A stretch of DNA of 64,000 nucleotides from Microbacterium atlanticum (GTDB lineage: Bacteria > Actinomycetota > Actinomycetes > Actinomycetales > Microbacteriaceae). The translations under genes and the position numbers were made by a program. The DNA is taken from positions 372,001-436,000 of the forward strand of contig NZ_CP063813.1 in NCBI RefSeq assembly GCF_015277815.1, read 5' to 3'. Positions 1 through 64,000 of this stretch are shown here, one piece after another (the stretch's first letter is position 1; each line of letters begins with the position of its first letter). A model generated the notes under the pieces. The model ran no database searches, was not told the DNA's origin, and saw only the letters and a list, made by a program, of their open reading frames with translations.

Positions 1-11
1 TGGTTGGGGTG

Positions 12-44
12 GGGAGAGGCATACGAGATCCATATGCCTCTCCC
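12..44. promoter_or_regulatory. Perfect 12-bp inverted repeat upstream of the LysR gene
   Basis: The arms GGGAGAGGCATA (12-23) and TATGCCTCTCCC (33-44) pair perfectly around a 9-nt spacer. There is no T-run after it, so an intrinsic terminator is possible but not favoured. Its position about 85 bp before a LysR-family gene makes an operator or a divergent promoter element equally likely. Whatever lies to the left of base 1 is not visible. Confidence 0.45.
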
Positions 45-127
45 ATGCAAACATTCGCAGCGACGACGGAACAAGGCGCAACCGGCTACCGGACATTAGA
101 CTCGGCCTAAGGTGCGGGGAGGCGGGC

Positions 128-1052
128 ATGCCCGAGTTGCCGGTCAGGACCATCCGCTATGTCGTGGCACTCGCGGAGGAGAGGAACTTCGGCCGCGCCG
201 CCGAGAAGCTCGGCATCGCGACCCCTTCGCTGAGCGTGCAGGTCTCCCGGCTCGAGGCGCTGCTGGGGGCGCCGCTGTTCCTCCGGGCGCAAGGGCGTGG
301 AGCTCACCCGCCTCGGCGAAGAGTTTCTTGTCGCGTCCCGGGCTGTTCTGGACGCCGACGACGACATGCAATCGTGGTTGACCCGCACCATGGGAACCGG
401 AGGCTCGATCCGGGTCGGGCTGGTTGCGGGCGGCATGTTCGATCTGGGCTCGCAGGTGCTGGCCACGCTCCGCGCCGAACGTCCCGACCTCGAGATCACG
501 CTCGTCACCGTGCCGTTCGGTGGAGTGATACCGCACATCCTGAACGGCCAGGCAGACGTCGTGGTCACAGCCGCGCCCTTCACTTCCGCGCCCGATGCCG
601 GCGTGCGAAGCGCTCACATCCGTGACTCGCGGCGTGTGCTCGTAGTGTCCCGGGAACATCCTCTCGCCAAACGGCCCGCGGTGGTGCTGTCTGATATCGC
701 GAATGAGACGTTCGTGGTGCCGACCGGTGTCGACGCGGAGACCCTGGCGTGGTGGGTCATCGACCCGCGACCGGACGGGACGGTGCCCAAGCAGGTGGCT
801 GTAGGACCGGACTTTGAGGGCATCCTCGCGGCCGTGGGCGCTGGCCTGGGTGTCAACATCACCGCCGCGGAAGCCCAGCTCGCGTACGACCGGGCCGATC
901 TCCGATACATCCCCATCACCGATGCGCGCCCGAGCCAGATCGTCGCGGTGTTCGCTGCTGGGCGTCGGGACCCGCTGCTGCGGTCCTTCATCGCTGCTGC
1001 GCGCGCGTTCGGCGACCCGCCTCAGACCAGCGCGAGCAAGCGGCGGGCGTGA
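128..1052 (+). pseudogene. LysR-family transcriptional regulator, frameshifted
   Basis: Two overlapping reading frames together make one LysR-type regulator of about 308 residues. The first (ATG 128, GGGAGG ribosome site just upstream) encodes the N-terminal winged helix-turn-helix, with the typical stretch NFGRAAEKLGIATPSLSVQVSRLE. After LGAPLFLR the frame is lost near base 285, in the run CTCCGGGCGC, and the usual continuation R-K-G-V-E-L-T-R-L-G-E-E resumes in another frame. That frame carries the whole effector-binding domain to the stop at 1052. One extra base explains the shift. It may be a true pseudogene or a sequencing indel. The gene converges on the ABC importer genes, from which a bidirectional hairpin separates it, so its target is more likely to the left. 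Confidence 0.8.
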
Positions 1053-1070
1053 GGAATGGGGGGTACGCGA

Positions 1071-1104
1071 AGAGGGGGCGGATGCCGCAGCATCCGCCCC
1101 CTCT
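1071..1104. terminator. Bidirectional intrinsic terminator between the LysR gene and the permease gene
   Basis: A perfect 14-bp stem (AGAGGGGGCGGATG, 1071-1084, with CATCCGCCCCCTCT, 1091-1104) and a 6-nt loop lie between two convergent genes. T-rich bases follow on the plus strand. It can end transcription from both sides. Confidence 0.8.
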
Positions 1105-1121
1105 TTCGGCTTACGGTTCGC

Positions 1122-1946
1122 TCAGCCCTTGACGGCTCCGCTGGTCATGCCGGCGACGATCTGCTTCTGGAAGAAGATGTACATGATCAGCGGCGGGATC
1201 GTGATCAGCAGGATGTTCGTGAACAGCAGGTTCCACTGCGTCGAGAACTGGCTCGAGAAGTTGTAGAGCGTCAGCTGCACGGTGGGCTCGCCCGGCAGGA
1301 AGTACAGCGGGTTCTGGAAGTCGTTGAAGACGAACACCGACTGCACCACGATGATCGTGACGATCACGCTCTTGAGCAGCGGGAATGCGACGGTGAAGAA
1401 GAGTCGCAGGGGTCCGGCGCCGTCGATCGTCGCCGCCTCGTCGAGTTCCCGCGGGATCGTCGAGATGAACGCCCGGAACATCAGCACGCAGAACGAGAGT
1501 CCGAACGCGACCTCGATGAGGATCAGTCCGGGCAGGTTGCCGAACAGCTCCAGACCCTGCAGCACCCAGATCGTCGGTACGACGGCCGGCGGGATGATCA
1601 GGCCGCTCAGCACCAGGAAGTTGATCAGCGGGTTGAGCTTGCTCGGCCGGCGCTGCAGCACCCACCCGACCATCGCCGAGAACACCACCATCAGCGTGAC
1701 GGACGCGACGGTGAGGATGGTCGAGTTGATGAACGCCCAGATGAGCATGAAGTCGCGAGCCGTGACCACCTCGACGAGGTTCTCGAAGAACGCGAACTGC
1801 TCGGGCCAGCTGAACTGGAGGAGGGATGCCTCCTGCTGCGGCTTCATCGCGGTCAGCAGGATGAAGCTGAACGGGACGATGAACACCACCAGGGCGACGA
1901 TGATGGCGATGACGCCGACGACGTTGCGGCGGACGGCGGCGATCAC
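1122..1946 (-). CDS. Carbohydrate ABC transporter permease, MalG type (CUT1)
   Basis: This 274-residue inner-membrane protein is the second permease of a CUT1 sugar importer. It has six predicted membrane helices, and the cytoplasmic coupling (EAA) loop is visible as ELDEAATIDGAGPLRLFFTV followed by AFPLLK. The GTG start at 1946 overlaps the stop of the upstream permease gene (GTGA), so the two are translationally coupled. A longer reading frame running to 2777 is mostly the shadow of the upstream gene. No ATPase gene lies nearby. In Actinobacteria such importers commonly share one multitask ATPase (MsiK type) encoded elsewhere, which I assume here. The substrate is probably a rhamnose-containing oligosaccharide, judged from the GH78 and GH3 genes across the divergent promoter. 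Confidence 0.9.
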   Translation of the reverse strand: MIAAVRRNVVGVIAIIVALVVFIVPFSFILLTAMKPQQEASLLQFSWPEQFAFFENLVEVVTARDFMLIWAFINSTILTVASVTLMVVFSAMVGWVLQRRPSKLNPLINFLVLSGLIIPPAVVPTIWVLQGLELFGNLPGLILIEVAFGLSFCVLMFRAFISTIPRELDEAATIDGAGPLRLFFTVAFPLLKSVIVTIIVVQSVFVFNDFQNPLYFLPGEPTVQLTLYNFSSQFSTQWNLLFTNILLITIPPLIMYIFFQKQIVAGMTSGAVKG

Positions 1947-2905
1947 TGCTCGACCTGCTTCCGGTTGAGGGCCCAGAAGATGGGCACGATGACGGCCGTC
2001 ACGACGAGGAAGAGGATGACGTTGCCGGCGGCCGAGAGACCGAAGAACCCGGCTTGGTACTGCTTGAAGATGACCGACGAGATGACGTCGCTCGAGAATC
2101 CCGGCCCGCCCTTCGTCATGGCCCAGATGAGGTCGAACGACCGGAGGCCGCCGATGAGCGACAGGATGATGACCGTCACGGTGGCGGGCTTGAGCAGCGG
2201 GAGCGTGATGTTCCAGAAGCTGTGCCATGCACTCGCACCGTCGACCTTGGCGGCCTCGAAGTACTCCTGCGGGATCGCGACGATGCCGGCGATGTAGATG
2301 AGGGTCGCAAGGCCGACGCCGCGCCACACGTCCACCATGGCGACCGAATAGATGGCGAGCGAGGGGTCGGTGAGCCAGGCGGGGCCCTGGATGCCGAACA
2401 CCGCGAGGGTCTTGTTGATCAGGCCGTCGAACGGGTCCATCAGGACCTTGAAGGTGATTCCGACGCCGATGGTCGAGACGAGCACCGGGAAGAAGATGAC
2501 GGCGCGCAGGAAGGTGCGGCCGATGATGCGGCCGGTGAGCAGCAGCGCGATGAGCAGTCCGAGAACGACCTTCAGGCCTGACGTGACGAATCCGAAGATG
2601 AACGTGTTCGTGAAGCCCTGCACCAGGGCCGGCTCCTTGAAGAACTGGACGTAGTTGGCGAAGCCGATGAACTGGATGTCGAACAGCGACCACCGCGTCA
2701 GCGAGAAGTAGAAGCTCGCGATCGTCGGGACGATGAACAGGACGATGAAGAGGATGCCGGCGGGCAGGTAGAACCACATCGGGTACTGCTTCGCCATGTT
2801 GCCGCCCTGCTTGCGGCGGCGGGAGCCTCGGCGCAGGCCGGGCGCGTCGCCATCGGCGATGTCCTCGGCCTCCTGGAGCGCCGTGGCGGAGGGGGTGATC
2901 GACAT
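1943..2905 (-). CDS. Carbohydrate ABC transporter permease, MalF type (CUT1)
   Basis: This 320-residue inner-membrane protein partners the MalG-type permease. A charged cytoplasmic N-terminus of about 40 residues precedes the first helix (FYLPAGILFIVLFIVPTIAS). The EAA loop reads EAAKVDGASAWHSFWNITLP. A later ATG at M37 (MAKQYPMWFYL) is an alternative start; I keep the first ATG because an RBS-like GAGAG lies before it. The gene sits 94 bp after the binding-protein gene, with a strong hairpin in the gap, an arrangement that usually keeps binding-protein mRNA in excess over permease mRNA. Confidence 0.9.
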   Translation of the reverse strand: MSITPSATALQEAEDIADGDAPGLRRGSRRRKQGGNMAKQYPMWFYLPAGILFIVLFIVPTIASFYFSLTRWSLFDIQFIGFANYVQFFKEPALVQGFTNTFIFGFVTSGLKVVLGLLIALLLTGRIIGRTFLRAVIFFPVLVSTIGVGITFKVLMDPFDGLINKTLAVFGIQGPAWLTDPSLAIYSVAMVDVWRGVGLATLIYIAGIVAIPQEYFEAAKVDGASAWHSFWNITLPLLKPATVTVIILSLIGGLRSFDLIWAMTKGGPGFSSDVISSVIFKQYQAGFFGLSAAGNVILFLVVTAVIVPIFWALNRKQVEQ

Positions 2906-2934
2906 GATCCGGGTCTCTCGTGTCGGGAATGGAT

Positions 2935-2968
2935 GAGGGGCCGGCCGGCGAGCGCCGACCGGCCCCTC
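2935..2968 (-). terminator. Intercistronic hairpin between binding-protein and permease genes
   Basis: A 15-bp stem with one mismatch (2935-2949 with 2954-2968) and a 4-nt loop lies between the binding-protein stop and the first permease gene. No clear T-run follows, so I read it as a partial terminator or mRNA stabiliser, not a full stop. Confidence 0.65.
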
Positions 2969-2999
2969 AGTTCAGTGTGACCTAGTCAGGTCGGGCGGG

Positions 3000-4319
3000 T
3001 CACCAGCCCTCGAGGCCGAGCTGCTGCGCCTGCTTGACGACGTCCTCGTCATAGATGGCGGCGCCGTCGGCGGCGGAGCGGATGCCCGATCCGACCTCGA
3101 CCGTGATCTGCTCGAGCGCCGGTCCCTTGATGGGGGAGAGGAACTCGAGGGCCGGCAGCGAGCCGCCCTCGGTCTCGAAGTACGGCAGCATGTCGGCGAC
3201 GGCCTTGGGCACGTCGTCGGGAATGGTGCAGCCCTCGACCAGGTACGGGCCGGCGGCCCCGACGGCCTCGGTCTGCGCGTCGCACGCCTCGGTGGTCGCC
3301 ACGAAGGCGAAGAACTCCTTGACCGCCTCGGGGTGCTCGGTCGTCGCCGAGCCGTACAGGCCCGACGGCGTCCACGCCGTGAGGCCGTTGTCGGGGCCGT
3401 CGCCGGGGAGCGCGAAGAATCCGACGCCCTCGGCAGCCTCCGGGTAGTTCTCGACCATCGGCGGGATGGCGAAGGTCAGCATCGGGTAGTGCGCGCCCTC
3501 ACCGGTGGCGACCATGCGGAGGCCGTCGTCGTAGGTCGCCGAGGCGAAGTCCTCGTTGAGGACGTCGGCCTCGAAGACCTCCTGCAGGTGCTCGAAGCCC
3601 TTGATCGCGGGCTCGTCGACGTACTTGCGCTCGTTCGCCGTGTACGCGGTCGCCCAGTCGGCGTCTTCGGCGAGGACGTTGTAGAAGTCGCCCAGCACGA
3701 AGAGCTGCGAGGTCCACGTCTCTCCGTACGTCTGGATGACGCCGGCCTTGCCCGACTCCGCGACGGCCTTGCTGTTCGCAATGAAGTCGTCCCACGTCGT
3801 GGGGACTTCGAGACCGAGCTCCTCGTAGATGCCGACGTTGTAGAGCACGCCGCCGCCCATGGCCGTGCCCATCGGCACGCCGTAGACGCCGTTCTCGGTC
3901 GAGACCGCGCTGACGAAGGTGTCGGAGAGGTTGTCGATGAACTCCTCGCCCTCCAGGTTCAGCACCGTGGAGTCGGGGTTCAGGGCTTGGAAGAGCGAGC
4001 CCGAGTTGTACTGGAAGATGTCGGTCATCTCGCCGGTCGACAGCCGGGTCTTGACGACGTTGTCGCCCTCGGCACCCTGCGGGCGGGTCTCGACCTCGAC
4101 GGTGATGTTGTCGCTCTGGGCGTTGAATGCATCGACGATCGCCTGGGTCGGGCCGAGGGTCGACTCCGAGTTGTCGGCGAGGAGCGTCAGCGTGACGGGC
4201 TCGTCACTGCCCTCGTCACCGCCTCCACCTCCGGCCGAGCAGCCGGCGAGCGCGAGCGCGACGATCCCGCCACCGGCCACCAGGGCCAGGGCTGCACGTC
4301 GCGGGGTGCGGATGGTCAT
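3000..4319 (-). CDS. Extracellular sugar-binding lipoprotein of the ABC importer
   Basis: This 439-residue family 1 solute-binding protein captures the sugar outside the membrane for the two permeases encoded downstream. It has a lipoprotein signal: RTPRR, a hydrophobic stretch, then the lipobox LALAGC with the lipidated Cys at residue 27, followed by a Gly/Asp-rich linker. The mature part follows the pattern of maltose/oligosaccharide-binding proteins (VEVETRPQGAEGDNVVKTRL, DIFQYNSGSLF, GVYGVPMGTAMGG). The ATG is preceded by GGAGG at good distance. Its promoter holds two different LacI-type palindromes and faces the promoter of the GH78 operon, so import and hydrolysis are likely induced together. 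Confidence 0.93.
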   Translation of the reverse strand: MTIRTPRRAALALVAGGGIVALALAGCSAGGGGGDEGSDEPVTLTLLADNSESTLGPTQAIVDAFNAQSDNITVEVETRPQGAEGDNVVKTRLSTGEMTDIFQYNSGSLFQALNPDSTVLNLEGEEFIDNLSDTFVSAVSTENGVYGVPMGTAMGGGVLYNVGIYEELGLEVPTTWDDFIANSKAVAESGKAGVIQTYGETWTSQLFVLGDFYNVLAEDADWATAYTANERKYVDEPAIKGFEHLQEVFEADVLNEDFASATYDDGLRMVATGEGAHYPMLTFAIPPMVENYPEAAEGVGFFALPGDGPDNGLTAWTPSGLYGSATTEHPEAVKEFFAFVATTEACDAQTEAVGAAGPYLVEGCTIPDDVPKAVADMLPYFETEGGSLPALEFLSPIKGPALEQITVEVGSGIRSAADGAAIYDEDVVKQAQQLGLEGW

Positions 4320-4358
4320 TGCTTACCTCCATGTAAACATGTGATGCGATGGGCAGGA

Positions 4359-4378
4359 GTGTTGAAGCGGTTCAACAC
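4359..4378. promoter_or_regulatory. LacI-type operator (GTGTTGAAGCGGTTCAACAC)
   Basis: The arms GTGTTGAA and TTCAACAC surround GCGG, the classic LacI/GalR operator shape. It lies just downstream of the -10 box of the binding-protein promoter, where bound repressor would block transcription. The same core (TGAAGCGCTTCA) recurs before the GH78 gene, pointing to one repressor for both directions, most simply the LacI protein at 10351-11403. Confidence 0.75.
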
Positions 4379-4383
4379 GAGAG

Positions 4384-4413
4384 ACTGTAGATCGGTGTAC
4401 ATCAGAATGTCAA
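4384..4413 (-). promoter_or_regulatory. Promoter of the binding-protein gene, overlapped by a second operator
   Basis: On the minus strand TTGACA (4413-4408) and TACAGT (4389-4384) stand 18 bp apart. Within this promoter, bases 4386-4401 read TGTAGATCGGTGTACA, a near match to the 16-bp palindrome TGTAGACCGGTCTACA found before the secreted GH3 gene at 11532. The promoter therefore appears to answer to two LacI-type repressors. Confidence 0.7.
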
Positions 4414-4487
4414 CAGCTTGTCGGGTCACAAGTCGATCACAGCCGCATGTTTCCGCGAACCAGCGATCTCTCTGCCGCGTACGGCAC

Positions 4488-4541
4488 TTGCCGAGCGACC
4501 CGCCGATGTGCACAATCGTGGGGTAGCGTTGAAGCGCTTCA
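4488..4541 (+). promoter_or_regulatory. Promoter and LacI operator of the GH78 operon
   Basis: TTGCCG (4488-4493) and CACAAT (4511-4516), spaced 17 bp, form a plausible promoter. The perfect 12-bp palindrome TGAAGCGCTTCA (4530-4541) lies directly downstream, 30 bp before the GTG start of the rhamnosidase gene. The palindrome is the stronger call; the -35/-10 boxes are weaker. Confidence 0.65.
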
Positions 4542-4571
4542 CTGCTGCAGTGCCGCTGAAAGGATCGTCCC

Positions 4572-7241
4572 GTGACCGACCTCCCACCGTCCGCCCGCAC
4601 CGACGAGGGGACCGCCGTCTGGAGCCTTCGCTCCCAGCACCCGGCTGGCTTGCTGGGTGTCCCGCGCGACGGGCTCCGCCTGTCGTGGGAGGTGCGCAGC
4701 ACCAGCGCCGCCCGCCAGGTCGGCGCGCAGTTCGCGTGGTCCGATGGGGGCGACTGGATCGAGGAGTCTCCGTTCGAGGGCGAGGCCTCGATCGCGGTGC
4801 CCGCCCCGGGCGGGCCGCTGCCGGAGGGCGCGTCGCGGCATTTCCGCGTGCGCGTCGCCACCGAAGCCGGCTGGTCACCCTGGAGCGCCGAGCTCGAGGT
4901 GGAGGGAGCGGTCGACCGGCTGGAGGCGGCTGTCATCACGGTCGACTCCGACGCCGAGGGTCCCAATCCGTACCTCCGCCGGTCGTTCACTCTCGCCGAC
5001 GCTCCCATTCGTGCCCGCCTCCGTATCAGTTCGCTCGGGCTCTACGAGGCCCGCGTCAACGGCGAGCCCGTCGACGACGAGCACCTCGCGCCCGGCTGGA
5101 CTGCGTACCAGGATCGCATCCTCGTCGCGACGCACGACGTGACGTCGGCGTTGCGGGAAGGCGACAACGTCCTCGCCGTCCGAATCGCCGACGGCTGGTA
5201 CCGAGGACGCCTCGGATGGCGCAACAAGCGTCACCATTACGGCAGCGCCCTGGGGCTGCTGGTGCAGCTCGAGGTCGAGCTTGCCGACGGCAGCATCGTT
5301 CGCGTCGACTCCGACGACGACTGGCGCTCATCAGTCGGGTCGCTGCTCATGACGAGCCTCTACGACGGCTGCGACGTCGATCTGCGGCTGGAGCCGCACG
5401 GGTGGGATCGTCCCGGTTTCGACGACTCGGCCTGGGGCGGCGTGTGCACGCTCGATGTCGACAGGGCTGTCTTTCAGCCTCGGTTCGCGCCGCCCGTGCG
5501 CACCGTCGCCGAGCTGACCGGCACGCTCTCGGTGCGCGACGACCGCACCGCTGTCGACCTCGGCCAGAACATCGCCGGCTGGATGCGCATCGTCGTGCGC
5601 GGCGAGGCCGGAGACACCGTCGTCGTCCGCCACGCCGAGGTGCTCGAGGAGGACGGTGCGCTCCACGTCGCCGCACTCCGCACCGCGCGTGCGACGGACA
5701 CGTACATCCTCGACCGCGACGGCGAGCACGTGCTCGAGCCGGCCTTCACGTTCCACGGATTCCAGTACGCCGACGTGACCGGCGCCGAGGTGATCTCCGC
5801 CACCGGAGTAGCGATCAGCTCCGACACTCCCCAGCGATCGAGCTTCCGCAGCAGCGAGTGGGCCCTCGACAAGCTCCACGCCAACGTCGCCTGGTCGCAG
5901 AGAGACAACTTCGTCTCGGTGCCCACCGACTGCCCGCAGCGTGACGAGCGGCTGGGCTGGACCGGCGACGCCCAGGCATTCGCGGCGACGGCCGCCACCC
6001 TCTTCGACAGTGACGCGTTCTGGCGCTCCTGGCTCGTCGACCTCGAGATCGATCAGGACGACGACGGCGCCGTCGCCGCCGTCGTGCCCAACATCATCGA
6101 GGACACCGACTTCGACTCGACCGGACAGTCCCAGATCATGGGACGGGCGGGCTGGGCGGACGCCGCCACCATCGTGCCCTGGGCACTGTATGAGTCGACC
6201 GGCAGCGACGAGGCCCTCCGCCAGCAGCTGTGCAGCATGCGCCGCTGGGTCGATCACCTGGAGCGCCGCGCGGGCGACGTCGGGCTGCTCCCGAGCGAGT
6301 TCCAGTTCGGCGACTGGCTCGACCCCGACGCTCCCGGAGACCGGCCGTGGGAGGCGAAGGTGTCGGGCGACTTCGTCGCGAACGCGTTCTTCAGCTGGAG
6401 CGCCCGCCTGCTCGCGCGCGCCGAGCGACTCGTCGGCGACGCAGACCGCGCCGTCGCCGCCGACGCGCTTGCCGACCGTGTGGCCGACGCGACCTGGCAG
6501 CGGTGGGGAGACCACGCGTCCTCGACGCAGTCCGGCTGTGCGCTCGCCATCGAGTTCGGGATCGCGCCGGCGGAGGAGGTCGCCGGACTGGGCGATCGTC
6601 TGGCCGCGCTCGTCCGCGAGGAGGACGGTCGCATCGCCACCGGGTTCCTCGGCACACCGCTCGTCCTCCCGGCTCTGACGCGCACCGGCCACCTCGACGA
6701 GGCGTACGCCATGCTGCTTCGCCGCGAAGCGCCGTCATGGCTGTACCAGGTCGAGCGGGGGGCGACCACGGTGTGGGAGCGCTGGGATGCGTTGCGACCG
6801 GACGGCTCGATCCACCCCGGCGACATGGAGACAGGCGAGGGCATGCTCTCGTTCAACCACTACGCGTATGGGGCGGTGATCGACTGGGTGTACCGGACGG
6901 TGGCCGGTCTCGCCCCCGTCGGCGATCGTCCCGGGTATCGCGAGATCCGCGTCGCGCCGCGCCCCAGCGTCGGCATCACGGAAGTCTCCGCCGAGATCCG
7001 CTCTTCCCTCGGCCCAATCGGCATCGACTGGCGCCTGGAGGGCAACGCCCTCGTCGTCGACCTGTCGGTGCCCTTCGGCGCCGAGGCCGTGCTCGACCTT
7101 CCCGCCGGGCCGGAGTCCATCGTGCGGCTCGGCGACGCCCCCGCACCGGACCGGGTCGGTCCCGGAATCCATCGCCTCACGGTCACTGCCCCCGCCGTGG
7201 CCGACCCTGCGCGCGCCCTCGCCCAGCGGAGCGCGGTGTGA
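4572..7241 (+). CDS. Alpha-L-rhamnosidase, glycoside hydrolase family 78
   Basis: This 889-residue enzyme removes terminal alpha-L-rhamnose by inversion. It has no signal peptide, so it probably acts in the cytoplasm on imported rhamnosides. The layout is an N-terminal Ig-like domain, jelly-roll beta-sandwich domains with WYRGRLGWRNKRHHYG, the (alpha/alpha)6 catalytic barrel from about residue 430, and a C-terminal beta-sandwich. The acidic motif DCPQRDERLGWTGD (residues 453-466) supplies the general acid, and TTVWERWD (Glu736) the likely general base. The GTG start at 4572 follows AAAGGA. It heads an operon with a GH3 gene (GTGA overlap) and a nucleotidyltransferase relic. A second, distant GH78 lies at 27747. 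Confidence 0.95.
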   Translation: MTDLPPSARTDEGTAVWSLRSQHPAGLLGVPRDGLRLSWEVRSTSAARQVGAQFAWSDGGDWIEESPFEGEASIAVPAPGGPLPEGASRHFRVRVATEAGWSPWSAELEVEGAVDRLEAAVITVDSDAEGPNPYLRRSFTLADAPIRARLRISSLGLYEARVNGEPVDDEHLAPGWTAYQDRILVATHDVTSALREGDNVLAVRIADGWYRGRLGWRNKRHHYGSALGLLVQLEVELADGSIVRVDSDDDWRSSVGSLLMTSLYDGCDVDLRLEPHGWDRPGFDDSAWGGVCTLDVDRAVFQPRFAPPVRTVAELTGTLSVRDDRTAVDLGQNIAGWMRIVVRGEAGDTVVVRHAEVLEEDGALHVAALRTARATDTYILDRDGEHVLEPAFTFHGFQYADVTGAEVISATGVAISSDTPQRSSFRSSEWALDKLHANVAWSQRDNFVSVPTDCPQRDERLGWTGDAQAFAATAATLFDSDAFWRSWLVDLEIDQDDDGAVAAVVPNIIEDTDFDSTGQSQIMGRAGWADAATIVPWALYESTGSDEALRQQLCSMRRWVDHLERRAGDVGLLPSEFQFGDWLDPDAPGDRPWEAKVSGDFVANAFFSWSARLLARAERLVGDADRAVAADALADRVADATWQRWGDHASSTQSGCALAIEFGIAPAEEVAGLGDRLAALVREEDGRIATGFLGTPLVLPALTRTGHLDEAYAMLLRREAPSWLYQVERGATTVWERWDALRPDGSIHPGDMETGEGMLSFNHYAYGAVIDWVYRTVAGLAPVGDRPGYREIRVAPRPSVGITEVSAEIRSSLGPIGIDWRLEGNALVVDLSVPFGAEAVLDLPAGPESIVRLGDAPAPDRVGPGIHRLTVTAPAVADPARALAQRSAV

Positions 7242-9517
7242 CGCGCGCATCCGACGAGCGCATCGCCCTCAACGACCTCTCGGGCGGCGGGGCGACCCCC
7301 TTCGCCTACGCCGACGGAAGCTGCGGCATCCGTGGCGTCGACGGCGCGACAGCGCTGCCCAGCGCGGTGACCCTCGCGGCGAGCTTCGACCCGGGCCTGG
7401 CCGAGGAGTACGGCCGGCTGCTGGGCGAAGAGCTGCTCGCGGCGGGGCACAACGTCCTCCTCGCGCCCGCGCTCGACATCGCGCGCGACCCGCGATCCGG
7501 GCGCATCGGCGAAAACCTCGGAGAGGATCCGCTCCTCGCCGGAGAGCTCGGGGGGCGGATCGGCCGCGGCATCCAGTCGCGCGGAGCGCTCGCGGTGGCC
7601 AAGCACTTCGTGGGCAACAACGTCGAGCGGCTGCGCACGGGCGCGGGGTCCTTCGCCGAGCGGACCGACGCGATGGACGTGCATGTCGATGAGCGCGCCC
7701 TGCACGAGGTGTATCTCGCGCCCTTCCGCCGTGCGGTGGAGAGGTACGGCGTCGCCGGGCTGCTCGGCTCGTACAACCGCCTCAACGGCGTGTACACCTG
7801 CGAGTCGGCCGAACTGTGGCGCATCACCCGTGAGGAATGGGGTTTCCGTGGTGTCACGATTCCTGACTTCCTGTTCGCGGTGAGGGATGCCGAGGCCGCC
7901 CTGCACGCGGGACTTGACATCCCCGGGCTCGAGGAGTTGGCCGGACGCACGCCCGAGATCGTCGCGGAAGCCGACGATGAGACCCTCGCGCGACTCGGAG
8001 AGCACGTGCGAGCCGCTGCGGCGTCCGTCGGACTGGTCGGGGCCACCGGCGTCGTCGACGCCACGCGCCTGGGCACGCCCGAGGCACTCGAGCTGGCCGA
8101 GCGCGTCGCCGTCGACGGTGCGGTGCTGCTGCGCAACGAAGACGCGCTGCCGCTGGCATCCGGTGCCCGCGTCGCGCTCATCGGCGGTGAGGAGGTGCGC
8201 CACCGGCTCGTCGTCGGCGGCGCGGCGAGCGTCACTTTGACCGACGTGCGCGTCCCCCGGCTGGTGGACGCGCTCGCGGCGGAAGGCCTCGAGCTCGCGG
8301 CATCGGCCGACGGAGCCGCGAACGTGCCGCTGCCACCGCTCGCCGCAGGCCCCGGCATCTCCATCGCCGCGACCGTGCGCGATGCCGCCGGGGAGCGACG
8401 AGAGGCACTCGATCGCGCCGAGCTCCGCGCCGATCCGGAGCGGCCCGATGCCGCCTGGTCGGCCGAGCTGGCGGTGACCCTGCCCGCGTCGGGCGAGCTT
8501 CTCGTCGCCGCGGAGTTCGCGGGTGACCTGGAGCTGTTCGTCGACGGGCGGCCGTTGGCGGCGGGGTTCCGCGAGGCGTCGCCGATGATCGCCGGTCCGC
8601 ACTACGTCCTGCAGGCCGTCGTCCCAGCGTCCGACGGGGATCGCGTGCTCCTCGCGCGCTACCGCACCGGGTCGGCGATCGCGGTCCCGGCCACGCCGAT
8701 CATGCCGCACCTCCTCATCGGCGCGGTGCCGCTTGCGCCCATCGTCGAGGCAGCGGTGGCCGCGGCATCCGAAGCCGACGTCGCCGTCGTGCTCGCCGGC
8801 CGCGTCACGGGCGAGGCGATGGATGCCGATGACCTCGGCCTTCCGGCCGGCCAGGCGCAGATCATCGATGCCGTGACAGCCGCCGGAACGCCTGTCGTCG
8901 TCGTGACCCACGGAGCAGGGCCGGTCGACATGCCGTGGCGCGAGCGTGCCGCCGCGATCCTCCACATGGGGCACTCGGGGGAGAGATTCGCCACCGCCCT
9001 GGCCTCGATGCTGTCGGGTCGCCGCGAACCGGGCGGCCGTCTCGTGCTCACGGTGCCAGACGGACACGCGCCGGTCCGGCCGGCCGATCCCGATGCCGAC
9101 GGCCGCGTGCACTACGCCGAGGGCGTCGACGTCGGCTATCGCGGTTACGAGCGCGGCGGCATCCGTCCCGCCTATTGGTTCGGCCATGGACTCGGATACG
9201 CGAGGATCGACCTCGTCGCCGCGGACGCCGACGGCGACGGTGTGATGGTCGACCTGCGTTGCGGCCCTGATCGTGCAGGCAAGGCGGTCGTGCAGCTGTA
9301 CGCGCGCGCCGCCGACGGTGAGACGCTGAGCCTTGCGGGGTTCGCGGCGGTGCGGCTCGCCGCAGGCGAGAAGAGGCGGCTCCGTGTCGCCGTGGACCGC
9401 GATGCCCTCGCGCGCCGCGTCGACGGGGCCTGGGCGACGCCCGCCGGCTCCGTCGAGATCGCAGTCGGTTTCTCGCGCGGCGATCTGGTGCACACCGTAG
9501 AGGTGTCCTTGCGATGA
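7238..9517 (+). CDS. Glycoside hydrolase family 3 beta-glycosidase with a PA14-like insert, cytoplasmic
   Basis: This 759-residue family 3 enzyme would release beta-linked glucose or a related sugar from glycosides after rhamnose removal. The GTG start at 7238 overlaps the rhamnosidase stop. Visible family features are RIGENLGEDPLLAGELGG, VAKHFVGNN, GSYNRLNG, and the nucleophile Asp210 in GVTIPDFLF. The (alpha/beta)6 domain is interrupted by a beta-rich, PA14-like insert around residues 400-480, and a fibronectin III-like domain closes the protein (VQLYARAADGETLSLAGF). There is no signal peptide, unlike the two GH3 enzymes at 11532 and 15318. The substrate cannot be read from sequence alone. 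Confidence 0.92.
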   Translation: MTRASDERIALNDLSGGGATPFAYADGSCGIRGVDGATALPSAVTLAASFDPGLAEEYGRLLGEELLAAGHNVLLAPALDIARDPRSGRIGENLGEDPLLAGELGGRIGRGIQSRGALAVAKHFVGNNVERLRTGAGSFAERTDAMDVHVDERALHEVYLAPFRRAVERYGVAGLLGSYNRLNGVYTCESAELWRITREEWGFRGVTIPDFLFAVRDAEAALHAGLDIPGLEELAGRTPEIVAEADDETLARLGEHVRAAAASVGLVGATGVVDATRLGTPEALELAERVAVDGAVLLRNEDALPLASGARVALIGGEEVRHRLVVGGAASVTLTDVRVPRLVDALAAEGLELAASADGAANVPLPPLAAGPGISIAATVRDAAGERREALDRAELRADPERPDAAWSAELAVTLPASGELLVAAEFAGDLELFVDGRPLAAGFREASPMIAGPHYVLQAVVPASDGDRVLLARYRTGSAIAVPATPIMPHLLIGAVPLAPIVEAAVAAASEADVAVVLAGRVTGEAMDADDLGLPAGQAQIIDAVTAAGTPVVVVTHGAGPVDMPWRERAAAILHMGHSGERFATALASMLSGRREPGGRLVLTVPDGHAPVRPADPDADGRVHYAEGVDVGYRGYERGGIRPAYWFGHGLGYARIDLVAADADGDGVMVDLRCGPDRAGKAVVQLYARAADGETLSLAGFAAVRLAAGEKRRLRVAVDRDALARRVDGAWATPAGSVEIAVGFSRGDLVHTVEVSLR

Positions 9518-10304
9518 CCCGCCACGCGCACCACGAGCAGCTCATCGCCGAGCTCGCCGGCGCCGCGCGCGCGGACGAGGTCGCGGCGCTGATCGTGGTG
9601 GGCTCGGCCGCGCGCGGCAGCGCACGGCCTGACTCCGATGTGGACATCTATCGCGTGGTCGACGATGCCGCGTTCGATGCCGCGCTTGCTCGCGGTGAAG
9701 TGTCGTGGATCGAGCCGCGAGAGGACGCATGGCCCGGCGGCTACGTCGACGTGAAGCTCATCAGCCGCGGTCTGATGGAGCGCGCGAAGACGGAGGCGAT
9801 GACCCGTTCCGCGCGTCGCTCATCGGGGCGTCCGTGGTGCACGATCGGACCGGAGTGATGCCCGAAGTGATCGCGCGCATCGTGGACCCGCCCGGTGCCC
9901 GGTTCGACGGCCTGGCCCGCAGCTTCGGCGATCAGTTCGGGCTCTTCGCCGGATACTTCCTGCCGCACGCCCAGGCGCGCGACGATACTCTCGCGCGCCG
10001 CTATGCGGCGTCCCGTGCCGCCCTCGCGGCCGCACGCGTCGTGCTCGCGAGCGACCGCGTGCTGTTCCGCGGCATGAAGTACCAGCGCGAGCAGGTCCTG
10101 TCCGCCGCGAGCGGCGGGGCCGTCGTCGTGGAGGCGCTCGAGCGGCTCGTCGACGGCGCAGGCGTGGACGACGCTCGGCGCGTCGCCGGCCTGCTGAGCG
10201 CGATCGGACTGACGGTGACGGTGGATGACCCGATGCTCGGGCGGTTCATCGTCGAGAATGAGTTGTCCTGGTTCACCGGCGCACTGCCGCCCGACGCGCG
10301 ATGA
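9514..10304 (+). pseudogene. Nucleotidyltransferase-domain protein, frameshifted
   Basis: The first frame starts at ATG 9514, overlapping the GH3 stop (ATGA). It has the polymerase-beta-like nucleotidyltransferase signature GSAARGSARPDSDVDIY, with the G-S and D-x-D metal-binding elements. After MERAKTEA (about base 9800) the frame is lost, and DDPFRASLIGASVVHD continues in another frame to a stop at 10304, giving a helical C-terminal half of about 165 residues. A single missing base near 9800-9804 restores one protein of about 263 residues. The shape recalls aminoglycoside-type nucleotidyltransferases, but no substrate is evident. Its position in a glycosidase operon is unusual. It may be a pseudogene or a sequencing indel. 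Confidence 0.72.
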
Positions 10305-10350
10305 CGCGCGAGAGCGGTGAGCAGACGTGCCCCGTCGGAGAGGAGTGTCG

Positions 10351-11403
10351 GTGAGCGAAGCGGCAGAGGGATCCCCGTCGCGCGCACGCCGCGGTGGCGC
10401 CCGGCGCTCGACGCTTTCTGACGTCGCGCGGGTGGCAGGGGTGTCCGTCGGCACCGTCTCGAACTTCCTGAACCGACGCGACAAGGTCGCCCCCGCGACA
10501 CAGACCGCGATCGAGCAGGCCATCGCGCTGCTCGACTTCGTCCCCAACGGCCAAGCGCGCTCGCTCGCGCGCGGGCGGTCTCGCACGATCGGGATGATCG
10601 TCACCGACCTCGCGAACTCCTTCTTCGTCGACATCGCGCGCGGCGCCGAAGAGGCGGCCGCCGACGCGGGGCACTCGCTTCTCGTGGCCAGCAGTGTCAA
10701 CGCCGAGGGCAAGCAGCGCGAACTCCTCCGCGTGTTCGACGAGGCGCGCTTCGCCGGCATCCTCATCGCGCCGTTCGAATCCGCGGCGGACTATCGAGAG
10801 CCCGAGGGGCTGCGCGGTCCCGCGGTCGTGCTGAACGTGGCGCGGCCGGTGCACTACGGCTCGTCGGTCGTGAGCGACGACGAGCTCGGCGGCTACCTCG
10901 CCGCGCGGCACATGATCGATCTCGGGCGTCGGTGGCTGCACTTCGTCGGAGGTCCCGACCGCCTCGCGCCGATTCAGCAGCGGCTGGAGGGCGTGAGGCG
11001 CGCCGTGGATGAGTCAGACGGCGTCGCGCTCACGTTCGAGCATGTTCCTTTCGAAGATCACCTCGCGGAGGGTGCGGCCATCGGCCGGCGGCTTCGACAG
11101 CTCGGCCCTCTGGTGCGACCCGACGCCGTCGTCTCGACCTCCGACCTTGTTGCGCTGTCGATCATCCACTCCGTGCAGGGCGCGCTCCGTGTTCCCGAGG
11201 ATCTGGCCGTGATCGGCTACGACAACAACGCGGCGGCGAGGGATGCGGCCATTCCGGTGTCGACCGTCGCGCAGGCCGGCATGGAGATGGGCGCGGTCGC
11301 GTTCCAGCTGCTTCTCGAGGACCTCACCGGGGCACCGCACGAGCGCCGGATGGTGTCCCTCAAGCCGCACCTCGTGGTGCGTGCGAGCTCGTCAGCGGCC
11401 TGA
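10351..11403 (+). CDS. LacI-family repressor, probably of the GH78/GH3 operon and ABC importer
   Basis: This 350-residue repressor has an N-terminal LacI helix-turn-helix (TLSDVARVAGVSVGTVSNFLN) after an Arg-rich leader, a hinge helix (PNGQARSLARGRSRTIG), and a periplasmic-binding-protein-like effector core (IGMIVTDLANSFFVDIARG). I chose the GTG at 10351 because AGGAG lies 5 nt upstream; a GTG at 10327 in the same frame has no such site. It follows the nucleotidyltransferase gene by 46 bp and may share its transcript. It is the best candidate to bind the TGAAGCGCTTCA-type sites at 4359-4378 and 4530-4541. The effector may be rhamnose or a short rhamnoside (inference). Confidence 0.88.
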   Translation: MSEAAEGSPSRARRGGARRSTLSDVARVAGVSVGTVSNFLNRRDKVAPATQTAIEQAIALLDFVPNGQARSLARGRSRTIGMIVTDLANSFFVDIARGAEEAAADAGHSLLVASSVNAEGKQRELLRVFDEARFAGILIAPFESAADYREPEGLRGPAVVLNVARPVHYGSSVVSDDELGGYLAARHMIDLGRRWLHFVGGPDRLAPIQQRLEGVRRAVDESDGVALTFEHVPFEDHLAEGAAIGRRLRQLGPLVRPDAVVSTSDLVALSIIHSVQGALRVPEDLAVIGYDNNAAARDAAIPVSTVAQAGMEMGAVAFQLLLEDLTGAPHERRMVSLKPHLVVRASSSAA

Positions 11404-11437
11404 TCCGCGGAGTTCACAGCCGATTCGTCCCGAGCTC

Positions 11438-11499
11438 TTGACAGCGGGCGCTGCTGACTGCGAATGTAGACCGGTCTACAGATCGTAGATCGGTCTACG
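11438..11499 (+). promoter_or_regulatory. Promoter with two 16-bp operators before a secreted GH3 gene
   Basis: TTGACA (11438-11443) and GAATGT (11462-11467) are 18 bp apart. Operator 1, TGTAGACCGGTCTACA (11465-11480), is a perfect palindrome overlapping the -10 box. Operator 2, CGTAGATCGGTCTACG (11484-11499), has only a central mismatch. Their centres are 19 bp apart, close to two helical turns, so two repressor dimers could sit on the same face. Confidence 0.8.
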
Positions 11500-11531
11500 A
11501 CCGCCTGATCTCGAGGGAGAGGGACCCGACG

Positions 11532-14051
11532 ATGACGTTGTCCGAAGACATCCGCCCGGCGCATGCACCGCGTGCCCGCCGCCGGATGACCGCGCTGCTG
11601 CTGGGCGCGACGCTGATCGCGAGCGGAGGAGTCGTCGCGCTGGGCGCACCGGCCGTCGCCGCCGACTGCGCCACGGTGCCATGGATGGACACCTCCAAGA
11701 CCGCCGACCAGCGGGCCGAGGCCCTCCTGGCGGCGAGCTCGCAGCACCAGAAGTACCGCTGGCTCGTAGAGCAGCCGGCGAACAGCCCCACCCAGACGAC
11801 CTGGTCCGGTGGCGTGGTCTACCCGGCTCAGGTCGAGTGCACGCCGACCGTGATCTACGCCAATGGCGCCGAGGGCGTGCACAACCGCGCCGGCACGACC
11901 GCGTGGCCCGCTCCCATCGGTATGGCAGCGACCTGGAACCTTGAGCTCGGGGAGGCGAAGGGTGCGGCACACGGTCGGGAGACGTTCGACAACCGCAGCG
12001 CGGTCGTCCTCGGTCCCGGTATCGCCAGCCACCGCAACCCGCTGAACGGTCGCAACCCCGAGTACTTCGGCGAGGACCCGCTGCTGTCGGGCCTCTCCGC
12101 GGCCGTCAACGTGAAGGGGCTCGAGGAGGGCAACCCCGACAAGCCCGTCATCGCGAACCTCAAGCACTACGTCGCCAACGAGCAGGAGTTCGACAAAGAG
12201 CTCAGCACGTCGAACATCGACGAGCGCACGTTCCGCCAGGTCTATGACCTGCCGTACGAGATCGCGGTCAAGGAGAGCGACCCGAACAGCGTGATGTGCT
12301 CGTACAACCAGATCAACGGGATCTACGCGTGCGAGAACCCCGTGCTCACGACGAGCCTTCGTGACGAGATGGGCTTCACCGGCTACACGATGAGCGACTT
12401 CGGCGCGGTGCACTCCACCGCCGCGTCGCTCATGGCGGGCATGGACCAGGAGCTGAACCGCCCGGTGTACTTCACGCCTGCGCTCCTCGACGCCGCGCTC
12501 GCGGCCGGTGAGATCACTCAGGCCCGCATCGACGAGGCCGCGTTCCGCGTCGTGAGGGCGTACATCGACGGCGGACTGTTCGACCACCCGATCCCCGCCG
12601 TCCGCGTGCCGGACACCTCGACCCCCGCGCACAAGGCGCTCGCGCTCGAGCTCGCCGAGCAGAGCATCGTGCTGCTGAAGAACGACGACGTGCTGCCGCT
12701 CGCGGCCGAGCCGCTGAAGGTCGCCGTCATCGGCCAGACCGCTTCGCTCACCCCGACCGGTGGCGTGACCGCGCGTCAGGGCTGCTCGCAGTTCCTTCCG
12801 TTCGGCAGCGCAGGCACCGTGCTCAACTGCACCGCGATGACCGCGCCTCTGACGGCGATCACCGAGAAGGTGACGGCTGCCGGTGGAGAGGTCCTCTACA
12901 ACAATGGCGCTGACCCCGTCGCCGCCGCCGCCGTCGCCGCTGAGGCCGATGTGGCGATCGTCTTCGGTTACACGAAGATGGGCGAGGACAACGACATGCC
13001 GAACTACCGCCTGTCGGTCAACGGCGACGCGCTGATCACGTCGGTGGCCGCCGCCGCGGAAAAGACCGTCGTGGTCCTCAACACGGGTTCGGGCGTCGAG
13101 ATGCCCTGGCTCGGTGACGTCGACGCCGTCTTCAACGCCTGGTACTCGGGCGAGAAGGGCGGCGTCGCGCTCGCCAACCTGCTGTGGGGCGACGCGAACC
13201 CGTCCGGCAAGCTGCCCGTCACGTTCCCGAAGTCGATCGCCGAGAGTCCCGTGGGCGGCTCGCCGGAGCGGTTCCCCGGCATCTTCGCCGATGGCTCGAT
13301 CACCCGTCCCGCAGGCTCGGAGGAGATCCGTCAGATCAACTACACCGAGGGCCTGGAGAACGGCTACAAGTGGTACGACGAGAACGGCGTCGACCCGCAG
13401 TTCGAGTTCGGGTTCGGCCTGTCGTACACGTCGTTCGAGTACAGCGGCCTCGAGATCGAGCACAGCGACGACCCGGTCACCGGCGAGGTGCACTCGACTG
13501 TTTCCTTCACGGTGAAGAACACCGGTGCGGTCGCAGGATCGGAAATCCCCCAGGTGTACCTGTCGCTGCCTGCGGCGGCCGAGGAGCCGGGCAAGCGCCT
13601 GGTCGGCTTCGACCGCGTCGACCTGGCGGCCGGCGAGAGCACGCGCGTCGAGGTCGAGGTGGACTCGACCGCGAGCAACCAGCCGTTCTCGATCTGGGAC
13701 GTGGAGGCCGACAAGTGGACGGTGCTCGACGGTGAGTACGAGTTCTCGGTCGGGGCGTCCTCGCGGGACCTTCGCCTGTCGGAGGACGTGCTCGTGGACC
13801 GCATCGCACCCGAGATCGTGTCGATCACCCTCGACCGCAGCCAGAAGGTCGTCGTCGAGGCGACCGACGAGCTCAGCGGCGTCGCGCTCATCGAGTACTC
13901 GACGCAGAAGAACAAGCAGGAGGCCTCGCCGTGGACCGAGTACACCGCTCCGCTCCAGGTCGACGCCAAGAGCACCGTCTCGTTCCGCGTGACCGATGCG
14001 TCGGGCAACGTGACCGAGGCCGTGGAGGTGAACCGCAAGGACCTGCGCTGA
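11532..14051 (+). CDS. Secreted GH3 beta-glycosidase with a C-terminal Ig-like domain
   Basis: This 839-residue exported enzyme has an N-terminal signal (RARRRMTALLLGATLIASGG, then APAVA just before ADC). Next comes a block shared with the paralogue at 15318: CATVPWMD, AEALLAASSQHQKYRWLVEQ. Family 3 features follow: NPEYFGEDPLLSGL, NLKHYVANEQE, CSYNQING, and the nucleophile Asp289 in YTMSDFGAVHS. A fibronectin III-like domain (VPQVYLSL-type stretch near residue 675) and a C-terminal Ig-like or chitobiase-like domain (APEIVSITLDRSQKVVVEAT to DASGNVTE) come last. It probably trims glycosides outside the cell to feed the ABC importer. Confidence 0.92.
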   Translation: MTLSEDIRPAHAPRARRRMTALLLGATLIASGGVVALGAPAVAADCATVPWMDTSKTADQRAEALLAASSQHQKYRWLVEQPANSPTQTTWSGGVVYPAQVECTPTVIYANGAEGVHNRAGTTAWPAPIGMAATWNLELGEAKGAAHGRETFDNRSAVVLGPGIASHRNPLNGRNPEYFGEDPLLSGLSAAVNVKGLEEGNPDKPVIANLKHYVANEQEFDKELSTSNIDERTFRQVYDLPYEIAVKESDPNSVMCSYNQINGIYACENPVLTTSLRDEMGFTGYTMSDFGAVHSTAASLMAGMDQELNRPVYFTPALLDAALAAGEITQARIDEAAFRVVRAYIDGGLFDHPIPAVRVPDTSTPAHKALALELAEQSIVLLKNDDVLPLAAEPLKVAVIGQTASLTPTGGVTARQGCSQFLPFGSAGTVLNCTAMTAPLTAITEKVTAAGGEVLYNNGADPVAAAAVAAEADVAIVFGYTKMGEDNDMPNYRLSVNGDALITSVAAAAEKTVVVLNTGSGVEMPWLGDVDAVFNAWYSGEKGGVALANLLWGDANPSGKLPVTFPKSIAESPVGGSPERFPGIFADGSITRPAGSEEIRQINYTEGLENGYKWYDENGVDPQFEFGFGLSYTSFEYSGLEIEHSDDPVTGEVHSTVSFTVKNTGAVAGSEIPQVYLSLPAAAEEPGKRLVGFDRVDLAAGESTRVEVEVDSTASNQPFSIWDVEADKWTVLDGEYEFSVGASSRDLRLSEDVLVDRIAPEIVSITLDRSQKVVVEATDELSGVALIEYSTQKNKQEASPWTEYTAPLQVDAKSTVSFRVTDASGNVTEAVEVNRKDLR

Positions 14052-14087
14052 TCGCCGCGGACGGCCGCTGAGTCGTCCCCCGCGATT

Positions 14088-14126
14088 GACCGCCCGCCCC
14101 GTGGGAACGCCACGGGGCGGTCGGTC
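14088..14126 (+). terminator. Intrinsic terminator after the first secreted GH3 gene
   Basis: A 17-bp stem with one mismatch (14088-14104 with 14110-14126) is followed by GTTCTCC. It lies 37 bp after the GH3 stop and separates that gene from the LacI gene. Confidence 0.8.
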
Positions 14127-14158
14127 GTTCTCCCTCAGGGGCGGTACCGTAACCATGC

Positions 14159-14170
14159 GAGAGCGCTCCC
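14159..14170. promoter_or_regulatory. CebR-like palindrome GAGAGCGCTCCC before the LacI gene
   Basis: The element lies 20 bp before the LacI start and resembles the cellobiose-repressor operator known from Streptomyces (TGGGAGCGCTCCCA). It may be the repressor's own autoregulation site or the site of a cellobiose regulator encoded elsewhere. Confidence 0.5.
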
Positions 14171-14189
14171 CTCGCCCACGGAGGAAGTC

Positions 14190-15203
14190 ATGACCGATGC
14201 TGCGACCCGGCGGCACGCGACGATCGAAGACGTCGCCGCCGCGGCCGGCGTCTCCCGCGCGGCGGTTTCGAAGGTGCTGCGCAATGCCTACGGCGTGAGC
14301 GACTCCATGCGTGAGCGCGTGACGGCCGCCATGACCGAACTGCAGTACCGCCCGCGTGTCGCGGCGCGCGCGATGCGAGGCCGTACATTCACGATCGGCA
14401 TCGAGATCCCCGATTTCGGCAACCAGTTCTTCACGCGCATGCTCGGCGGCGCGATGCGGGGACTGGCAGGCACGTCGTACCAGTTGGTGATCGCGCCCGC
14501 TGAGGCGGGCTCGCGAGAGGGGCTGCGCGCGATCGAAGCGCTCATCGACCGGCAGGTCGATGGCGTCATCGCGGTGTCGCCCCGGGTGGATCAACGCGAA
14601 CTCGAGCGGATCGCGGCCTCCACCCCGGTCGTGATGTTCGGACGCTACGACACCTCTGCCGAGTACGACACCGTGGCCGGTGACGACGTCCGCGGCACTG
14701 CCGCCGCTATGGCTCACCTGTTCGAGCTCGGCCACACCCGCATCGCGCATCTCACGCTGCCTGAGTCCGACGAGGACGATGCGTCACCGCACGGGGTCCG
14801 ACTGCGGGAGTACCGGGCCGCGATGGCGGCTGCGGGCCATTCCGCGCACGAGTTGGTCCTGCGCTCCGACGAGGGCCAGAATCCGGCCTACGAGGCGGTC
14901 GCAGCCGCCCTGCGCGACGGTGCCGGAATGACCGCCGTGTTCGCGGCGCACGACGAGCTCGCGATCGGAGCGCTGCGGGCGGTAGCCGAGACCGGGTCAG
15001 ACCTGTCCGTCGTCGGTTACGACGACGTCCCGATCGCCGCACACCCGGCCCTGGGATTGACGACCGTGCACCAGCCGGGTGACGAGATGGGCGCGCGCGC
15101 CGTCGAACTGCTGCTCGAGCGCGTCGCCGGCCGGACCGAACCCGTCCATGAGGTGTTCCCACCCGAGCTGCGAGTGCGCACTTCGAGCCGCGCGCCGTCC
15201 TGA
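14190..15203 (+). CDS. LacI-family repressor between the two secreted GH3 genes
   Basis: This 337-residue repressor has the DNA-binding head ATIEDVAAAAGVSRAAVSKVLRN, the hinge region YRPRVAARAMRGRTFTIG, and a sugar-binding core with the usual late motifs FAAHDELAIGAL, VVGYDDVPIAAHPALGLTTVHQP and GARAVELLLER. The ATG at 14190 follows GGAGG. Lying between the two GH3 genes, it is the natural candidate for the TGTAGACCGGTCTACA-type operators in front of both and inside the binding-protein promoter at 4386-4401. The two GH3 promoters share spacing and layout, so they are probably co-induced. The effector is unknown; a glucoside or cellobiose is plausible. Confidence 0.9.
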   Translation: MTDAATRRHATIEDVAAAAGVSRAAVSKVLRNAYGVSDSMRERVTAAMTELQYRPRVAARAMRGRTFTIGIEIPDFGNQFFTRMLGGAMRGLAGTSYQLVIAPAEAGSREGLRAIEALIDRQVDGVIAVSPRVDQRELERIAASTPVVMFGRYDTSAEYDTVAGDDVRGTAAAMAHLFELGHTRIAHLTLPESDEDDASPHGVRLREYRAAMAAAGHSAHELVLRSDEGQNPAYEAVAAALRDGAGMTAVFAAHDELAIGALRAVAETGSDLSVVGYDDVPIAAHPALGLTTVHQPGDEMGARAVELLLERVAGRTEPVHEVFPPELRVRTSSRAPS

Positions 15204-15229
15204 TTCATCGAATCCTCACTCAATTCCTC

Positions 15230-15292
15230 TTGACAACGCGTCCTTCCAGAGCAGAATGTAAACCGTTCCACACAGTTGTGGAACGGTCTACA
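15230..15292 (+). promoter_or_regulatory. Promoter with paired operators before the second secreted GH3 gene
   Basis: TTGACA (15230-15235) and GAATGT (15254-15259) are 18 bp apart, as in the first GH3 promoter. TGTAAACCGTTCCACA (15257-15272) and TGTGGAACGGTCTACA (15277-15292) are near-perfect inverted copies of each other around CAGT, centres 20 bp apart. Each alone is a degenerate version of the 16-bp palindrome at 11465. The whole could also fold as a hairpin at the 5' end of the mRNA. Confidence 0.8.
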
Positions 15293-15317
15293 AGCCTCGA
15301 GGGAGAGGGAACCGGAC

Positions 15318-17576
15318 GTGAAGAAACCCCACCGGATGGTCGGGATGGCGATGAGCGCAGCGCTCATCGCGACCGGCGCCATAGTGACGCTGTCAGTACC
15401 GGCGACTGCCGTTGACTGCAGCACTGTTCCATGGATGGATGCCTCGAAATCGGCGGACGCCCGCGCGGAAGCCCTGCTCGAGGCCAGCACGCAGCACCAG
15501 AAGTATCGCTGGCTGGTGGAACAGCCCGCTGTGTCGCCGACGCGGACGGATTGGCAGCCCGGCCGCCCAGGAGAGGCGCCGGTCGTGTACCCGGTGCAGG
15601 TCGAGTGCACCCCGACGATCGTCTACACGGATGGGCCCGAGGCGGTGCGGGCCCCGGGTGTCACGGACTTCCCGGCGCAGATCGCCTTGGCGTCGACCTG
15701 GAATCTCGAGCTTGCGTACGAGAAGGGCGTGGCCCAGGCGGACGAGTCGTTCGCGAAGCGCCGCAACGTCATTCTCGCCCCCGGGATCGGCAACGGCCGC
15801 ACTCCGCTCGCCGGACGGACGCCGGAGTACTTCGGTGAGGACCCTCTCGTGAACGGCCTGTTCGCCGGTGCCCACGCGGAGGGCATCGAGGCGGACGGCA
15901 AGGTGCTGTCCGACCTCAAGCACTACCTGGCGAACGAGCAGGAGCTGGATCGGCAGACCAGTTCGTCGAACATCAGCGAGCGCGCCCTGCGCGAGCTGTA
16001 CAGCCTGCCCTATGAGATCGCGGTCGACGAAGGCAGCCCCGAGAGCGTGATGTGCGCCTTCAACCAGGTCAACGGCGTGTACATCTGCGAGAGCCCGATC
16101 ATGCAGAGCTTGCTGAAGGACGACCACGGCTTCGACGGCTTCATCATGTCGGACTTCGGATCGGTGCACTCGACGACCGCATCGCTCATGAATGGTCTCG
16201 ACCAGGAGCTCAATCGGCCGATCTGGTTCACGCCCGAGAAGCTCGACGCCGCTCTCGCCGCGGGTGAGATCACGCAGGAGCGCATCGACGAAGCGGCCTT
16301 CCGGGTCGTGCGGTCGTATATCCGAGGAGGGTTGTTCGACAACCCGCTGCCAGCGGAGGCCGCTGTCGAAGCATCCACTCCCGCCCATGAGGCGACCGCG
16401 AAGAGGATCGCCGAGGACGGCAGCGTGCTCCTGAAGAACGACGGCGTGCTGCCGCTCGAAGCGGAGGCCGGCCAGACGATCGCGCTCTTCGGTCCCACCG
16501 CATCGACGACCCCGACGACGGTCGGCAGCTTCCCGGTCAGCGCCGTCTCGGTGTGCAGCCTCACGCTGCAGCGCAACCCGACGGCCGCTCCGCGCAACAC
16601 GCTGCCGTGCGAGGACGTCGTCTCGGCGGAGACGGCGATCACCGCACGGGCAGCCGAGGACGGCGCCTCGGTTACGTGGAACAACGGCCAGGACATCGCC
16701 GCAGCCGCGGCGCAGGCCGCGGAGGCCGACATCGCGATCGTGTTCGGATACCAGCGGATGGGCGAGTTCAGCGACCTGACCGACCTGCGACTGCAGGGCA
16801 ACGGCGATGCGCTCATCACGGCGGTCCAGGCAGCCAACCCCAACACCGTCGTGGTGCTGCAGACCGGCAGTGCGGTGGAGATGCCCTGGCTCGATGGGGT
16901 CGAGGCTGTGCTGGAGAACTGGTACGGCGGCGAGCAGCAGGGCCCGGCGATCGCGTCGCTGCTGTTCGGCGACGTCGCACCGTCGGGCAAGCTGCCGATG
17001 ACGTTCCCGAAGTCGCTCGCTGACACTCCGACGAACACTCCCGAGCAGTACCCCGGCGTCTTCTCCGACGGGTCGACCACCCGCCCGGCGGGCTCGAACG
17101 AGATCCGTCAGGTGGAGTACAGCGAGGACCTCGCGATCGGCTACAAGTGGTACCAAGAAGAGGGCATCGAGCCGCTGTTCGCCTTCGGCCACGGTCTCAC
17201 GTACACGACGTTCGCCTACGACCGGGTGCAGGTCACCCCGAAGTCGACGAACGGCGCCAAGGAGATCCGCATACAGTTCAAGGTCACCAACACCGGCGAC
17301 CGCACGGGCACCGAGATCGCGCAGGCGTACGTGACGCTTCCGGACTCGGCCGATGCCCCCGGCTCGCGACTGGTCGGATGGGAGTCGGTGACCCTCGAGC
17401 CGGGTGAGCACCGCAACGTGACCATCACCCTGTCGGCCGACGAACTCGCCGAGCAGCACCTGCTCGAGCACTGGGACGAGGGCGCCGACGATTGGGTGTC
17501 CGCGAAGGGCACCTACGGCGTCGCCGTAGGCGGCTCATCCGAGGCGCCTATCGCGACGCAGTTCACCATCAAGTAA
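15318..17576 (+). CDS. Secreted GH3 beta-glycosidase, paralogue
   Basis: This 752-residue exported family 3 enzyme is closely related to the protein at 11532 (shared QHQKYRWLVEQPA, EYFGEDPL, EITQERIDEAAFRVVR). I start it at GTG 15318: it follows the same leader as its paralogue (CTCGAGGGAGAGGGA) and gives a clean signal peptide, KKPHRMVGMAMSAALIATGA then PATAVDC. The nucleophile is Asp279 in FIMSDFGSVHS. It ends with a fibronectin III-like domain and lacks the extra Ig-like domain of the paralogue. A longer frame from 15276 would run through the operator pair and is less likely. A strong terminator follows. Confidence 0.92.
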   Translation: MKKPHRMVGMAMSAALIATGAIVTLSVPATAVDCSTVPWMDASKSADARAEALLEASTQHQKYRWLVEQPAVSPTRTDWQPGRPGEAPVVYPVQVECTPTIVYTDGPEAVRAPGVTDFPAQIALASTWNLELAYEKGVAQADESFAKRRNVILAPGIGNGRTPLAGRTPEYFGEDPLVNGLFAGAHAEGIEADGKVLSDLKHYLANEQELDRQTSSSNISERALRELYSLPYEIAVDEGSPESVMCAFNQVNGVYICESPIMQSLLKDDHGFDGFIMSDFGSVHSTTASLMNGLDQELNRPIWFTPEKLDAALAAGEITQERIDEAAFRVVRSYIRGGLFDNPLPAEAAVEASTPAHEATAKRIAEDGSVLLKNDGVLPLEAEAGQTIALFGPTASTTPTTVGSFPVSAVSVCSLTLQRNPTAAPRNTLPCEDVVSAETAITARAAEDGASVTWNNGQDIAAAAAQAAEADIAIVFGYQRMGEFSDLTDLRLQGNGDALITAVQAANPNTVVVLQTGSAVEMPWLDGVEAVLENWYGGEQQGPAIASLLFGDVAPSGKLPMTFPKSLADTPTNTPEQYPGVFSDGSTTRPAGSNEIRQVEYSEDLAIGYKWYQEEGIEPLFAFGHGLTYTTFAYDRVQVTPKSTNGAKEIRIQFKVTNTGDRTGTEIAQAYVTLPDSADAPGSRLVGWESVTLEPGEHRNVTITLSADELAEQHLLEHWDEGADDWVSAKGTYGVAVGGSSEAPIATQFTIK

Positions 17577-17586
17577 GGAACTGCAT

Positions 17587-17623
17587 CACATCGCGGGGGC
17601 AGCAGCGCTGTCCCCGCGATGTG
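17587..17623 (+). terminator. Intrinsic terminator after the second secreted GH3 gene
   Basis: A perfect 12-bp stem, CACATCGCGGGG (17587-17598) with CCCCGCGATGTG (17612-17623), starts 11 bp after the stop codon. Confidence 0.75.
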
Positions 17624-17652
17624 CTGTCCGCCCGAAGGATGAGAATGGAATC

Positions 17653-17943
17653 ATGACCGTCACTCACATCGTGCTGATCGAGTGGAAGACGGATGACCCG
17701 ACCCGACGCGAATCGGTGCAGGCGGCAATCGGACGCCTGCCCGAACAGATCCCTGAGATCCAACAGTTGCGATTGGGTGAGAGCAACAGCCCCGAGGCGC
17801 TGGAGCAAGGGTACGACTACGGGTTCGTGATGTCCTTCGAGACCCGGGCGGACCGTGATGCCTACCTCTCTCACCCAGCGCACCTGCCGGTGGCACAGCT
17901 CATCGGGTCTTCGGCCAAGCGGGTGCTGGTCTTTGACGTCTGA
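17653..17943 (+). CDS. Dabb-family (dimeric alpha/beta barrel) protein
   Basis: This 96-residue cytoplasmic protein belongs to the stress-responsive Dabb family: THIVLIEWK at the start, GYDYGFVMSFETRADRDAYL and HPAHLPVAQ in the second half. Members form small dimeric barrels; most have no known substrate, and some act on polyketide or sugar-derived compounds. It resembles L-rhamnose mutarotase in fold and size, but its motifs are those of Dabb and not RhaM, so I do not call it a mutarotase. It is convergent with the LacI gene downstream and has no operon partner. Confidence 0.82.
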   Translation: MTVTHIVLIEWKTDDPTRRESVQAAIGRLPEQIPEIQQLRLGESNSPEALEQGYDYGFVMSFETRADRDAYLSHPAHLPVAQLIGSSAKRVLVFDV

Positions 17944-18000
17944 GATCCCGAAGAGTCAGATCTGTCGAGTCACCAGCCGTGCGGCGTCTTCGCCCCTTCG

Positions 18001-19005
18001 CTAGCGAGCTCTCGTCGAAGATCGCACGATCAACTCGGGCTGGAAGACGATCTGCTGCGCAGAGTCGGCCCCGTCCACCGCGGCGAGGAGCAGGTCCACC
18101 GCTCGTCGGCCGATGAGTTCGCTGGGCTGTCTGATCGATGACAGGGGGACGACGGCGGCCGAGGCGAAGTCGATGTCGTCGTAACCGATGATCGCGACGT
18201 CGTCCGGAACGGAGATGGAACCGAGCATCACCAGTGCCTGGAGCACGCCGACAGCGAGCAGGTCGTTCGCGGCGAAGACAGCGTCGGGGCGGTCCCCGGG
18301 CTCGCGCCCGCGCAGACGTTCGCCCGCAGCACGACCCTCGAGCACGGTCAGAGCGGTTGTCTCGATCACGTCGAGGGAGGCATCCGGGTTTTCACCAATC
18401 GCTCGACGCGCACCGGCGAGCCGGTCCGTGACTTGCCGCGTCGTCAGCGGTCCGCCGACGAAGGCGATGCGGCGCCGGCCGGTGTCGAGCAGATGGCGCA
18501 CCGCGAGGTAGCCGCCGGCGACGTCGTCGACAGCGACCGATGAGAATTCGCCGCTGTCACTGGGGCGGTCGACCAGGACGGCCGGGATGCCGCGGGAACG
18601 AAGGCGCACCAGCCGTGCCGAGACATCGTGCACCGGCGTGATGAGGACGCCCTGCACCCGCTGCTCTTCGAAAAGGTCGAGGTACCCCGTCTCGCGCGAC
18701 TCGTCGTCGTCGCTGTTGCCGAGCAGGATCGAGAGGTCGCTCTCAGCGGCGCGACGCTCGGCGCCTCGGGCGACGTCGGTGAAGAACGGGTTGCCGACGT
18801 CCAGCACCACAAGGCCGATGCTGCGACTTCGCCCTGCCCGCAACTGGCGCGCGGCGTCGTTGCGGACGAATCCCAGCTCGTCGATGGCCGCCTGCACGCG
18901 CTGCACGGTCGCCGCTGACACCTTGCCGGGTCGGTTGAGCACGTTGGACACCGTGCCCACCGAGACCTGCGCGAGCGCCGCGACATCCTTGACGCTTACC
19001 GACAT
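18001..19005 (-). CDS. LacI-family repressor of the L-rhamnose operon
   Basis: This 334-residue repressor has the head SVSVKDVAALAQVSVGTVSNVLNRPGKVSAAT in its first 40 residues, the hinge VRNDAARQLRAGRSRSIG, and a sugar-binding core ending in PDDVAIIGYDDIDFASAAVVPLSSIRQP. The ATG at 19005 has GAGG upstream; a longer frame running to 19968 only shadows rhaI. It is divergent from rhaI, and the 90-bp gap holds two TGAAACGAT half-palindromes over the rhaI promoter, so it very likely represses rhaI-rhaD-rhaB-lldD and itself, with L-rhamnose or a pathway intermediate as inducer. It is the counterpart of LacI-type RhaR regulators described in other bacteria. Confidence 0.9.
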   Translation of the reverse strand: MSVSVKDVAALAQVSVGTVSNVLNRPGKVSAATVQRVQAAIDELGFVRNDAARQLRAGRSRSIGLVVLDVGNPFFTDVARGAERRAAESDLSILLGNSDDDESRETGYLDLFEEQRVQGVLITPVHDVSARLVRLRSRGIPAVLVDRPSDSGEFSSVAVDDVAGGYLAVRHLLDTGRRRIAFVGGPLTTRQVTDRLAGARRAIGENPDASLDVIETTALTVLEGRAAGERLRGREPGDRPDAVFAANDLLAVGVLQALVMLGSISVPDDVAIIGYDDIDFASAAVVPLSSIRQPSELIGRRAVDLLLAAVDGADSAQQIVFQPELIVRSSTRAR

Positions 19006-19033
19006 CCCGACCTCTGCTCTCGACCCGGTTGAG

Positions 19034-19075
19034 TTGCGTGAAACGATACAGGCAACTATCGTATGAAACGATTCA
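19034..19075 (+). promoter_or_regulatory. rhaI promoter with two LacI-type sites
   Basis: TTGCGT (19034-19039) and TATCGT (19057-19062), 17 bp apart, form the promoter. TGAAACGATAC (19039-19049) overlaps the -35 end and spacer, and TGAAACGATTCA (19064-19075), a near-perfect palindrome, lies at the start point. An ATG at 19063 in the rhaI frame falls within this operator and is therefore an unlikely start. Confidence 0.75.
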
Positions 19076-19095
19076 CTACCTTGGAGACCTCGAAG

Positions 19096-20268
19096 ATGAG
19101 TACGGCAATGCTTACCCCTGACCACCTCGAGCAACTGGCGGGCCAGGGCATCGAGCTTCCTTCGTGGGCCTTCGGCAACTCGGGCACTCGATTCCGGGTG
19201 TTCACGACGCCGGGCACACCGAGGGACCCGTTCGAGAAGATCGCGGATGCTGCGAAGGTGAACGAGTTCACCGCCCTCGCGCCGAGCGTCGCGCTGCACA
19301 TCCCGTGGGACAAGGTTGACTCCTACGACGACCTGCGCCGCCATGCGGAAGACCTCGGGGTGAAGCTGGGCACGATCAACTCCAACACCTTCCAGGATGA
19401 GGACTACAAGTTCGGCGCCCTCACCCACGCCGACGATGCGATCCGGCAGAAGGCGATCGACCATCACTTCGAGTGCATCGACATCATGCACGCCACCGGC
19501 TCGCGCGACCTCAAGATCTGGCTCGCCGAGGGCTCGAACTATCCGGGTCAGAACGACATGCGCGCGCGCCAGGATCGACTGGCCGACTCGCTGGAGCAGA
19601 TCTACGCGCGCCTCTCCGACGAGCAGCGCCTGGTGCTGGAGTACAAGTTCTTCGAGCCGGCGTTCTACCACACCGACGTTCCGGACTGGGGAACCTCGTA
19701 CGCGCAGGTGGCCGCTCTCGGCGACCGGGCGATGGTGTGTCTCGACACCGGCCATCACGCGCCTGGGACGAACATCGAGTTCATCGTGATGCAGCTGCTG
19801 CGGCTCGGGAAGCTCGGCTCGTTCGACTTCAACTCCCGCTTCTACGCCGACGACGACCTCATCGTAGGGGCGGCCGACCCGTTCCAGCTGTTCCGCATCC
19901 TGTTCGAGGTCATCCGCGGCGGCGGCCTGAACAACCCCGACGTCGCGTTCATGCTCGACCAGTGCCACAACATCGAGGACAAGATCCCCGGACAGATCCG
20001 CTCGGTGCTCAACGTGCAGGAGATGACGGCACGCGCGCTGCTCGTCGACCGCGACGCCCTCGCCGCGGCCCAGGCCGCCAACGACGTGCTCGGCGCGCAG
20101 GCCGTGTTCATGGACGCGTTCTACACCGACGTGCGCCCCGCCCTCGCCGAATGGCGCGAATCGCGCGGCCTGCCCGCCGACCCGATGGCCGCGTATGCGG
20201 CCTCCGGCTACCAGCAGCAGATCGCGGCCGACCGCGTCGGCGGCACCCAGGCCGGCTGGGGCGCGTAA
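19096..20268 (+). CDS. rhaI: L-rhamnose isomerase (RhaI type)
   Basis: This enzyme of about 390 residues converts L-rhamnose to L-rhamnulose, the first step of the phosphorylating pathway. It belongs to the Gram-positive/Pseudomonas RhaI group with a xylose-isomerase-like TIM barrel and not to the E. coli RhaA group. Visible stretches are LAPSVALHIPWDKVDSYDDL, KIWLAEGSNYPGQNDMRAR, YKFFEPAFYHTDVPDWGT, CLDTGHHAPGTNIEFIV and FDFNSRFYADDDLIVGAADP, which supply the metal-binding Glu, Asp and His residues. I start at ATG 19096 (GGAG 9 nt upstream); the frame also opens at 19063, inside the operator. A 14-bp hairpin separates it from the aldolase gene. Confidence 0.94.
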   Translation: MSTAMLTPDHLEQLAGQGIELPSWAFGNSGTRFRVFTTPGTPRDPFEKIADAAKVNEFTALAPSVALHIPWDKVDSYDDLRRHAEDLGVKLGTINSNTFQDEDYKFGALTHADDAIRQKAIDHHFECIDIMHATGSRDLKIWLAEGSNYPGQNDMRARQDRLADSLEQIYARLSDEQRLVLEYKFFEPAFYHTDVPDWGTSYAQVAALGDRAMVCLDTGHHAPGTNIEFIVMQLLRLGKLGSFDFNSRFYADDDLIVGAADPFQLFRILFEVIRGGGLNNPDVAFMLDQCHNIEDKIPGQIRSVLNVQEMTARALLVDRDALAAAQAANDVLGAQAVFMDAFYTDVRPALAEWRESRGLPADPMAAYAASGYQQQIAADRVGGTQAGWGA

Positions 20269-20280
20269 CTTCAGAGACCC

Positions 20281-20317
20281 GCCGGGGCTGCGGGAAGCCG
20301 ATCCCCGCAGCCCCGGC
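20281..20317 (+). terminator. Intercistronic hairpin between rhaI and the aldolase gene
   Basis: A perfect 14-bp GC-rich stem (20281-20294 with 20304-20317) lies 12 bp after the rhaI stop with no T-run behind it. It probably attenuates transcription or protects rhaI mRNA; the gene order requires read-through to the aldolase gene unless another promoter is present. Confidence 0.65.
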
Positions 20318-20395
20318 GCACCACCCGCTTCCGCTCACCTGTCGCGAACGGCCCGCGTTTGTGCAGATCGTGAGCAATCGAACGAAGGACCCCTC

Positions 20396-22432
20396 ATGAC
20401 CAACCAGGCAGCAGCCGACCTCATCGCGCGGTCCAACCGCCTCGGCGCCGACCCGAAGAACACCAACTACGCCGGTGGCAACACGTCGGCAAAGGGCACC
20501 GAGACCGACCCGGTCACGGGGGAGCCCGTCGAGCTGCTGTGGGTCAAGGGCTCGGGAGGCGACCTCGGCACCCTGAAGGAGGCGGGCCTCGCGGTGCTGC
20601 GCCTGGACCGCATGCGTGCGCTCGTGAACGTATACCCCGGCGTCGATCGCGAGGACGAGATGGTCGCGGCGTTCGACTACTGCCTGCACGGCAAGGGCGG
20701 CGCCGCTCCCTCGATCGACACGGCGATGCACGGGCTGGTGGATGCGGCGCACGTCGACCACCTGCATCCCGACTCGGGCATCGCGATCGCGACCGCCGCC
20801 GACGGCGAGGTGCTCACCGGGAAGATCTTCGGCGACAAGGTCGTGTGGGTGCCGTGGCGTCGCCCGGGGTTCCAGCTCGGCCTGGACATCGCCGACATCA
20901 AGGCGAAGAACCCGCAGGCGATCGGGTGCATCCTGGGCGGTCACGGCATCACCGCGTGGGGCGACACGTCGGATGAGGCCGAGGCGCACTCGCTGTGGAT
21001 CATCGAGACCGCGCAGTCCTACCTCGACGAGCACAGCAAGTCCGCCCCGTTCGGCGGCGTGCGCGCCGGCTTCCAGGCCCTCCCCGAGGCCGAGCGTCGC
21101 GCGAAGGCGGCCGCTCTCGCCCCGACGATCCGCGGCCTGGCGTCGACGGACAAGCCGATGGTCGGTCACTTCACCGACTCGGCTGTGGTGCTCGACTTCC
21201 TCGCGTCGGAGAAGGCGCCCGCTCTGGCCGCGCTGGGCACGAGCTGCCCCGACCACTTCCTGCGCACCAAGGTCAAGCCGCTGATCCTCGACCTTCCCGC
21301 AGACGCCGAGGTCGAGGCATCCATCGCCCGCCTGAAAGAGCTGCACGAGGAGTACCGCGCGGACTACCAGGCGTACTACGACGCCCACGCCACCGCCGAG
21401 TCGCCCGCGATCCGCGGCGCCGACCCGCTCATCGTGCTCATCCCAGGCGTGGGCATGTTCAGCTACGGCGCGAACAAGCAGACCGCCCGGGTCGCGGGGG
21501 AGTTCTACGTCAACGCCATCAACGTGATGCGCGGCGCCGAGTCGGTCTCCACCTACACGCCGATCTCGGACGCGGAGAAGTTCCGCATCGAGTACTGGGC
21601 GCTCGAAGAGGCCAAGCTGCAGCGGATGCCGAAGCCGAAGACGCATCAGGGCCGCATCGCGTTCGTCACCGGCGCCGCGTCGGGCATCGGCAAGGCCATC
21701 GCGACCCGCCTGGCCGCCGAGGGCGCGTGCGTCGTGGTCGCCGACCTCGATCTCGAGAAGGCGCAGGCCGCCGCCGCCGAGCTCGGTGGCACCGACGTCG
21801 CGATCGGCGTCGCGGCGAACGTCGCCGACGCCGAGGGCGTGCAGGCCGCGATCGACGCGACCGTGCTCGCGTTCGGCGGTATCGACCTCGTCGTGAACAA
21901 CGCCGGCCTGTCGCTGTCCAAGCCGCTGCTGGAGACCACCGAGAAGGATTGGGATCTGCAGCACGACGTCATGGCGAAGGGCTCGTTCCTCGTCGCCAAG
22001 GCCGCCGCGAAGGCCCTCATCGCGCAGAGGATGGGCGGCGACGTGATCTACATCTCGTCGAAGAACTCCGTCTTCGCCGGCCCGAACAACATCGCCTACT
22101 CGGCCACCAAGGCCGACCAGGCCCACCAGGTGCGGCTGCTCGCGGTCGAACTCGGCGAGCACGGTGTGCGCGTGAACGGCATCAACCCCGACGGCGTCGT
22201 GCGCGGCTCGGGCATCTTCGCCGCCGGCTGGGGCGCCAACCGCGCCGCGACCTACGGGGTCAAGGAAGAGGACCTGGGCCAGTTCTACGCGAACCGCACC
22301 ATCCTCAAGCGCGAAGTGGTGCCCGAGAACGTCGCCGACGCGGTGTACGTGCTCACCGGACCCGAGCTGAGCCGGACCACGGGCCTGCACATCCCCGTCG
22401 ACTCCGGCGTCGCGGCAGCGTTCCTGCGATGA
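20396..22432 (+). CDS. rhaD: Bifunctional rhamnulose-1-phosphate aldolase / short-chain dehydrogenase
   Basis: This 678-residue fusion has a class II aldolase domain (about 1-400) and a short-chain dehydrogenase domain (about 425-678). The aldolase domain has the zinc-binding pattern VDHLHPDSGIAIA and GGHGITAWGDT. The dehydrogenase has TGAASGIGKAIA for nucleotide binding and the catalytic Y-S-A-T-K (AYSATKADQ). The aldolase splits L-rhamnulose 1-phosphate into DHAP and L-lactaldehyde; in characterised relatives the partner domain oxidises the aldehyde to L-lactate, which fits the lldD gene two genes on. The ATG at 20396 follows AAGGA. The stop overlaps the kinase start (ATGA). Confidence 0.94.
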   Translation: MTNQAAADLIARSNRLGADPKNTNYAGGNTSAKGTETDPVTGEPVELLWVKGSGGDLGTLKEAGLAVLRLDRMRALVNVYPGVDREDEMVAAFDYCLHGKGGAAPSIDTAMHGLVDAAHVDHLHPDSGIAIATAADGEVLTGKIFGDKVVWVPWRRPGFQLGLDIADIKAKNPQAIGCILGGHGITAWGDTSDEAEAHSLWIIETAQSYLDEHSKSAPFGGVRAGFQALPEAERRAKAAALAPTIRGLASTDKPMVGHFTDSAVVLDFLASEKAPALAALGTSCPDHFLRTKVKPLILDLPADAEVEASIARLKELHEEYRADYQAYYDAHATAESPAIRGADPLIVLIPGVGMFSYGANKQTARVAGEFYVNAINVMRGAESVSTYTPISDAEKFRIEYWALEEAKLQRMPKPKTHQGRIAFVTGAASGIGKAIATRLAAEGACVVVADLDLEKAQAAAAELGGTDVAIGVAANVADAEGVQAAIDATVLAFGGIDLVVNNAGLSLSKPLLETTEKDWDLQHDVMAKGSFLVAKAAAKALIAQRMGGDVIYISSKNSVFAGPNNIAYSATKADQAHQVRLLAVELGEHGVRVNGINPDGVVRGSGIFAAGWGANRAATYGVKEEDLGQFYANRTILKREVVPENVADAVYVLTGPELSRTTGLHIPVDSGVAAAFLR

Positions 22433-23847
22433 CCGAGCCGAGCGGGGGCGTCGTTGCGGCCGTCGACCTCGGCGCGACCAGCGGCCGCGTCATGCTCGGC
22501 TACGTCGGGGATGGGATGCTGCGCCTCGAGGCGGTCTCGCGGTTCCCGAACGGCCCGGTGGCCGGGCCGGATGGGCTGCACTGGGACTTCACGTCGCTGT
22601 ACCGCCACGTTGTGGACGGACTTCGTGAGGTGGTCGCTCGCGAGCCGGAACTGGCGAGCGTCGGAATCGATTCCTGGGCCGTCGACTACGGCCTCGTTGC
22701 GGGAGGCGAGCTGCTCGCCGAGCCGTTCCACTACCGCGACGACCGCACCCTCCGCGGGGTCGAGCAGGTGCACGCGGTCGTCCCGTTCGAGGAGCTGTAC
22801 CGCCGCAACGGACTGCAGTTCCTGCCGTTCAACACGCTGTACCAGTACGTCACCGAGCGCGGCCTCAGCGATGCGGACGTCGCCCTCCTCGTCCCAGACC
22901 TGGTCGCGTTCCTCCTCACGGGCGCGCGGGTCGCCGAACGCACCAACGCGTCGACCACCGGCTTGCTGGATGTCCGCACGGGGAAGTGGGATGTGGAGCT
23001 GGCCGAAGCGATGGGAATCCCGGCATCCGTGCTTCCGCGCATCGTCGATCCCGGTACGCGTCTCGGACCGCTGCGCGGGGCGGCCCGCGAGCGTGTCGGC
23101 GCGCCGATCGAGGTCGTCGCCGTCGGATCGCATGACACGGCCTCGGCGGTCGTCGCCGTCCCGCTCAGCTCACCGAACGCGGCGTTCATCTCCTGCGGCA
23201 CGTGGGGTCTCGTCGGCATCGAGCTGGAAGAGCCGGTGCTGACGGATGCTGCGCGCGAGGCCAACTTCACGAACGAGGGCGGCGTCGACGGACGGGTCCG
23301 CTTCTTGCACAACGTCACCGGGCTGTGGCTGCTGAGCGAGTCGGTGCGCACGTGGGAAGCGGAGGACGGCGCTTCGATCGATCTCTCGGAATTGCTGGAT
23401 GCTGCAGCATCCGTCGACGGCGACATCCCGATCTTCGATGCGAACGATCCGCGGCTGTCGGCGCCCGGCGACATGCCCGCGCGCATCGCCGCGCTGTTCG
23501 ACGGGGCCGGTTTCGCCGTGCCCCCGTCGCGCGCGGCCTTCACCCGCACGATCGTCGAGAGCATCGCCCAGGCGTTCGCGACCGCGGTGGCTACCGCGGG
23601 TCGCCTGACCGGACGCGACATCGACGTGATCCACATCGTCGGCGGCGGCGCGCTGAACCGGCTGCTGTGTCAGGCCACCGCGGACCGCTCCGGTCTTCCG
23701 GTGCTCGCCGGCCCGGTCGAAGCGACCGCACTCGGCAACGTTCTCGTCCAGGCCCGCGCCGCCGGGCTGCTGAGCGGCACGCTCGAGACGATGCGTGAGC
23801 TCGTCGCGCGCACGCATACCCCCCTCCGATACGAACCAAGGTCTTGA
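22429..23847 (+). CDS. rhaB: Rhamnulokinase
   Basis: This 472-residue sugar kinase of the FGGY family phosphorylates L-rhamnulose at C1 with ATP. The phosphate-binding start [15 protein letters not shown], the substrate region [33 protein letters not shown], and the C-terminal ATP site [18 protein letters not shown] are all present. It starts at ATG 22429, overlapping the aldolase stop by 4 nt, and ends in a TTGA overlap with lldD, so the three genes are translationally coupled. The length is normal for RhaB. Confidence 0.95.
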
Positions 23848-25142
23848 GTAACGAAATGGTCCAAAGACAACTGCCCAACCCCGCGGAGCTGCTCGAGTTG
23901 ATGAGCTTCAAGAAGCCGGAGTTGAACGGGCGCAAGCGCCGGTTGGAATCGGCGTTGACGGTCGCGGATCTGCGGGTGATCGCGAAGCGTCGGACGCCGA
24001 AGGCGGCGTTCGATTACACCGATGGTGCGGCGGAGGGGGAGTTGTCGTTGGCGCGGGCGCGGCAGGCGTTCGAGGACATCGAGTTCCACCCGGACATCCT
24101 GCGTCCCGCTGCGGTGGTGGACACGTCGGTGCAGATCCTGGGTGGGCCCAGCGCGTTGCCGTTCGGGATCGCGCCGACCGGGTTCACCCGGCTGATGCAG
24201 ACCGAGGGGGAGTCGGCGGGGGCGGCGGCGGCGGGGGCTGCGGGCATCCCGTTCACGCTGTCCACGCTGGGCACCACGTCGATCGAGGACGTGAAGGCCG
24301 CGAACCCGGGTGGGCGGAACTGGTTCCAGCTGTATGTGATGCGGGATCGGGAGATCTCCTACGGGCTGGTGCAGCGGGCGGCGGCGGCCGGGTTCGACAC
24401 GCTGCAGTTCACCGTGGACACCCCGGTGGCGGGTGCCCGGTTGCGGGATAAGCGCAACGGGTTCTCCATCCCTCCGCAGCTGACGGTGGGCACGATCGTC
24501 AACGCGATCCCGCGGCCGTGGTGGTGGTACGACTTCCTCACCACCCCGAAGCTGGAGTTCGCGTCACTGTCCACCACCGGCGGCACGGTCGGGGAGCTGC
24601 TCAACGCCGCGATGGACCCGACGATCAGCTACGACGACCTGGCGGTGATCCGCGACCTGTGGCCGGGCAAGATCGTCGTCAAGGGCGTGCAGAACGTCGC
24701 CGACTCGGTGCGCCTCATCGACGCCGGCGTGGACGGCATCATCTTGTCCAACCACGGCGGCCGGCAGCTGGACCGCGCCCCCGTCCCGTTCCACCTCCTC
24801 CCGAAGGTCGTCCGCGAAGTCGGCAAGGACGCCACCGTGATGATCGACACCGGCATCATGAACGGCGCCGACATCGTCGCCGCCCTCGCCCTGGGCGCGA
24901 AGTTCACCCTCATCGGCCGCGCCTACCTCTACGGCCTCATGGCCGGCGGACGCCAGGGCGTGGACCGCACCATACAGATCCTCCGCACCGAGATCGAACG
25001 CACCATGCAACTGCTCGGCGTCGCCACCATCGCCGAACTCGAACCCCGCCATGTCACCCAGCTCACCCGCCTCCAGCCCCTCAGCGACCCCGCACCCACG
25101 CGCACACCCGCACGGGCGCGCGGCACGAGCACGAAGGCCTGA
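23844..25142 (+). CDS. lldD: L-lactate dehydrogenase (FMN-dependent alpha-hydroxyacid oxidase family)
   Basis: This 432-residue flavoenzyme oxidises L-lactate to pyruvate, feeding electrons to the respiratory chain. It shows the FMN barrel of the family: [73 protein letters not shown], and the active-site [14 protein letters not shown] with the catalytic His and substrate-binding Arg. The start is TTG 23844 (TTGA overlap with rhaB); ATG 23856 is an alternative. As the last gene of the rhamnose operon it completes rhamnose to pyruvate. Codon use changes along the gene: TTG, GGG and GCG are frequent in the first half, and C-ending codons dominate after about 24600. Confidence 0.92.
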
Positions 25143-25157
25143 GGGCGCGACTTCGCT

Positions 25158-25307
25158 GGGAACAGAAGCGAGAACAATCGCAGTGAATCGAGGGTGACTC
25201 GACGCAGCGTTTGAGAACTTGGAACGTTGATTTCATGCGGCTCTGTGACCTCATGTGATCCCTGTGACCGCATCCCGTATGCGTTCAAATCCCACCGTCA
25301 CCGCCAT
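25158..25307 (+). repeat. Direct repeat A: attachment-site scar ending in a tRNA-Ser 3' end
   Basis: These 150 bp align without gaps to 44336-44485, with 22 mismatches by my count. The last 25 bp (25283-25307) are identical and read as the T-loop, T-stem 3' strand and acceptor 3' strand of a tRNA-Ser (GTTCAAATCCCACC, GTCACCGCCA). The 5' side of the T-stem does not match, so this is not a complete tRNA. The upstream 125 bp are shared by both copies and must have come with the mobile element, perhaps its integrase 3' end and attP arm (inference). The intact tRNA gene is outside the window. Confidence 0.8.
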
Positions 25308-25315
25308 AAATCCCT

Positions 25316-25345
25316 GATCAGCGCTACTTTCGAGTGGCGCTGATC
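25316..25345 (+). terminator. Intrinsic terminator behind repeat A
   Basis: GATCAGCGC (25316-25324) pairs with GCGCTGATC (25337-25345); GGCGTTTTGCG follows. It would end the rhamnose operon transcript. Between here and 25551 (about 200 bp) I see no gene or recognisable site. Confidence 0.75.
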
Positions 25346-25551
25346 GGCGTTTTGCGAGCATTTCTTGTTCCCGCTAGTTGCGTCGCCTGCCTCAAGATCC
25401 GCAGGATTCCGCGGCAAACGGCGTAGTTACCGTGGTTTGGAGCACCACCGTGGACCGAGCGGGTGGGGCGCTCGGGCGCCGAACGTTGGGGGTCGTCGTG
25501 GTGGCGACCCGAGCGAGCAGCGGCGCCGATGGAACGCGGGAACCTCCAGGC

Positions 25552-26184
25552 CTAATTGTCCGTCGTAGACAGCAGCCGCATCAGGCGCTCCATCAGGGGC
25601 AGAACGTCGCGCCCAGGGTCGAGAAGCGCCTGTATACGCAGGCCGTCGATCATGGCGAGCACCATGGTGACCTTGTCGTCGGCGGTGAGCTCCTCATGGT
25701 CGTCGGCGGTAGCGAGACGGCCCGTGCCGAAGCTGCGACGCATGCGATCCCGCCGTGCGAGGAAGAACTCGTGGGCGGGATGGTCAGGATTGGTGGCCGC
25801 CACGGTGATCGCCAGCCAGTTGCGCTGCTGTTCGGGGTGAGCGAACTCCTCGCGCAGGACGGTGGACAGCACGCGCTCGGCCGGGACCTGAGCCTCCATG
25901 ATGCGCCGCGCCAGCTCCTCGTCCTGCTCGTCCCGCAGTGCGAGGGCGGCGAGAAGGAGCTCGTCCTTGCTGGCGAAGTGCCGCAGCAGCGCAGCATGGG
26001 TCACATTCGCCCGAGCGGCCATGTCGCGCAGTGACGCGCGCTCGTACCCATGCTCGGCGAAGCTCGCCGAGGCTGCGCGGACGATCTCCGCTCGGCGCGC
26101 CGGCGTGTTCGCGTAGGGCCCTCGGCGGCGGGTAGCGGGCTTCACGGGCCGATCCGACTCGACATCCTCGGCGACGTTCGACAT
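25552..26184 (-). CDS. TetR-family repressor, divergent from the MFS/GH78 operon
   Basis: This 210-residue regulator has an N-terminal TetR helix-turn-helix (RRAEIVRAASASFAEHGYERASLRDMAARANVTHAALLRHFASKDELL) and a variable all-helical ligand domain. I start at ATG 26184, where AGGAGG stands upstream, and not at 26211. It is divergent from the MFS gene at 26355, and two GTAACC/GGTTAC palindromes lie between them, one of them over a promoter. It probably represses itself and the seven-gene glycoside operon. The ligand may be an aglycone or glycoside (inference). Confidence 0.88.
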   Translation of the reverse strand: MSNVAEDVESDRPVKPATRRRGPYANTPARRAEIVRAASASFAEHGYERASLRDMAARANVTHAALLRHFASKDELLLAALALRDEQDEELARRIMEAQVPAERVLSTVLREEFAHPEQQRNWLAITVAATNPDHPAHEFFLARRDRMRRSFGTGRLATADDHEELTADDKVTMVLAMIDGLRIQALLDPGRDVLPLMERLMRLLSTTDN

Positions 26185-26224
26185 GGCTCCTCCTGTCACG
26201 GTCGCGATCACCGTGTCCGGCGAC

Positions 26225-26279
26225 TTGCCAAGTGTAACCGGAGCGGTTACATTCTACGAAGAGTTACCGAGGTGGTTAC
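26225..26279 (+). promoter_or_regulatory. Promoter with two TetR-type palindromes
   Basis: TTGCCA (26225-26230) and TACATT (26248-26253) are 17 bp apart. TGTAACCGGAGCGGTTACA (26233-26251) fills the spacer and the -10 box. GTTACCGAGGTGGTTAC (26263-26279) lies downstream, centres 29 bp apart. Confidence 0.72.
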
Positions 26280-26354
26280 TTTTGGAGGGCGGCCCGACGC
26301 CCGCCTGTCCTCCCGCGCAGCTGCGGGCAGACGACGCACGTTGATGAAGGAGTC

Positions 26355-27716
26355 ATGGTGACCAAGAACGAGCCGAACGCGCGGGCGCTCGCCGAGGGCC
26401 TCGCCGCTGCGGAACCGCTGCCGGGGAACGAGACGGCGCTCGACGTCGTCGACGCGCCGGCCGCCGCCGGACCCGGTGAGCCCACCACTCCGATGAGTCG
26501 CTCGTACATCCTCTGGCTCATGCTCGCCAGCTTCGGCGCTTCGATGGCGATGATGGTGCCGCTCTCGTACGGCATCGCGGTGCGCATCACCGAATTGGCT
26601 CCCGGTCATGAAGAGGTCCTCGGCTACATCACCGGGAGCGCGCAGCTCGTCTATCTCCTCATCAGCCCGCTCATCGGCATCTGGAGCGACCGCACGCGAT
26701 CGCGCTTCGGCCGCCGCTCGCCGTTCATCTATCTCGGCACCGGCATCGGCCTCGTCGGACTTGTGATCATCGGACTCGCACCGAACCTGCTGATCGTCGG
26801 AGCGGGGTGGGTGCTCGGCATGACCGGCTGGTCGATCGCCGGAGCAGCGCTGCAGACGCTGCAGGCCGACAAGCTTCCCGAGAAGCAGCGCGGAAAGGTG
26901 TCGGCTCTCACCGGGCTGATGACCCAGATCGCGCCGGTGCTCGGCATCGGCGTGGCCTACGCCGTGTCGTCGAGCACCCTGCTCATCTTCCTCGTACCGG
27001 GTCTCATCGGCGCCGTGTTCCTCGCGCTCTTCCCGCTCATCAAGCCGGAGGGCAGCTCGAAGGACATCCCGCAGCGCGACCAGGTGACGGTGAAGTCCGT
27101 CGTCACGAGCTATGGCTTCAACGTGCGGAAGTACCCGGACTTCGCCTGGAACTGGCTCGGCCGCTTCGTTTTCTTCATCGGCCTCTACTTCAACACCACT
27201 TTCGGCACGTTCTTCTACGCCCAGCGGCTCGACCTGCCCGTACGCGAGGTCGCCGGCATCGTGGCCACCGTGGGCATGATCGGCGTGCTGGCCGCCGCGG
27301 CCGGCGCCATCGTAGGCGGCTTCCTGTCCGACAAGCTCCAGCGTCGACGCCTCTTCGTCATGCTCGCGGCGCTGCTCTTCGTCGGAGGCGCGGTCGTCGA
27401 GGCCACGGCCTGGTCACTGCCGCAGATCATCGTGGGCGCCGTCCTGATGCAGCTGGCGATCGCGGTGTTCGCCACTGTCGATCAGGCGATCGTCTACGCG
27501 ATCATCCCCGAGCGCGACCAGGCCGGACGCTACATGGCGGTGATCCAGTTCGCGCAGAAGATCCCGAGCGCCGTGGCTCCGCTGCTCGCCGGCGTCGTCA
27601 TCACGATCGGGGCTGTCGGCGGCGACAAGAACTACACGCTCCTCTATCTGGCAGGTGCGGTGTTCGCGCTCGTGGGCGGGCTCATCATCCTGCTCAAGGT
27701 CAAGTCCGTCCGCTGA
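26355..27716 (+). CDS. MFS sugar/glycoside transporter
   Basis: This 453-residue membrane protein has about 12 helices after a 45-residue acidic, Ala/Pro-rich N-terminal tail. The signature loop between helices 2 and 3 is present (GIWSDRTRSRFGRRSPFIY), close to the pattern of sucrose and other glycoside carriers of the MFS. It would import a glycoside or sugar with a cation. The ATG at 26355 follows AAGGAG. It heads the TetR-controlled operon and lies 30 bp before the second GH78 gene, so a rhamnoside is a likely cargo. A second carrier of a different subfamily (GPH) closes the operon. Confidence 0.85.
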   Translation: MVTKNEPNARALAEGLAAAEPLPGNETALDVVDAPAAAGPGEPTTPMSRSYILWLMLASFGASMAMMVPLSYGIAVRITELAPGHEEVLGYITGSAQLVYLLISPLIGIWSDRTRSRFGRRSPFIYLGTGIGLVGLVIIGLAPNLLIVGAGWVLGMTGWSIAGAALQTLQADKLPEKQRGKVSALTGLMTQIAPVLGIGVAYAVSSSTLLIFLVPGLIGAVFLALFPLIKPEGSSKDIPQRDQVTVKSVVTSYGFNVRKYPDFAWNWLGRFVFFIGLYFNTTFGTFFYAQRLDLPVREVAGIVATVGMIGVLAAAAGAIVGGFLSDKLQRRRLFVMLAALLFVGGAVVEATAWSLPQIIVGAVLMQLAIAVFATVDQAIVYAIIPERDQAGRYMAVIQFAQKIPSAVAPLLAGVVITIGAVGGDKNYTLLYLAGAVFALVGGLIILLKVKSVR

Positions 27717-27746
27717 TCCGCCACCCAGCCGGAAATCCCGCCCATC

Positions 27747-30410
27747 ATGCTGCACAATGCACCCTTCGGTCTGTCGGTCGACAGCGGCGGTGACCAGTTC
27801 GCCGTCACCGGGGACCGGCCGCGCCTGTCGTGGAAGAACCCGATCGATTCATCGGACCGGTCCGTCGTCGAGGCGACCGTCGACGGCGGCCTCCCCGTCA
27901 CCGCCAATGTCGCCGGGCACCGCTTCGTGGAGTGGCCCTTCGGCCCGCTCGGCAGCGGCAGCCGCGTGCAGTGGCGGGTGCGCGAGGATGCACCGGATGC
28001 CGCGTGGTCGGAACTCGCGGAGTTCGAGGTCGGACTGCTCGACCAGGATTGGTCGGCCGACTGGATCTCCGCCGTCGAAGGAGACGATCCGGGGTACGGG
28101 CAGCGCCCAGTCGCCGTACTGACCGGCTGCTTCGAGCTCGACACCGAGGTCGTCTCCGCCCGGCTGTACGCGACGGCGTTGGGGATCTACACCGCAGCTG
28201 TGAACGGACGCCGCGTCGGCACGGACGAGCTCGCCCCCGGTTCCACCTCCTACGACCGCACGCTCTACGCCCAGGCCCACGACGTCACCGCCCTCGTCGG
28301 TCCCGGCGAGAACCGCATCGAGGTCGAGCTCTCCGACGGCTGGTTCCGTGGCCAGGTGGGTGCCCACCGCCGCCCCGCGCAGTGGGGAACGACGACGGCA
28401 CTCCGACTCGAGCTGCACGTGCGCCTGCGCGATGGATCGCTGCAGGTCTTCGGCACCGACGAAACCTGGACCAGCCGCCCGTCCACGATCATCCGTGCCG
28501 ATCTCATGGCCGGTCAAGCGGTCGATTTCTCGAAGGCGGCTTCGCGGCGGCATCCCGTGCGTGTCGGAGCGATCGACGCGCCGACGATCGACTGGTCTCC
28601 GGCCCCTCCGGTGAGAGTGATCGAGACCCGCTCACCGGTCGCCGTGAAGCGTCTGGGCGATGACGTGTGCGTGATCGACTTCGGTCAGAACGCATCGGGC
28701 TGGATCCGATGCACAGATCTCGGTGCGGTGGGCACCAGGACAGTGATCGAGTACGGCGAGTACGTCGACGCGACGGGCGACCTGTCCACCTCCCATCTCG
28801 ACTCCACGCAGCCCGGTCACGACCCGCTCGTGTTCATCCAGCGGGACGAGGTGACCGCCGGACCTGCTGGTGCGGTCTTCGAGCCGCGCCACACGGTGCA
28901 CGGATTCCAGTACGTCCGGATCACCAGGACGGGGTCTCCGCTGGACGCGGCATCCGTCACCATGCAGGTCGTCCACACCGACCTCGCTCGCTCGGGCACG
29001 TTCGAGTCCAGCGAACCCGACCTGAACCGGCTGCACGAGATCGCGGAGTGGAGCTTCCGTGGCAACGCCGTGGATGTGCCGACCGACTGCCCAACCCGTG
29101 AGCGGCTGGCTTGGACGGGCGACTACCAGGTGTTCGCCCCGACCGCGACACGGCTGTATGACGTCCACGGCTTCACCCGGAAGTGGCTGCGGTCGGTCAG
29201 GGATGACCAGCTCGACGACGGCCGCATCGCGAACTTCTCGCCCGACGGCCGCCAGATCAAACGCCATCTGGACGATCAGTTCGCGATGATGACTGGATCG
29301 TCGGGCTGGGGCGATGCGATCGTCGCCGTCCCCTGGGAGATGTACGTCTCCTACGGCGACGAATCCGTTCTCGCGGAGAACTACGACGCCATGGTGCGGT
29401 GGGTGGAGTGGGCTCTGGCCCAGGCTCGCGGCTCGCGACACCACGCGCGTGCGCAGGCATCCCCCGACCCAGAACCCTTCGAGGAATACCTCTGGGACGG
29501 CACGTTCCACTGGGGAGAGTGGACCGAGCCCAAGCAGCGCGACGCAGACGGCAATTTCATCGACCCGATCAAGCACAACCCCATGGCCTGGTTCATGGCG
29601 GACAAGGGCGAGGTGGGGACCGCGTTTCTGCACCGCTCGACGTCGACCCTGGCGCGCATCGCCGAGATCCTGGGACGAGGAGCGGATGCTGCGCGCTACG
29701 CCGAGGTCGCCGCCAAGGTCGCAGCCGCCTGGCGTGACGCGTACCTGCGCGAGGACGGAACGACGGTCACCGACACCCAGGCGGCCTACGTCCGCGCCCT
29801 GTCGTTCGGGCTCATCCCAGACGCGCTGCGTGCGGCGGCGATCGACCGCCTCGTGGAGCTGATCCGCGAGGCCGGAACCCATCTCGGCACGGGCTTCCTC
29901 GCAACCGGCGATCTGCTGCCGGTACTCACGGATGCGGGTCGTGCCGACATCGCGCACGAGCTCCTGTTCCAGCGCACGGCGCCGTCCTGGCTCTATATGG
30001 TCGACCGCGGAGCGACGACCATCTGGGAGGACTGGGAGGGTATTGATGAGCAGGGCATCGCCCACGAGTCGCTGAACCACTACAGCAAAGGCGCGGTCAT
30101 CAGGTTCCTGCACACTCACACGCTCGGCCTGCGTCAGGATTTCGGCTCCGTCGCGTGGGAGAAGGTCGTGATCGCTCCGGTGCCCGCACCAGGGATGACT
30201 TGGGCGCGCGGCGCGCATGACGGCCCGCAGGGGCGCATCGACGTCGAGTGGCGTGTGGAGGGCGACCGCATCCGCATCTCCGCGGACATCCCGGGCGGCA
30301 CCCACGCGCGGATCGTGTTCCCGGACGGAACCGAGCGCCAGGCGGGGCCCGGCCGCTTCGACGAGACCGCCGGGATGCCGGCATCCCTTCCCGCTGTCAG
30401 CGTGCGCTGA
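27747..30410 (+). CDS. Alpha-L-rhamnosidase, glycoside hydrolase family 78 (second, divergent)
   Basis: This 887-residue enzyme lacks a signal peptide and so works on imported rhamnosides. Early beta-domains carry WISAVEGDD and DGWFRGQVGAHRRPAQWG. The catalytic barrel has DCPTRERLAWTGD at residues 447-459, with Asp447, Glu452 and Asp459 at the 5- and 7-residue spacing of characterised GH78 enzymes; TTIWEDWEG holds the likely general base, Glu761. The other GH78 here (4572) has one residue more in this motif, so the two belong to different GH78 subgroups and probably cut different linkages. An insertion around residues 560-620 (GSRHHARAQASPDPEPFEEY and onward) is longer than in the first enzyme. 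Confidence 0.94.
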   Translation: MLHNAPFGLSVDSGGDQFAVTGDRPRLSWKNPIDSSDRSVVEATVDGGLPVTANVAGHRFVEWPFGPLGSGSRVQWRVREDAPDAAWSELAEFEVGLLDQDWSADWISAVEGDDPGYGQRPVAVLTGCFELDTEVVSARLYATALGIYTAAVNGRRVGTDELAPGSTSYDRTLYAQAHDVTALVGPGENRIEVELSDGWFRGQVGAHRRPAQWGTTTALRLELHVRLRDGSLQVFGTDETWTSRPSTIIRADLMAGQAVDFSKAASRRHPVRVGAIDAPTIDWSPAPPVRVIETRSPVAVKRLGDDVCVIDFGQNASGWIRCTDLGAVGTRTVIEYGEYVDATGDLSTSHLDSTQPGHDPLVFIQRDEVTAGPAGAVFEPRHTVHGFQYVRITRTGSPLDAASVTMQVVHTDLARSGTFESSEPDLNRLHEIAEWSFRGNAVDVPTDCPTRERLAWTGDYQVFAPTATRLYDVHGFTRKWLRSVRDDQLDDGRIANFSPDGRQIKRHLDDQFAMMTGSSGWGDAIVAVPWEMYVSYGDESVLAENYDAMVRWVEWALAQARGSRHHARAQASPDPEPFEEYLWDGTFHWGEWTEPKQRDADGNFIDPIKHNPMAWFMADKGEVGTAFLHRSTSTLARIAEILGRGADAARYAEVAAKVAAAWRDAYLREDGTTVTDTQAAYVRALSFGLIPDALRAAAIDRLVELIREAGTHLGTGFLATGDLLPVLTDAGRADIAHELLFQRTAPSWLYMVDRGATTIWEDWEGIDEQGIAHESLNHYSKGAVIRFLHTHTLGLRQDFGSVAWEKVVIAPVPAPGMTWARGAHDGPQGRIDVEWRVEGDRIRISADIPGGTHARIVFPDGTERQAGPGRFDETAGMPASLPAVSVR

Positions 30411-30440
30411 CAACCACACCGATGTGAAAGAGAGCAAGCA

Positions 30441-31670
30441 ATGACGAACTTCCCCGATGGATTCCTGTGGGGCGCCGCGACCGCCGGCCACCAGATCGAA
30501 GGCAACAACGTCAACAGCGACTGGTGGGCACGCGAGCAGATGATGCCCGGCATGGAGCTGTCCGGCGACGCCGTGGACAGCTACCACCGCTACCGCGAGG
30601 ACATCCAGCTTCTCGCCGATGCGGGCCTGACGTCCTACCGGTTCAGCCTCGAGTGGTCGCGCATCGAGCCGGTGCGCGGGCACTTCTCCAAGGCGGAGCT
30701 CGCGCACTACCGCCGCATGATCGAGTTCTGTCTCGACAACAGCGTGACGCCGGTCGTCACCCTGCAGCACTTCACAACGCCGCAGTGGTTCGCCGCGCTC
30801 GGCGGATGGGAATCGCCCGAGGCGGAGGCGCTGTTCTGCGCATACGTCGAGCAGGCGTGCACGATCCTCGACGGCGTCGAGTGGGTCGCCACCATGAACG
30901 AGCCCAACATGCAGGCCGCCATCATGACGGCGATGCGCCATCTCTCCGCCTCGGGAGGCGACTGGACCAGCCCGACCGTCGAGGCCGAAGGCGACGATCA
31001 GAAGAAGCAGACGCACAGCGAGTTCCTGACGTACGCCGATCCGGAGATCGGCCGCATGTTCACCCGGATCCATCACGCGGCACGCGCGATCGTCCGCGAT
31101 CGGACCAGCGCGAAGGTCGGTTGGACGATCGCCGCGGGAGCGCTGACCGCCGCACCCGGCGGCGAGGAGAAGCTGCGGCAGATCCGATACGGCAAGGAGG
31201 ACGTGTACTGGGAGGGCAGTCGCGGCGACGACTTCGTCGGCGTGCAGGCCTACTCCTCCCAGCAGGTCGACGCGAACGGGCTCGTCCCGCACCCGCCGCA
31301 CCCCGACAACACGCTCGTCGGCACCGCGTTCCGCCCCGACTCGCTCGCCATGGCGGTGCGCCACGCGTGGGAGATCAGCCAGCACACGCCCATCGTGATC
31401 ACCGAGAACGGCATCGCCACTGCCGACGACGAGCAGCGCATCCGCTACACGGGCGAAGCCCTGCAGGGTCTGCTCGGCACGATCGCCGACGGCATCGACG
31501 TGCAGGGTTATCTGCACTGGTCGCTGCTCGACAACTTCGAGTGGGGGCACTGGGAGCCGACGTTCGGCCTCATCGCCGTCGACCGCGACACCTTCGTCCG
31601 CACCCCCAAGCCGAGCCTCGCGTGGCTCGGCCAGGTGGCGCAGCGCAACTCGCTGTCGTGGGAGGCCTGA
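30441..31670 (+). CDS. Beta-glycosidase, glycoside hydrolase family 1
   Basis: This 409-residue retaining beta-glycosidase has a single TIM barrel and acts in the cytoplasm. The N-terminal family signature FLWGAATAGHQIEG, the acid/base Glu154 in TMNEPN, and the nucleophile Glu322 in ITENGIA are all intact. It is 40 to 60 residues shorter than most GH1 beta-glucosidases, chiefly through short barrel loops. It lies in the TetR operon directly after the second GH78, and so may remove a beta-linked glucose, galactose or fucose exposed once rhamnose is gone. The exact sugar cannot be read from the sequence. Confidence 0.93.
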   Translation: MTNFPDGFLWGAATAGHQIEGNNVNSDWWAREQMMPGMELSGDAVDSYHRYREDIQLLADAGLTSYRFSLEWSRIEPVRGHFSKAELAHYRRMIEFCLDNSVTPVVTLQHFTTPQWFAALGGWESPEAEALFCAYVEQACTILDGVEWVATMNEPNMQAAIMTAMRHLSASGGDWTSPTVEAEGDDQKKQTHSEFLTYADPEIGRMFTRIHHAARAIVRDRTSAKVGWTIAAGALTAAPGGEEKLRQIRYGKEDVYWEGSRGDDFVGVQAYSSQQVDANGLVPHPPHPDNTLVGTAFRPDSLAMAVRHAWEISQHTPIVITENGIATADDEQRIRYTGEALQGLLGTIADGIDVQGYLHWSLLDNFEWGHWEPTFGLIAVDRDTFVRTPKPSLAWLGQVAQRNSLSWEA

Positions 31671-31673
31671 CCG

Positions 31674-32471
31674 ATGAAGATCTCGGGCAAGACGTTCGTC
31701 GTCACCGGCGCCGGTAACGGCATCGGCCGCGAGGTGACGCTTCAGCTCCTCGCCACCGGTGCATCGGTCGCAGGTGTCGACCTCAACGAAGCCGGCCTGC
31801 GGAGGACCGCGGAGCTCGCCGATGCTGGTTCGCGGTTCACTTCGCATGTCGTGAACATCACGGACAGGGATGCCGTGGAGGCGCTGCCAGCGCAGGTCGA
31901 GTCTGCCCACGGCCCTGCCGACGGCGTGATCAATGTCGCGGGCGTGATCCAGAAGTTCGTGAAGGTCACCGATCTGGCCTACTCGGAGATCGAGAAGGTC
32001 ATGAACGTGAACTTCTGGGGCACGATGAACATGGTCAAGGCGTTCCTGCCGGTGCTGACCTCGCGTCCCGAAGCCGCCCTCGTGAATGTCGCGAGCATGG
32101 GCGCTTATGCTCCGGTCCCCGGTCAGGCCGTTTACGGGGCATCCAAGGCGGCCGTGAAGGTGCTCACCGAGGCGCTCTACGCCGAGCTTCTCGACACGTC
32201 CGTCGCGGTGACGGTGATCTTCCCGGGCGCGATCGGCACAGATATCGCCGCGAACTCGGGTGTGGCGCTGTCGGACGGGTCGCAGGACGCGCCCGCGTAC
32301 AAGACGACCCCGCCCTCTGCCGCCGCGGCAGTCATCGTCGACGCCGTGATCAAGGGCAGGTACCGGGCCACCATCGGGAGCGACGCGGCGACGATGGACA
32401 AGCTCTCGCGCCTCAACCCAAAGCGGGCAACCACCCTCATCGCCAAGCAGATGGGCGCTCTGCTCAACTGA
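31674..32471 (+). CDS. Short-chain dehydrogenase/reductase
   Basis: This 265-residue NAD(P)-dependent SDR has the nucleotide-binding TGAGNGIG, an Asp after the second strand that favours NAD (GVDLNEAGL), the N-V-A-G variant of the NNAG motif, and catalytic S-x-YGASK (VYGASKAAVKV). It lies 4 bp after the GH1 gene. The C-terminal half (GRYRATIGSDAATMDKLSRL) resembles SDRs acting on larger hydrophobic alcohols or ketones, which would fit aglycone oxidation, but sugar oxidation is equally open. Confidence 0.85.
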   Translation: MKISGKTFVVTGAGNGIGREVTLQLLATGASVAGVDLNEAGLRRTAELADAGSRFTSHVVNITDRDAVEALPAQVESAHGPADGVINVAGVIQKFVKVTDLAYSEIEKVMNVNFWGTMNMVKAFLPVLTSRPEAALVNVASMGAYAPVPGQAVYGASKAAVKVLTEALYAELLDTSVAVTVIFPGAIGTDIAANSGVALSDGSQDAPAYKTTPPSAAAAVIVDAVIKGRYRATIGSDAATMDKLSRLNPKRATTLIAKQMGALLN

Positions 32472-32560
32472 CGGCATCGGGCGCCTGACGAAGGGCTCGC
32501 TGGGTGCCCCGCCTCAAGCCGTACGCCCAAATCCCTGGCAGCAGCACGCAAAGGAGCACA

Positions 32561-33394
32561 ATGTCTTTCCCGTTCGCCGACGTTACCAACCGTCCACTAT
32601 CCGAGCTTCTCTCGTTGCGCGGACGCCGCGCCGTCGTGACCGGTGCTGCCCAGGGCCTAGGCAAGGCCATCGCCTCCCGCTTGGCCGAGGCTGGCGCCGA
32701 CCTTCTGCTGATCGACCTCAATGCCGACGCCGCCGATTCCGCGGCCACGGAATTGGCGCAGCGCTACGGGGTCCGCGTACTGAGCACGCGCGCCGACGTC
32801 GCCGATGCTGCGTCCGTTGTCGCCGCGGCTGATTTCGCCGCCGCCGAACTCGGCGGCATCGACGTCTGGGTCAACAACGCGGGGATCTTCCCGAACGCGC
32901 CTGTGACGGTGATGCCGGACGAGATGTGGGATTCCACCTTCGCCGTCAACGCCCGCGGCGTGTTCCTCGGAGCACGTGAGGCCGCACGCCGGATGTCGGC
33001 GGACGGTTCGGGCGGGGTCATCGTGAACATTATTTCCACGGCCGGCGTGCAGGTGGCGTTCCCAGGCATGGCCGCCTACGTCGGCTCGAAGCATGCGGCG
33101 CTGGGCATGACCAAGTCGCTCGCGGTCGACCTGGCCCCCCTCGGCATTCGCGTGCTCGGCGTCGCGCCGAGCTTCGTCCCGACCGAGGGCAATCTCGCCG
33201 CCGCGAAGGCCGGCGCCGAGGCGGCTGCCGCGGCGGGCATCGAGATGCCTCCGCTGGAGGTCATGAACAAGAGCATGATCGGCCGAATGGGCACCCCCGA
33301 CGACATCGCCCGCGTCGTGCTCTTCGCCGCCAGCGACCTCTCGATGATCATGACGGGCAGCACCCTCATGGCCGACGGCGGCGAGACGCTCTGA
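32561..33394 (+). CDS. Short-chain dehydrogenase/reductase, classical SDR (FabG-like)
   Basis: This 277-residue classical SDR has TGAAQGLGKAIA for nucleotide binding, Asp-Leu-Asn after strand 2 favouring NAD, VNNAGIF, and the catalytic Ser-Tyr-Lys (IISTAGVQ, YVGSKHAALGM). I start at ATG 32561, with AAGGAG upstream; the frame also opens at 32504 without one. It shares little with the SDR upstream beyond the family core. In this operon it may oxidise a sugar or an aglycone released by the glycosidases. Confidence 0.86.
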   Translation: MSFPFADVTNRPLSELLSLRGRRAVVTGAAQGLGKAIASRLAEAGADLLLIDLNADAADSAATELAQRYGVRVLSTRADVADAASVVAAADFAAAELGGIDVWVNNAGIFPNAPVTVMPDEMWDSTFAVNARGVFLGAREAARRMSADGSGGVIVNIISTAGVQVAFPGMAAYVGSKHAALGMTKSLAVDLAPLGIRVLGVAPSFVPTEGNLAAAKAGAEAAAAAGIEMPPLEVMNKSMIGRMGTPDDIARVVLFAASDLSMIMTGSTLMADGGETL

Positions 33395-33432
33395 CCTAAA
33401 AGGCCGCGAGTCGCCAACGAAAGGAGACGACG

Positions 33433-34437
33433 ATGCTCACATGGGGGATCATCGGCACCGGCGACATATCGGAGCGGCTGGTGGCCGACCTCATGACGCT
33501 CCCGGACGCGCGCGTGTCTGCGGTGTGGGGGAGGTCGGCCGCGCGTGCCGACCACTTCGCCCGGACGCACGGCATCCCTGTCGCGACGGAATCACTCGAC
33601 GCGCTCCTCGCCCGCGACGATGTCCGCGTTGTGTATATCGCCACGCCAGCCCACACCCACGCCGACATCGCGATCGAAGCGCTCGCGGCGGGCAAGCACG
33701 TCCTGATCGAGAAGCCGATCGCGGGAAGCGCCCCGGAGGCGGAGCGCATCTTCGCGGCGGCTCGAGCAGCGCGCCGCTTCGCGATGGAGGCGATGTGGAT
33801 GCGATTCAATCCGCTCCATGTCGACCTCCTCGACCGGATCGGCGCTGGATTGCTCGGTGAGGTGAGCAGCGTGCGTGCGAGCTTCGGCACGCCTTTCCAC
33901 CCGCGGGGGCGCGTCCGGAAGCCGGCAGACGCGGGAAGCGCGCTGCGCGATCGGGGAATCTACGCGGTCACCCTCAGCAGCTGGTTCCTCGGTGAGCCCA
34001 TGCGGATCGCGGCCTCGGGGGTCTTCGACGGCGACGTCGACACGTCGGGCCATACGACGCTCGAGAGCGGGAGCGGCTTCGCGCACTTGTCGTGGTCGGG
34101 CACGGAGTTCCTCGACCTGTCGGCGTCGGTGGCCGGGGCCCGTGGATGGGTGACGATCGCTCCCATGTTCTGGGCCGGAACGCGCGCGAACGTGCATGCG
34201 GGGTCCGCCGAGGCGATCTTCGGATCGCCGGAGGTCATCGAGCATCCGCGTCTGGGCAACGGATATCGGCCGATGCTCACTGCCGTCGCCGATGCGATCC
34301 AGTCGGGGCTTCTCGAGCATCCGTGGCACACGCACGCCGACACGCTCGCGGTCTCTCGCTCGATGGACCAAATCATCTCAGCAATGCGCTCGGCGCAGTC
34401 GGTGTCCCCGCCGCGATCCGTTCCGAATCTCTACTGA
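33433..34437 (+). CDS. Gfo/Idh/MocA-family oxidoreductase
   Basis: This 334-residue NAD(P)-dependent enzyme has an N-terminal Rossmann domain (WGIIGTGDISERLVADL), the family's EKP lysine motif (HVLIEKPIAGS), and a C-terminal alpha/beta substrate domain (MEAMWMRFNPLH). Relatives oxidise or reduce sugars, dihydrodiols and inositols, and some act on 3-keto-glycosides. AAAGGAG precedes the ATG at 33433. It is the sixth gene of the TetR-controlled operon and would handle a sugar released there. Confidence 0.87.
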   Translation: MLTWGIIGTGDISERLVADLMTLPDARVSAVWGRSAARADHFARTHGIPVATESLDALLARDDVRVVYIATPAHTHADIAIEALAAGKHVLIEKPIAGSAPEAERIFAAARAARRFAMEAMWMRFNPLHVDLLDRIGAGLLGEVSSVRASFGTPFHPRGRVRKPADAGSALRDRGIYAVTLSSWFLGEPMRIAASGVFDGDVDTSGHTTLESGSGFAHLSWSGTEFLDLSASVAGARGWVTIAPMFWAGTRANVHAGSAEAIFGSPEVIEHPRLGNGYRPMLTAVADAIQSGLLEHPWHTHADTLAVSRSMDQIISAMRSAQSVSPPRSVPNLY

Positions 34438-34554
34438 TGCTGCTCGATCCGTTCTATTCGGCGGCTGGTGGCCGAACGTAGCGTTGCGTTCGCCTCGATC
34501 GCATCGTGGAATGGGCCACAGCGCCGAGGCGATACCCGAAGGAGTGTGAACGCG

Positions 34555-36051
34555 ATGGCGCGTACCCGAAAGCAGTCAGCCAGCGAGGTCGATGGCGTCG
34601 TCTACCGCCGTGCCCGCACGTGGGAGATCGCCTTCTCCCAGCTCAACAACGGCTCGGCGATGATCTTCTACGTCCTGGTCGGGCTCATGAGCTACCTCCA
34701 GAACGCGGGCTATGGCATCGCGGTCGCGGTTGCGGGGATCATCCTCACAGTGACTCGCGTCTTCGATGGGGTGATCGACCCGCTGATCGCCTTCGTCATC
34801 GAGAGGGTCACGTTCCCCTTCGGCAAGCTGCGGTTCTTCATGCTCGCCGGCTGGGCGATCCGTTCGCTGGCGATCCTTCTGCTCTTCGTCTGGGGATCCG
34901 ACACTGGGCTTGGCGCGGTCTTCTTCATCGCGATCTACCTGGTGTACATCGTCGGCTCGTCGATGAACGACATCGCGGGCCAGATGTCGGGGCCCGTACT
35001 GACGAACGACCCCCGTCAGCGCCCGACCGTGCAGGTGTGGGCGACCGTCTACGCCTACCTCATCCCCGCAGCGTTCACGATCATCTCCACGGTGGTCTTC
35101 CTGCCGCGCCACGGCAACGAGTTCACCGTCGCGATGCTCAGCGAGACGGCCATCACCTACGTCGTCTGCTCCTTCTTCTTCCAGATCCTCGCGTGCGTCG
35201 GCGTCGCCCGCGTCGACAAGCCCGAGAGCTTCGAGCACCTTTCCGTCACTAAGGCGGACGCGAAAGTGTCCATCCGCGACATGTGGAATGTGCTCGCCCA
35301 CAACGGATCGTTCGTGCGCTACCTCATCAGTGGCGCCTCGGACAAGCTCGCTCAGGTGGTCAAGTCGCAGGCGGTGATCGGCACCCTCATGTGGGGCATC
35401 CTTCTCGGCAACATGCAGCTCGGCACGATTCTCAGCCTGGTCGCGATCTTGCCCGGCATCATCTTCGCCATCTTCGGCGCGCGCTACAACGGCAAGCACG
35501 GCTCCAAGGCGGCCACCGTCACCTGGACGTGGATCTGCCTCATCCTGGCCGCCGTACTCCTCGCCTTCTGCCTGGTCATCGACCCCCGCTCCATCCTCGG
35601 CAGCCTGCCGCTCACGATCGTGTTCTTCCTCGTGTACCTCCTCCTCAACGGCGCCTCGATGGTCGTCACGGTGGCCCAGGGGGCGATGCGCGCGGATGTC
35701 ATCGACTACGAGCTGGAGCGCTCCGGGAAGTATCTGCCGGCGACGGTGACGGCGGTGTACAACATCTTCGATCAGATCATCTCGTCGCTGGGATCGACCC
35801 TCGCGCTCGGCGCGGTCGCGCTGATCGGGTTCACGACGGTCATGCCCCAGCCCACCGACAGCCCTAACCAGGCGATCCTCCTGATGACGATGGCGCTGTT
35901 CTTCGGGCTTCCCATCCTGGGCTGGATCTGCACCCTCATCGCGATGCGGGGCTACAAGCTCGACCGCGTCGAGATGATCCAGGTCCAGAAGCGGATCGCC
36001 GCCCGCAAGGCTGCTCTCATCGCGGAGGAGCCGGCAGGGTCGCTCGCCTGA
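34555..36051 (+). CDS. GPH-family sugar:cation symporter
   Basis: This 498-residue membrane protein of the glycoside-pentoside-hexuronide family has about 12 helices, with the family pattern TWEIAFSQLNNGSAMIFY, the DGVIDPLIAFVIER region after helix 2, and GAMRADVIDYELERSGKYLPATVTAVYNI in the second half. It probably imports a glycoside or hexuronide with Na+ or H+. I start at ATG 34555, placed after AAGGAG; longer frames from 34468 lack an RBS. It ends the operon, and a hexuronide cargo would link it to the uronate operon across the AraC gene. Confidence 0.87.
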   Translation: MARTRKQSASEVDGVVYRRARTWEIAFSQLNNGSAMIFYVLVGLMSYLQNAGYGIAVAVAGIILTVTRVFDGVIDPLIAFVIERVTFPFGKLRFFMLAGWAIRSLAILLLFVWGSDTGLGAVFFIAIYLVYIVGSSMNDIAGQMSGPVLTNDPRQRPTVQVWATVYAYLIPAAFTIISTVVFLPRHGNEFTVAMLSETAITYVVCSFFFQILACVGVARVDKPESFEHLSVTKADAKVSIRDMWNVLAHNGSFVRYLISGASDKLAQVVKSQAVIGTLMWGILLGNMQLGTILSLVAILPGIIFAIFGARYNGKHGSKAATVTWTWICLILAAVLLAFCLVIDPRSILGSLPLTIVFFLVYLLLNGASMVVTVAQGAMRADVIDYELERSGKYLPATVTAVYNIFDQIISSLGSTLALGAVALIGFTTVMPQPTDSPNQAILLMTMALFFGLPILGWICTLIAMRGYKLDRVEMIQVQKRIAARKAALIAEEPAGSLA

Positions 36052-36060
36052 GACGACGCG

Positions 36061-36103
36061 CCCCGCGGTCGCGCGGCCCCAGACGGGGCTGCCGGTCGCG
36101 GGG
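36061..36103. terminator. Imperfect GC-rich hairpin between convergent genes
   Basis: CCCCGCG (36061-36067) pairs with CGCGGGG (36097-36103), and an inner GCCCC/GGGGC stem (36076-36080 with 36085-36089) stacks within. It sits between the GPH symporter and the convergent AraC gene. Confidence 0.5.
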
Positions 36104-36108
36104 CTCTC

Positions 36109-37326
36109 TCAGCGGGAGTGCAGCTCCCGGTAGGCACTCGGTGTCATCCCGTACTCAGCGCGAAACACCTTGACGAAGTAGTTCGCGTCTTCGTACCCGA
36201 CGAAGACGGCGATATCCCGCACGCTCTGCGTGGTGGTCGCGAGAAGGCGGGCCGCGCGCTCCGCTCGCCGACGGGCGACGTAGCCGACGACAGTCGTACC
36301 CGTCGCATCCTTGAACCGGCGAGCCAGTGTCGACGTCGAGACGCCGAGTCGCTCAGCCAGCTCCACGGTCGAGACGTGGTGGCTCAAGTGAAGGTCGATC
36401 TCGTCGGTCACCCGACGCACGAGCGGGGGATAGCTGCGCTGACGGTGGCGCCGCACGCCCTGGCAGAAGTCCGTGACCATCTGCGCCGTGAAGCCGAAGG
36501 TCCGGCGAGGATCGGACGTGTGGCCGATGCGATGCAGCCGCTGGGCGTATTCCTGCGAGATCGCGTCGATCGTCACAGCCGGCAGGCCTCCGCGCTGCGC
36601 CGCGACGCGTGCCATGATGCGCAGGATGGTAGCGCCGAGGAACGGCGTGTTGAGGTAGCCGCTGATCCGCGGCATCCCGGACAGCTTCTGCAGGGCCGCC
36701 AGCGCGTCCTCGGCAGAGCCATCGGCGACCGCGTCCATGAACTCCTGCTCCCGCTGGTAGCGCTCCTCCACCACCGCGAACGACGCGGACTGCGGAGCGT
36801 CACCCAGCCCCGGCGTGATCGTCCCCGCTTCCGCCTTGACGTGCTGCAGACTCCCCAGCGTGTCCTCGGCGCCGGCGGCACGCAGCAGCGCTGCAGCGCT
36901 GCGGTACACGTACTCGGCGTCGAGGATCGGGTAACGCGTTCGATAGAGCTTGTACAGCGAGAGGTGCGCGGTGGGAATGGCGAGCCGGCTCATGAGCTCC
37001 TCCGCAGTCCCTGGGTACAGAGGCTCGTGTGTATAGGGGCCGATGAGGAGAAGGCGATCGTTCCAGCGCGCGACGGACACCGCCATGCCGAGCGGCTCCT
37101 CGATCTCGTGAACGACCTGAGGGGGCATTCCATCGACGAACGACCGCAGTGCGGCGACGGTGAAGGCCGGCTGCAGCTGGGGGTTCAGGCAGTGATCGCG
37201 TTCGAAGGTCGTCAGGGCTGAGTCGATGTCGCTGGTGAGCACCAGGGGGCAGCTGAGCACCTCCGCGAGCACCGCGATGACCGGCTCGAGGCTCGCGTCG
37301 CGCTCGGCAGGTGAGTCCGTTGCCAC
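36109..37326 (-). CDS. AraC-family regulator, divergent from the uronate operon
   Basis: This 405-residue regulator has a long N-terminal sensor region (about 290 residues) without a cupin signature, and a C-terminal AraC DNA-binding domain with two helix-turn-helices (STVELAERLGVSTSTLARRFKDATG and VRDIAVFVGYEDANYFVKVFRAEYGMTPSAYR). The GTG start at 37326 follows AGGAG. It is divergent from GH2-uxaC-uxuB-manD and is therefore the likely activator of glucuronide use. The N-terminal half, with VYRSAAALLRAAG and repeated helices, resembles the YsiF/PocR-like sensors of Firmicute AraC proteins only loosely, so its ligand is open. Confidence 0.87.
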   Translation of the reverse strand: MATDSPAERDASLEPVIAVLAEVLSCPLVLTSDIDSALTTFERDHCLNPQLQPAFTVAALRSFVDGMPPQVVHEIEEPLGMAVSVARWNDRLLLIGPYTHEPLYPGTAEELMSRLAIPTAHLSLYKLYRTRYPILDAEYVYRSAAALLRAAGAEDTLGSLQHVKAEAGTITPGLGDAPQSASFAVVEERYQREQEFMDAVADGSAEDALAALQKLSGMPRISGYLNTPFLGATILRIMARVAAQRGGLPAVTIDAISQEYAQRLHRIGHTSDPRRTFGFTAQMVTDFCQGVRRHRQRSYPPLVRRVTDEIDLHLSHHVSTVELAERLGVSTSTLARRFKDATGTTVVGYVARRRAERAARLLATTTQSVRDIAVFVGYEDANYFVKVFRAEYGMTPSAYRELHSR

Positions 37327-37462
37327 TCCGTGCTCCTCTTCTCAGCGATTGGTGCGAGATCCGTGCTGCTGCTGCGTGACCAGTTCTATCATTCACGCCC
37401 CGTGGGTTCCTACGTTGGGATAGCCCGGTATGTGCCGGTGCTGTGCGCCGAAGGAGACCACA

Positions 37463-39703
37463 ATGACGCAGCCTCCCCCCGACCTCGCCCGCCGGGTGAC
37501 CCCGATCCTCGACGACTGGGCGTTCGCGCCACTCGAACTGGCGGTGGACTCGAGCTGGGACGACGTGGTCGAGGCGGGAGAGCCTGTCACCCTGCCGCAC
37601 ACGTGGAACGCGGCAGATGGTCAGGCGGGCGGCGGATACCGGCGTGGGCGCTCGACGTATGCGCGGCGTGTGTCGGCGGTTACTGACGCCGCGGAGACGT
37701 GGGTGGAGTTTGCCGGCGTGAACTCCTCCGCCGAGGTGTATGTCGGTGGCCAGCTGCTCGCCCGGCACGACGGCGGGTACTCGACGTTCCGCGTGGACCT
37801 CACGGCCGTTCTTGCCGACGGCCCCGCGACCCTCCTCGTCATCGTCGACAACTCCGCGAACGAGACGGTATACCCGCAGCAGGCCGATTTCACTTTCTAC
37901 GGGGGCATCTACCGCGACGTTCGGCTGCTGGGTGTGGGCACCGTCCACTTCGCTCTCGGTGAGGCCGGCGGCCCGGGTCTCACCGTGGTGCCCACTCTCG
38001 ACGGCGATCACGCCGACGTAGCGCTCAGCGCGCGCGTGGATGGCGGGGCTGCGGCATCCGTGCGCTTCCACATAGACCGCGAGACGGCGCAGACCGTCCC
38101 CGTCGCAGCCGGCGAGGCGATCGCCACCCTCCGGATCGAGCGGGTGCGCCGGTGGCACGGCCTGCGTGACCCCCACCTCTACACGGCACGTGCCGAACTC
38201 CTCGTGGAAGGCGAAGTGGTCGACGAAGTCGAGCTGCGATTCGGATGCCGCGAGTTCGCGGTCGACCCGCAGCGCGGCTTCCTGCTCAACGGCGAGGAGT
38301 ATCCGCTGCGTGGAGTCTCGCGCCACCAGGACCACGAAGGGGTCGGCAATGCCATCACCGAGGAGATGAAGCTGACCGACCTGGCCCTGATCCGCGAGCT
38401 CGGTGCCACGACCGTGCGCCTCGCTCACTACCAGCACGACCAGCGCTTCTACGAGCTGTGCGATGAGGCCGGACTGGTGGTGTGGGCCGAGATCCCCCAG
38501 ATCACCGTCTTCCTTCCCGGTGCGACGGACAACGCGCGCGACCAGCTCACCGAGCTGATCGTCCAGAACCGTCACCACGCGAGCATCGTCTGCTGGGGAC
38601 TGTCGAACGAGATCACGCTGGCGGGCGCCGGCGAAGACGTCGTGGCGGCGCACCGCGAACTGAACGAGCTCGCACATCGCCTCGATCCGACCCGGCTCAC
38701 GGCCATGGCGAACCTGTTCCTGCTCGAGACCGATCACCCGCTGGTCACCGTGCCCGACGTGATGTCGTACAACCTCTACTTCGGGTGGTATGTGGGGGAG
38801 GCGGCCGACAACGACACGTGGCTCGATGACTTCCACGCCGCCTACCCCGGCATCGCGATCGGCCTCTCGGAGTACGGCGCCGACGCCAATCCGCAGTATC
38901 AGTCGGCGGAGCCGGCGAAGGGCGATTACACCGAGTCGTACCAGGCGCTGTACCACGAGCACCTCGTCGAGATGATCGAGGAGCGCCCCTGGCTCTGGGC
39001 CACGCACGTGTGGAACCTCGCCGACTTCGGCTCGGCCGGGCGTGACGAGGGCGGGGTGGCCGGCCGCAACCAGAAGGGGCTCGTCTCCTTCGACCGCACC
39101 CTCAGGAAGGACGCCTTCTACGTCTACAAGGCGGCGTGGTCGACTGAGCCTTTCGTGCACGTCGCGGGTCGGCGCAGGGCCGATCGTGCGGAGGAAGTCA
39201 CCGAGGTCGTCGTGTACTCGAACCAGCCCCGTGTCACGCTCCTGGTCGACGGCATGGAGGCGGGGACGACCGAGGGACGTCGTGCGTTCCGGTTCGACGT
39301 CCCGATCTCGGGACAGCACCAGATCACCGCGCGGGCGGGCGAGCTGGTCGACACGATCTTCCTTCGCAAGGTCGACGAGGTGACCGCAGCGGCGGTGCGG
39401 CCGACGACGACGATCGCGAACTGGTTCGAAGACGCAGAGCTTCCCAGCCCGACGGGATTCTTCTCCATCCGCGACACTCTCGCCGACATCAAGCAGTCGG
39501 AGGATGGGGCGCGCGTGATCGCCTCGGTCATGGAGGCCATGGCGACCAGCCGCGGTGAAGTCGGCCGCGGGGTGGAGATCCCGCCGGCGATGCTCAAGAT
39601 CATCGATCGGATGAGCGTCGAGAAGCTGCTCCAGCAGGCCGGCGAGGTGCCGATCGAGCAGGTGGCGGCGCTCAATGCTCAGCTGAACCTCATCGCCAAG
39701 TGA
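37463..39703 (+). CDS. Glycoside hydrolase family 2 enzyme (beta-glucuronidase or beta-galactosidase)
   Basis: This 746-residue retaining exo-glycosidase has the GH2 order: jelly-roll sugar-binding domain (FYGGIYRDVRLL), Ig-like sandwich, TIM barrel. The acid/base is Glu383 in CWGLSNEI, the nucleophile Glu470 in GLSEYGAD. N-Q-K at 536-538 matches the N-x-K motif needed for uronate binding in beta-glucuronidases, but similar GH2 beta-galactosidases also carry it. Its first place in a hexuronate operon favours glucuronidase or galacturonidase activity (inference). A C-terminal extension of about 100 residues, rich in DTLADIKQSEDGARVIASV, is reminiscent of an added helical domain. The ATG at 37463 follows AAGGAG. 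Confidence 0.88.
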   Translation: MTQPPPDLARRVTPILDDWAFAPLELAVDSSWDDVVEAGEPVTLPHTWNAADGQAGGGYRRGRSTYARRVSAVTDAAETWVEFAGVNSSAEVYVGGQLLARHDGGYSTFRVDLTAVLADGPATLLVIVDNSANETVYPQQADFTFYGGIYRDVRLLGVGTVHFALGEAGGPGLTVVPTLDGDHADVALSARVDGGAAASVRFHIDRETAQTVPVAAGEAIATLRIERVRRWHGLRDPHLYTARAELLVEGEVVDEVELRFGCREFAVDPQRGFLLNGEEYPLRGVSRHQDHEGVGNAITEEMKLTDLALIRELGATTVRLAHYQHDQRFYELCDEAGLVVWAEIPQITVFLPGATDNARDQLTELIVQNRHHASIVCWGLSNEITLAGAGEDVVAAHRELNELAHRLDPTRLTAMANLFLLETDHPLVTVPDVMSYNLYFGWYVGEAADNDTWLDDFHAAYPGIAIGLSEYGADANPQYQSAEPAKGDYTESYQALYHEHLVEMIEERPWLWATHVWNLADFGSAGRDEGGVAGRNQKGLVSFDRTLRKDAFYVYKAAWSTEPFVHVAGRRRADRAEEVTEVVVYSNQPRVTLLVDGMEAGTTEGRRAFRFDVPISGQHQITARAGELVDTIFLRKVDEVTAAAVRPTTTIANWFEDAELPSPTGFFSIRDTLADIKQSEDGARVIASVMEAMATSRGEVGRGVEIPPAMLKIIDRMSVEKLLQQAGEVPIEQVAALNAQLNLIAK

Positions 39704-41106
39704 GCGCCGCGATGACAGCCGGTGGGCGCTATCGCCTCTTCCCCGCAGAGCAGCGCCTGCGCGAGCTCGCGGCGGATCTCCACGACGAGGTCGCGACCGC
39801 TCCGATCATCTCGCCGCATGGACACGTCGATCCGCGTCTCCTGGCGGACGATGTGCCGTTCTCCGATCCGGCCGACCTGCTCATCACGCACGATCACTAC
39901 GTCACGCGGCTGCTCCACGCGGCGGGTGTGTCCCTCCCCGAACTCGGGCTGGACGCGGCGCACCCGGTCGATCCGCGCCAGCCCTGGCGCATCCTGGCAG
40001 CGCACTGGCACCGGTTCGCCGGCACTGCGAGCGGCTTCTGGATCGCCGACGAGCTCGCGTCGCTCTTCGGCGTGACCGACGAGCTGGGGCCCGAGAACGC
40101 GGACGCCGTCTACGACCGAGTCGCGGCGGCCCTCCGCACCGACGGGTTGCGCCCGCGCGCGCTGTTCGAGCGATTCCGAATCGAGCTTCTCGCCACCACC
40201 GACGACCCGCTCGACGACCTCTCCGTCCATCAGCGGCTCGCCGACGACCCTGCATTCCGCGGGCGGGTCGTGCCGACGTTCCGGCCCGACGCCTACCTCG
40301 ACCCCGAAGCATCCGGATTCTCCGACCGAGTCCACAGACTCCTCGGTGCGACCGGACGCCCCGCCACGTTCGACGGATACCTCGGCGCGATCGAAGACCG
40401 GCGCTCCCACTTCATCGCGCACGGCGCGGTGTCGGCCGACCACGGCGTGCTGGAGCCGCTCACCCTCGACCTCGATCCCGGGGCGGCGCAGCGGCTGTTC
40501 GCTGACGCCCTGGAAGGACGGATGGATGCCGCGGATGCGCGCGTCTTCCGCGGTCACATGCTCTTCCAGATGGCGCGCATGAGCACGCAGGACGGGCTGG
40601 TCATGACCGTCCACCCCGGGGTGCGTCGCAATCATCACCGGCCCACGCTCGACAGGTTCGGGCCTGACACCGGGCACGACATCCCGGTGCGCACTGAGTA
40701 CACCGAGAACCTGCGTCCTCTCCTCGAGGCCTTTGGCACGGTGCCTGGCTTCCACCTCGTGCTGTTCGCGGTCGATGAGACTGTCTTCTCTCGAGAGATC
40801 GCTCCTCTCGCCGGCTTCTATCCCAGCGTCTACATCGGCGCCCCCTGGTGGTTCCTCGACGCCCCCGACGCGATGCGCCGCTGGCGCGCCGCCGTGACGG
40901 AGACGGCGGGTTTCTACCGGTCGAGCGGGTTCATCGACGACACCCGCGCGTTCCTGTCGATCCCCGCCCGACATGACACCTCGCGCCGGGTCGATGCCGG
41001 CGTTCTCGCACGACTGGTCGACGAGGGCCGCGTGAGCATGCCCACCGCGCGGCGAATCATGCGCGACCTGGTCGAGACCATTCCGCGCGAGGTGTTCAAG
41101 CTGTGA
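39700..41106 (+). CDS. uxaC: Glucuronate (uronate) isomerase
   Basis: This 468-residue amidohydrolase-fold enzyme interconverts D-glucuronate and D-fructuronate (or galacturonate and tagaturonate). The metal-binding start ISPHGHVDPRLL (His40, His42) and the long helical tail typical of UxaC (FGTVPGFHLVLFAVDETVFSREIAPLAG, RHDTSRRVDAGVLARLVDEGR) are present. The GTG start at 39700 overlaps the GH2 stop. It catalyses the first intracellular step on the released uronate. Confidence 0.94.
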   Translation: MSAAMTAGGRYRLFPAEQRLRELAADLHDEVATAPIISPHGHVDPRLLADDVPFSDPADLLITHDHYVTRLLHAAGVSLPELGLDAAHPVDPRQPWRILAAHWHRFAGTASGFWIADELASLFGVTDELGPENADAVYDRVAAALRTDGLRPRALFERFRIELLATTDDPLDDLSVHQRLADDPAFRGRVVPTFRPDAYLDPEASGFSDRVHRLLGATGRPATFDGYLGAIEDRRSHFIAHGAVSADHGVLEPLTLDLDPGAAQRLFADALEGRMDAADARVFRGHMLFQMARMSTQDGLVMTVHPGVRRNHHRPTLDRFGPDTGHDIPVRTEYTENLRPLLEAFGTVPGFHLVLFAVDETVFSREIAPLAGFYPSVYIGAPWWFLDAPDAMRRWRAAVTETAGFYRSSGFIDDTRAFLSIPARHDTSRRVDAGVLARLVDEGRVSMPTARRIMRDLVETIPREVFKL

Positions 41107-42560
41107 GCCCGACCGCTGCACGCCGCGCCGGTGCCGTCGGCGTCCTTCTCGATCGACGGGCGGCAGGGGCGGTCGCCCCGCCCGAACGCATGGTCCACCT
41201 CGGGCTGGGCGCGTTCCACCGTGCCCACCAGGCCTGGTATACCGCGCACGCCACCGACGCAGAGCAGTGGGGGATCGTCGCGTTCACGGGACGCAGCCGC
41301 GATCTCGTCGACCGGCTGGGGCCGCAGGGCGGCGTGTACACGCTTATCGAGCGCGGCGCCGACAATGACGCGTTCGAGATCATGCCGAGCATCGTCCGCG
41401 TCGAAGCGGGCGATGACGTGGACGCCTTCGTCGCCACGGTGGAGCAACCTGACATCGCCATCCTCACGCTCACGATCACCGAGGCCGGGTACCGCGTCGA
41501 TGAGCGCGGCAGCCTCGATCCGGCCGATCCGGCCGTGAGCGCCGACATCGCCCTACTGGCGACCGCCGTCAGCGGCTCGGGAAGTGATCGCGAGCCCTCC
41601 CACCCGATCACCGCACTCGGCCGGATTCTCCTGGCGCTGCATGCTCGCCGCCTCGCCGGTGGCGGCCCGATCGCTCTCGTCTCCTGTGACAACCTCCCCG
41701 ACAACGGTGGGTTGCTGCAGCGCGCGCTGCAAGACCTCGCCGCAGCGGTCTCGCCCGAGTTGGCTCACTGGATCGACCAATCGGTGTCGTTCGTGTCCAC
41801 ATCCGTCGACCGGATCACACCGGCGATCGACTCGGCCGCCGAGTCGGCAGCGGTCGCCGATGCGACGGGGTGGCTGGACGCGGCGCCTGTGGTCACCGAG
41901 CCGTTCTCGGACTGGGTGCTCTCCGGCGACTTCCCGGCCGGCCGCCCGGATTGGGAATCAGCGGGCGCCCGCTTCGTCGATGACCTCACCCCGTGGGAGA
42001 ACCGCAAGCTCTGGGCCCTCAATGGGGCGCACACCGTGCTCGCTGCGCTGGGTCAGGCACGCGGGCACACGATGGTGAGCACCGCGATCGACGACCTCGT
42101 GTGCCGCCAGGTTGTGCGGGCCGTGTGGGACGACGTCGCGCGGCAGCTGCCGATGCTCGACCTCGCGGCCTACCGCGTCGCGCTGGTCCAGCGGTTCCGC
42201 AACCGTCGTATCGAGCATCGCCTCGCGCAGATCGCGCTCGACTCGACCACCAAGATGCGGCTGCGCATCGTCCCGGTTGCGCTCGGCGAGCGGGCGGCAG
42301 GCCGGTCCGCGGAGGGGTGCGCGGCTGCGGTCGCCGCATGGATGGTCGGCGCGGGCGCAGGTGCGGTGGTGAGCCCTATCGCCGCAGCGGTCGGCGACCG
42401 AATCCTCCATCCAGAGGTCCAGCGCGAGCTCCTCGGTGCCCTCGATCCTCGACTGGCGTCCGACGAAGACTTCGCCGCCCGCGTTTCCGTGGCGGTCGAC
42501 CGGCTCGCGGCATCCGGAGTGTCCTTTTCACCGTCCACAGAAGGAGTCGAACACCCATGA
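41103..42560 (+). CDS. uxuB: Fructuronate reductase (mannitol dehydrogenase family)
   Basis: This 485-residue NAD-dependent polyol/uronate reductase has the N-terminal Rossmann pattern [17 protein letters not shown], the inter-domain [12 protein letters not shown], and [15 protein letters not shown]. The catalytic lysine and substrate region lie in [14 protein letters not shown]. It would reduce D-fructuronate to D-mannonate. The GTG start at 41103 overlaps the uxaC stop. Tagaturonate reductase is the alternative, but the mannonate dehydratase gene next to it favours the glucuronate branch. Confidence 0.92.
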
Positions 42561-43795
42561 TCATCGACAAGGCCGAGGTGATCGTCACCAGCCCCGACCG
42601 CAACTTCGTCACGCTGAAGCTGACGACGGACGAGGGGCATACGGGTCTCGGCGACGCCACACTCAACGGGCGTGAACTCGCCGTTGTCGCGTACCTGACG
42701 GAGCACGTCGTCCCTTTGCTGATCGGGGCGGACGCGTCTCGAATCGAAGACACGTGGCAGTTCCTCTACCGGTCCGCGTATTGGCGCCGCGGGCCGGTCA
42801 CGATGGCGTCCATCGCCGCGGTCGACATGGCGTTGTGGGACATCAAGGGCAAGGCGGCCGGGATGCCGGTCTACCAACTGCTCGGCGGCGCCAGCCGAAC
42901 CGGGCTCATGGCCTACGGTCACGCGTCGGGCAAAGAGCTGCCGGAACTGTTCGACTCGATCCGCTCGCACCAGGAGCAGGGCTACAAGGCGATCCGCGTG
43001 CAGACCGGGGTGCCGACGCTCAAGGCGATCTACGGCATCGCCGCCCAGGGCGCCGACGTCGGCGACGCGACCGTGCGCTACGACCACGAGCCGGCCCGCC
43101 GCGGCGCGAAGCCGGTCGAGGAGGACTGGGACACCCGCGCCTACCTCAACCACCTGCCGGGGGTGTTCGAGGCGGTGCGCAACGAGTTCGGCCCCGACAT
43201 CCCGCTGCTCCACGACGGTCACCACCGCATGACGCCGATCCAGGCGGCCCGGCTCGGCAAGGACCTCGAGCCGTACGACCTGTTCTGGCTCGAGGACTGC
43301 ACCCCTGCCGAGAACCAGGAGGCGCTGCGGCTGGTCCGTCAGCACACCACGACCCCCCTGGCGATCGGCGAGATCTTCAACACGGTATGGGACTTCAAGG
43401 ACATCATCCGTGACCAGCTGATCGACTACGTCCGCGGCGCCGTGACCCACATGGGCGGCATCACGGCGCTCAAGAAGACGCTCGACTACGCGGCGATGTA
43501 CCAGATCAAGTCGGGCATGCACGGTCCGACCGACATCTCGCCGGTCGGGATGGCCGCGGCGATGCACCTGGGCCTGTCGATCCACAACTTCGGCATCCAG
43601 GAGTACATGAAGCACGGTGTGAAGACCGACCAGGTGTTCCAGCAGTCGTTCACCTGGACCGACGGCTACCTGCACCCCGGCGACAAGCCGGGCCTCGGCG
43701 TCGAGCTCGACGTCGACGAGGCAGGCAAGTACCCGTACGAGCAGGCGTACTTGCCGTACAACCGGCTCCTCGACGGCACTGTTCACGACTGGTGA
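42557..43795 (+). CDS. manD: D-mannonate dehydratase, enolase superfamily (ManD)
   Basis: This 412-residue Mg-dependent enzyme dehydrates D-mannonate to 2-keto-3-deoxy-D-gluconate. It is of the enolase-superfamily ManD type and not the UxuA TIM-barrel type. Diagnostic stretches are [64 protein letters not shown] and [19 protein letters not shown]. The ATG at 42557 overlaps the uxuB stop, and its own stop overlaps the kinase start, so five genes run as one coupled operon. No KDG kinase or KDPG aldolase gene follows here. Confidence 0.93.
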
Positions 43796-44364
43796 GTTTC
43801 GACGCACAGCTGCCGGGCATCGTCGTCATGGGGGTGTCGGCGTCGGGCAAGACCTCGGTCGCCGCGGAGCTGGCTCGGCTCCTGCGGCGGTCGATGATCG
43901 ACGCAGACGACCTGCACCCGGCTGCGAGCGTAGCGAAGATGGCGGCGGGGCGGCCGCTCGACGACGCCGATCGGTGGCCGTGGCTGGATGCTGTGGCGGA
44001 TCGACTCGCTGCTCCCGAACGGCCGGTGGTCGCGTGCTCCGCGCTCAAGCGGTCGTACCGTGACCGGCTGCGTGTGGCCGCACCGAACCTGGTCTTCATC
44101 CACCTGACCGGCTCGCCCGATCTGCTCGCCGAGCGTGCCGGGGACCGCCGGGGCCACTTCATGCCGCCGTCCCTGTTGCGGTCCCAGTTCGATGCCCTCG
44201 AGATGCTCCAGCCCGATGAGATGGGCGTGGAGTTTGACGTCGCGGCATCCGTTGACGACATCGCTCACGACGCGCGTGACTGGGTGTCAGGATTCGTGTG
44301 GACCAGCGTGAACGGGGTGGTCTCGTCCGTCCCTCGGGAACAAGAGCGGGAACAACCGCAGTGA
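43792..44364 (+). CDS. Gluconokinase-like carbohydrate kinase with a tail encoded in repeat B
   Basis: This 190-residue P-loop kinase matches thermoresistant gluconokinase: Walker [10 protein letters not shown], the substrate motif [33 protein letters not shown] and [13 protein letters not shown]. The family usually ends near residue 165-175. Here the last nine codons (EQEREQPQ plus stop) come from the repeat that begins at 44336, so the natural 3' end seems to have been replaced at integration. It starts at GTG 43792, overlapping the manD stop. It may phosphorylate gluconate or, less certainly, a related aldonate from the pathway. Confidence 0.88.
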
Positions 44365-44485
44365 ATCGAGCGTGTTTCGATGCAGTGTTTGAGAACTGGG
44401 AACGTTGATTTCATGCGGTTCTGAGACCCCATGAGACCCCTGTGATGCGGTCCCGTAAGGGTTCAAATCCCACCGTCACCGCCAT
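44336..44485 (+). repeat. Direct repeat B: attachment-site scar ending in a tRNA-Ser 3' end
   Basis: This is the partner of 25158-25307: 150 bp, 22 mismatches, no gaps, with the final 25 bp (44461-44485) identical. It ends in the acceptor-stem sequence GTCACCGCCA and a T. Base pairing of the T-stem fails on the 5' side (GTAAGG before GTTCAAATC), so it is not a functional tRNA. The centre-to-centre distance to copy A is 19,178 bp. No integrase gene remains in the window. Confidence 0.8.
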
Positions 44486-44486
44486 G

Positions 44487-44511
44487 AAAACCCCTGTTCA
44501 GCAGGGGTTTT
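44487..44511 (+). terminator. Intrinsic terminator behind repeat B
   Basis: AAAACCCCTG (44487-44496) pairs perfectly with CAGGGGTTTT (44502-44511) and is followed by CTTATT. It looks like the native terminator of the tRNA-Ser gene carried along with the attachment site, and it now ends the uronate operon. Confidence 0.85.
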
Positions 44512-44884
44512 CTTATTACCCTGACCGCAGTTTGCCCTCGTCTGCTCAGGGCGCGACGGGCGGCGAACGCGTCGATTGCGCAGGTGGGTCGGCGCTGCGA
44601 GCGAGCGCGGTCGTAAGGGTGTCCGCCCTCGACCCGCGAGATTCCGCGGTCTGACGCGGATTTCGTAGACATCACGGAGACCCCGTGACCTCCTGGGTCC
44701 GCCCCTACGGTGGGCAACCCCCCACGGTAGATGGTGCCCGCCGAGCCGGGAACTTTCAGACTACGGAATTGCAGAGTCTGGAGGTTGGACCTCGGTGCCT
44801 CGCCCTGCTCGGGTTCGCCGTCTCCGCGAGTGGAACGGTCGGGCCGCATAGAGTTGTGCGGATGCCATCAGGCGGGAGGCGGTA
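44512..44884 (+). other. Intergenic region before hen1
   Basis: No convincing gene is present in these 373 bp. A 10-bp stem with one mismatch (44705-44714 with 44721-44730) lies in the middle. GGGAGG at 44873-44878 is the ribosome site of hen1. I cannot name a promoter with confidence. Confidence 0.4.
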
Positions 44885-46249
44885 ATGCTGGTCACCGTGA
44901 CACTCGAGCCGGCTCGCGACTCGGGGATCGACGCGAGCGTGCTCGGCTTCCTGGTCCATAAGCATCCCGGCAAGGTCCAGATGTTCTCCGCGCCGGTGGG
45001 CGACATTCACGTGTTCAACCCGGAGGCGACGAGCGATCGCTGCACGGTGGCGGTGTTGCTCGAGGTAGACCCCATCGGTCTCGTGCGGAACAAGCGGTTT
45101 CGTGGCGATGCCGGTGTCCTCGAGCACTACGTCAATGACCGGCCGTACGTGGCGTCGAGCATGCTCGCGGTAGCGATCGGGACAGTGTTCCGCACGGCGA
45201 TGACCGGGCGGAGCGACTCGTATCCCGATGTGGCGGCGTCGCCACTTCCGCTCCGGATCGAGATTCCGGTGGTCTCTGTTCGTGGTGGCGACGACCTCGT
45301 GCGTCGTCTGTTCGAGCCGTGCGGCTGGACGGTCGTGCAGGAGCGGATTCCGCTCGATCCGGATTTCCCTGCGTGGGGTGATTCGAGGTTCAGTTCCGTG
45401 ACCTTGACCGGCGAGGTTCGCCTCGCCGAAGCGCTGCGCCAGCTCTACGTGCTGCTCCCGGTCCTCGATGACGCGAAGCACTACTGGGTCGGCGACGATG
45501 AGGTGGCCAAGCTCGAGCGAGCGGGTGAGGGCTGGTTGGCGCAGCATCCCGAGCGGGATCTGATCACCCGCCGGTACTTGATCCATCAGCGCTCGCTGCT
45601 CGCGCAGACCGATGACGTCGCCGATTCGGCTGCGGAGACCCCGCTGAGAGTTCTGCGCGCGGATGCCGTCATGACCGCACTCAAAGACGTCGGTGCGCGC
45701 AGCGTGGTGGATATGGGCTGCGGGCCTGGAGCACTGCTGTCGCGGTTGGCGAAGGATCTGTCGTTCACGAAGATCGCAGGAGTCGACGTCTCGGCACGCT
45801 CGTTGGAACAGGCGGCACGGATGTTGCGACTCGACTCTGCATCCGACGCCGAGCGTGACCGCATCGAACTCCTCCACGGCTCCGTCGTCTACCGCGACGG
45901 CCGTCTTGTCGGGTTCGATGCGATGGTGCTGATGGAAGTGATCGAACACGTCGACCCGTCGCGGCTTGCCGCGGTCGAGGATGCTGTGTTCGTAGGAGCC
46001 AAACCCGCCGCGGTCGTGATGACGACGCCGAACGCCGAGTACAACGCCCTGTATCCCACGCTCGTCGACGGTGCGTTCCGGCACGACGATCATCGATTCG
46101 AGTGGACGCGTGAGGAGTTCCGAGCGTGGGCGGACGACATCGCGGCCCGGCACGGGTACTCCGCCGAGTTCCGTGCGGTCGGTGTCGAGGATGCGGTGCT
46201 CGGCGCTCCCACACAACTCGCCCTCTTCCGGCGGGAGGTGGCCGCGTGA
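44885..46249 (+). CDS. hen1: Hen1: 3'-terminal RNA ribose 2'-O-methyltransferase
   Basis: This 454-residue bacterial Hen1 methylates the 2'-OH at the 3' end of cleaved RNA before Pnkp reseals it, so the repaired site resists renewed cutting by a ribotoxin. The N-terminal half (about 1-245), specific to bacterial Hen1, helps activate the ligase of Pnkp. The C-terminal half is a SAM methyltransferase with DMGCGPG (from residue 276), EVIEHVDP (Glu351, Glu354, His355, likely metal ligands) and HDDHRFEW (His400, His403). The ATG at 44885 follows GGGAGG. Its stop overlaps the pnkp start (GTGA), the usual arrangement of this two-gene system. Confidence 0.95.
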   Translation: MLVTVTLEPARDSGIDASVLGFLVHKHPGKVQMFSAPVGDIHVFNPEATSDRCTVAVLLEVDPIGLVRNKRFRGDAGVLEHYVNDRPYVASSMLAVAIGTVFRTAMTGRSDSYPDVAASPLPLRIEIPVVSVRGGDDLVRRLFEPCGWTVVQERIPLDPDFPAWGDSRFSSVTLTGEVRLAEALRQLYVLLPVLDDAKHYWVGDDEVAKLERAGEGWLAQHPERDLITRRYLIHQRSLLAQTDDVADSAAETPLRVLRADAVMTALKDVGARSVVDMGCGPGALLSRLAKDLSFTKIAGVDVSARSLEQAARMLRLDSASDAERDRIELLHGSVVYRDGRLVGFDAMVLMEVIEHVDPSRLAAVEDAVFVGAKPAAVVMTTPNAEYNALYPTLVDGAFRHDDHRFEWTREEFRAWADDIAARHGYSAEFRAVGVEDAVLGAPTQLALFRREVAA

Positions 46250-48764
46250 GCGTGCTGGACATTCCCGCGCTGTCGCTCGTGGTCCTCGTCGGAGCGTCCG
46301 GTTCGGGCAAGTCGACCTTCGCCCGCGAGCACTTCGGGCCGTACGAAACGCTGTCGAGCGATGTGTTCCGTGGCATCGTTGCGAACGATGAGGCCGATCA
46401 GTCGGCGACGACTGCGGCATTCGACGCACTGCAGTACGTCGCGGGCAAGCGTCTCGATGCCGGTCTGTTGACCGTGATCGACGCGACGAGCGTACAGCCC
46501 GAAGCTCGTCGCAAGCTCGTGGAGCTCGCAAAGGCTCATGACGTGCTCCCCGTGGCGATCGTGTTCGACCTGCCCGAGTCGATGAGCATCGCGCGAAACT
46601 CCGAGAGGACCGACCGCGAGATTCCTCCCGGGTGGTGAAGCGGCAGACCGACCAGCTGCGGCGCAGCCTGCGCCACCTTGGTAAGGAGGGCTTCCGGAAG
46701 GTTCATGTCCTGCGTACGCCTGAGGATGTGGCCGCTGTCACGATCGACCGCACGCGCCTTCTGAACGACCGGTCCGACGAGCACGGGCCGTTCGACGTCA
46801 TCGGCGACGTTCATGGCTGCCGCAGGGAACTCGAGACACTGTTGACCAGCCTCGGGTACGAGTTCCTCCGCGATGACCAGGGGCGAGCGATCGACGCGAG
46901 GCATCCCCGCGGACGCCGGGTGGTCTTCCTCGGCGACCTCGTCGACCGCGGCCCGGACGTCGTCGGCGTCCTGCGGCTCGCGATGGGGATGGTGGCATCG
47001 GGCGCTGCGCTGGCGGTGCCGGGCAACCACGAGGCGAAGCTCGTGCGCGCGCTGCGCGGCGCTCAGGTCACCGTCTCGCACGGTCTCGAAGAGACGCTCG
47101 CGCAGCTGGCGGGTGAGTCCGAGGAGTTCCGCGAGCAGGTCGCGATGTTCTGCTACGACCTCGTTTCGCACCTCGTCCTCGACGACGGCCGGCTCGTCGT
47201 TGCTCATGCGGGACTCAAGGAGCAGTACCAGGGCCGAGCCTCCGGCCGTGTCCGCGCGTTCGCGCTCTACGGTGAGACGACGGGAGAGACCGACGAGTTC
47301 GGTCTGCCGGTGCGGTATCCCTGGGCACAGGACTACCGCGGCAAAGCTGTCGTCCTTTATGGGCACACGCCCGTGCCGACCGTCGAGTGGATCAACAACA
47401 CCGCCTGCCTTGACACCGGCTGCGTATTCGGCGGCGCTCTGTCGGCGATGCGGTATCCGGAACGCGAGGTCGTCTCAGTGCCCGCCGAGCGGGTCTGGTA
47501 CGAGCCGATCCGCCCGCTGGTGCCTCAAGCGCCCGAGCGCGAGCCAGGTGTGCTGAACCTCGCAGACGTGCAGGGCAAGCTCATCATCGAGACGAGCCTG
47601 CATGGCCGGGTCGGCATCAAAGAAGATCAGGCAGCCGGTGGGCTCGAAACGATGAGCCGCTGGGCAACCGACCCCCGCTGGCTCACCTACCTTCCGCCGA
47701 CGATGTCGCCGCCCAACACTTCGGCACGCGAGGGCTATCTCGAGCACCCCGACGAAGCCTTCGCCTACTTCCGCGACCACGGTGTCACCGATGTGGTTTG
47801 CCAAGAGAAGCACATGGGATCCCGCGCTGTCGTCCTGGTCTCCCGCAACCCGGCAAAGTTCAACGCACCCGACGGGTGGCGGGGAGTCATCCACACCCGC
47901 ACGGGCCGCCCGTTTTTCGAACCAGCCGCCGAAGCGGCAATGCTCGCCGGACTGGACGACGCCCTCGACAGTGCCGGCGTGTGGAACGAGTTGGACTCCG
48001 ATTGGATCCTGCTGGACAGCGAGATCCTGCCCTGGTCACTCAAGACCGGCGACCTCATCCGTGACCTCTACGCATCGGTGGCTTCTGCCGGTACGACGGC
48101 CACGACGGCCGCGTCATCGTTGCTTGCGCGGGTGACGGCATCCGGGATCGACGTCGCCGCACTCGCGGAACGGATGAACATCCGGGCCGACAATGCGGCA
48201 CGATTCCGTGACGCATACCGTCGCTACGTCGGCGCGCCGGGAGAGGTACGGCTCGCCCCCTTCCAGGTGCTCGCAGCTGGGAATGGGACTTTCGAGGGCC
48301 GGGATCACGGCTGGCACCTTGCGATCGCAGACCGAATGGCGCAGGCGGCGCCGGACACGGTGGCGTCAACGCGACGTGTCCGTGTCGACCTCGGCGACGA
48401 CGCGTCCGTGTCGGCCGCGGTGGGGTGGTGGGATCAGCTCACCGATGCCGGCGGGGAAGGCATGGTCGTGAAGCCCTTCGCCAACCTGACCCGAAAGAGC
48501 AAGGGTCTCGTGCAGCCTGGCATCAAGGTGCGTGGTCGCGAGTACCTGCGCATCATCTACGGCGCGGACTACACGAACCCGGCCAACCTCAGTCGACTTC
48601 GTGACCGCGACACCGGTCACAAGCGATCCCTCGCTGCGCGCGAGTATGCACTCGGCATCGAGTCGCTCCACCGCTTCACCAGCGGTGAGCCACTGTGGCG
48701 CGTGCACGAGGCAGTGTTCGGGGTGCTCGCGCTCGAGTCCGACCCGATTGATCCGCGGCTCTGA
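46246..48764 (+). pseudogene. pnkp: Pnkp: polynucleotide kinase-phosphatase-ligase, split by a frameshift
   Basis: Three enzymatic domains are present in two frames. The kinase (GTG 46246; P-loop GASGSGKST with Lys22) reads as far as TDREIPPGW and meets a stop at 46636-46638. From about 46632 another frame continues with VVKRQTDQLRRSLRHLGKEGF, the normal link, into the metallophosphatase (DVIGDVHG, GDLVDRG, GNHE) and the ligase, whose nucleophile lysine is in EKHMGSRAVV, to a stop at 48764. The spacing of conserved residues calls for one missing base around 46624-46631, in CCTCCCGGG. If the gap is real, the end-healing kinase would be made separately from phosphatase and ligase, or the system is dead; a sequencing indel is also possible. 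Confidence 0.9.
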
Positions 48765-48800
48765 GCGCATTCTCTCTCACCAGGATGTCAGTCGACAGGG

Positions 48801-49061
48801 TCGACCAGCGGCATCGATCGATTCGCCGATCCGACCGAATGGGCACGCCTCGCCACGGGCGAGCCTGTCTTCCCGACGGCCCGGGCGTGGTTGCGCTGCG
48901 GGATCGTCAACCGGATGGATGCCGGAGACTCGACCGTGATCGCCGCCCACGCCCTCCAGCTTCACGTCGCACGGGATGTCACGCCGGGTGGAGCTGGGAG
49001 CGCGCTCGTCTACCACAACCGCTCGTGGCATCGGCTCGGCGCTCATTCCGTGATCGACTGA
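48801..49061 (+). pseudogene. 3' remnant of a flavin reductase family gene
   Basis: One frame reads about 86 residues with clear family hallmarks: FADPTEWARLATGEPVF, AWLRCGIVNRMDAGDSTVIA, and the C-terminal LVYHNRSWHRLGAHSVID before the stop at 49059-49061. The FMN-binding N-terminal half and a start codon are missing. It is a truncated relic, perhaps cut when the neighbouring element inserted or was partly deleted. No function is expected. Confidence 0.7.
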
Positions 49062-49140
49062 CCCCCACCGACAACCGCGATAGTTCCCGGGAGCACGCTG
49101 ACGCAACTTGCGACTTCGCGTTACGCCCGGTTCCGGTTCG

Positions 49141-49195
49141 CCCACAATCACCGCCACGAAAACCCGCGTTTACCAGGGCGGTTCTTGTTTCGCCC
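49141..49195 (+). repeat. Degenerate third copy (C) of the tRNA-Ser end and its terminator
   Basis: CCCACAATCACCGCCA followed by CGAAAACCC, GTTTACCAGGG and GGTTCTTGTT matches the end of repeat B and its terminator (CCCACCGTCACCGCCA, TGAAAACCC, GTTCAGCAGGG, GTTTTCTTATT) over about 50 bp with scattered changes. The upstream 125 bp of copies A and B are not recognisable here. I read it as a decayed outer attachment site. Confidence 0.55.
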
Positions 49196-49239
49196 GCGTC
49201 GGATCCGCGTCGAGCCGCGATGTGCCCAAGTCCGTGCGC

Positions 49240-49488
49240 ATGGAGTTCCACGACCTCGCATCTGTTGAGGCGCGCACCGGAATGACGAGCCACGGCCAAG
49301 CACAGCTCGCCATCGGACGCCAGCTCGCGGAGATCTTCTCCGATCCGACACTCCAGCCGGGCGACACCGCGTTCCACGATCGCGACGGGCGCTTCCTGAC
49401 CCCCGCGTTCATCGCCGATGAGAAACGGCAAGCGGACCTGCTCCATGCCGGCGTCACCCTCGCCGGCGAGGCCCTCACGACTCGATGA
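49240..49488 (+). CDS. Small hypothetical protein
   Basis: This 82-residue frame (MEFHDLASVEARTGM to GVTLAGEALTTR) has the high third-position G+C of the genome, so it may be real or a fragment of a once larger gene. A GTG 18 bp upstream is an alternative start, and there is no clear ribosome site. I recognise no domain. It lies directly behind the degenerate attachment site, where partial genes are to be expected. Confidence 0.35.
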   Translation: MEFHDLASVEARTGMTSHGQAQLAIGRQLAEIFSDPTLQPGDTAFHDRDGRFLTPAFIADEKRQADLLHAGVTLAGEALTTR

Positions 49489-49512
49489 CCGCGCAAGCCC
49501 CGCGAAAAGTGA

Positions 49513-49549
49513 CCTGTGAGGGCGAGAACACCGTTCCCGCCCTCACAGG
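49513..49549 (-). terminator. Intrinsic terminator behind the esterase gene
   Basis: CCTGTGAGGGCG (49513-49524) pairs perfectly with CGCCCTCACAGG (49538-49549), 33 bp beyond the esterase stop. AGTTTTCGC-like T-rich bases on the minus strand follow. Confidence 0.75.
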
Positions 49550-49581
49550 CCCTCATCTCGGCGCCGGTGACGCCCGAGGCG

Positions 49582-51822
49582 TCAGCCCCGGAACAGGCGC
49601 GGCAGCAAGTCGATCAGCGACTTCTGCCACACGTCCCAGCTGTGGGGACCCGGGATGATCGGAGCGAACTCGTGCTCGACACCGCGGGCCGTCATGCTGC
49701 TGATCAGACTCAGCGTCGCTCCATAGGTGAAGTCCTGGACGTCACCGGAGTAGATGCGCAGCAGCTTGGTCCCCTCGTTGATCGCCGCGACGTCCGCACC
49801 GGCGGGAACGCTGCCGAACGCCGACATCCCGCTGATGTACGCGAACTCGCCCGGGTGCGCCCAGAGCGTGGTCAGCGTGGCCCCGGAGCCCATCGACAGG
49901 CCCGCCAGTGCGCGGTGCTCGCCTTCGCTGCTGACGTTGTACTGCTCCTCGGCTGCCACCGTGATGCGCTGCGTGATCTCGTTGGGGAAGTTCACGCCGT
50001 TGCCGTTGGCCATGACGACCACCATGGGGACGATGTTCCCCTTGGCGTAGTGGTTGTCCAGGATCTGGGCGGCGAAGCCGACCTCGATCCAGTCCGTCCA
50101 CGTCTGCCCGCCGCCGTGCTGGAGGTAGAACACGGGGTAGGCCTCAGCGCGATCGGGGTCGTATCCCGGGGGCGTCCACACGTAGGCGGAGCGCACAGGG
50201 TTGCCGCTCGCGGTGCTCGTGTAGTTCATGACCTCGACGTTGCCGCGAGCCTCGGGTGCAACCGGCGTCGTGTACTCACCGCGCAGCGTCTCATCGCCGG
50301 GCACCTGGAACGTGCTCCAGTTGGGCTCCGACAGCACCGTCGTCGGGTTGGTGGTGTCCTTGCGGTCCGACCCCTCCACGACGAACTTGTAGTAATACGA
50401 ACCCGCCTCGACCGGCATCGTCAGACGCCAGCGACCGTCGTCCTGCTTGGTCATGGGCGTCCGCGGCCAGCTGCCGGCGGGCCCGAAGTTTCCCCACACC
50501 GTCACATTGTTCGCGTCGGCGAACTCCGTGCCGGTCTCGAAGGTGACCACGCCGTTCTCGTCGATCCACGGCGTGGGGGTCGTGCCGGGCGCCGGCAGGG
50601 AGTGCGGCTCGAGCGGAAGGTGGCCCTCGCTCGGACCGGTGTCACCGGCGTCCTGGAAGACGCGCTGCGCGAAGTCATGCAGGTTCTTCTGCCACGTGTC
50701 CCACGTGCCACCGGTCTCCGGGTCGGAGCCGTCCGACTGGAACTCGACGCCTGCCGCGCCGAGCTTGTCGGCGAGGCTCACCGTCGCGTTGTAGTCCGGG
50801 TCGGTGACGTTGCCGACGTACAGGCGGATGAGGTCGGTCGCGTCGTTGATCTGCTTCGCCTTGCCCTTACTGATCTTCCCGCTGCCGTTGCCCAGGTTGC
50901 CCTGCAGGTCGGCTGAGAACGAGCCGACGTTCGAGAACTCCTTCGTGGCGTCGACCAGAAGGCTGAGTGCCTGGTCGGCCCCGCGCCCGATGCCGGCGAT
51001 CGCGCGATCTTCTCCGTCGCTGGAGACGTTGAATGCGGCTTCCGCGGCCGGAAGGAGGTTCTTCACGACCTCATCGCGGATGCCGTCGACCTCGCCGTCG
51101 CCCATCACGACGACCATCGGCTCGGCGTTTCCGTCGAGGGTCAGGTTGTCGAGGATCTGCTGCAGCCGGCCCAGCTCGACCCACTCGCGGTAGCTCTGAC
51201 CCTCATCCTGCAGCAGGTACAGGACCGGGTACGGCTCCGCGCGGTTCTCGTCATAGCCGGGCGGTGTCCACACCAGCGCCGAGCGCTCGCCACCCGTGAC
51301 CTTGCTCGAGTAGGTGAGCGGCTCGAGGTTGCCACCGTCCGGTGCGTCGGCGAGCCACTCAGCGCCCGGGCCGTCGACGAAGAGGGTGTTCCACGTCGGC
51401 TTGGAGGTCACCTCCTGAGGGCTGGCGGGATTGCGGAAGGGAATGGCGTCCTCACCCCACGACGGCCGCGCCGAATACTGGTAGTAGTACAGACCCGGCT
51501 CGAGCGGGCCGATGGTCGAGGTCCAGCTGCCTCCGCTGGCTCCCATGTTCAGAGTCGTCCAGGTCTTGCCCGGCGCGAAGTTGCCTTCGACCGCGACGAC
51601 GGAGCCGGTGATCCCTGTCGCCGGCTGGATCGCCGAGTTCGGGACCGCGAACCGGTAGACGTCGGGGACGACATTGTCGACTTCGGTCACCCACGGATCC
51701 TCAGCCGCTGCGGCGGGCTGGGCCGCGAGGAGTGCGGACACTCCCAACGCGGCGGCGGTGGCCATCGCCACCAAGACACGACCGGAGCGCCTCTCGGTGC
51801 CCCGCTCTTGATCTGTCCACAT
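49582..51822 (-). CDS. Secreted two-module esterase (CE1/enterochelin-esterase-like), first module catalytically dead
   Basis: This 746-residue exported protein has a signal peptide (TERRSGRVLVAMATAAALGV to QPAAAAED). It then has two tandem copies of the same unit: a CBM48-like beta-domain (VWGNFGPAGSWPRTPM, YYYKFVVEG) and an alpha/beta-hydrolase of the esterase D/Fes type (SALVWTPPGYDENRAEPYPV, SAYVWTPPGYDPDRAEAYPV). The second unit has the nucleophile elbow GLSMGSG (Ser643) and a late His (GPHSWDVW). In the first the elbow reads GIGRG with Gly279 in place of Ser, and the late His is lost (TGGTWDTW). Relatives act on feruloyl, acetyl or glycosyl esters. The promoter carries two LacI-type sites. 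Confidence 0.9.
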   Translation of the reverse strand: MWTDQERGTERRSGRVLVAMATAAALGVSALLAAQPAAAAEDPWVTEVDNVVPDVYRFAVPNSAIQPATGITGSVVAVEGNFAPGKTWTTLNMGASGGSWTSTIGPLEPGLYYYQYSARPSWGEDAIPFRNPASPQEVTSKPTWNTLFVDGPGAEWLADAPDGGNLEPLTYSSKVTGGERSALVWTPPGYDENRAEPYPVLYLLQDEGQSYREWVELGRLQQILDNLTLDGNAEPMVVVMGDGEVDGIRDEVVKNLLPAAEAAFNVSSDGEDRAIAGIGRGADQALSLLVDATKEFSNVGSFSADLQGNLGNGSGKISKGKAKQINDATDLIRLYVGNVTDPDYNATVSLADKLGAAGVEFQSDGSDPETGGTWDTWQKNLHDFAQRVFQDAGDTGPSEGHLPLEPHSLPAPGTTPTPWIDENGVVTFETGTEFADANNVTVWGNFGPAGSWPRTPMTKQDDGRWRLTMPVEAGSYYYKFVVEGSDRKDTTNPTTVLSEPNWSTFQVPGDETLRGEYTTPVAPEARGNVEVMNYTSTASGNPVRSAYVWTPPGYDPDRAEAYPVFYLQHGGGQTWTDWIEVGFAAQILDNHYAKGNIVPMVVVMANGNGVNFPNEITQRITVAAEEQYNVSSEGEHRALAGLSMGSGATLTTLWAHPGEFAYISGMSAFGSVPAGADVAAINEGTKLLRIYSGDVQDFTYGATLSLISSMTARGVEHEFAPIIPGPHSWDVWQKSLIDLLPRLFRG

Positions 51823-51928
51823 ACTCTCGAGTTCCTCTCGTGTGCAGCCCGCACGTCGTCATGCGGGTGCTTCGACACCGGAGGAGCACACCTCCGATGG
51901 AGCGGCGACGTGCAGCCGTGGGGACGGT

Positions 51929-52005
51929 TTACAACGTCGTAATTTCCGTTCCCGACCCATCGTGGCGTCTGAGCAAGCCGAGGTCAAGGATAAATTCCAA
52001 CGTTG
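51929..52005 (-). promoter_or_regulatory. Esterase promoter region with two LacI-type operators
   Basis: TTACAACGTCGTAA (51929-51942) and the CAACGTTG core (51998-52005, in CCAACGTTGTAC) share the consensus TTACAACGTTGTAA, centres about 66 bp apart. On the minus strand TTGACC (51987-51982) with a weak CACGAT 17 bp on lies between them. The repressor is not encoded near the gene. Confidence 0.55.
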
Positions 52006-52141
52006 TACTCTGGCATCAGCGCGGGCACGCGGAAGGGAGCCGGCGACCACCGCGACACGCCGTCGATCCAGGGAGCGCTCGTCACCGGCGAACGCGTGGC
52101 GAACGCGGTGCTCCGCGACCTCGCCTCGTGACCCGCGTCGT

Positions 52142-53593
52142 TCAGCGCGCGGCGTCCCTCCGCTGCCGCAACTGCGCCAGCGGCAGCGACAGGCGGGGGT
52201 TGCTCGACAGCACGTCCTCGTTGTCTTCGAGGAACCGCCAGTACGCGTCGGTGAACGCCGACTCACGGGCCTCCCGGGCGGATCCCCACCACGACCCCAT
52301 CTTCTGGAGATAGGCGCCGCCGGACACATACGGCTTCGTGCCCACGAGACCGCCGTCGGCGTACTGGCTCATGCCCATGACGTTCGGCACCATCACCCAC
52401 GGGTACGCGTCGACGAACAGGGCCAGGAACCACCGGTTCACCTGCCGCGGCGCGTACCCCTGCAGCAGGAACCAGTTGCCCAGCACCATCAGGCGCTCGA
52501 TGTGGTGGGCGTAGCCCCAGTGATGCACACGCTCGAGCACGGTGCGCACCGGCACCGGGAGGTCGTCCGGCACTCCGCGGCCGGTGCACCACCAGCGCTC
52601 CACGCGCTTGGTCAGCCGCAGCTCGTTCGCGCGCTCCAGATCGGGGTGCGCCCGGTACATGCCCCGCATGTACTCCCGCCACCCGATGACCTGCCGCACG
52701 AACCCCTCCACCGACGCCAGCGGTGCACCCGGCGATCCGGTCACCGCCTCGACGACCTCCTCGACGGTGAGCAGCCCGATGTTCAGCAGCGGCGAGACCA
52801 CCGCGTGAAACAGGAACGGCTCGTCGGCCGCCATGGCGTCCTCGTACGGTCCGAAGTCCTCCAGGCGCTCGCGCACGAACCGCCGCAGGTGCGATCGCGA
52901 CTGCTCCGGGGTGACCGGCAGCCAGAACAGCCCGGCGTCGCCCGGGTGGCCGGGAAACCGCTCGGACACCTCCGCGATGACCTGCGCGGTGATCGCATCG
53001 GGAGACGGATGCCGCAGCCCGGGGATGTCGATCCCGCCGCGCGGCAGCGGCTTGCGGTTGTCGGCGTCGAAGTTCCAGCGCCCGCCCGCCGGGGTGTCGC
53101 CCGTCATCAGGATGCCGGTGCGGCGGCGCTGCCAGCGGTAGAAGTCCTCCATCGGCGTGCGCGGGTGCTCGGCGAACCAGGCGTCGATGTCGGCCGCCGT
53201 GGTCAGGAAGAGGGCGTCCTCGTACCGCCGCGAGTGCAGTCCCAGGCGCGTGCACAGCCGCAGCAGCCGCTCGTCGACCCCGCGGTCGGTGGCGCTCATC
53301 CATGCGAGCCGCTCGATCCCGTGCCGCTGCACGAGGCGCTCGACGCCGGCGGCGAAGCCGAGGTCCTCCGACAGCTCGATGCGATGGACGGTGCGTCCCT
53401 CCGCCTCGAGCCGGGCCGCCGTGTGCCGCATGGCCGCCAGCAGCAGCACGATCTTGTGCCGGTGGTAGGGCAGCGCCTCGAAGCGGGGAGCCGACTCGAC
53501 GAACAGGAAGGCGTCGATGTCGGGATCCTCGTACGCCGGATGGTGCGCGAACTGCTGCGTCGCGAGGATCAGCGCTGCCGTGGTGCCCGCCAT
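52142..53593 (-). CDS. Cryptochrome/photolyase-family protein related to the bacterial Fe-S (PhrB) group
   Basis: This 483-residue flavoprotein follows the PhrB/'photolyase-related' pattern: an N-terminal alpha/beta domain (LPYHRHKIVLLLAAMRH), DAWFAEHPRTPMEDFYRWQRRRTGIL, a helical FAD domain with QVIGWREYMRGMY, WGYAHHIERLMVLGNWFLL, and VMVPNVMGMSQYADGG followed by TKPYVSGGAYLQKM. In PhrB-type proteins four Cys hold a [4Fe-4S] cluster, two of them in a C-x2-C just after that last motif. Here that place reads SWWGSARE, and the whole protein has only two Cys, so no such cluster is possible. It may repair (6-4) photoproducts or act as a light sensor without a cluster. Confidence 0.87.
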   Translation of the reverse strand: MAGTTAALILATQQFAHHPAYEDPDIDAFLFVESAPRFEALPYHRHKIVLLLAAMRHTAARLEAEGRTVHRIELSEDLGFAAGVERLVQRHGIERLAWMSATDRGVDERLLRLCTRLGLHSRRYEDALFLTTAADIDAWFAEHPRTPMEDFYRWQRRRTGILMTGDTPAGGRWNFDADNRKPLPRGGIDIPGLRHPSPDAITAQVIAEVSERFPGHPGDAGLFWLPVTPEQSRSHLRRFVRERLEDFGPYEDAMAADEPFLFHAVVSPLLNIGLLTVEEVVEAVTGSPGAPLASVEGFVRQVIGWREYMRGMYRAHPDLERANELRLTKRVERWWCTGRGVPDDLPVPVRTVLERVHHWGYAHHIERLMVLGNWFLLQGYAPRQVNRWFLALFVDAYPWVMVPNVMGMSQYADGGLVGTKPYVSGGAYLQKMGSWWGSAREARESAFTDAYWRFLEDNEDVLSSNPRLSLPLAQLRQRRDAAR

Positions 53594-53678
53594 GGCGCCA
53601 TGGTCGCAGACCGCGCGGGGCGCGGGGAGGACTTGCGCGCGGTGCCCGGAGCGGTCCCCGCCCGTCAGCGTCGGCCGC

Positions 53679-54764
53679 TCAGGGCACCTTCCTCTTCGAG
53701 CGGACCGCGGATTCTTCCGAGCGGAGCGCGGATGCCTCGTCCTCGGCGGCCAGCGGCGGGTGCGGCGCCGGACGCCGGCCGCCCCGGGTCTTGAGGAGGC
53801 TCGCGGCGGTCGCCACCGCGATGGTGGCGGCGATGAACAGGAGCGAGAACCAGATGGGGATCTCGGGAGCCCAGAGCATCGGCTCGCCGCCGTTGATGAA
53901 GGGCAGCTCGTTGACGTGCATCGCGTGCAGCACCAGCTTCACGCCGATGAACGCGAGGATGACCGCGAGGCCCTGGGCGAGGTAGACCAGGCGCGCCAGC
54001 AGGCCGCCGATGAGGAAGTAGAGCTGACGCAGTCCCATCAACGCGAACGCGTTCGCGGTGAACACGATGTAGGCCTCTTCGGTGAGTCCGTAGATCGCCG
54101 GGATCGAGTCGACCGCGAAGATGAGGTCCACGAATCCGATCGCGATGATCACGAGCAGCATCGGCGTGACGAAGCGTCGGCCGGCCTTGACGACGGTGAG
54201 GCGGTCGCCGTTGTACTCGTCGCTGACCGGGAGGTGGCGGCGCACGAACGACATGAACCTGCCCTGCGCGGGATCGGCCTCGCCGTGGGAGAAGGCCTGC
54301 CGGTAGGCGAGGAAGAGCAGCAGCGCGCCGAACAGGTAGAAGATCCACGAGAAGTTCTCGATGAGCGCGGCGCCGACGGCGATGAAGATGCCGCGGAGGA
54401 TCAGGGCGATGACGATCCCGATCATCAGCACCTTCTGCTGGTAGATCTTCGGCACCGCGAATCCCGTCATGACGATCAGGAAGACGAAGAGGTTGTCGAT
54501 CGACAGCGCCTTCTCGGTGAGGTATCCCGCGTAGTACTCGCCGCCGTAGGTCCAGCCCGTGACGACGCCGATGCCGACGCCGAACAGGAGGGCGAGCCCG
54601 ATGTAGAACGCCGACCACCGCGCTGACTCGCCGATGGACGGCTCATGGGGTTTGCGCACGTGCGCGAAGAACTCGTAGACGAAGAACGCGATCGTGACCG
54701 CGATCGTGATGATCCAGACGAGCGGGGTGATGTTCAAGGAGGACTCCAGACCTGGCGTGACCAT
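53679..54764 (-). CDS. TerC-family membrane protein, probable Mn2+ exporter
   Basis: This 361-residue integral membrane protein has about nine helices and the two acidic TerC signatures EKALSIDNLFVFLIV and DLIFAVDSIPAIYGLT, whose Asp and Glu residues bind metal. A cytoplasmic C-terminus is rich in charged residues. A Mn2+ riboswitch lies directly upstream, so manganese export is its likely job, as for Alx and MeeF/MeeY-type proteins. The start is uncertain: ATG 54764 is used here, though it lies only 5 bp from the riboswitch P1 stem; TTG 54737, with GGAG in front, is an alternative. Confidence 0.9.
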   Translation of the reverse strand: MVTPGLESSLNITPLVWIITIAVTIAFFVYEFFAHVRKPHEPSIGESARWSAFYIGLALLFGVGIGVVTGWTYGGEYYAGYLTEKALSIDNLFVFLIVMTGFAVPKIYQQKVLMIGIVIALILRGIFIAVGAALIENFSWIFYLFGALLLFLAYRQAFSHGEADPAQGRFMSFVRRHLPVSDEYNGDRLTVVKAGRRFVTPMLLVIIAIGFVDLIFAVDSIPAIYGLTEEAYIVFTANAFALMGLRQLYFLIGGLLARLVYLAQGLAVILAFIGVKLVLHAMHVNELPFINGGEPMLWAPEIPIWFSLLFIAATIAVATAASLLKTRGGRRPAPHPPLAAEDEASALRSEESAVRSKRKVP

Positions 54765-54769
54765 TGACG

Positions 54770-54864
54770 CCAAGGTCTTCTCCATCCCCGGTGTCGAGGA
54801 CCGGCGACCCGGGATGCGAGGCATCCGTAATGACGAGTCAGCAGTGGCGGAGTACTCCCCTTGG
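54770..54864 (-). ncRNA. yybP-ykoY (Mn2+) riboswitch before the first TerC gene
   Basis: On the minus strand the RNA begins CCAAGGGGAGTACTCC and closes with GGAGAAGACCTTGG. The outer CCAAGG and CCTTGG form a perfect P1 stem, GGGGAGUA is the conserved L1 element, and GAGAAGACCUU is the conserved 3' element. The aptamer of 95 nt ends 5 nt before an ATG, so translation control is likely. Confidence 0.85.
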
Positions 54865-54959
54865 AGCTCGCAGAATACGGGGTCTGTCCGAGGGCTACCT
54901 GAGAACCAGCCGAAATGCTGCGGTCGCTCCGCACACGCAGGCGGATCGCTCAGCTAACA

Positions 54960-54993
54960 TGCAGTCTCTGCGGTATAAAGTGCAGTTTCTGCA
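54960..54993 (+). promoter_or_regulatory. Promoter with two palindromes before the ABC exporter
   Basis: TGCAGTTTCTGCA (54981-54993) is a palindrome around TTT, and TGCAGTCTCTGC (54960-54971) is a near copy 21 bp upstream. TATAAA (54974-54979) lies between them. The TetR protein encoded at the end of the operon is the obvious candidate to bind. Confidence 0.6.
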
Positions 54994-55011
54994 AACACCG
55001 AAAGGATCAAC

Positions 55012-55761
55012 ATGTCTGGCACCCCGAACGAAGAGCGAGCACTCAACGGTCCGCCCGTTCTGCAAGCCCGCTCCGTCACCCGTAACTACGGCGGGGGCGA
55101 CAGCGCATTCCACGCCCTCCGGGGCGTCGACCTGGACGTCCGCCGGGGCGAATCCCTGGCGATCGTCGGCAAGTCCGGCTCGGGCAAGTCGACTCTGATG
55201 CACCTGCTCGCGCTGCTGGACCGACCGACGTCGGGCCAGATCATGGTGGAGGGGACGGATGCCGCCACCCTTCGCCCCCGCGAGCTCAACGCCCTGCGCA
55301 ACGCGACGTTTGGCTTCGTCTTCCAGCAGTTCTTCCTCGCGTCCGGGCAGTCGGTGTTCGAGAACGTCAGCCTCCCCCTCGTCATCGCCGGTGTGCCGGC
55401 GGCCGAGCGGCGGCACCGCACCATGGCGGCGCTGGACGCACTGGGAATCGCCGACAAGGCCGCGAACCGCGCGGTCGATCTGTCCGGCGGGCAGAAGCAG
55501 CGGGTGGTCATCGCCCGCGCGCTCGTGGGCGAGCCGTCGGTGATCTTCGCCGACGAGCCCACCGGCAACCTCGACTCGGCCACCGGCCGGCAGGTCGAGG
55601 AGATCCTCTTCGGTCTGCAGCGGGAGCGCGGCATCACGCTGGTCGTCGTGACCCATGACCGCGAGCTCGCCGGTCGCTGCGAGCGGGCGGCCACCATCGC
55701 CGACGGCCTGATCACGGCGGATGCCGCAACCACCGCCGGCGCGCTGGGGGTGTCCCGATGA
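55012..55761 (+). CDS. ABC transporter ATP-binding protein, MacB/LolD type
   Basis: This 249-residue ATPase has Walker A GKSGSGKST, the Q-loop region FVFQQFFL, the signature LSGGQKQRV, Walker B VIFADEP and the switch His in VVTHDRE. It powers the FtsX/MacB-type permease encoded next, with which it overlaps by 4 nt. AAAGGA precedes the ATG at 55012. Such pairs export peptides, antibiotics or signals, or act mechanically at the envelope. The TetR gene behind them favours drug or signal export. Confidence 0.92.
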   Translation: MSGTPNEERALNGPPVLQARSVTRNYGGGDSAFHALRGVDLDVRRGESLAIVGKSGSGKSTLMHLLALLDRPTSGQIMVEGTDAATLRPRELNALRNATFGFVFQQFFLASGQSVFENVSLPLVIAGVPAAERRHRTMAALDALGIADKAANRAVDLSGGQKQRVVIARALVGEPSVIFADEPTGNLDSATGRQVEEILFGLQRERGITLVVVTHDRELAGRCERAATIADGLITADAATTAGALGVSR

Positions 55762-57059
55762 GAACGCGCGATCTGGTGCGCACTGCGACCCGCAACGCCT
55801 TCCGCAGCCGGCTGCGCACCACACTGACGGTGCTGAGCCTGTTCGTCGGCGCTTTCACCCTCACCCTCACCACGGCGCTCGGCGCGGGCGTCAACGACTA
55901 CGTCGAGCGCCAGGTGTCGACCCTGAGCAGCGGCGACGTGCTGCTCGTGAGCCCCGCCGCCGCGGCCGACAGCACCGAGGGTCCGAACGAGTTCGACCCC
56001 GACGGGCGGCAGCAGGCAGGCGCTGCCAACCCGCTCACGGCCGGCACGCTGCTGAACGAGGACGACGTGGAGGCGATCGCCGGGATGGACGGCGTCCGGT
56101 CGGTCGAGGCGGTCAGTCAGGTGCAGGTCGACTGGGTCGAGGCCTCCGGCACCGCCGACGCCACGAGATTCGAGATCGACATCAATCCGACTTCGTCGAT
56201 CGGCCGGAGCGATCTCGTGGCGGGCGCGCAGCTCGACCAGGACTCGACCGCGTACGAGCTCGTGATCCCCGAGGACTACGTCGCCGTCCTCGGCTTCGAC
56301 GACGCGGACGCGGCGATCGGCGAGAGGGTGACCCTGGGCTTCAGCGACGCCGAGCGGGCGGAGCACCAGCTCGAGGCCACCATCGTCGGTGTGGCGCGGA
56401 CCAGTCTCTTCGCCGCCGGAGCGGGCGCCAACGCGGCCCTCGTCGAGGAGCTCGCCGACGCTCAGTCGGTGCCCGGCCAGCCTCGCGCGTGGCCGCTCGC
56501 GGTCGCCTATCTCGAGGGATCGGGCGAAGGTGGCGCGGTGACCGCCGATGACGTCGCGGCGGTCAAGAAACAGCTGGCGGACGCCGACCTCGCCGGGCAG
56601 ACGGTCGAGGATCAGCTCGGCGTCGTGCAGACGGTCATCAACGGCATCATCGGCGTCCTCAGCGCCTTCGCGATCGTCGCACTCATCGCGGCGGCCTTCG
56701 GGATCGTCAACACCCTGCTGATGAGTGTGCAAGAGCGCACCCGAGAGATCGGGCTGATGAAGGCGATGGGAATGTCGAACGGACGCGTGTTCGGGCTGTT
56801 CAGTCTCGAAGCGGTCGTGATCGGATTCTTGGGCTCGGCGTTGGGCGCGGTGGCGGCGGTCGCCGTCGGCTCCGCGCTGGCCGCGTCGCTGTCACAGACG
56901 GTGCTGGCCGATCTCCCGGGCCTGCAGATCCTGCTGTTCGAGCCGGCGGGCGTGGCGGTCGTCATCGTGGTCATCATGGTCATCGCGTTCGTCTCCGGAG
57001 TGCTCCCGGCTCGCCGCGCGGCCCGCCAGGACCCCATCGAGTCGCTACGGTACGAGTGA
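55758..57059 (+). CDS. ABC transporter permease, MacB/FtsX type
   Basis: This 433-residue protein has the type VII ABC layout: helix 1 (RTTLTVLSLFVGAFTLTLTT), a large extracytoplasmic MacB_PCD domain (about residues 40-285), then three helices (GVLSAFAIVALIAAAFGIVN, LFSLEAVVIGFLGSALGAV, VIVVIMVIAFVSGVLP) and the C-terminal PARRAARQDPIESLRYE. The cytoplasmic loop MSVQERTREIGLMKAMGM touches the ATPase. One copy implies a homodimer. The stop overlaps a GTG in the TetR frame. Confidence 0.92.
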   Translation: MRTRDLVRTATRNAFRSRLRTTLTVLSLFVGAFTLTLTTALGAGVNDYVERQVSTLSSGDVLLVSPAAAADSTEGPNEFDPDGRQQAGAANPLTAGTLLNEDDVEAIAGMDGVRSVEAVSQVQVDWVEASGTADATRFEIDINPTSSIGRSDLVAGAQLDQDSTAYELVIPEDYVAVLGFDDADAAIGERVTLGFSDAERAEHQLEATIVGVARTSLFAAGAGANAALVEELADAQSVPGQPRAWPLAVAYLEGSGEGGAVTADDVAAVKKQLADADLAGQTVEDQLGVVQTVINGIIGVLSAFAIVALIAAAFGIVNTLLMSVQERTREIGLMKAMGMSNGRVFGLFSLEAVVIGFLGSALGAVAAVAVGSALAASLSQTVLADLPGLQILLFEPAGVAVVIVVIMVIAFVSGVLPARRAARQDPIESLRYE

Positions 57060-57076
57060 GCCCAGGAGTGCAGATC

Positions 57077-57697
57077 ATGTCCACGTCACCGAGTCCCCGC
57101 CGTCGCGACGCCGTCGCGAAGGCGGCGGCGATCGAGGCCGCCGCGGTGGATCTCGTGCTCGAGCGCGGCTACGAGGCCGTGACGGTGGACATGATCTGCG
57201 CTCGTGCCGGCGTGAGTCAGCGGACGTTCTTCAACCACTTCAAGACGAAGGACATGGCGCTCATCGGTCCGGGCGCGCCGACGGTCGACGAGCGTGCGGC
57301 CCGCTCGTTCATCGTGTCGACGGGACCGCTGCTGCGCGAAGCGACGCAGCTCATCCGCATCGACGCGGGCGCGATGGCGAGCGACCCGGGGCTCCTCGCC
57401 CGCCGCATCCGGGCGGTGGGCACCAACCCTGTGCTGATGGCCCGGCAGATGGAGCGTCTCTCTGCCATCGAGCACGAGCTGCGAGAGATCATCCAGTTGC
57501 GGCTGCAGACCCAGTACCCCGGCGAGAACGCGGAAGATCTCGCCGACCAGGCCGACATCGTCACGCACCTCCTCGCCGGGGTCATGCGCTACATCGGCCA
57601 GTCGTGGGCGCGTCAGGTGGAGTCCGGCGAGACGCCGGCGATCGATCCGACCGCGATCGGCGACGCGCTGGATCGCGCCGTCGGCAAGCTCGGCTGA
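57077..57697 (+). CDS. TetR-family regulator of the ABC exporter
   Basis: This 206-residue regulator has the TetR helix-turn-helix AVDLVLERGYEAVTVDMICARAGVSQRTFFNHFKTKDMAL and a helical effector domain. I start at ATG 57077, with AGGAG 9 nt upstream; a GTG at 57056 that overlaps the permease stop is possible. As the third gene of the operon it probably represses the operon through the TGCAG-type palindromes at 54960-54993. Confidence 0.88.
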   Translation: MSTSPSPRRRDAVAKAAAIEAAAVDLVLERGYEAVTVDMICARAGVSQRTFFNHFKTKDMALIGPGAPTVDERAARSFIVSTGPLLREATQLIRIDAGAMASDPGLLARRIRAVGTNPVLMARQMERLSAIEHELREIIQLRLQTQYPGENAEDLADQADIVTHLLAGVMRYIGQSWARQVESGETPAIDPTAIGDALDRAVGKLG

Positions 57698-57725
57698 CCG
57701 CCGGTCCGAGGTCGCGGCCGGTCAG
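57694..57725. terminator. Weak bidirectional hairpin between convergent genes
   Basis: CTGACCG (57694-57700) pairs with CGGTCAG (57719-57725), with GC-rich bases inside. It overlaps the stop codons of the TetR and winged-helix genes. Confidence 0.4.
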
Positions 57726-58048
57726 CGGGCGACGGTGAGGGCGGCGATCAGCTCGCCGACCGAGTGGCCCGCGTTGGACGGATGCCGCAGCGGCATGTCG
57801 ACCCGGAGGGTGTAGTGATTGCCGCGCCCGCGCTGCTCGCGCTTCACGTAGCCCTCGTCGACGAGGTCGTTGAGGATCGCGATGGCGCGCCGCCGGGAGA
57901 TGCCGACCTCGTCGGCGATGTCGCGGATCGTCGCGTCGCTGTCGACGGCCACGGCCAGCAGCACGTGCGCGTGATGGGTGAGGAAGGTCCAGTGCGCCAC
58001 GCTCCTATTGAACAGCCTCGGGGCGCGGCATCCGCCCTCTCTGCTCAT
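57722..58048 (-). CDS. Winged-helix DNA-binding protein coupled to the second TerC gene
   Basis: This protein of about 108 residues is essentially one winged helix: HWTFLTHHAHVLLAVAVDSDATIRDIADEVGISRRRAIAILNDLVDEGYVKREQRGRGNHY in its middle, a pattern common in small actinobacterial MarR-like regulators. The ATG at 58048 overlaps the TerC stop by 4 nt; a GTG at 58000 is an alternative that fits the usual start of the family. It may feed back on the palindrome in front of the TerC gene (inference). Confidence 0.8.
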   Translation of the reverse strand: MSREGGCRAPRLFNRSVAHWTFLTHHAHVLLAVAVDSDATIRDIADEVGISRRRAIAILNDLVDEGYVKREQRGRGNHYTLRVDMPLRHPSNAGHSVGELIAALTVAR

Positions 58049-59070
58049 CGGCGCATCGCCCCCTCCCGCCGACGGCGAAGGAGCGGCTGCGCCTGGGCCA
58101 TCTCCGCCTCGTCGGCGATGCGGAACGCGCCGGCGGGCGCCGCCTCGACCGTCCTGCGGCCCTGCCCGCGCGTGGCGCGGAGGCTCGCTGCGACGGCGAC
58201 CGCGATGATCGTCGCTACGACGGCGAGGCTCACCGAGGTCGGGATCTTCACCACGTCCAGCAGCAGCATCTTCACGCCGACCCAGATCAGCACCGCCGAC
58301 AGGCCCAGCTTCAGGTAGACGAAGCGGTGGACCAGATCGGCGAGCAGGAAGTACATCGCCCGCAGGCCGAGGATCGCGAACGCGTTGGCGGTGAACACGA
58401 GGAAGGGCTCGGTCGTCACCGCGAAGATCGCGGGGATCGAGTCCACCGCGAAGACGATGTCGGTGAGCTCGACCAGCACGAGCACGGCCAGCAGGGGAGT
58501 CGCCACGACGGCGCCCGCTCGGCGGATGAGGAACCGCTGACCGTAGTACGCGTCGGTCATCGGCACGAAGCGGCGGAAGAGTCGCAGGATGCGCGACCGC
58601 TCCGGATGCACGTGCTCGTTGCGCGAGCGGAACATCCGCCAGCCCGTATAGACGAGGAGGGCGGCGAAGACGTAGAGCACCCAGGAGAAGTTCTCGATGA
58701 GGGCGGAGCCTGCGGCGATGAACAGGCCGCGGAAGAGGAGGGCCCCCAGGACACCGAGGAAGAGCACGCGGTGCTGATACTCCCGCGGCACCGCGAACGC
58801 GGCGAAGATGATCGCCCAGACGAAGACGTTGTCGACGGCCAGCGACTTCTCGATGAGGTACCCGGCGAAGTACTGCTGGCCCGACTCCGGGCCCCACACC
58901 CACCACACCACGACGCCGAAGCCGACGCCGGTGGCGACCCAGAACGCCGACCAGGCTGCCGCTTCGCGGACCCCGATGACATGCGCCTTGCGGTGAGCCA
59001 CGAGGTCGACCGCGAGCATCGCGATGATTGCGCCGAGGACGGCGAGCCAGGCCCAGAAGGGAATGTCCAC
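58045..59070 (-). CDS. TerC-family membrane protein (second), probable Mn2+ exporter
   Basis: This 341-residue membrane protein has about nine helices with the metal-binding signatures EKSLAVDNVFVWAII and DIVFAVDSIPAIFAVT. It is only moderately like the first TerC here. The GTG start at 59070 follows GGAGG. It stands behind its own Mn2+ riboswitch and a perfect 16-bp palindrome, and is translationally coupled to a small winged-helix gene. Two riboswitch-controlled TerC genes 4 kb apart suggest separate thresholds or partners for manganese efflux. Confidence 0.91.
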   Translation of the reverse strand: MDIPFWAWLAVLGAIIAMLAVDLVAHRKAHVIGVREAAAWSAFWVATGVGFGVVVWWVWGPESGQQYFAGYLIEKSLAVDNVFVWAIIFAAFAVPREYQHRVLFLGVLGALLFRGLFIAAGSALIENFSWVLYVFAALLVYTGWRMFRSRNEHVHPERSRILRLFRRFVPMTDAYYGQRFLIRRAGAVVATPLLAVLVLVELTDIVFAVDSIPAIFAVTTEPFLVFTANAFAILGLRAMYFLLADLVHRFVYLKLGLSAVLIWVGVKMLLLDVVKIPTSVSLAVVATIIAVAVAASLRATRGQGRRTVEAAPAGAFRIADEAEMAQAQPLLRRRREGAMRR

Positions 59071-59086
59071 GATGGCACCTCCACGT

Positions 59087-59181
59087 GTCGTGAAGGTCTC
59101 ATCGGCCGGACGCCCACCGCACCGGATCCCGCACGGGACCGTACTGACGATGCGGAGCGAGGATTACTCCCCCTCGTCGAC
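59087..59181 (-). ncRNA. yybP-ykoY (Mn2+) riboswitch before the second TerC gene
   Basis: On the minus strand the RNA opens GTCGACGAGGGGGAGTAATCC and closes GATGAGACCTTCACGAC (each end within the feature limits). GGGGAGUAAUCC and GAGACCUU are the conserved elements; P1 pairs GUCG and GAGG with CCUU and CGAC around a 2x2 mismatch. The span of 95 nt equals that of the first copy, and the ribosome site GGAGG lies 10 nt behind. Confidence 0.8.
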
Positions 59182-59183
59182 TA

Positions 59184-59212
59184 GTGAACTATAGTTCACC
59201 CATCGCTGTCAA
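59184..59212 (-). promoter_or_regulatory. Promoter element and perfect palindrome before the second riboswitch
   Basis: GTGAACTATAGTTCAC (59184-59199) is a perfect 16-bp palindrome just upstream of the riboswitch. TTGACA (59212-59207 on the minus strand) lies at -35 distance, so a bound protein would cover the -10 region. It looks like an operator that adds protein-based control to the riboswitch. Confidence 0.6.
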
Positions 59213-59390
59213 CCGTTCATCCGGCGAAGCGCCGAAGGACACGCAGCTACACGGGTCGTGCTTCCCGGCCACGGCGACGCGTGGTCGGAGGGCTCGGCGC
59301 ACGCCGTCGACATGGCGCGGGCGGCGGGTCGGTCGTAGGCCCGGGGCTCCCGCGTCCGATGCTGCGCACCGCCCGGCTAGGTTGGGGAGG

Positions 59391-59777
59391 GTGCGGGAAC
59401 TGTCGTCGGCCGGATTCGCGTTCGTGCGCGAGCGCCATCTCGCCACGCTGTCGACGATCGCTCCGTGGGGCGGCATCCATTCCGTCCCCGTCGGGTTCAC
59501 GCTCCACGGCGGCATCCTCCGGATCATCACGTCGCGCGACTCCCAGAAGGTGCGCAACGTCCTGCGAGACGCCGCGGCCACCATCACCCAGGTCGACGGC
59601 GCGCGGTGGCTCAGCTTCCCCGGCACCGCGACCGTGCACGACGACCCTGACGAGGTCGCGCTCGCGGTCTCGCTGTACGCCGGGCGGTACCGTCAGCCAC
59701 GGGTGAACCCCAAGCGGGTGGCCATCCACCTCGTGCCGTCCCGTCTGATGGGCAGCAGCGGGCTGCTCGAAGACTAA
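59391..59777 (+). CDS. PPOX-class (pyridoxamine 5'-phosphate oxidase-like), F420/FMN-dependent protein
   Basis: This protein of 128 residues is a split beta-barrel of the PPOX superfamily, close to the actinobacterial F420-dependent group: FVRERHLATLSTIAPWGGIHSVPVGFT, LRIITSRDSQKVRNVLRD, WLSFPGTATVHDDPDEVALAVSLYAGRY. I start at GTG 59391 with GGGGAGG in front; a frame from 59184 would run through the palindrome and is unlikely. The substrate is unknown. It converges on the histidine kinase gene. Confidence 0.85.
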   Translation: MRELSSAGFAFVRERHLATLSTIAPWGGIHSVPVGFTLHGGILRIITSRDSQKVRNVLRDAAATITQVDGARWLSFPGTATVHDDPDEVALAVSLYAGRYRQPRVNPKRVAIHLVPSRLMGSSGLLED

Positions 59778-59787
59778 CCGCCGCGGG

Positions 59788-61020
59788 TCACTCCGCGTGT
59801 TTCTGCGGCAGGATCAGCGAGAAGCGCGTGGTGGGCGACGCATCCAGCAGCAGGTGCCCGCCCAGCGCCTCCGCGAGCTCCGCGGAGAGCGCCAGCCCGA
59901 TGCCCTCGCCACCCGCCGTGCTCTTCCCCGGGGTGCGTTGGAAGACGGCGTTGCCGGCAGGGCGGGGTCCTTCGTCGGCCACGCTCACCGTGACGTAGCC
60001 CTTCGCCGGCGTCGCCGAGACGCTGACCTTCCCGACGCCATGCTGCAGGGCGTTGTGGAGCAGGACGTCCAGGATCTGCGCCGTCGGCGCCGGGGCGTCG
60101 ACCGTGGCGACGCGGGCGGCGTCGACGCGGATGTCGCGGTTGCGCGCCGCCGCCTGCGCAGCCCAGCGGTCGGCGGCGTGTGTGAGCATGGGCGCGAGGG
60201 GGGTCCAGGCGTCCGCCCCCGGCGTTCCGCCCCGCGCCATCTCAAGCAGCTCGGCGATCGCCTCGGAGAGCCGGTCGATCTCGCGGAGTGCATGCTCGAG
60301 CTGCTCGCGCACCGCGGGTGGCGTCTCGGGCCACAGTGAGAGGTCCTCGAGCTCCAGCCGCAGCGCCGTGATGGGGGTGCGCAGCTGGTGCGAGGCGTTG
60401 GCGGCGAACTCGTGCTCGCGGCGGATCCGCTGCTCGAGCGTCGACGCACTCGTACGCAGCGCCTGGTCGATCGCGCGGGCCTCGGGGATCCGCAGGTCCT
60501 CGGACTCGCGATCGAGCGTTCCCTCGCCGAGCCCCCGCGCGACCGCGGCCAGGCGGGTGAACGGCTGCGAGAGGCGTCGCGCCAGCAGGACGGCCGCGGC
60601 GGCCGAGACCGCCAGGAGCGCGAATCCGATGACAATGACCGGCATCACCGCCTCCTGCACCCGCCCGGAGATCACGTCGTCGGAGCGGCCGAACTGCACC
60701 GAGCCGCCCCCCTCGACGTCGGCGGTCGAGACGATGTCGTCCGGTCGCGGCGCTTCGCCCGCCTGCACGCGGTTCCCCTCCGCGTCGACGTAGACGATGT
60801 GCTCACCCTCGATGAGCAGCGGCTCGAGGAACTCCGCGGTCACGTCTGCTTCGGCCTCGCGTTCGGCCATCAGCACGGCGAGGAAGTCGGCGAGGCGCAC
60901 CACGCGCCGCTCCTCGCTGGTCTGGATCAGGTCGGCGACGATGTACGCGCGCGGGATGCCGTACAGCGCGATGATCCCCACCGCGAGGGCCACGAAGGCG
61001 AGGACGAGGCGTTCACGCAT
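59788..61020 (-). CDS. Sensor histidine kinase
   Basis: This 410-residue membrane kinase has helix 1 (LVLAFVALAVGIIALYGI), an extracytoplasmic sensor of about 100 residues, helix 2 (VMPVIVIGFALLAVSAAAAV), a HAMP-like linker, the H-box EFAANASHQLRTP (His211), and an HATPase domain with LLHNALQHG and GEGIGLALSAELAEALGG. It overlaps the response regulator gene by 8 nt and is the last gene of a four-gene minus-strand operon with a surface protein and a signal peptidase. Confidence 0.92.
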   Translation of the reverse strand: MRERLVLAFVALAVGIIALYGIPRAYIVADLIQTSEERRVVRLADFLAVLMAEREAEADVTAEFLEPLLIEGEHIVYVDAEGNRVQAGEAPRPDDIVSTADVEGGGSVQFGRSDDVISGRVQEAVMPVIVIGFALLAVSAAAAVLLARRLSQPFTRLAAVARGLGEGTLDRESEDLRIPEARAIDQALRTSASTLEQRIRREHEFAANASHQLRTPITALRLELEDLSLWPETPPAVREQLEHALREIDRLSEAIAELLEMARGGTPGADAWTPLAPMLTHAADRWAAQAAARNRDIRVDAARVATVDAPAPTAQILDVLLHNALQHGVGKVSVSATPAKGYVTVSVADEGPRPAGNAVFQRTPGKSTAGGEGIGLALSAELAEALGGHLLLDASPTTRFSLILPQKHAE

Positions 61021-61801
61021 CCGCCGCCCCGTCGTCGAGGCGGAAGCCCACGCCCCGGATCGTCGTGACGCGCACGTCCGCGCCGGACTCCTCCAGCTTC
61101 TGCCGCAGGCGGGCGATCGTCACATCGAGGGTCTTGGTCGAGCCGAACCAGTTCTCGTCCCACACCTCGTCCATGAGGCGCTCGCGCGTGACCACGGCGC
61201 CGCGGGTGCGATCCAGCTGCGCTAGGAGATCGAACTCCTTGGTGCTCAGCGAGAGCTCGCGGTCGCCGGCGAACACCCGGCGCGCGTCGGTGTCGACGGT
61301 GAGCGCGTGGGCGGATGCCGCGGCCGCCGTCTTCTCGGGCGCCCCGGCGCCGAGTACGCCGGCGCTGCGTCGCAGCAGCGCCCGCAGCCGCGCGAGGAGC
61401 TCCGCGAGCGCGAAGGGCTTGGCGATGTAGTCGTCGGCGCCGACGTCCAGGCCGACGACGCGGTCGAGCTCGCCGTCCCGGGCGGTGAGGATGATGATGC
61501 CGCCCGCGTAGCCCTCTTCGCGCAGCCGACGGCAGACGTCGAGGCCGTCCATGTCGGGCAGTCCGAGGTCGAGCACCACCAGCGAGTACCCGTCGCCGAT
61601 GACGCGGCTCACCGCCGTCGCGCCCTCGGCCACGCGCTCGACGTCGTAGCCCTCACGGGTGAGGGTGCGCACGAGCGGCACCGCGATGCCGTCGTCGTCC
61701 TCCACGACCAGGATGCGCTGACCCACGACGTCGATGCTATCCAGGCCGTTGTCGCCGGCCGCGACACTCCCGACGGGGGTGTCGCCGTGGTCGTCGCTCA
61801 T
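61013..61801 (-). CDS. OmpR-family response regulator
   Basis: This 262-residue regulator has a receiver domain (ILVVEDDDGIA, phospho-acceptor Asp78 in VVLDLGLPDMDG, Lys in YIAKPFALAELLARL) and an OmpR/PhoB winged helix (STKEFDLLAQLDRTRGAVVTRERL, IRGVGFRLDD). A 25-residue acidic leader precedes the receiver. The ATG at 61801 overlaps the stop of the surface-protein gene (ATGA). It should be phosphorylated by the kinase encoded downstream. Confidence 0.93.
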   Translation of the reverse strand: MSDDHGDTPVGSVAAGDNGLDSIDVVGQRILVVEDDDGIAVPLVRTLTREGYDVERVAEGATAVSRVIGDGYSLVVLDLGLPDMDGLDVCRRLREEGYAGGIIILTARDGELDRVVGLDVGADDYIAKPFALAELLARLRALLRRSAGVLGAGAPEKTAAAASAHALTVDTDARRVFAGDRELSLSTKEFDLLAQLDRTRGAVVTRERLMDEVWDENWFGSTKTLDVTIARLRQKLEESGADVRVTTIRGVGFRLDDGAADA

Positions 61802-63627
61802 CAGAACTCCCGGTCCAGGTTGCCCGTCTCGGTGACGGTGGCGATCGAAGAGGCGGTGCCGCCGAGGTCGGTTGCCGCGCCGGACGGGGTCCACGCCATG
61901 GCGGCCGCTGCCGTGGTGGGCGCTGTGCGGAGGGCGCCGCCGCTCGCCAGCGACCCGAGGGTGATCTGCACAACCGTCACCGGCAGGCCGTTCACGGTCG
62001 CGGTGGCGGCCGTCATCGTGGCCGTGAACGTCGAGGTCTTGTTGTTCTTGACGTAGTCGGCGCGAAGGTTGACCGAGCCGAGGTTCACCGGGGCGCTGCC
62101 GTTCGATGTCAGCACGTCGACGGTGTCGCCGGCGTTTCCGAGAGCGAGCAGGTTGCCGTCGCGCAGCCGCAGCGACACGGCGGTGCTCGCGCCGTTCCAG
62201 CCGGGCATGATGCTCGCCGGGTTCATCTGCGTGCTGTATGTGAAGGTGATCGTGTCGCCGGCATCCAGCCTGCCGGCCGTCGCGCCGCCGTTCGCGGTCT
62301 GCACGTCCGCACCGCGCACCGCGCGGTTGTCGACGCGCCGCTGCGCGACGACGGTCGAGGTGGTCGTCTTCCCGGCGGAGTCGGTGAGCACGGCCCGGAA
62401 GTCGTACGGGCCGTCCGCGACCGTGCGCGTGTTCCACGAGCAGCCAAACGGCGACGCCGTCGGCGCGCACACCGTGCTCCACGTGGTCGTGCCGCTCGGC
62501 GCGATCTGTATCGCCACGCTCGCGACGCCGGCCGTCGAGTTCGCCGTGGCGGTGAGGGGCACGGTGCCGGTGAGGAAGGGGCCCGGGTCCTCCATCGCCA
62601 CGGATGCGACGGTGTTGTCGACCAGGCGCGGGCCGATCACGGCGGACGTCGAGACGTTTCCGGCGCCATCGGTCGCGACCGCGCGGAACGAGTAGTTCCC
62701 CCCGGGCAGTGCGGCTGTGGAGTACCGGCACGAGTAGGGGGGCGCGGTGACCGTGCAGGCGTCCTGCCACCCCGTGCCGCCGGCCGACAGCTGAATGACG
62801 ACGCGGGCGATGCCCGAGGCGGCGTCGGACGCCGTCGCGGCCAGCGTCACGGTGCCGCGCAGCGGCGAGCCCGGGTCGGTCATCGCCACCGCGGGCGCGC
62901 CGTTGTCGACGAGCACCTCGGCCACGACGTTCGACACGGTGGTCGCTCCCCCCGTCGTGACGGTCGCGCGGAGGTCGTAGAAGTCGTCCTTGAACCCGCC
63001 GGTCGCCCACGCGCACGTGTACGGCGACGTCGTCGTGACGCACAGCGACTTCCACACGGTGCTGCCCGACGGGGCGTACTCGAAGGCCACGGTGTAGCTC
63101 GCGGTCCCGGGGTTGTGCAGCGTCGCCCCGAGCGACACGATCCCACGGACGATCTCGGCAGGCTCGGCCAGGACGATGCCCACCGCATTGCCGACCGTCG
63201 CCCGGACGCTTGCCGACGTGCTCGTGTAGCCCGCGTCGTCGGTGGCGACGGCCCGCAGGTCGTAGGCGCCGTCGGCGACCGTCCGGGTGTCCCACGGGCA
63301 GCTGTAGGGGCTGGTGGTGTCGGTGCACAGCGTCGTCCACGTCGTGGCGCCGGCGGCCTGGACAGAGATCACGACGTTGCGGATCCCGCTCTTCTCATCG
63401 GCGGCGACGGCGGTGATCGTCGCGATGTCGCGGAGCGCGCCGGCGGGCTGCTGCACCGCCACCGTCGGCGGCGTCCAGTCCGCGGCGGCGCTCACCCGGT
63501 TCGCGCCGTTGCTCGTCTGGGCCGTGAAGGAGGCCGATGAGAGGGCGGGTCCGACGGGGCTGCCGGCGACCAGGAGGACGGCCGCGAGCACGGCGAGCAC
63601 CGCGTTGCGCAAGGCGGTGCGGGTCAT
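61801..63627 (-). CDS. Secreted surface protein with four Ig-like repeats and a SipW-type signal peptide
   Basis: This 608-residue exported protein opens with RTALRNAVLAVLAAVLLV and a SipW/TasA-like cleavage region SSASFTAQTSNGANRVSAAADW. Four Ig-like modules of about 95 residues follow (about 53-435), each with a Cys pair in the same place: WTTLCTDTTSPYSCPWDT, WKSLCVTTTSPYTCAWAT, WQDACTVTAPPYSCRYST, WSTVCAPTASPFGCSWNT. A unique domain (about 440-608) ends the protein; no sortase motif or membrane anchor is seen. AGGAG precedes the ATG at 63627. The upstream SipW-like peptidase probably processes it, and the two-component genes are translationally coupled to it. Confidence 0.85.
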   Translation of the reverse strand: MTRTALRNAVLAVLAAVLLVAGSPVGPALSSASFTAQTSNGANRVSAAADWTPPTVAVQQPAGALRDIATITAVAADEKSGIRNVVISVQAAGATTWTTLCTDTTSPYSCPWDTRTVADGAYDLRAVATDDAGYTSTSASVRATVGNAVGIVLAEPAEIVRGIVSLGATLHNPGTASYTVAFEYAPSGSTVWKSLCVTTTSPYTCAWATGGFKDDFYDLRATVTTGGATTVSNVVAEVLVDNGAPAVAMTDPGSPLRGTVTLAATASDAASGIARVVIQLSAGGTGWQDACTVTAPPYSCRYSTAALPGGNYSFRAVATDGAGNVSTSAVIGPRLVDNTVASVAMEDPGPFLTGTVPLTATANSTAGVASVAIQIAPSGTTTWSTVCAPTASPFGCSWNTRTVADGPYDFRAVLTDSAGKTTTSTVVAQRRVDNRAVRGADVQTANGGATAGRLDAGDTITFTYSTQMNPASIMPGWNGASTAVSLRLRDGNLLALGNAGDTVDVLTSNGSAPVNLGSVNLRADYVKNNKTSTFTATMTAATATVNGLPVTVVQITLGSLASGGALRTAPTTAAAAMAWTPSGAATDLGGTASSIATVTETGNLDREF

Positions 63628-63731
63628 CGGCGTCTCCTGGTGGGGCGGGGCGGTTCCGACGGTACGCGCGGGCGGGTTACAGCCGTGCCACGGCAGCGAC
63701 TCGTCCGGTCCACAGTCGTCGCGTTCCCGCG

Positions 63732-64000
63732 TCAGGATGCGGCGGCGGCGACCGCGCCGCGCCGCGGGCTGCTCCCGCGGACCAGATCACGCAGGAAGAG
63801 CAGGGCGATGACCGCGGCGGGGACGCCGATGGCCAGCATCCGGATCATCGCATCCGACAGGGCGATGAAGATCCACCCGACGAGCGGCACCCAGCCCACG
63901 ACGCGGGGCTGCACGGAGCCGGCGAGGGTGAAGGTCCAGGGATCGACGCCCGCGTTGGCGTCGCCCTGGGTGCGGAAGACCCGGGTCGCGCTGCCGTCGG
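63732..64000 (-). CDS. SipW-like type I signal peptidase, C-terminal part (cut by the window end)
   Basis: About 88 C-terminal residues are visible. TQGDANAGVDPWTF is the box D/E region of the archaeal/ER-type (S26B, SipW) signal peptidases with the Asp of the active site, followed by VVGWVPLVGWIF and a terminal membrane helix (MLAIGVPAAVIALLFLRDLV). The catalytic Ser and His lie outside the window. It is 105 bp upstream of the Ig-repeat protein gene on the same strand and likely cleaves that protein's signal peptide. Confidence 0.82.
   Translation of the reverse strand, partial: DGSATRVFRTQGDANAGVDPWTFTLAGSVQPRVVGWVPLVGWIFIALSDAMIRMLAIGVPAAVIALLFLRDLVRGSSPRRGAVAAAAS

Follow-up and report, generated by a model that had tools for sequence, protein, structure and literature searches.

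A glycoside and uronate gene block of Microbacterium atlanticum as the probable second unit of two stacked, integrase-free islands at tRNA-Ser(CGA)

Introduction

In passages of a review that refers to Streptococcus thermophilus for the original CIME and accretion work, CIME accretion is described as units lined up in tandem at a tRNA gene's 3' end, which have kept their attachment sites and lost their integration and transfer genes (PMC5704250). In Dehalococcoides, sections of a study on ssrA islands count 16 islands with a left-end integration module and 15 without it, the latter being possible CIMEs (PMC3146451). Other bacteria have already yielded examples of such stacked, crippled islands. 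A literature search covering few subscription journals returned no report of CIMEs in Microbacterium, and for tRNA-Ser genomic islands with an integrase in this genus, a search with the same coverage yielded Propionibacterium work only.

Here it is proposed that a glycoside/uronate block of M. atlanticum is, very probably, the second of two stacked tRNA-Ser(CGA) islands, formed by the accretion of decayed CIME-like units that carry no integrase.

Results

Repeats and intact tRNA-Ser(CGA)

The analysed stretch (the window) comprises 64 kb, corresponding to genome positions 372001-436000 of a single 3,712,988-bp contig. The block of interest lies between two copies of a 150-bp repeat (a and b, Table 1), and pairwise alignment of these confirmed the initial annotation, with 150 nt aligned, no gaps, 22 mismatches and an identical final 25 nt; the similarity ends on either outer side of the copies when their flanks are aligned. 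Whole-genome search found the full repeat only twice (copy a against copy b, E 3.7e-43), so it is not a dispersed repeat, which had been the alternative to an origin at a tRNA gene.

A 25-mer from the 3' end of copy b has three sites in the 3.71-Mb genome with at most two mismatches, all on the + strand, at 357706-357730, 397282-397306 (copy a, one mismatch) and 416460-416484. The reversed 25-mer, used as a control, had no match in the genome, and a fourth 3'-end copy was not found within genome 345001-450000 with up to 7 mismatches of 25. ARAGORN located an intact tRNA-Ser(CGA) with this 3' end outside the window, 14.3 kb to its left (genome 357640-357730), and no tRNA within the 64 kb; a search for such a gene had been suggested in the initial annotation. 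On one strand, the tRNA is followed by 39.6 kb of DNA, copy a, a further 19.2 kb and copy b. An intact tRNA-Ser(CGA) together with three occurrences of its 3' end in the genome indicates two stacked units, which share the attachment sites at the tRNA, copy a and copy b, as in an accretion array of at least two tandem units. The earlier proposal of integration at a tRNA-Ser, with element-derived junctions and two successive units, is supported by the intact tRNA and the two displaced 3' ends.

Unit 1 spans genome 357731-397306 (39.6 kb), from the tRNA to window position 25306, and had gone unseen in the initial annotation. By sequence, both units have retained left and right attachment ends, with a tRNA 3' end at both unit limits, homologous right ends and related left ends. 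The two units have GC contents of 67.8% (unit 1) and 67.7% (unit 2), against 71.2% on the left side of the tRNA and 70.4% beyond window position 48764 on the right.

Table 1. Features of the array within the window (window positions; G numbers denote other Microbacterium genomes)
Feature	Position	Strand	Basis or remark
Unit 1, window part: LacI/LysR regulators, sugar transport, GH78, GH3, rhamnose-isomerase-like protein, aldolase-SDR fusion, FGGY kinase, FMN dehydrogenase	1..25306		20 of 26 unit 1 proteins scanned
Repeat copy a: ~125-bp distal arm (probable) and displaced tRNA-Ser 3' end (25283-25306)	25158..25307	+	right end of unit 1
Unit 2	25307..44484		19.2 kb
Left-end remnant of unit 2: terminator-like hairpin and degenerate arm, no integrase match	25308..25551	+	91% over 46 nt to left end of G282 unit, 93% over 46 nt to that of G013
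TetR-type regulator	25552..26211	-	protein scan
MFS transporter	26355..27716	+	protein scan
GH78 alpha-L-rhamnosidase	27747..30410	+	protein scan
Two SDR dehydrogenases (31674-32471, 32636-33394) and GFO/IDH/MocA oxidoreductase (33433-34437)	31674..34437	+	protein scan
GH1 glycosidase	30441..31670	+	protein scan
MFS_2 sugar transporter	34546..36051	+	protein scan
AraC-type regulator	36109..37326	-	protein scan
GH2 glycosidase (putative beta-glucuronidase)	37463..39703	+	protein scan
Uronate pathway: UxaC (39700-41106), mannitol/mannonate-type dehydrogenase (41190-42560), MR_MLE-type (mannonate dehydratase-like) enzyme (42557-43795)	39700..43795	+	protein scan
Small P-loop kinase	43792..44364	+	protein scan; stop codon inside copy b
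Repeat copy b: distal arm (probable) and displaced tRNA-Ser 3' end (44460-44484)	44336..44485	+	right end of unit 2
DNA after copy b: left end of possible third unit, or older downstream DNA	44486..44710	+	74% over 221 nt to DNA behind G028 tRNA-Ser

Gene content of the two units

The content of unit 2 was established from all 14 predicted proteins, and the genes reported earlier between the repeats (GH78, GH1, GH2, UxaC, Mannitol_dh and an MR_MLE-type dehydratase) were all recovered. Judging from these gene families, the passengers probably function in taking up and degrading plant glycosides, both rhamnosylated and glucuronidated. The homologue of the P-loop kinase in G274 ends near residue 172 of the M. 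atlanticum protein, whose own frame is about 18 residues longer and stops within copy b; this would fit a deletion joining the last gene to the arm. The DNA after copy b is perhaps a third unit holding Hen1-Pnkp, or older DNA.

The passengers of unit 1, of which 20 of the 26 predicted proteins were scanned, are an L-rhamnose/rhamnoside set, and the part of the unit left of the window includes GH43 and GH30 genes as well as further transport genes. No transfer gene family was found among the 34 proteins scanned out of the 40 predicted for both units (all 14 of unit 2 and 20 of unit 1, with short frames left uncalled).

tRNA-Ser(CGA) as a hot spot in Microbacterium

In a comparison with one genome per species, the exact 24-nt tRNA-Ser end is present in 273 of 290 genus genomes, the reversed control giving 0 in every row. 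At least two copies occur in 78 of the 290, at least three in 17, and six in G216, as counted by hand from a table in which some genomes are split into many contigs. The gene is a genus-wide hot spot whose copies are mostly but not always stacked, the second copy being more than 0.7 Mb off and on the other strand in G094, G099, G260 and G283. A strain with an empty site was not found. Downstream of the array, the protein at genome 445795 is present in 4 of 38 genomes (M. atlanticum, G302, G019 and G307), on a contig that differs from that of the tRNA where known, and the protein at 425682 has its best matches far from tRNA-Ser copies; in G034, as a lone case, the 445-kb genes are found 6.5 kb behind the tRNA.

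Integrases and related units

The M. atlanticum genome has six matches to the tyrosine integrase family (PF00589). The closest is some 1.0 Mb away on the right side, or, on the assumption of a circular contig, 0.7 Mb away on the left. The serine integrase family (PF00239) has two matches, at 145 and 248 kb only. Neither unit has a match to either family inside or adjoining it, and neither shows the integrase of its own beside the attachment site that marks an intact ICE or IME. The integration genes are clearly absent, as in CIMEs, and would formerly have been present. The earlier statement that all integrase genes have since been lost holds in that no integrase match is left; the loss itself we infer and do not observe, because no unit was seen with both the 150-bp right end and an integrase.

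An integrase adjoins the tRNA end in G021, G129, G236, G216 and G007, and a truncated one in G017. In G021, a 451-aa tyrosine-integrase frame lies directly behind the tRNA in convergent orientation and ends with a stop codon that adjoins two GTGACAAC words, and G129 has an 81% relative at the same place; further integrases are found in G236 and G007. Across 13 genomes (M. atlanticum and 12 others), a PF00589 match lies within about 2 kb downstream of 5 of 29 tRNA-end copies, namely those of G017, G021 and three in G216.

The right end shared by copies a and b has homologs behind a tRNA-Ser end in G282 and G013, with relics elsewhere in G282 and in G012. The left end after copy a is closely matched in the same two genomes (Table 1), and the left end after the tRNA of M. 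atlanticum is 70% identical over 85 nt to that of G282 and 92% over 24 nt to the DNA after copy a, with the pair GGGAACAAACTGGGAACA kept. Neither the 18.3-kb unit of G282 nor the 31-kb unit of G013 matches PF00589 or PF00239; scans of 10 out of 17 and 10 out of 26 of their predicted proteins, respectively, returned metabolic, transport and regulatory families. Of 366 genus genomes, three (M. atlanticum, G282 and G106) have GGGAACA words no further than 65 nt behind a tRNA-Ser end, none with an adjoining integrase. The G106 unit is 9.6 kb long with a different right end, and four queries found no integrase in 40 kb.

Attachment arms

The 125-bp part of the repeats is probably a distal attachment arm and not an integrase remnant. 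Since relatives carry their integrases next to the tRNA, whereas the 125 bp occupy the opposite end of the unit, this part is read as the distal arm, and its position and shared words fit such a role. The guess in the initial annotation that it derives from an integrase gene is not supported, as the relatives' integrases are tRNA-proximal and convergent, and the C-termini of four of them (G021, two of G129 and one of G236) gave no notable match to either repeat or to the three left junctions, while the G017 remnant, as a positive control, was found with E 3e-25 to 1e-31. The N-terminal part of the G021 frame has a 19-residue match to copy b (E 0.002 in a very small search space), which is taken as chance.

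Words located right behind one tRNA end reappear about 125 nt ahead of the next. These include CGTGAACA in G242, GTGGCAACA and then GTGGACAC in G129, GTGAGAACA in G017, GTGCCCACA in G010, and GGGAACA in G282 and in unit 1 of M. atlanticum. For 22 units from 12 genomes, the longest word common to both ends averages 8.23 nt, compared with 6.67 nt for shuffled partners, and 0 of 20000 shuffles were as high; as some of the units are related to one another, their independence is overstated by the shuffles. By reading, 12 of the 22 units have a clear family-specific arm word at both ends; the ten others are G242.2, G236.2, G236.3, G216.2, G216.3, G216b.1, G138.2, G012.1, G013.1 and unit 2 of M. atlanticum. 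The ends of unit 1 share CTGGGAACA; those of unit 2 share at most 6 nt in the same orientation, its left end being recognised only by homology. From the lambda-type pattern, the shared end words are read as putative integrase arm sites. A 22-nt arm pattern had no matches in genome_contigs and viral_contigs, from which own-genome or near-identical records may be excluded.

Distribution of the unit 2 cassette

Of 285 genus genomes, 14 carry the GH2 gene of unit 2, with 15 places in all (E up to 1e-100), and the cassette flanks were read at 14 of these (all except G224). In G000, G028, G193, G153 and G223, the cassette has a tRNA-Ser end no more than 4 kb away, and the arm words adjoining the cassette vary between genomes; a rough guess of the chance association of cassette and tRNA-Ser is 1-2% per carrier. 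No tRNA-Ser end was seen by the cassette in G201, G202, G242, G049, G274, G238 (two places), G225 and G012, with the DNA to its left incomplete in G242, G049, G225 and one G238 place, genomes whose listed tRNA-end copies are elsewhere. G005 has related TetR, MFS and GH78 genes 12 kb behind its tRNA. None of 18 loci checked (L077-L094) shows a tRNA gene, and the sole one with a tRNA-Ser 3' end, L078, is G223.

Outside the genus, the Agromyces cassette is largely collinear and that of Demequina partly rearranged, and GH2 identity to both (77-80%) is as among most Microbacterium. Vertical inheritance of the cassette was rejected given the sporadic GH2 (14 of 285) and its varied loci. The earlier view that the integrations delivered a whole catabolic island holds only in part, as the cassette also occurs in units with other arm words and away from tRNA-Ser, so that passenger and integration ends have been joined more than once.

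Discussion

For the array of M. atlanticum, it is proposed that tyrosine-integrase elements, whose attachment site would contain the tRNA 3' end, inserted successively at tRNA-Ser(CGA). Every insertion would restore the tRNA and move the older unit, together with the tRNA 3' copy it carries, further downstream, which would set the insertion order. The units would later have lost their integrase genes, presumably by deletion, with both attachment ends staying around the catabolic passengers, that is, a CIME by accretion; some residual mobility may persist.

The units may also have been made by integrases and the cassette of unit 2 added afterwards, when hot-spot arrays exchanged DNA by recombination, homologous or other. 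The location of the cassette by tRNA-Ser ends with differing arm words in five genomes and away from tRNA-Ser elsewhere agrees with such a late arrival, as does the last gene continuing straight into the arm of copy b. However, both ends of unit 2 come from one family, as expected of a single element, and no recombination breakpoints were mapped; this history is judged unlikely, while keeping some weight.

More doubtful still is that this arm family never had its own integrase and consists of satellites moved in trans by an integrase recognising GGGAACA-type arms. The four units with the 150-bp right end (units 1 and 2, G282 and G013), from three species, are all without a PF00589 or PF00239 match, and none of the three genomes with GGGAACA left ends has it beside an integrase, as satellites would have it. 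However, these are few units, integrase loss is usual at this site (a match near 5 of 29 tRNA-end copies), the right end of the G106 unit differs, and no helper integrase was identified. That the block is ordinary inherited chromosome with incidental repeats is hardly credible, since, despite a related and largely collinear Agromyces cassette away from tRNA-Ser, GH2 is scattered over varied loci in few genus genomes, is as similar to the Agromyces and Demequina genes as to most of those in Microbacterium, and the repeats end in a tRNA 3' end.

The accretion of decayed units at tRNA-Ser(CGA) would represent one route by which a common soil and plant genus gains the degradation of plant sugars and uronates, and the matching of arm words is suggested as a simple rule for pairing the ends of stacked islands without integrases. 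Should such arrays remain mobile through borrowed integrases, the whole genus would have a platform for gene exchange in one tRNA gene. As a speculation to which little probability is given, the GGGAACA-arm family might be an integrase-less lineage of catabolic islands, spreading among Microbacterium species with borrowed integrases, tRNA-Ser(CGA) being the shared docking site for the exchange of cassettes between arm families.

Comparison with known systems

Compared with CIMEs as outlined in the review passages (PMC5704250), the array has the same tandem layout at a tRNA 3' end, with attachment sites kept and integration genes absent; the Microbacterium units differ in carrying catabolic passengers and in being known from sequence alone, and their ancestor may have been neither an ICE nor an IME. 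The Dehalococcoides ssrA islands, in the sections cited (PMC3146451), offer a close parallel, with several islands in tandem downstream of a single RNA gene and repeats of that gene's 3' end at their boundaries, but they rely on a serine recombinase and a tmRNA target, whereas tyrosine recombinases and tRNA-Ser are proposed for Microbacterium. Similarly, the toxicogenic region TR1/TR2 of Streptomyces, as presented in parts of PMC8369830, is an actinobacterial CIME adjoining a second element with an internal attachment site; it differs in its ICE partner, its experimentally shown movement, its aviX1 target and its cargo. Tandem actinobacterial ICEs, in the portions of PMC3218068 that treat them, share the tandem integration at tRNA genes by tyrosine recombinases and have int, tra and rep genes, whereas in the units of M. 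atlanticum no integrase was matched and the scanned proteins include no transfer gene.

Possible tRNA-Ser array and right-end relics in other Microbacterium genomes

In genome G216, all six 3' ends of tRNA-Ser(CGA) lie on the same strand, and an integrase match is present at three of the six. Were the 3.91-Mb contig circular, all six ends would belong to a single array spanning the contig start. Relics of the 150-bp right end were found in two further genomes, G282 and G012; each relic has a mutated tRNA end and is separated from its own genome's tRNA-Ser by hundreds of kb.

Genes within and beyond the stacked islands

The DNA directly after the second right-end copy (window 44486-44710) has 74% identity over 221 nt to the DNA behind the tRNA-Ser of genome G028, a hint from sequence similarity that a third unit may start here, its right end not being recognisable. 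Immediately right of the same copy are the RNA-repair genes Hen1 and Pnkp (44885-48764). Pnkp occupies two overlapping frames in different phases, whereas in genome G015 it is a single frame of 887 aa, 3.6 kb behind that genome's own tRNA-Ser; thus, a frame shift seems to have disrupted the gene in the window, or else the assembly is in error.

In unit 1, the 39.6-kb island, the long frame of a GH3 enzyme and its long neighbour are 72-77% identical in DNA over some stretches and resemble the products of an ancient tandem duplication. Near the window start, a LysR-type frame has the substrate-binding domain as its sole Pfam match; either its DNA-binding part is absent or its start was wrongly placed.

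Coordinates of the frames, relics and tRNA-Ser(CGA) 3' ends
Feature	Location	Strand	Basis
LysR-type frame	window 297-1052		Pfam
Long frame, GH3 enzyme	window 11586-14051		
Long frame neighbouring GH3 frame	window 15435-17576		
Pnkp, first frame	window 46246-46638		
Pnkp, second frame	window 46632-48764		
Right-end relic, G282	C1:1770796-1770942		
Right-end relic, G012	C3:798323-798468		
tRNA-Ser(CGA) 3' ends, G216	98264, 164082, 3841569, 3849701, 3884257, 3901348	-
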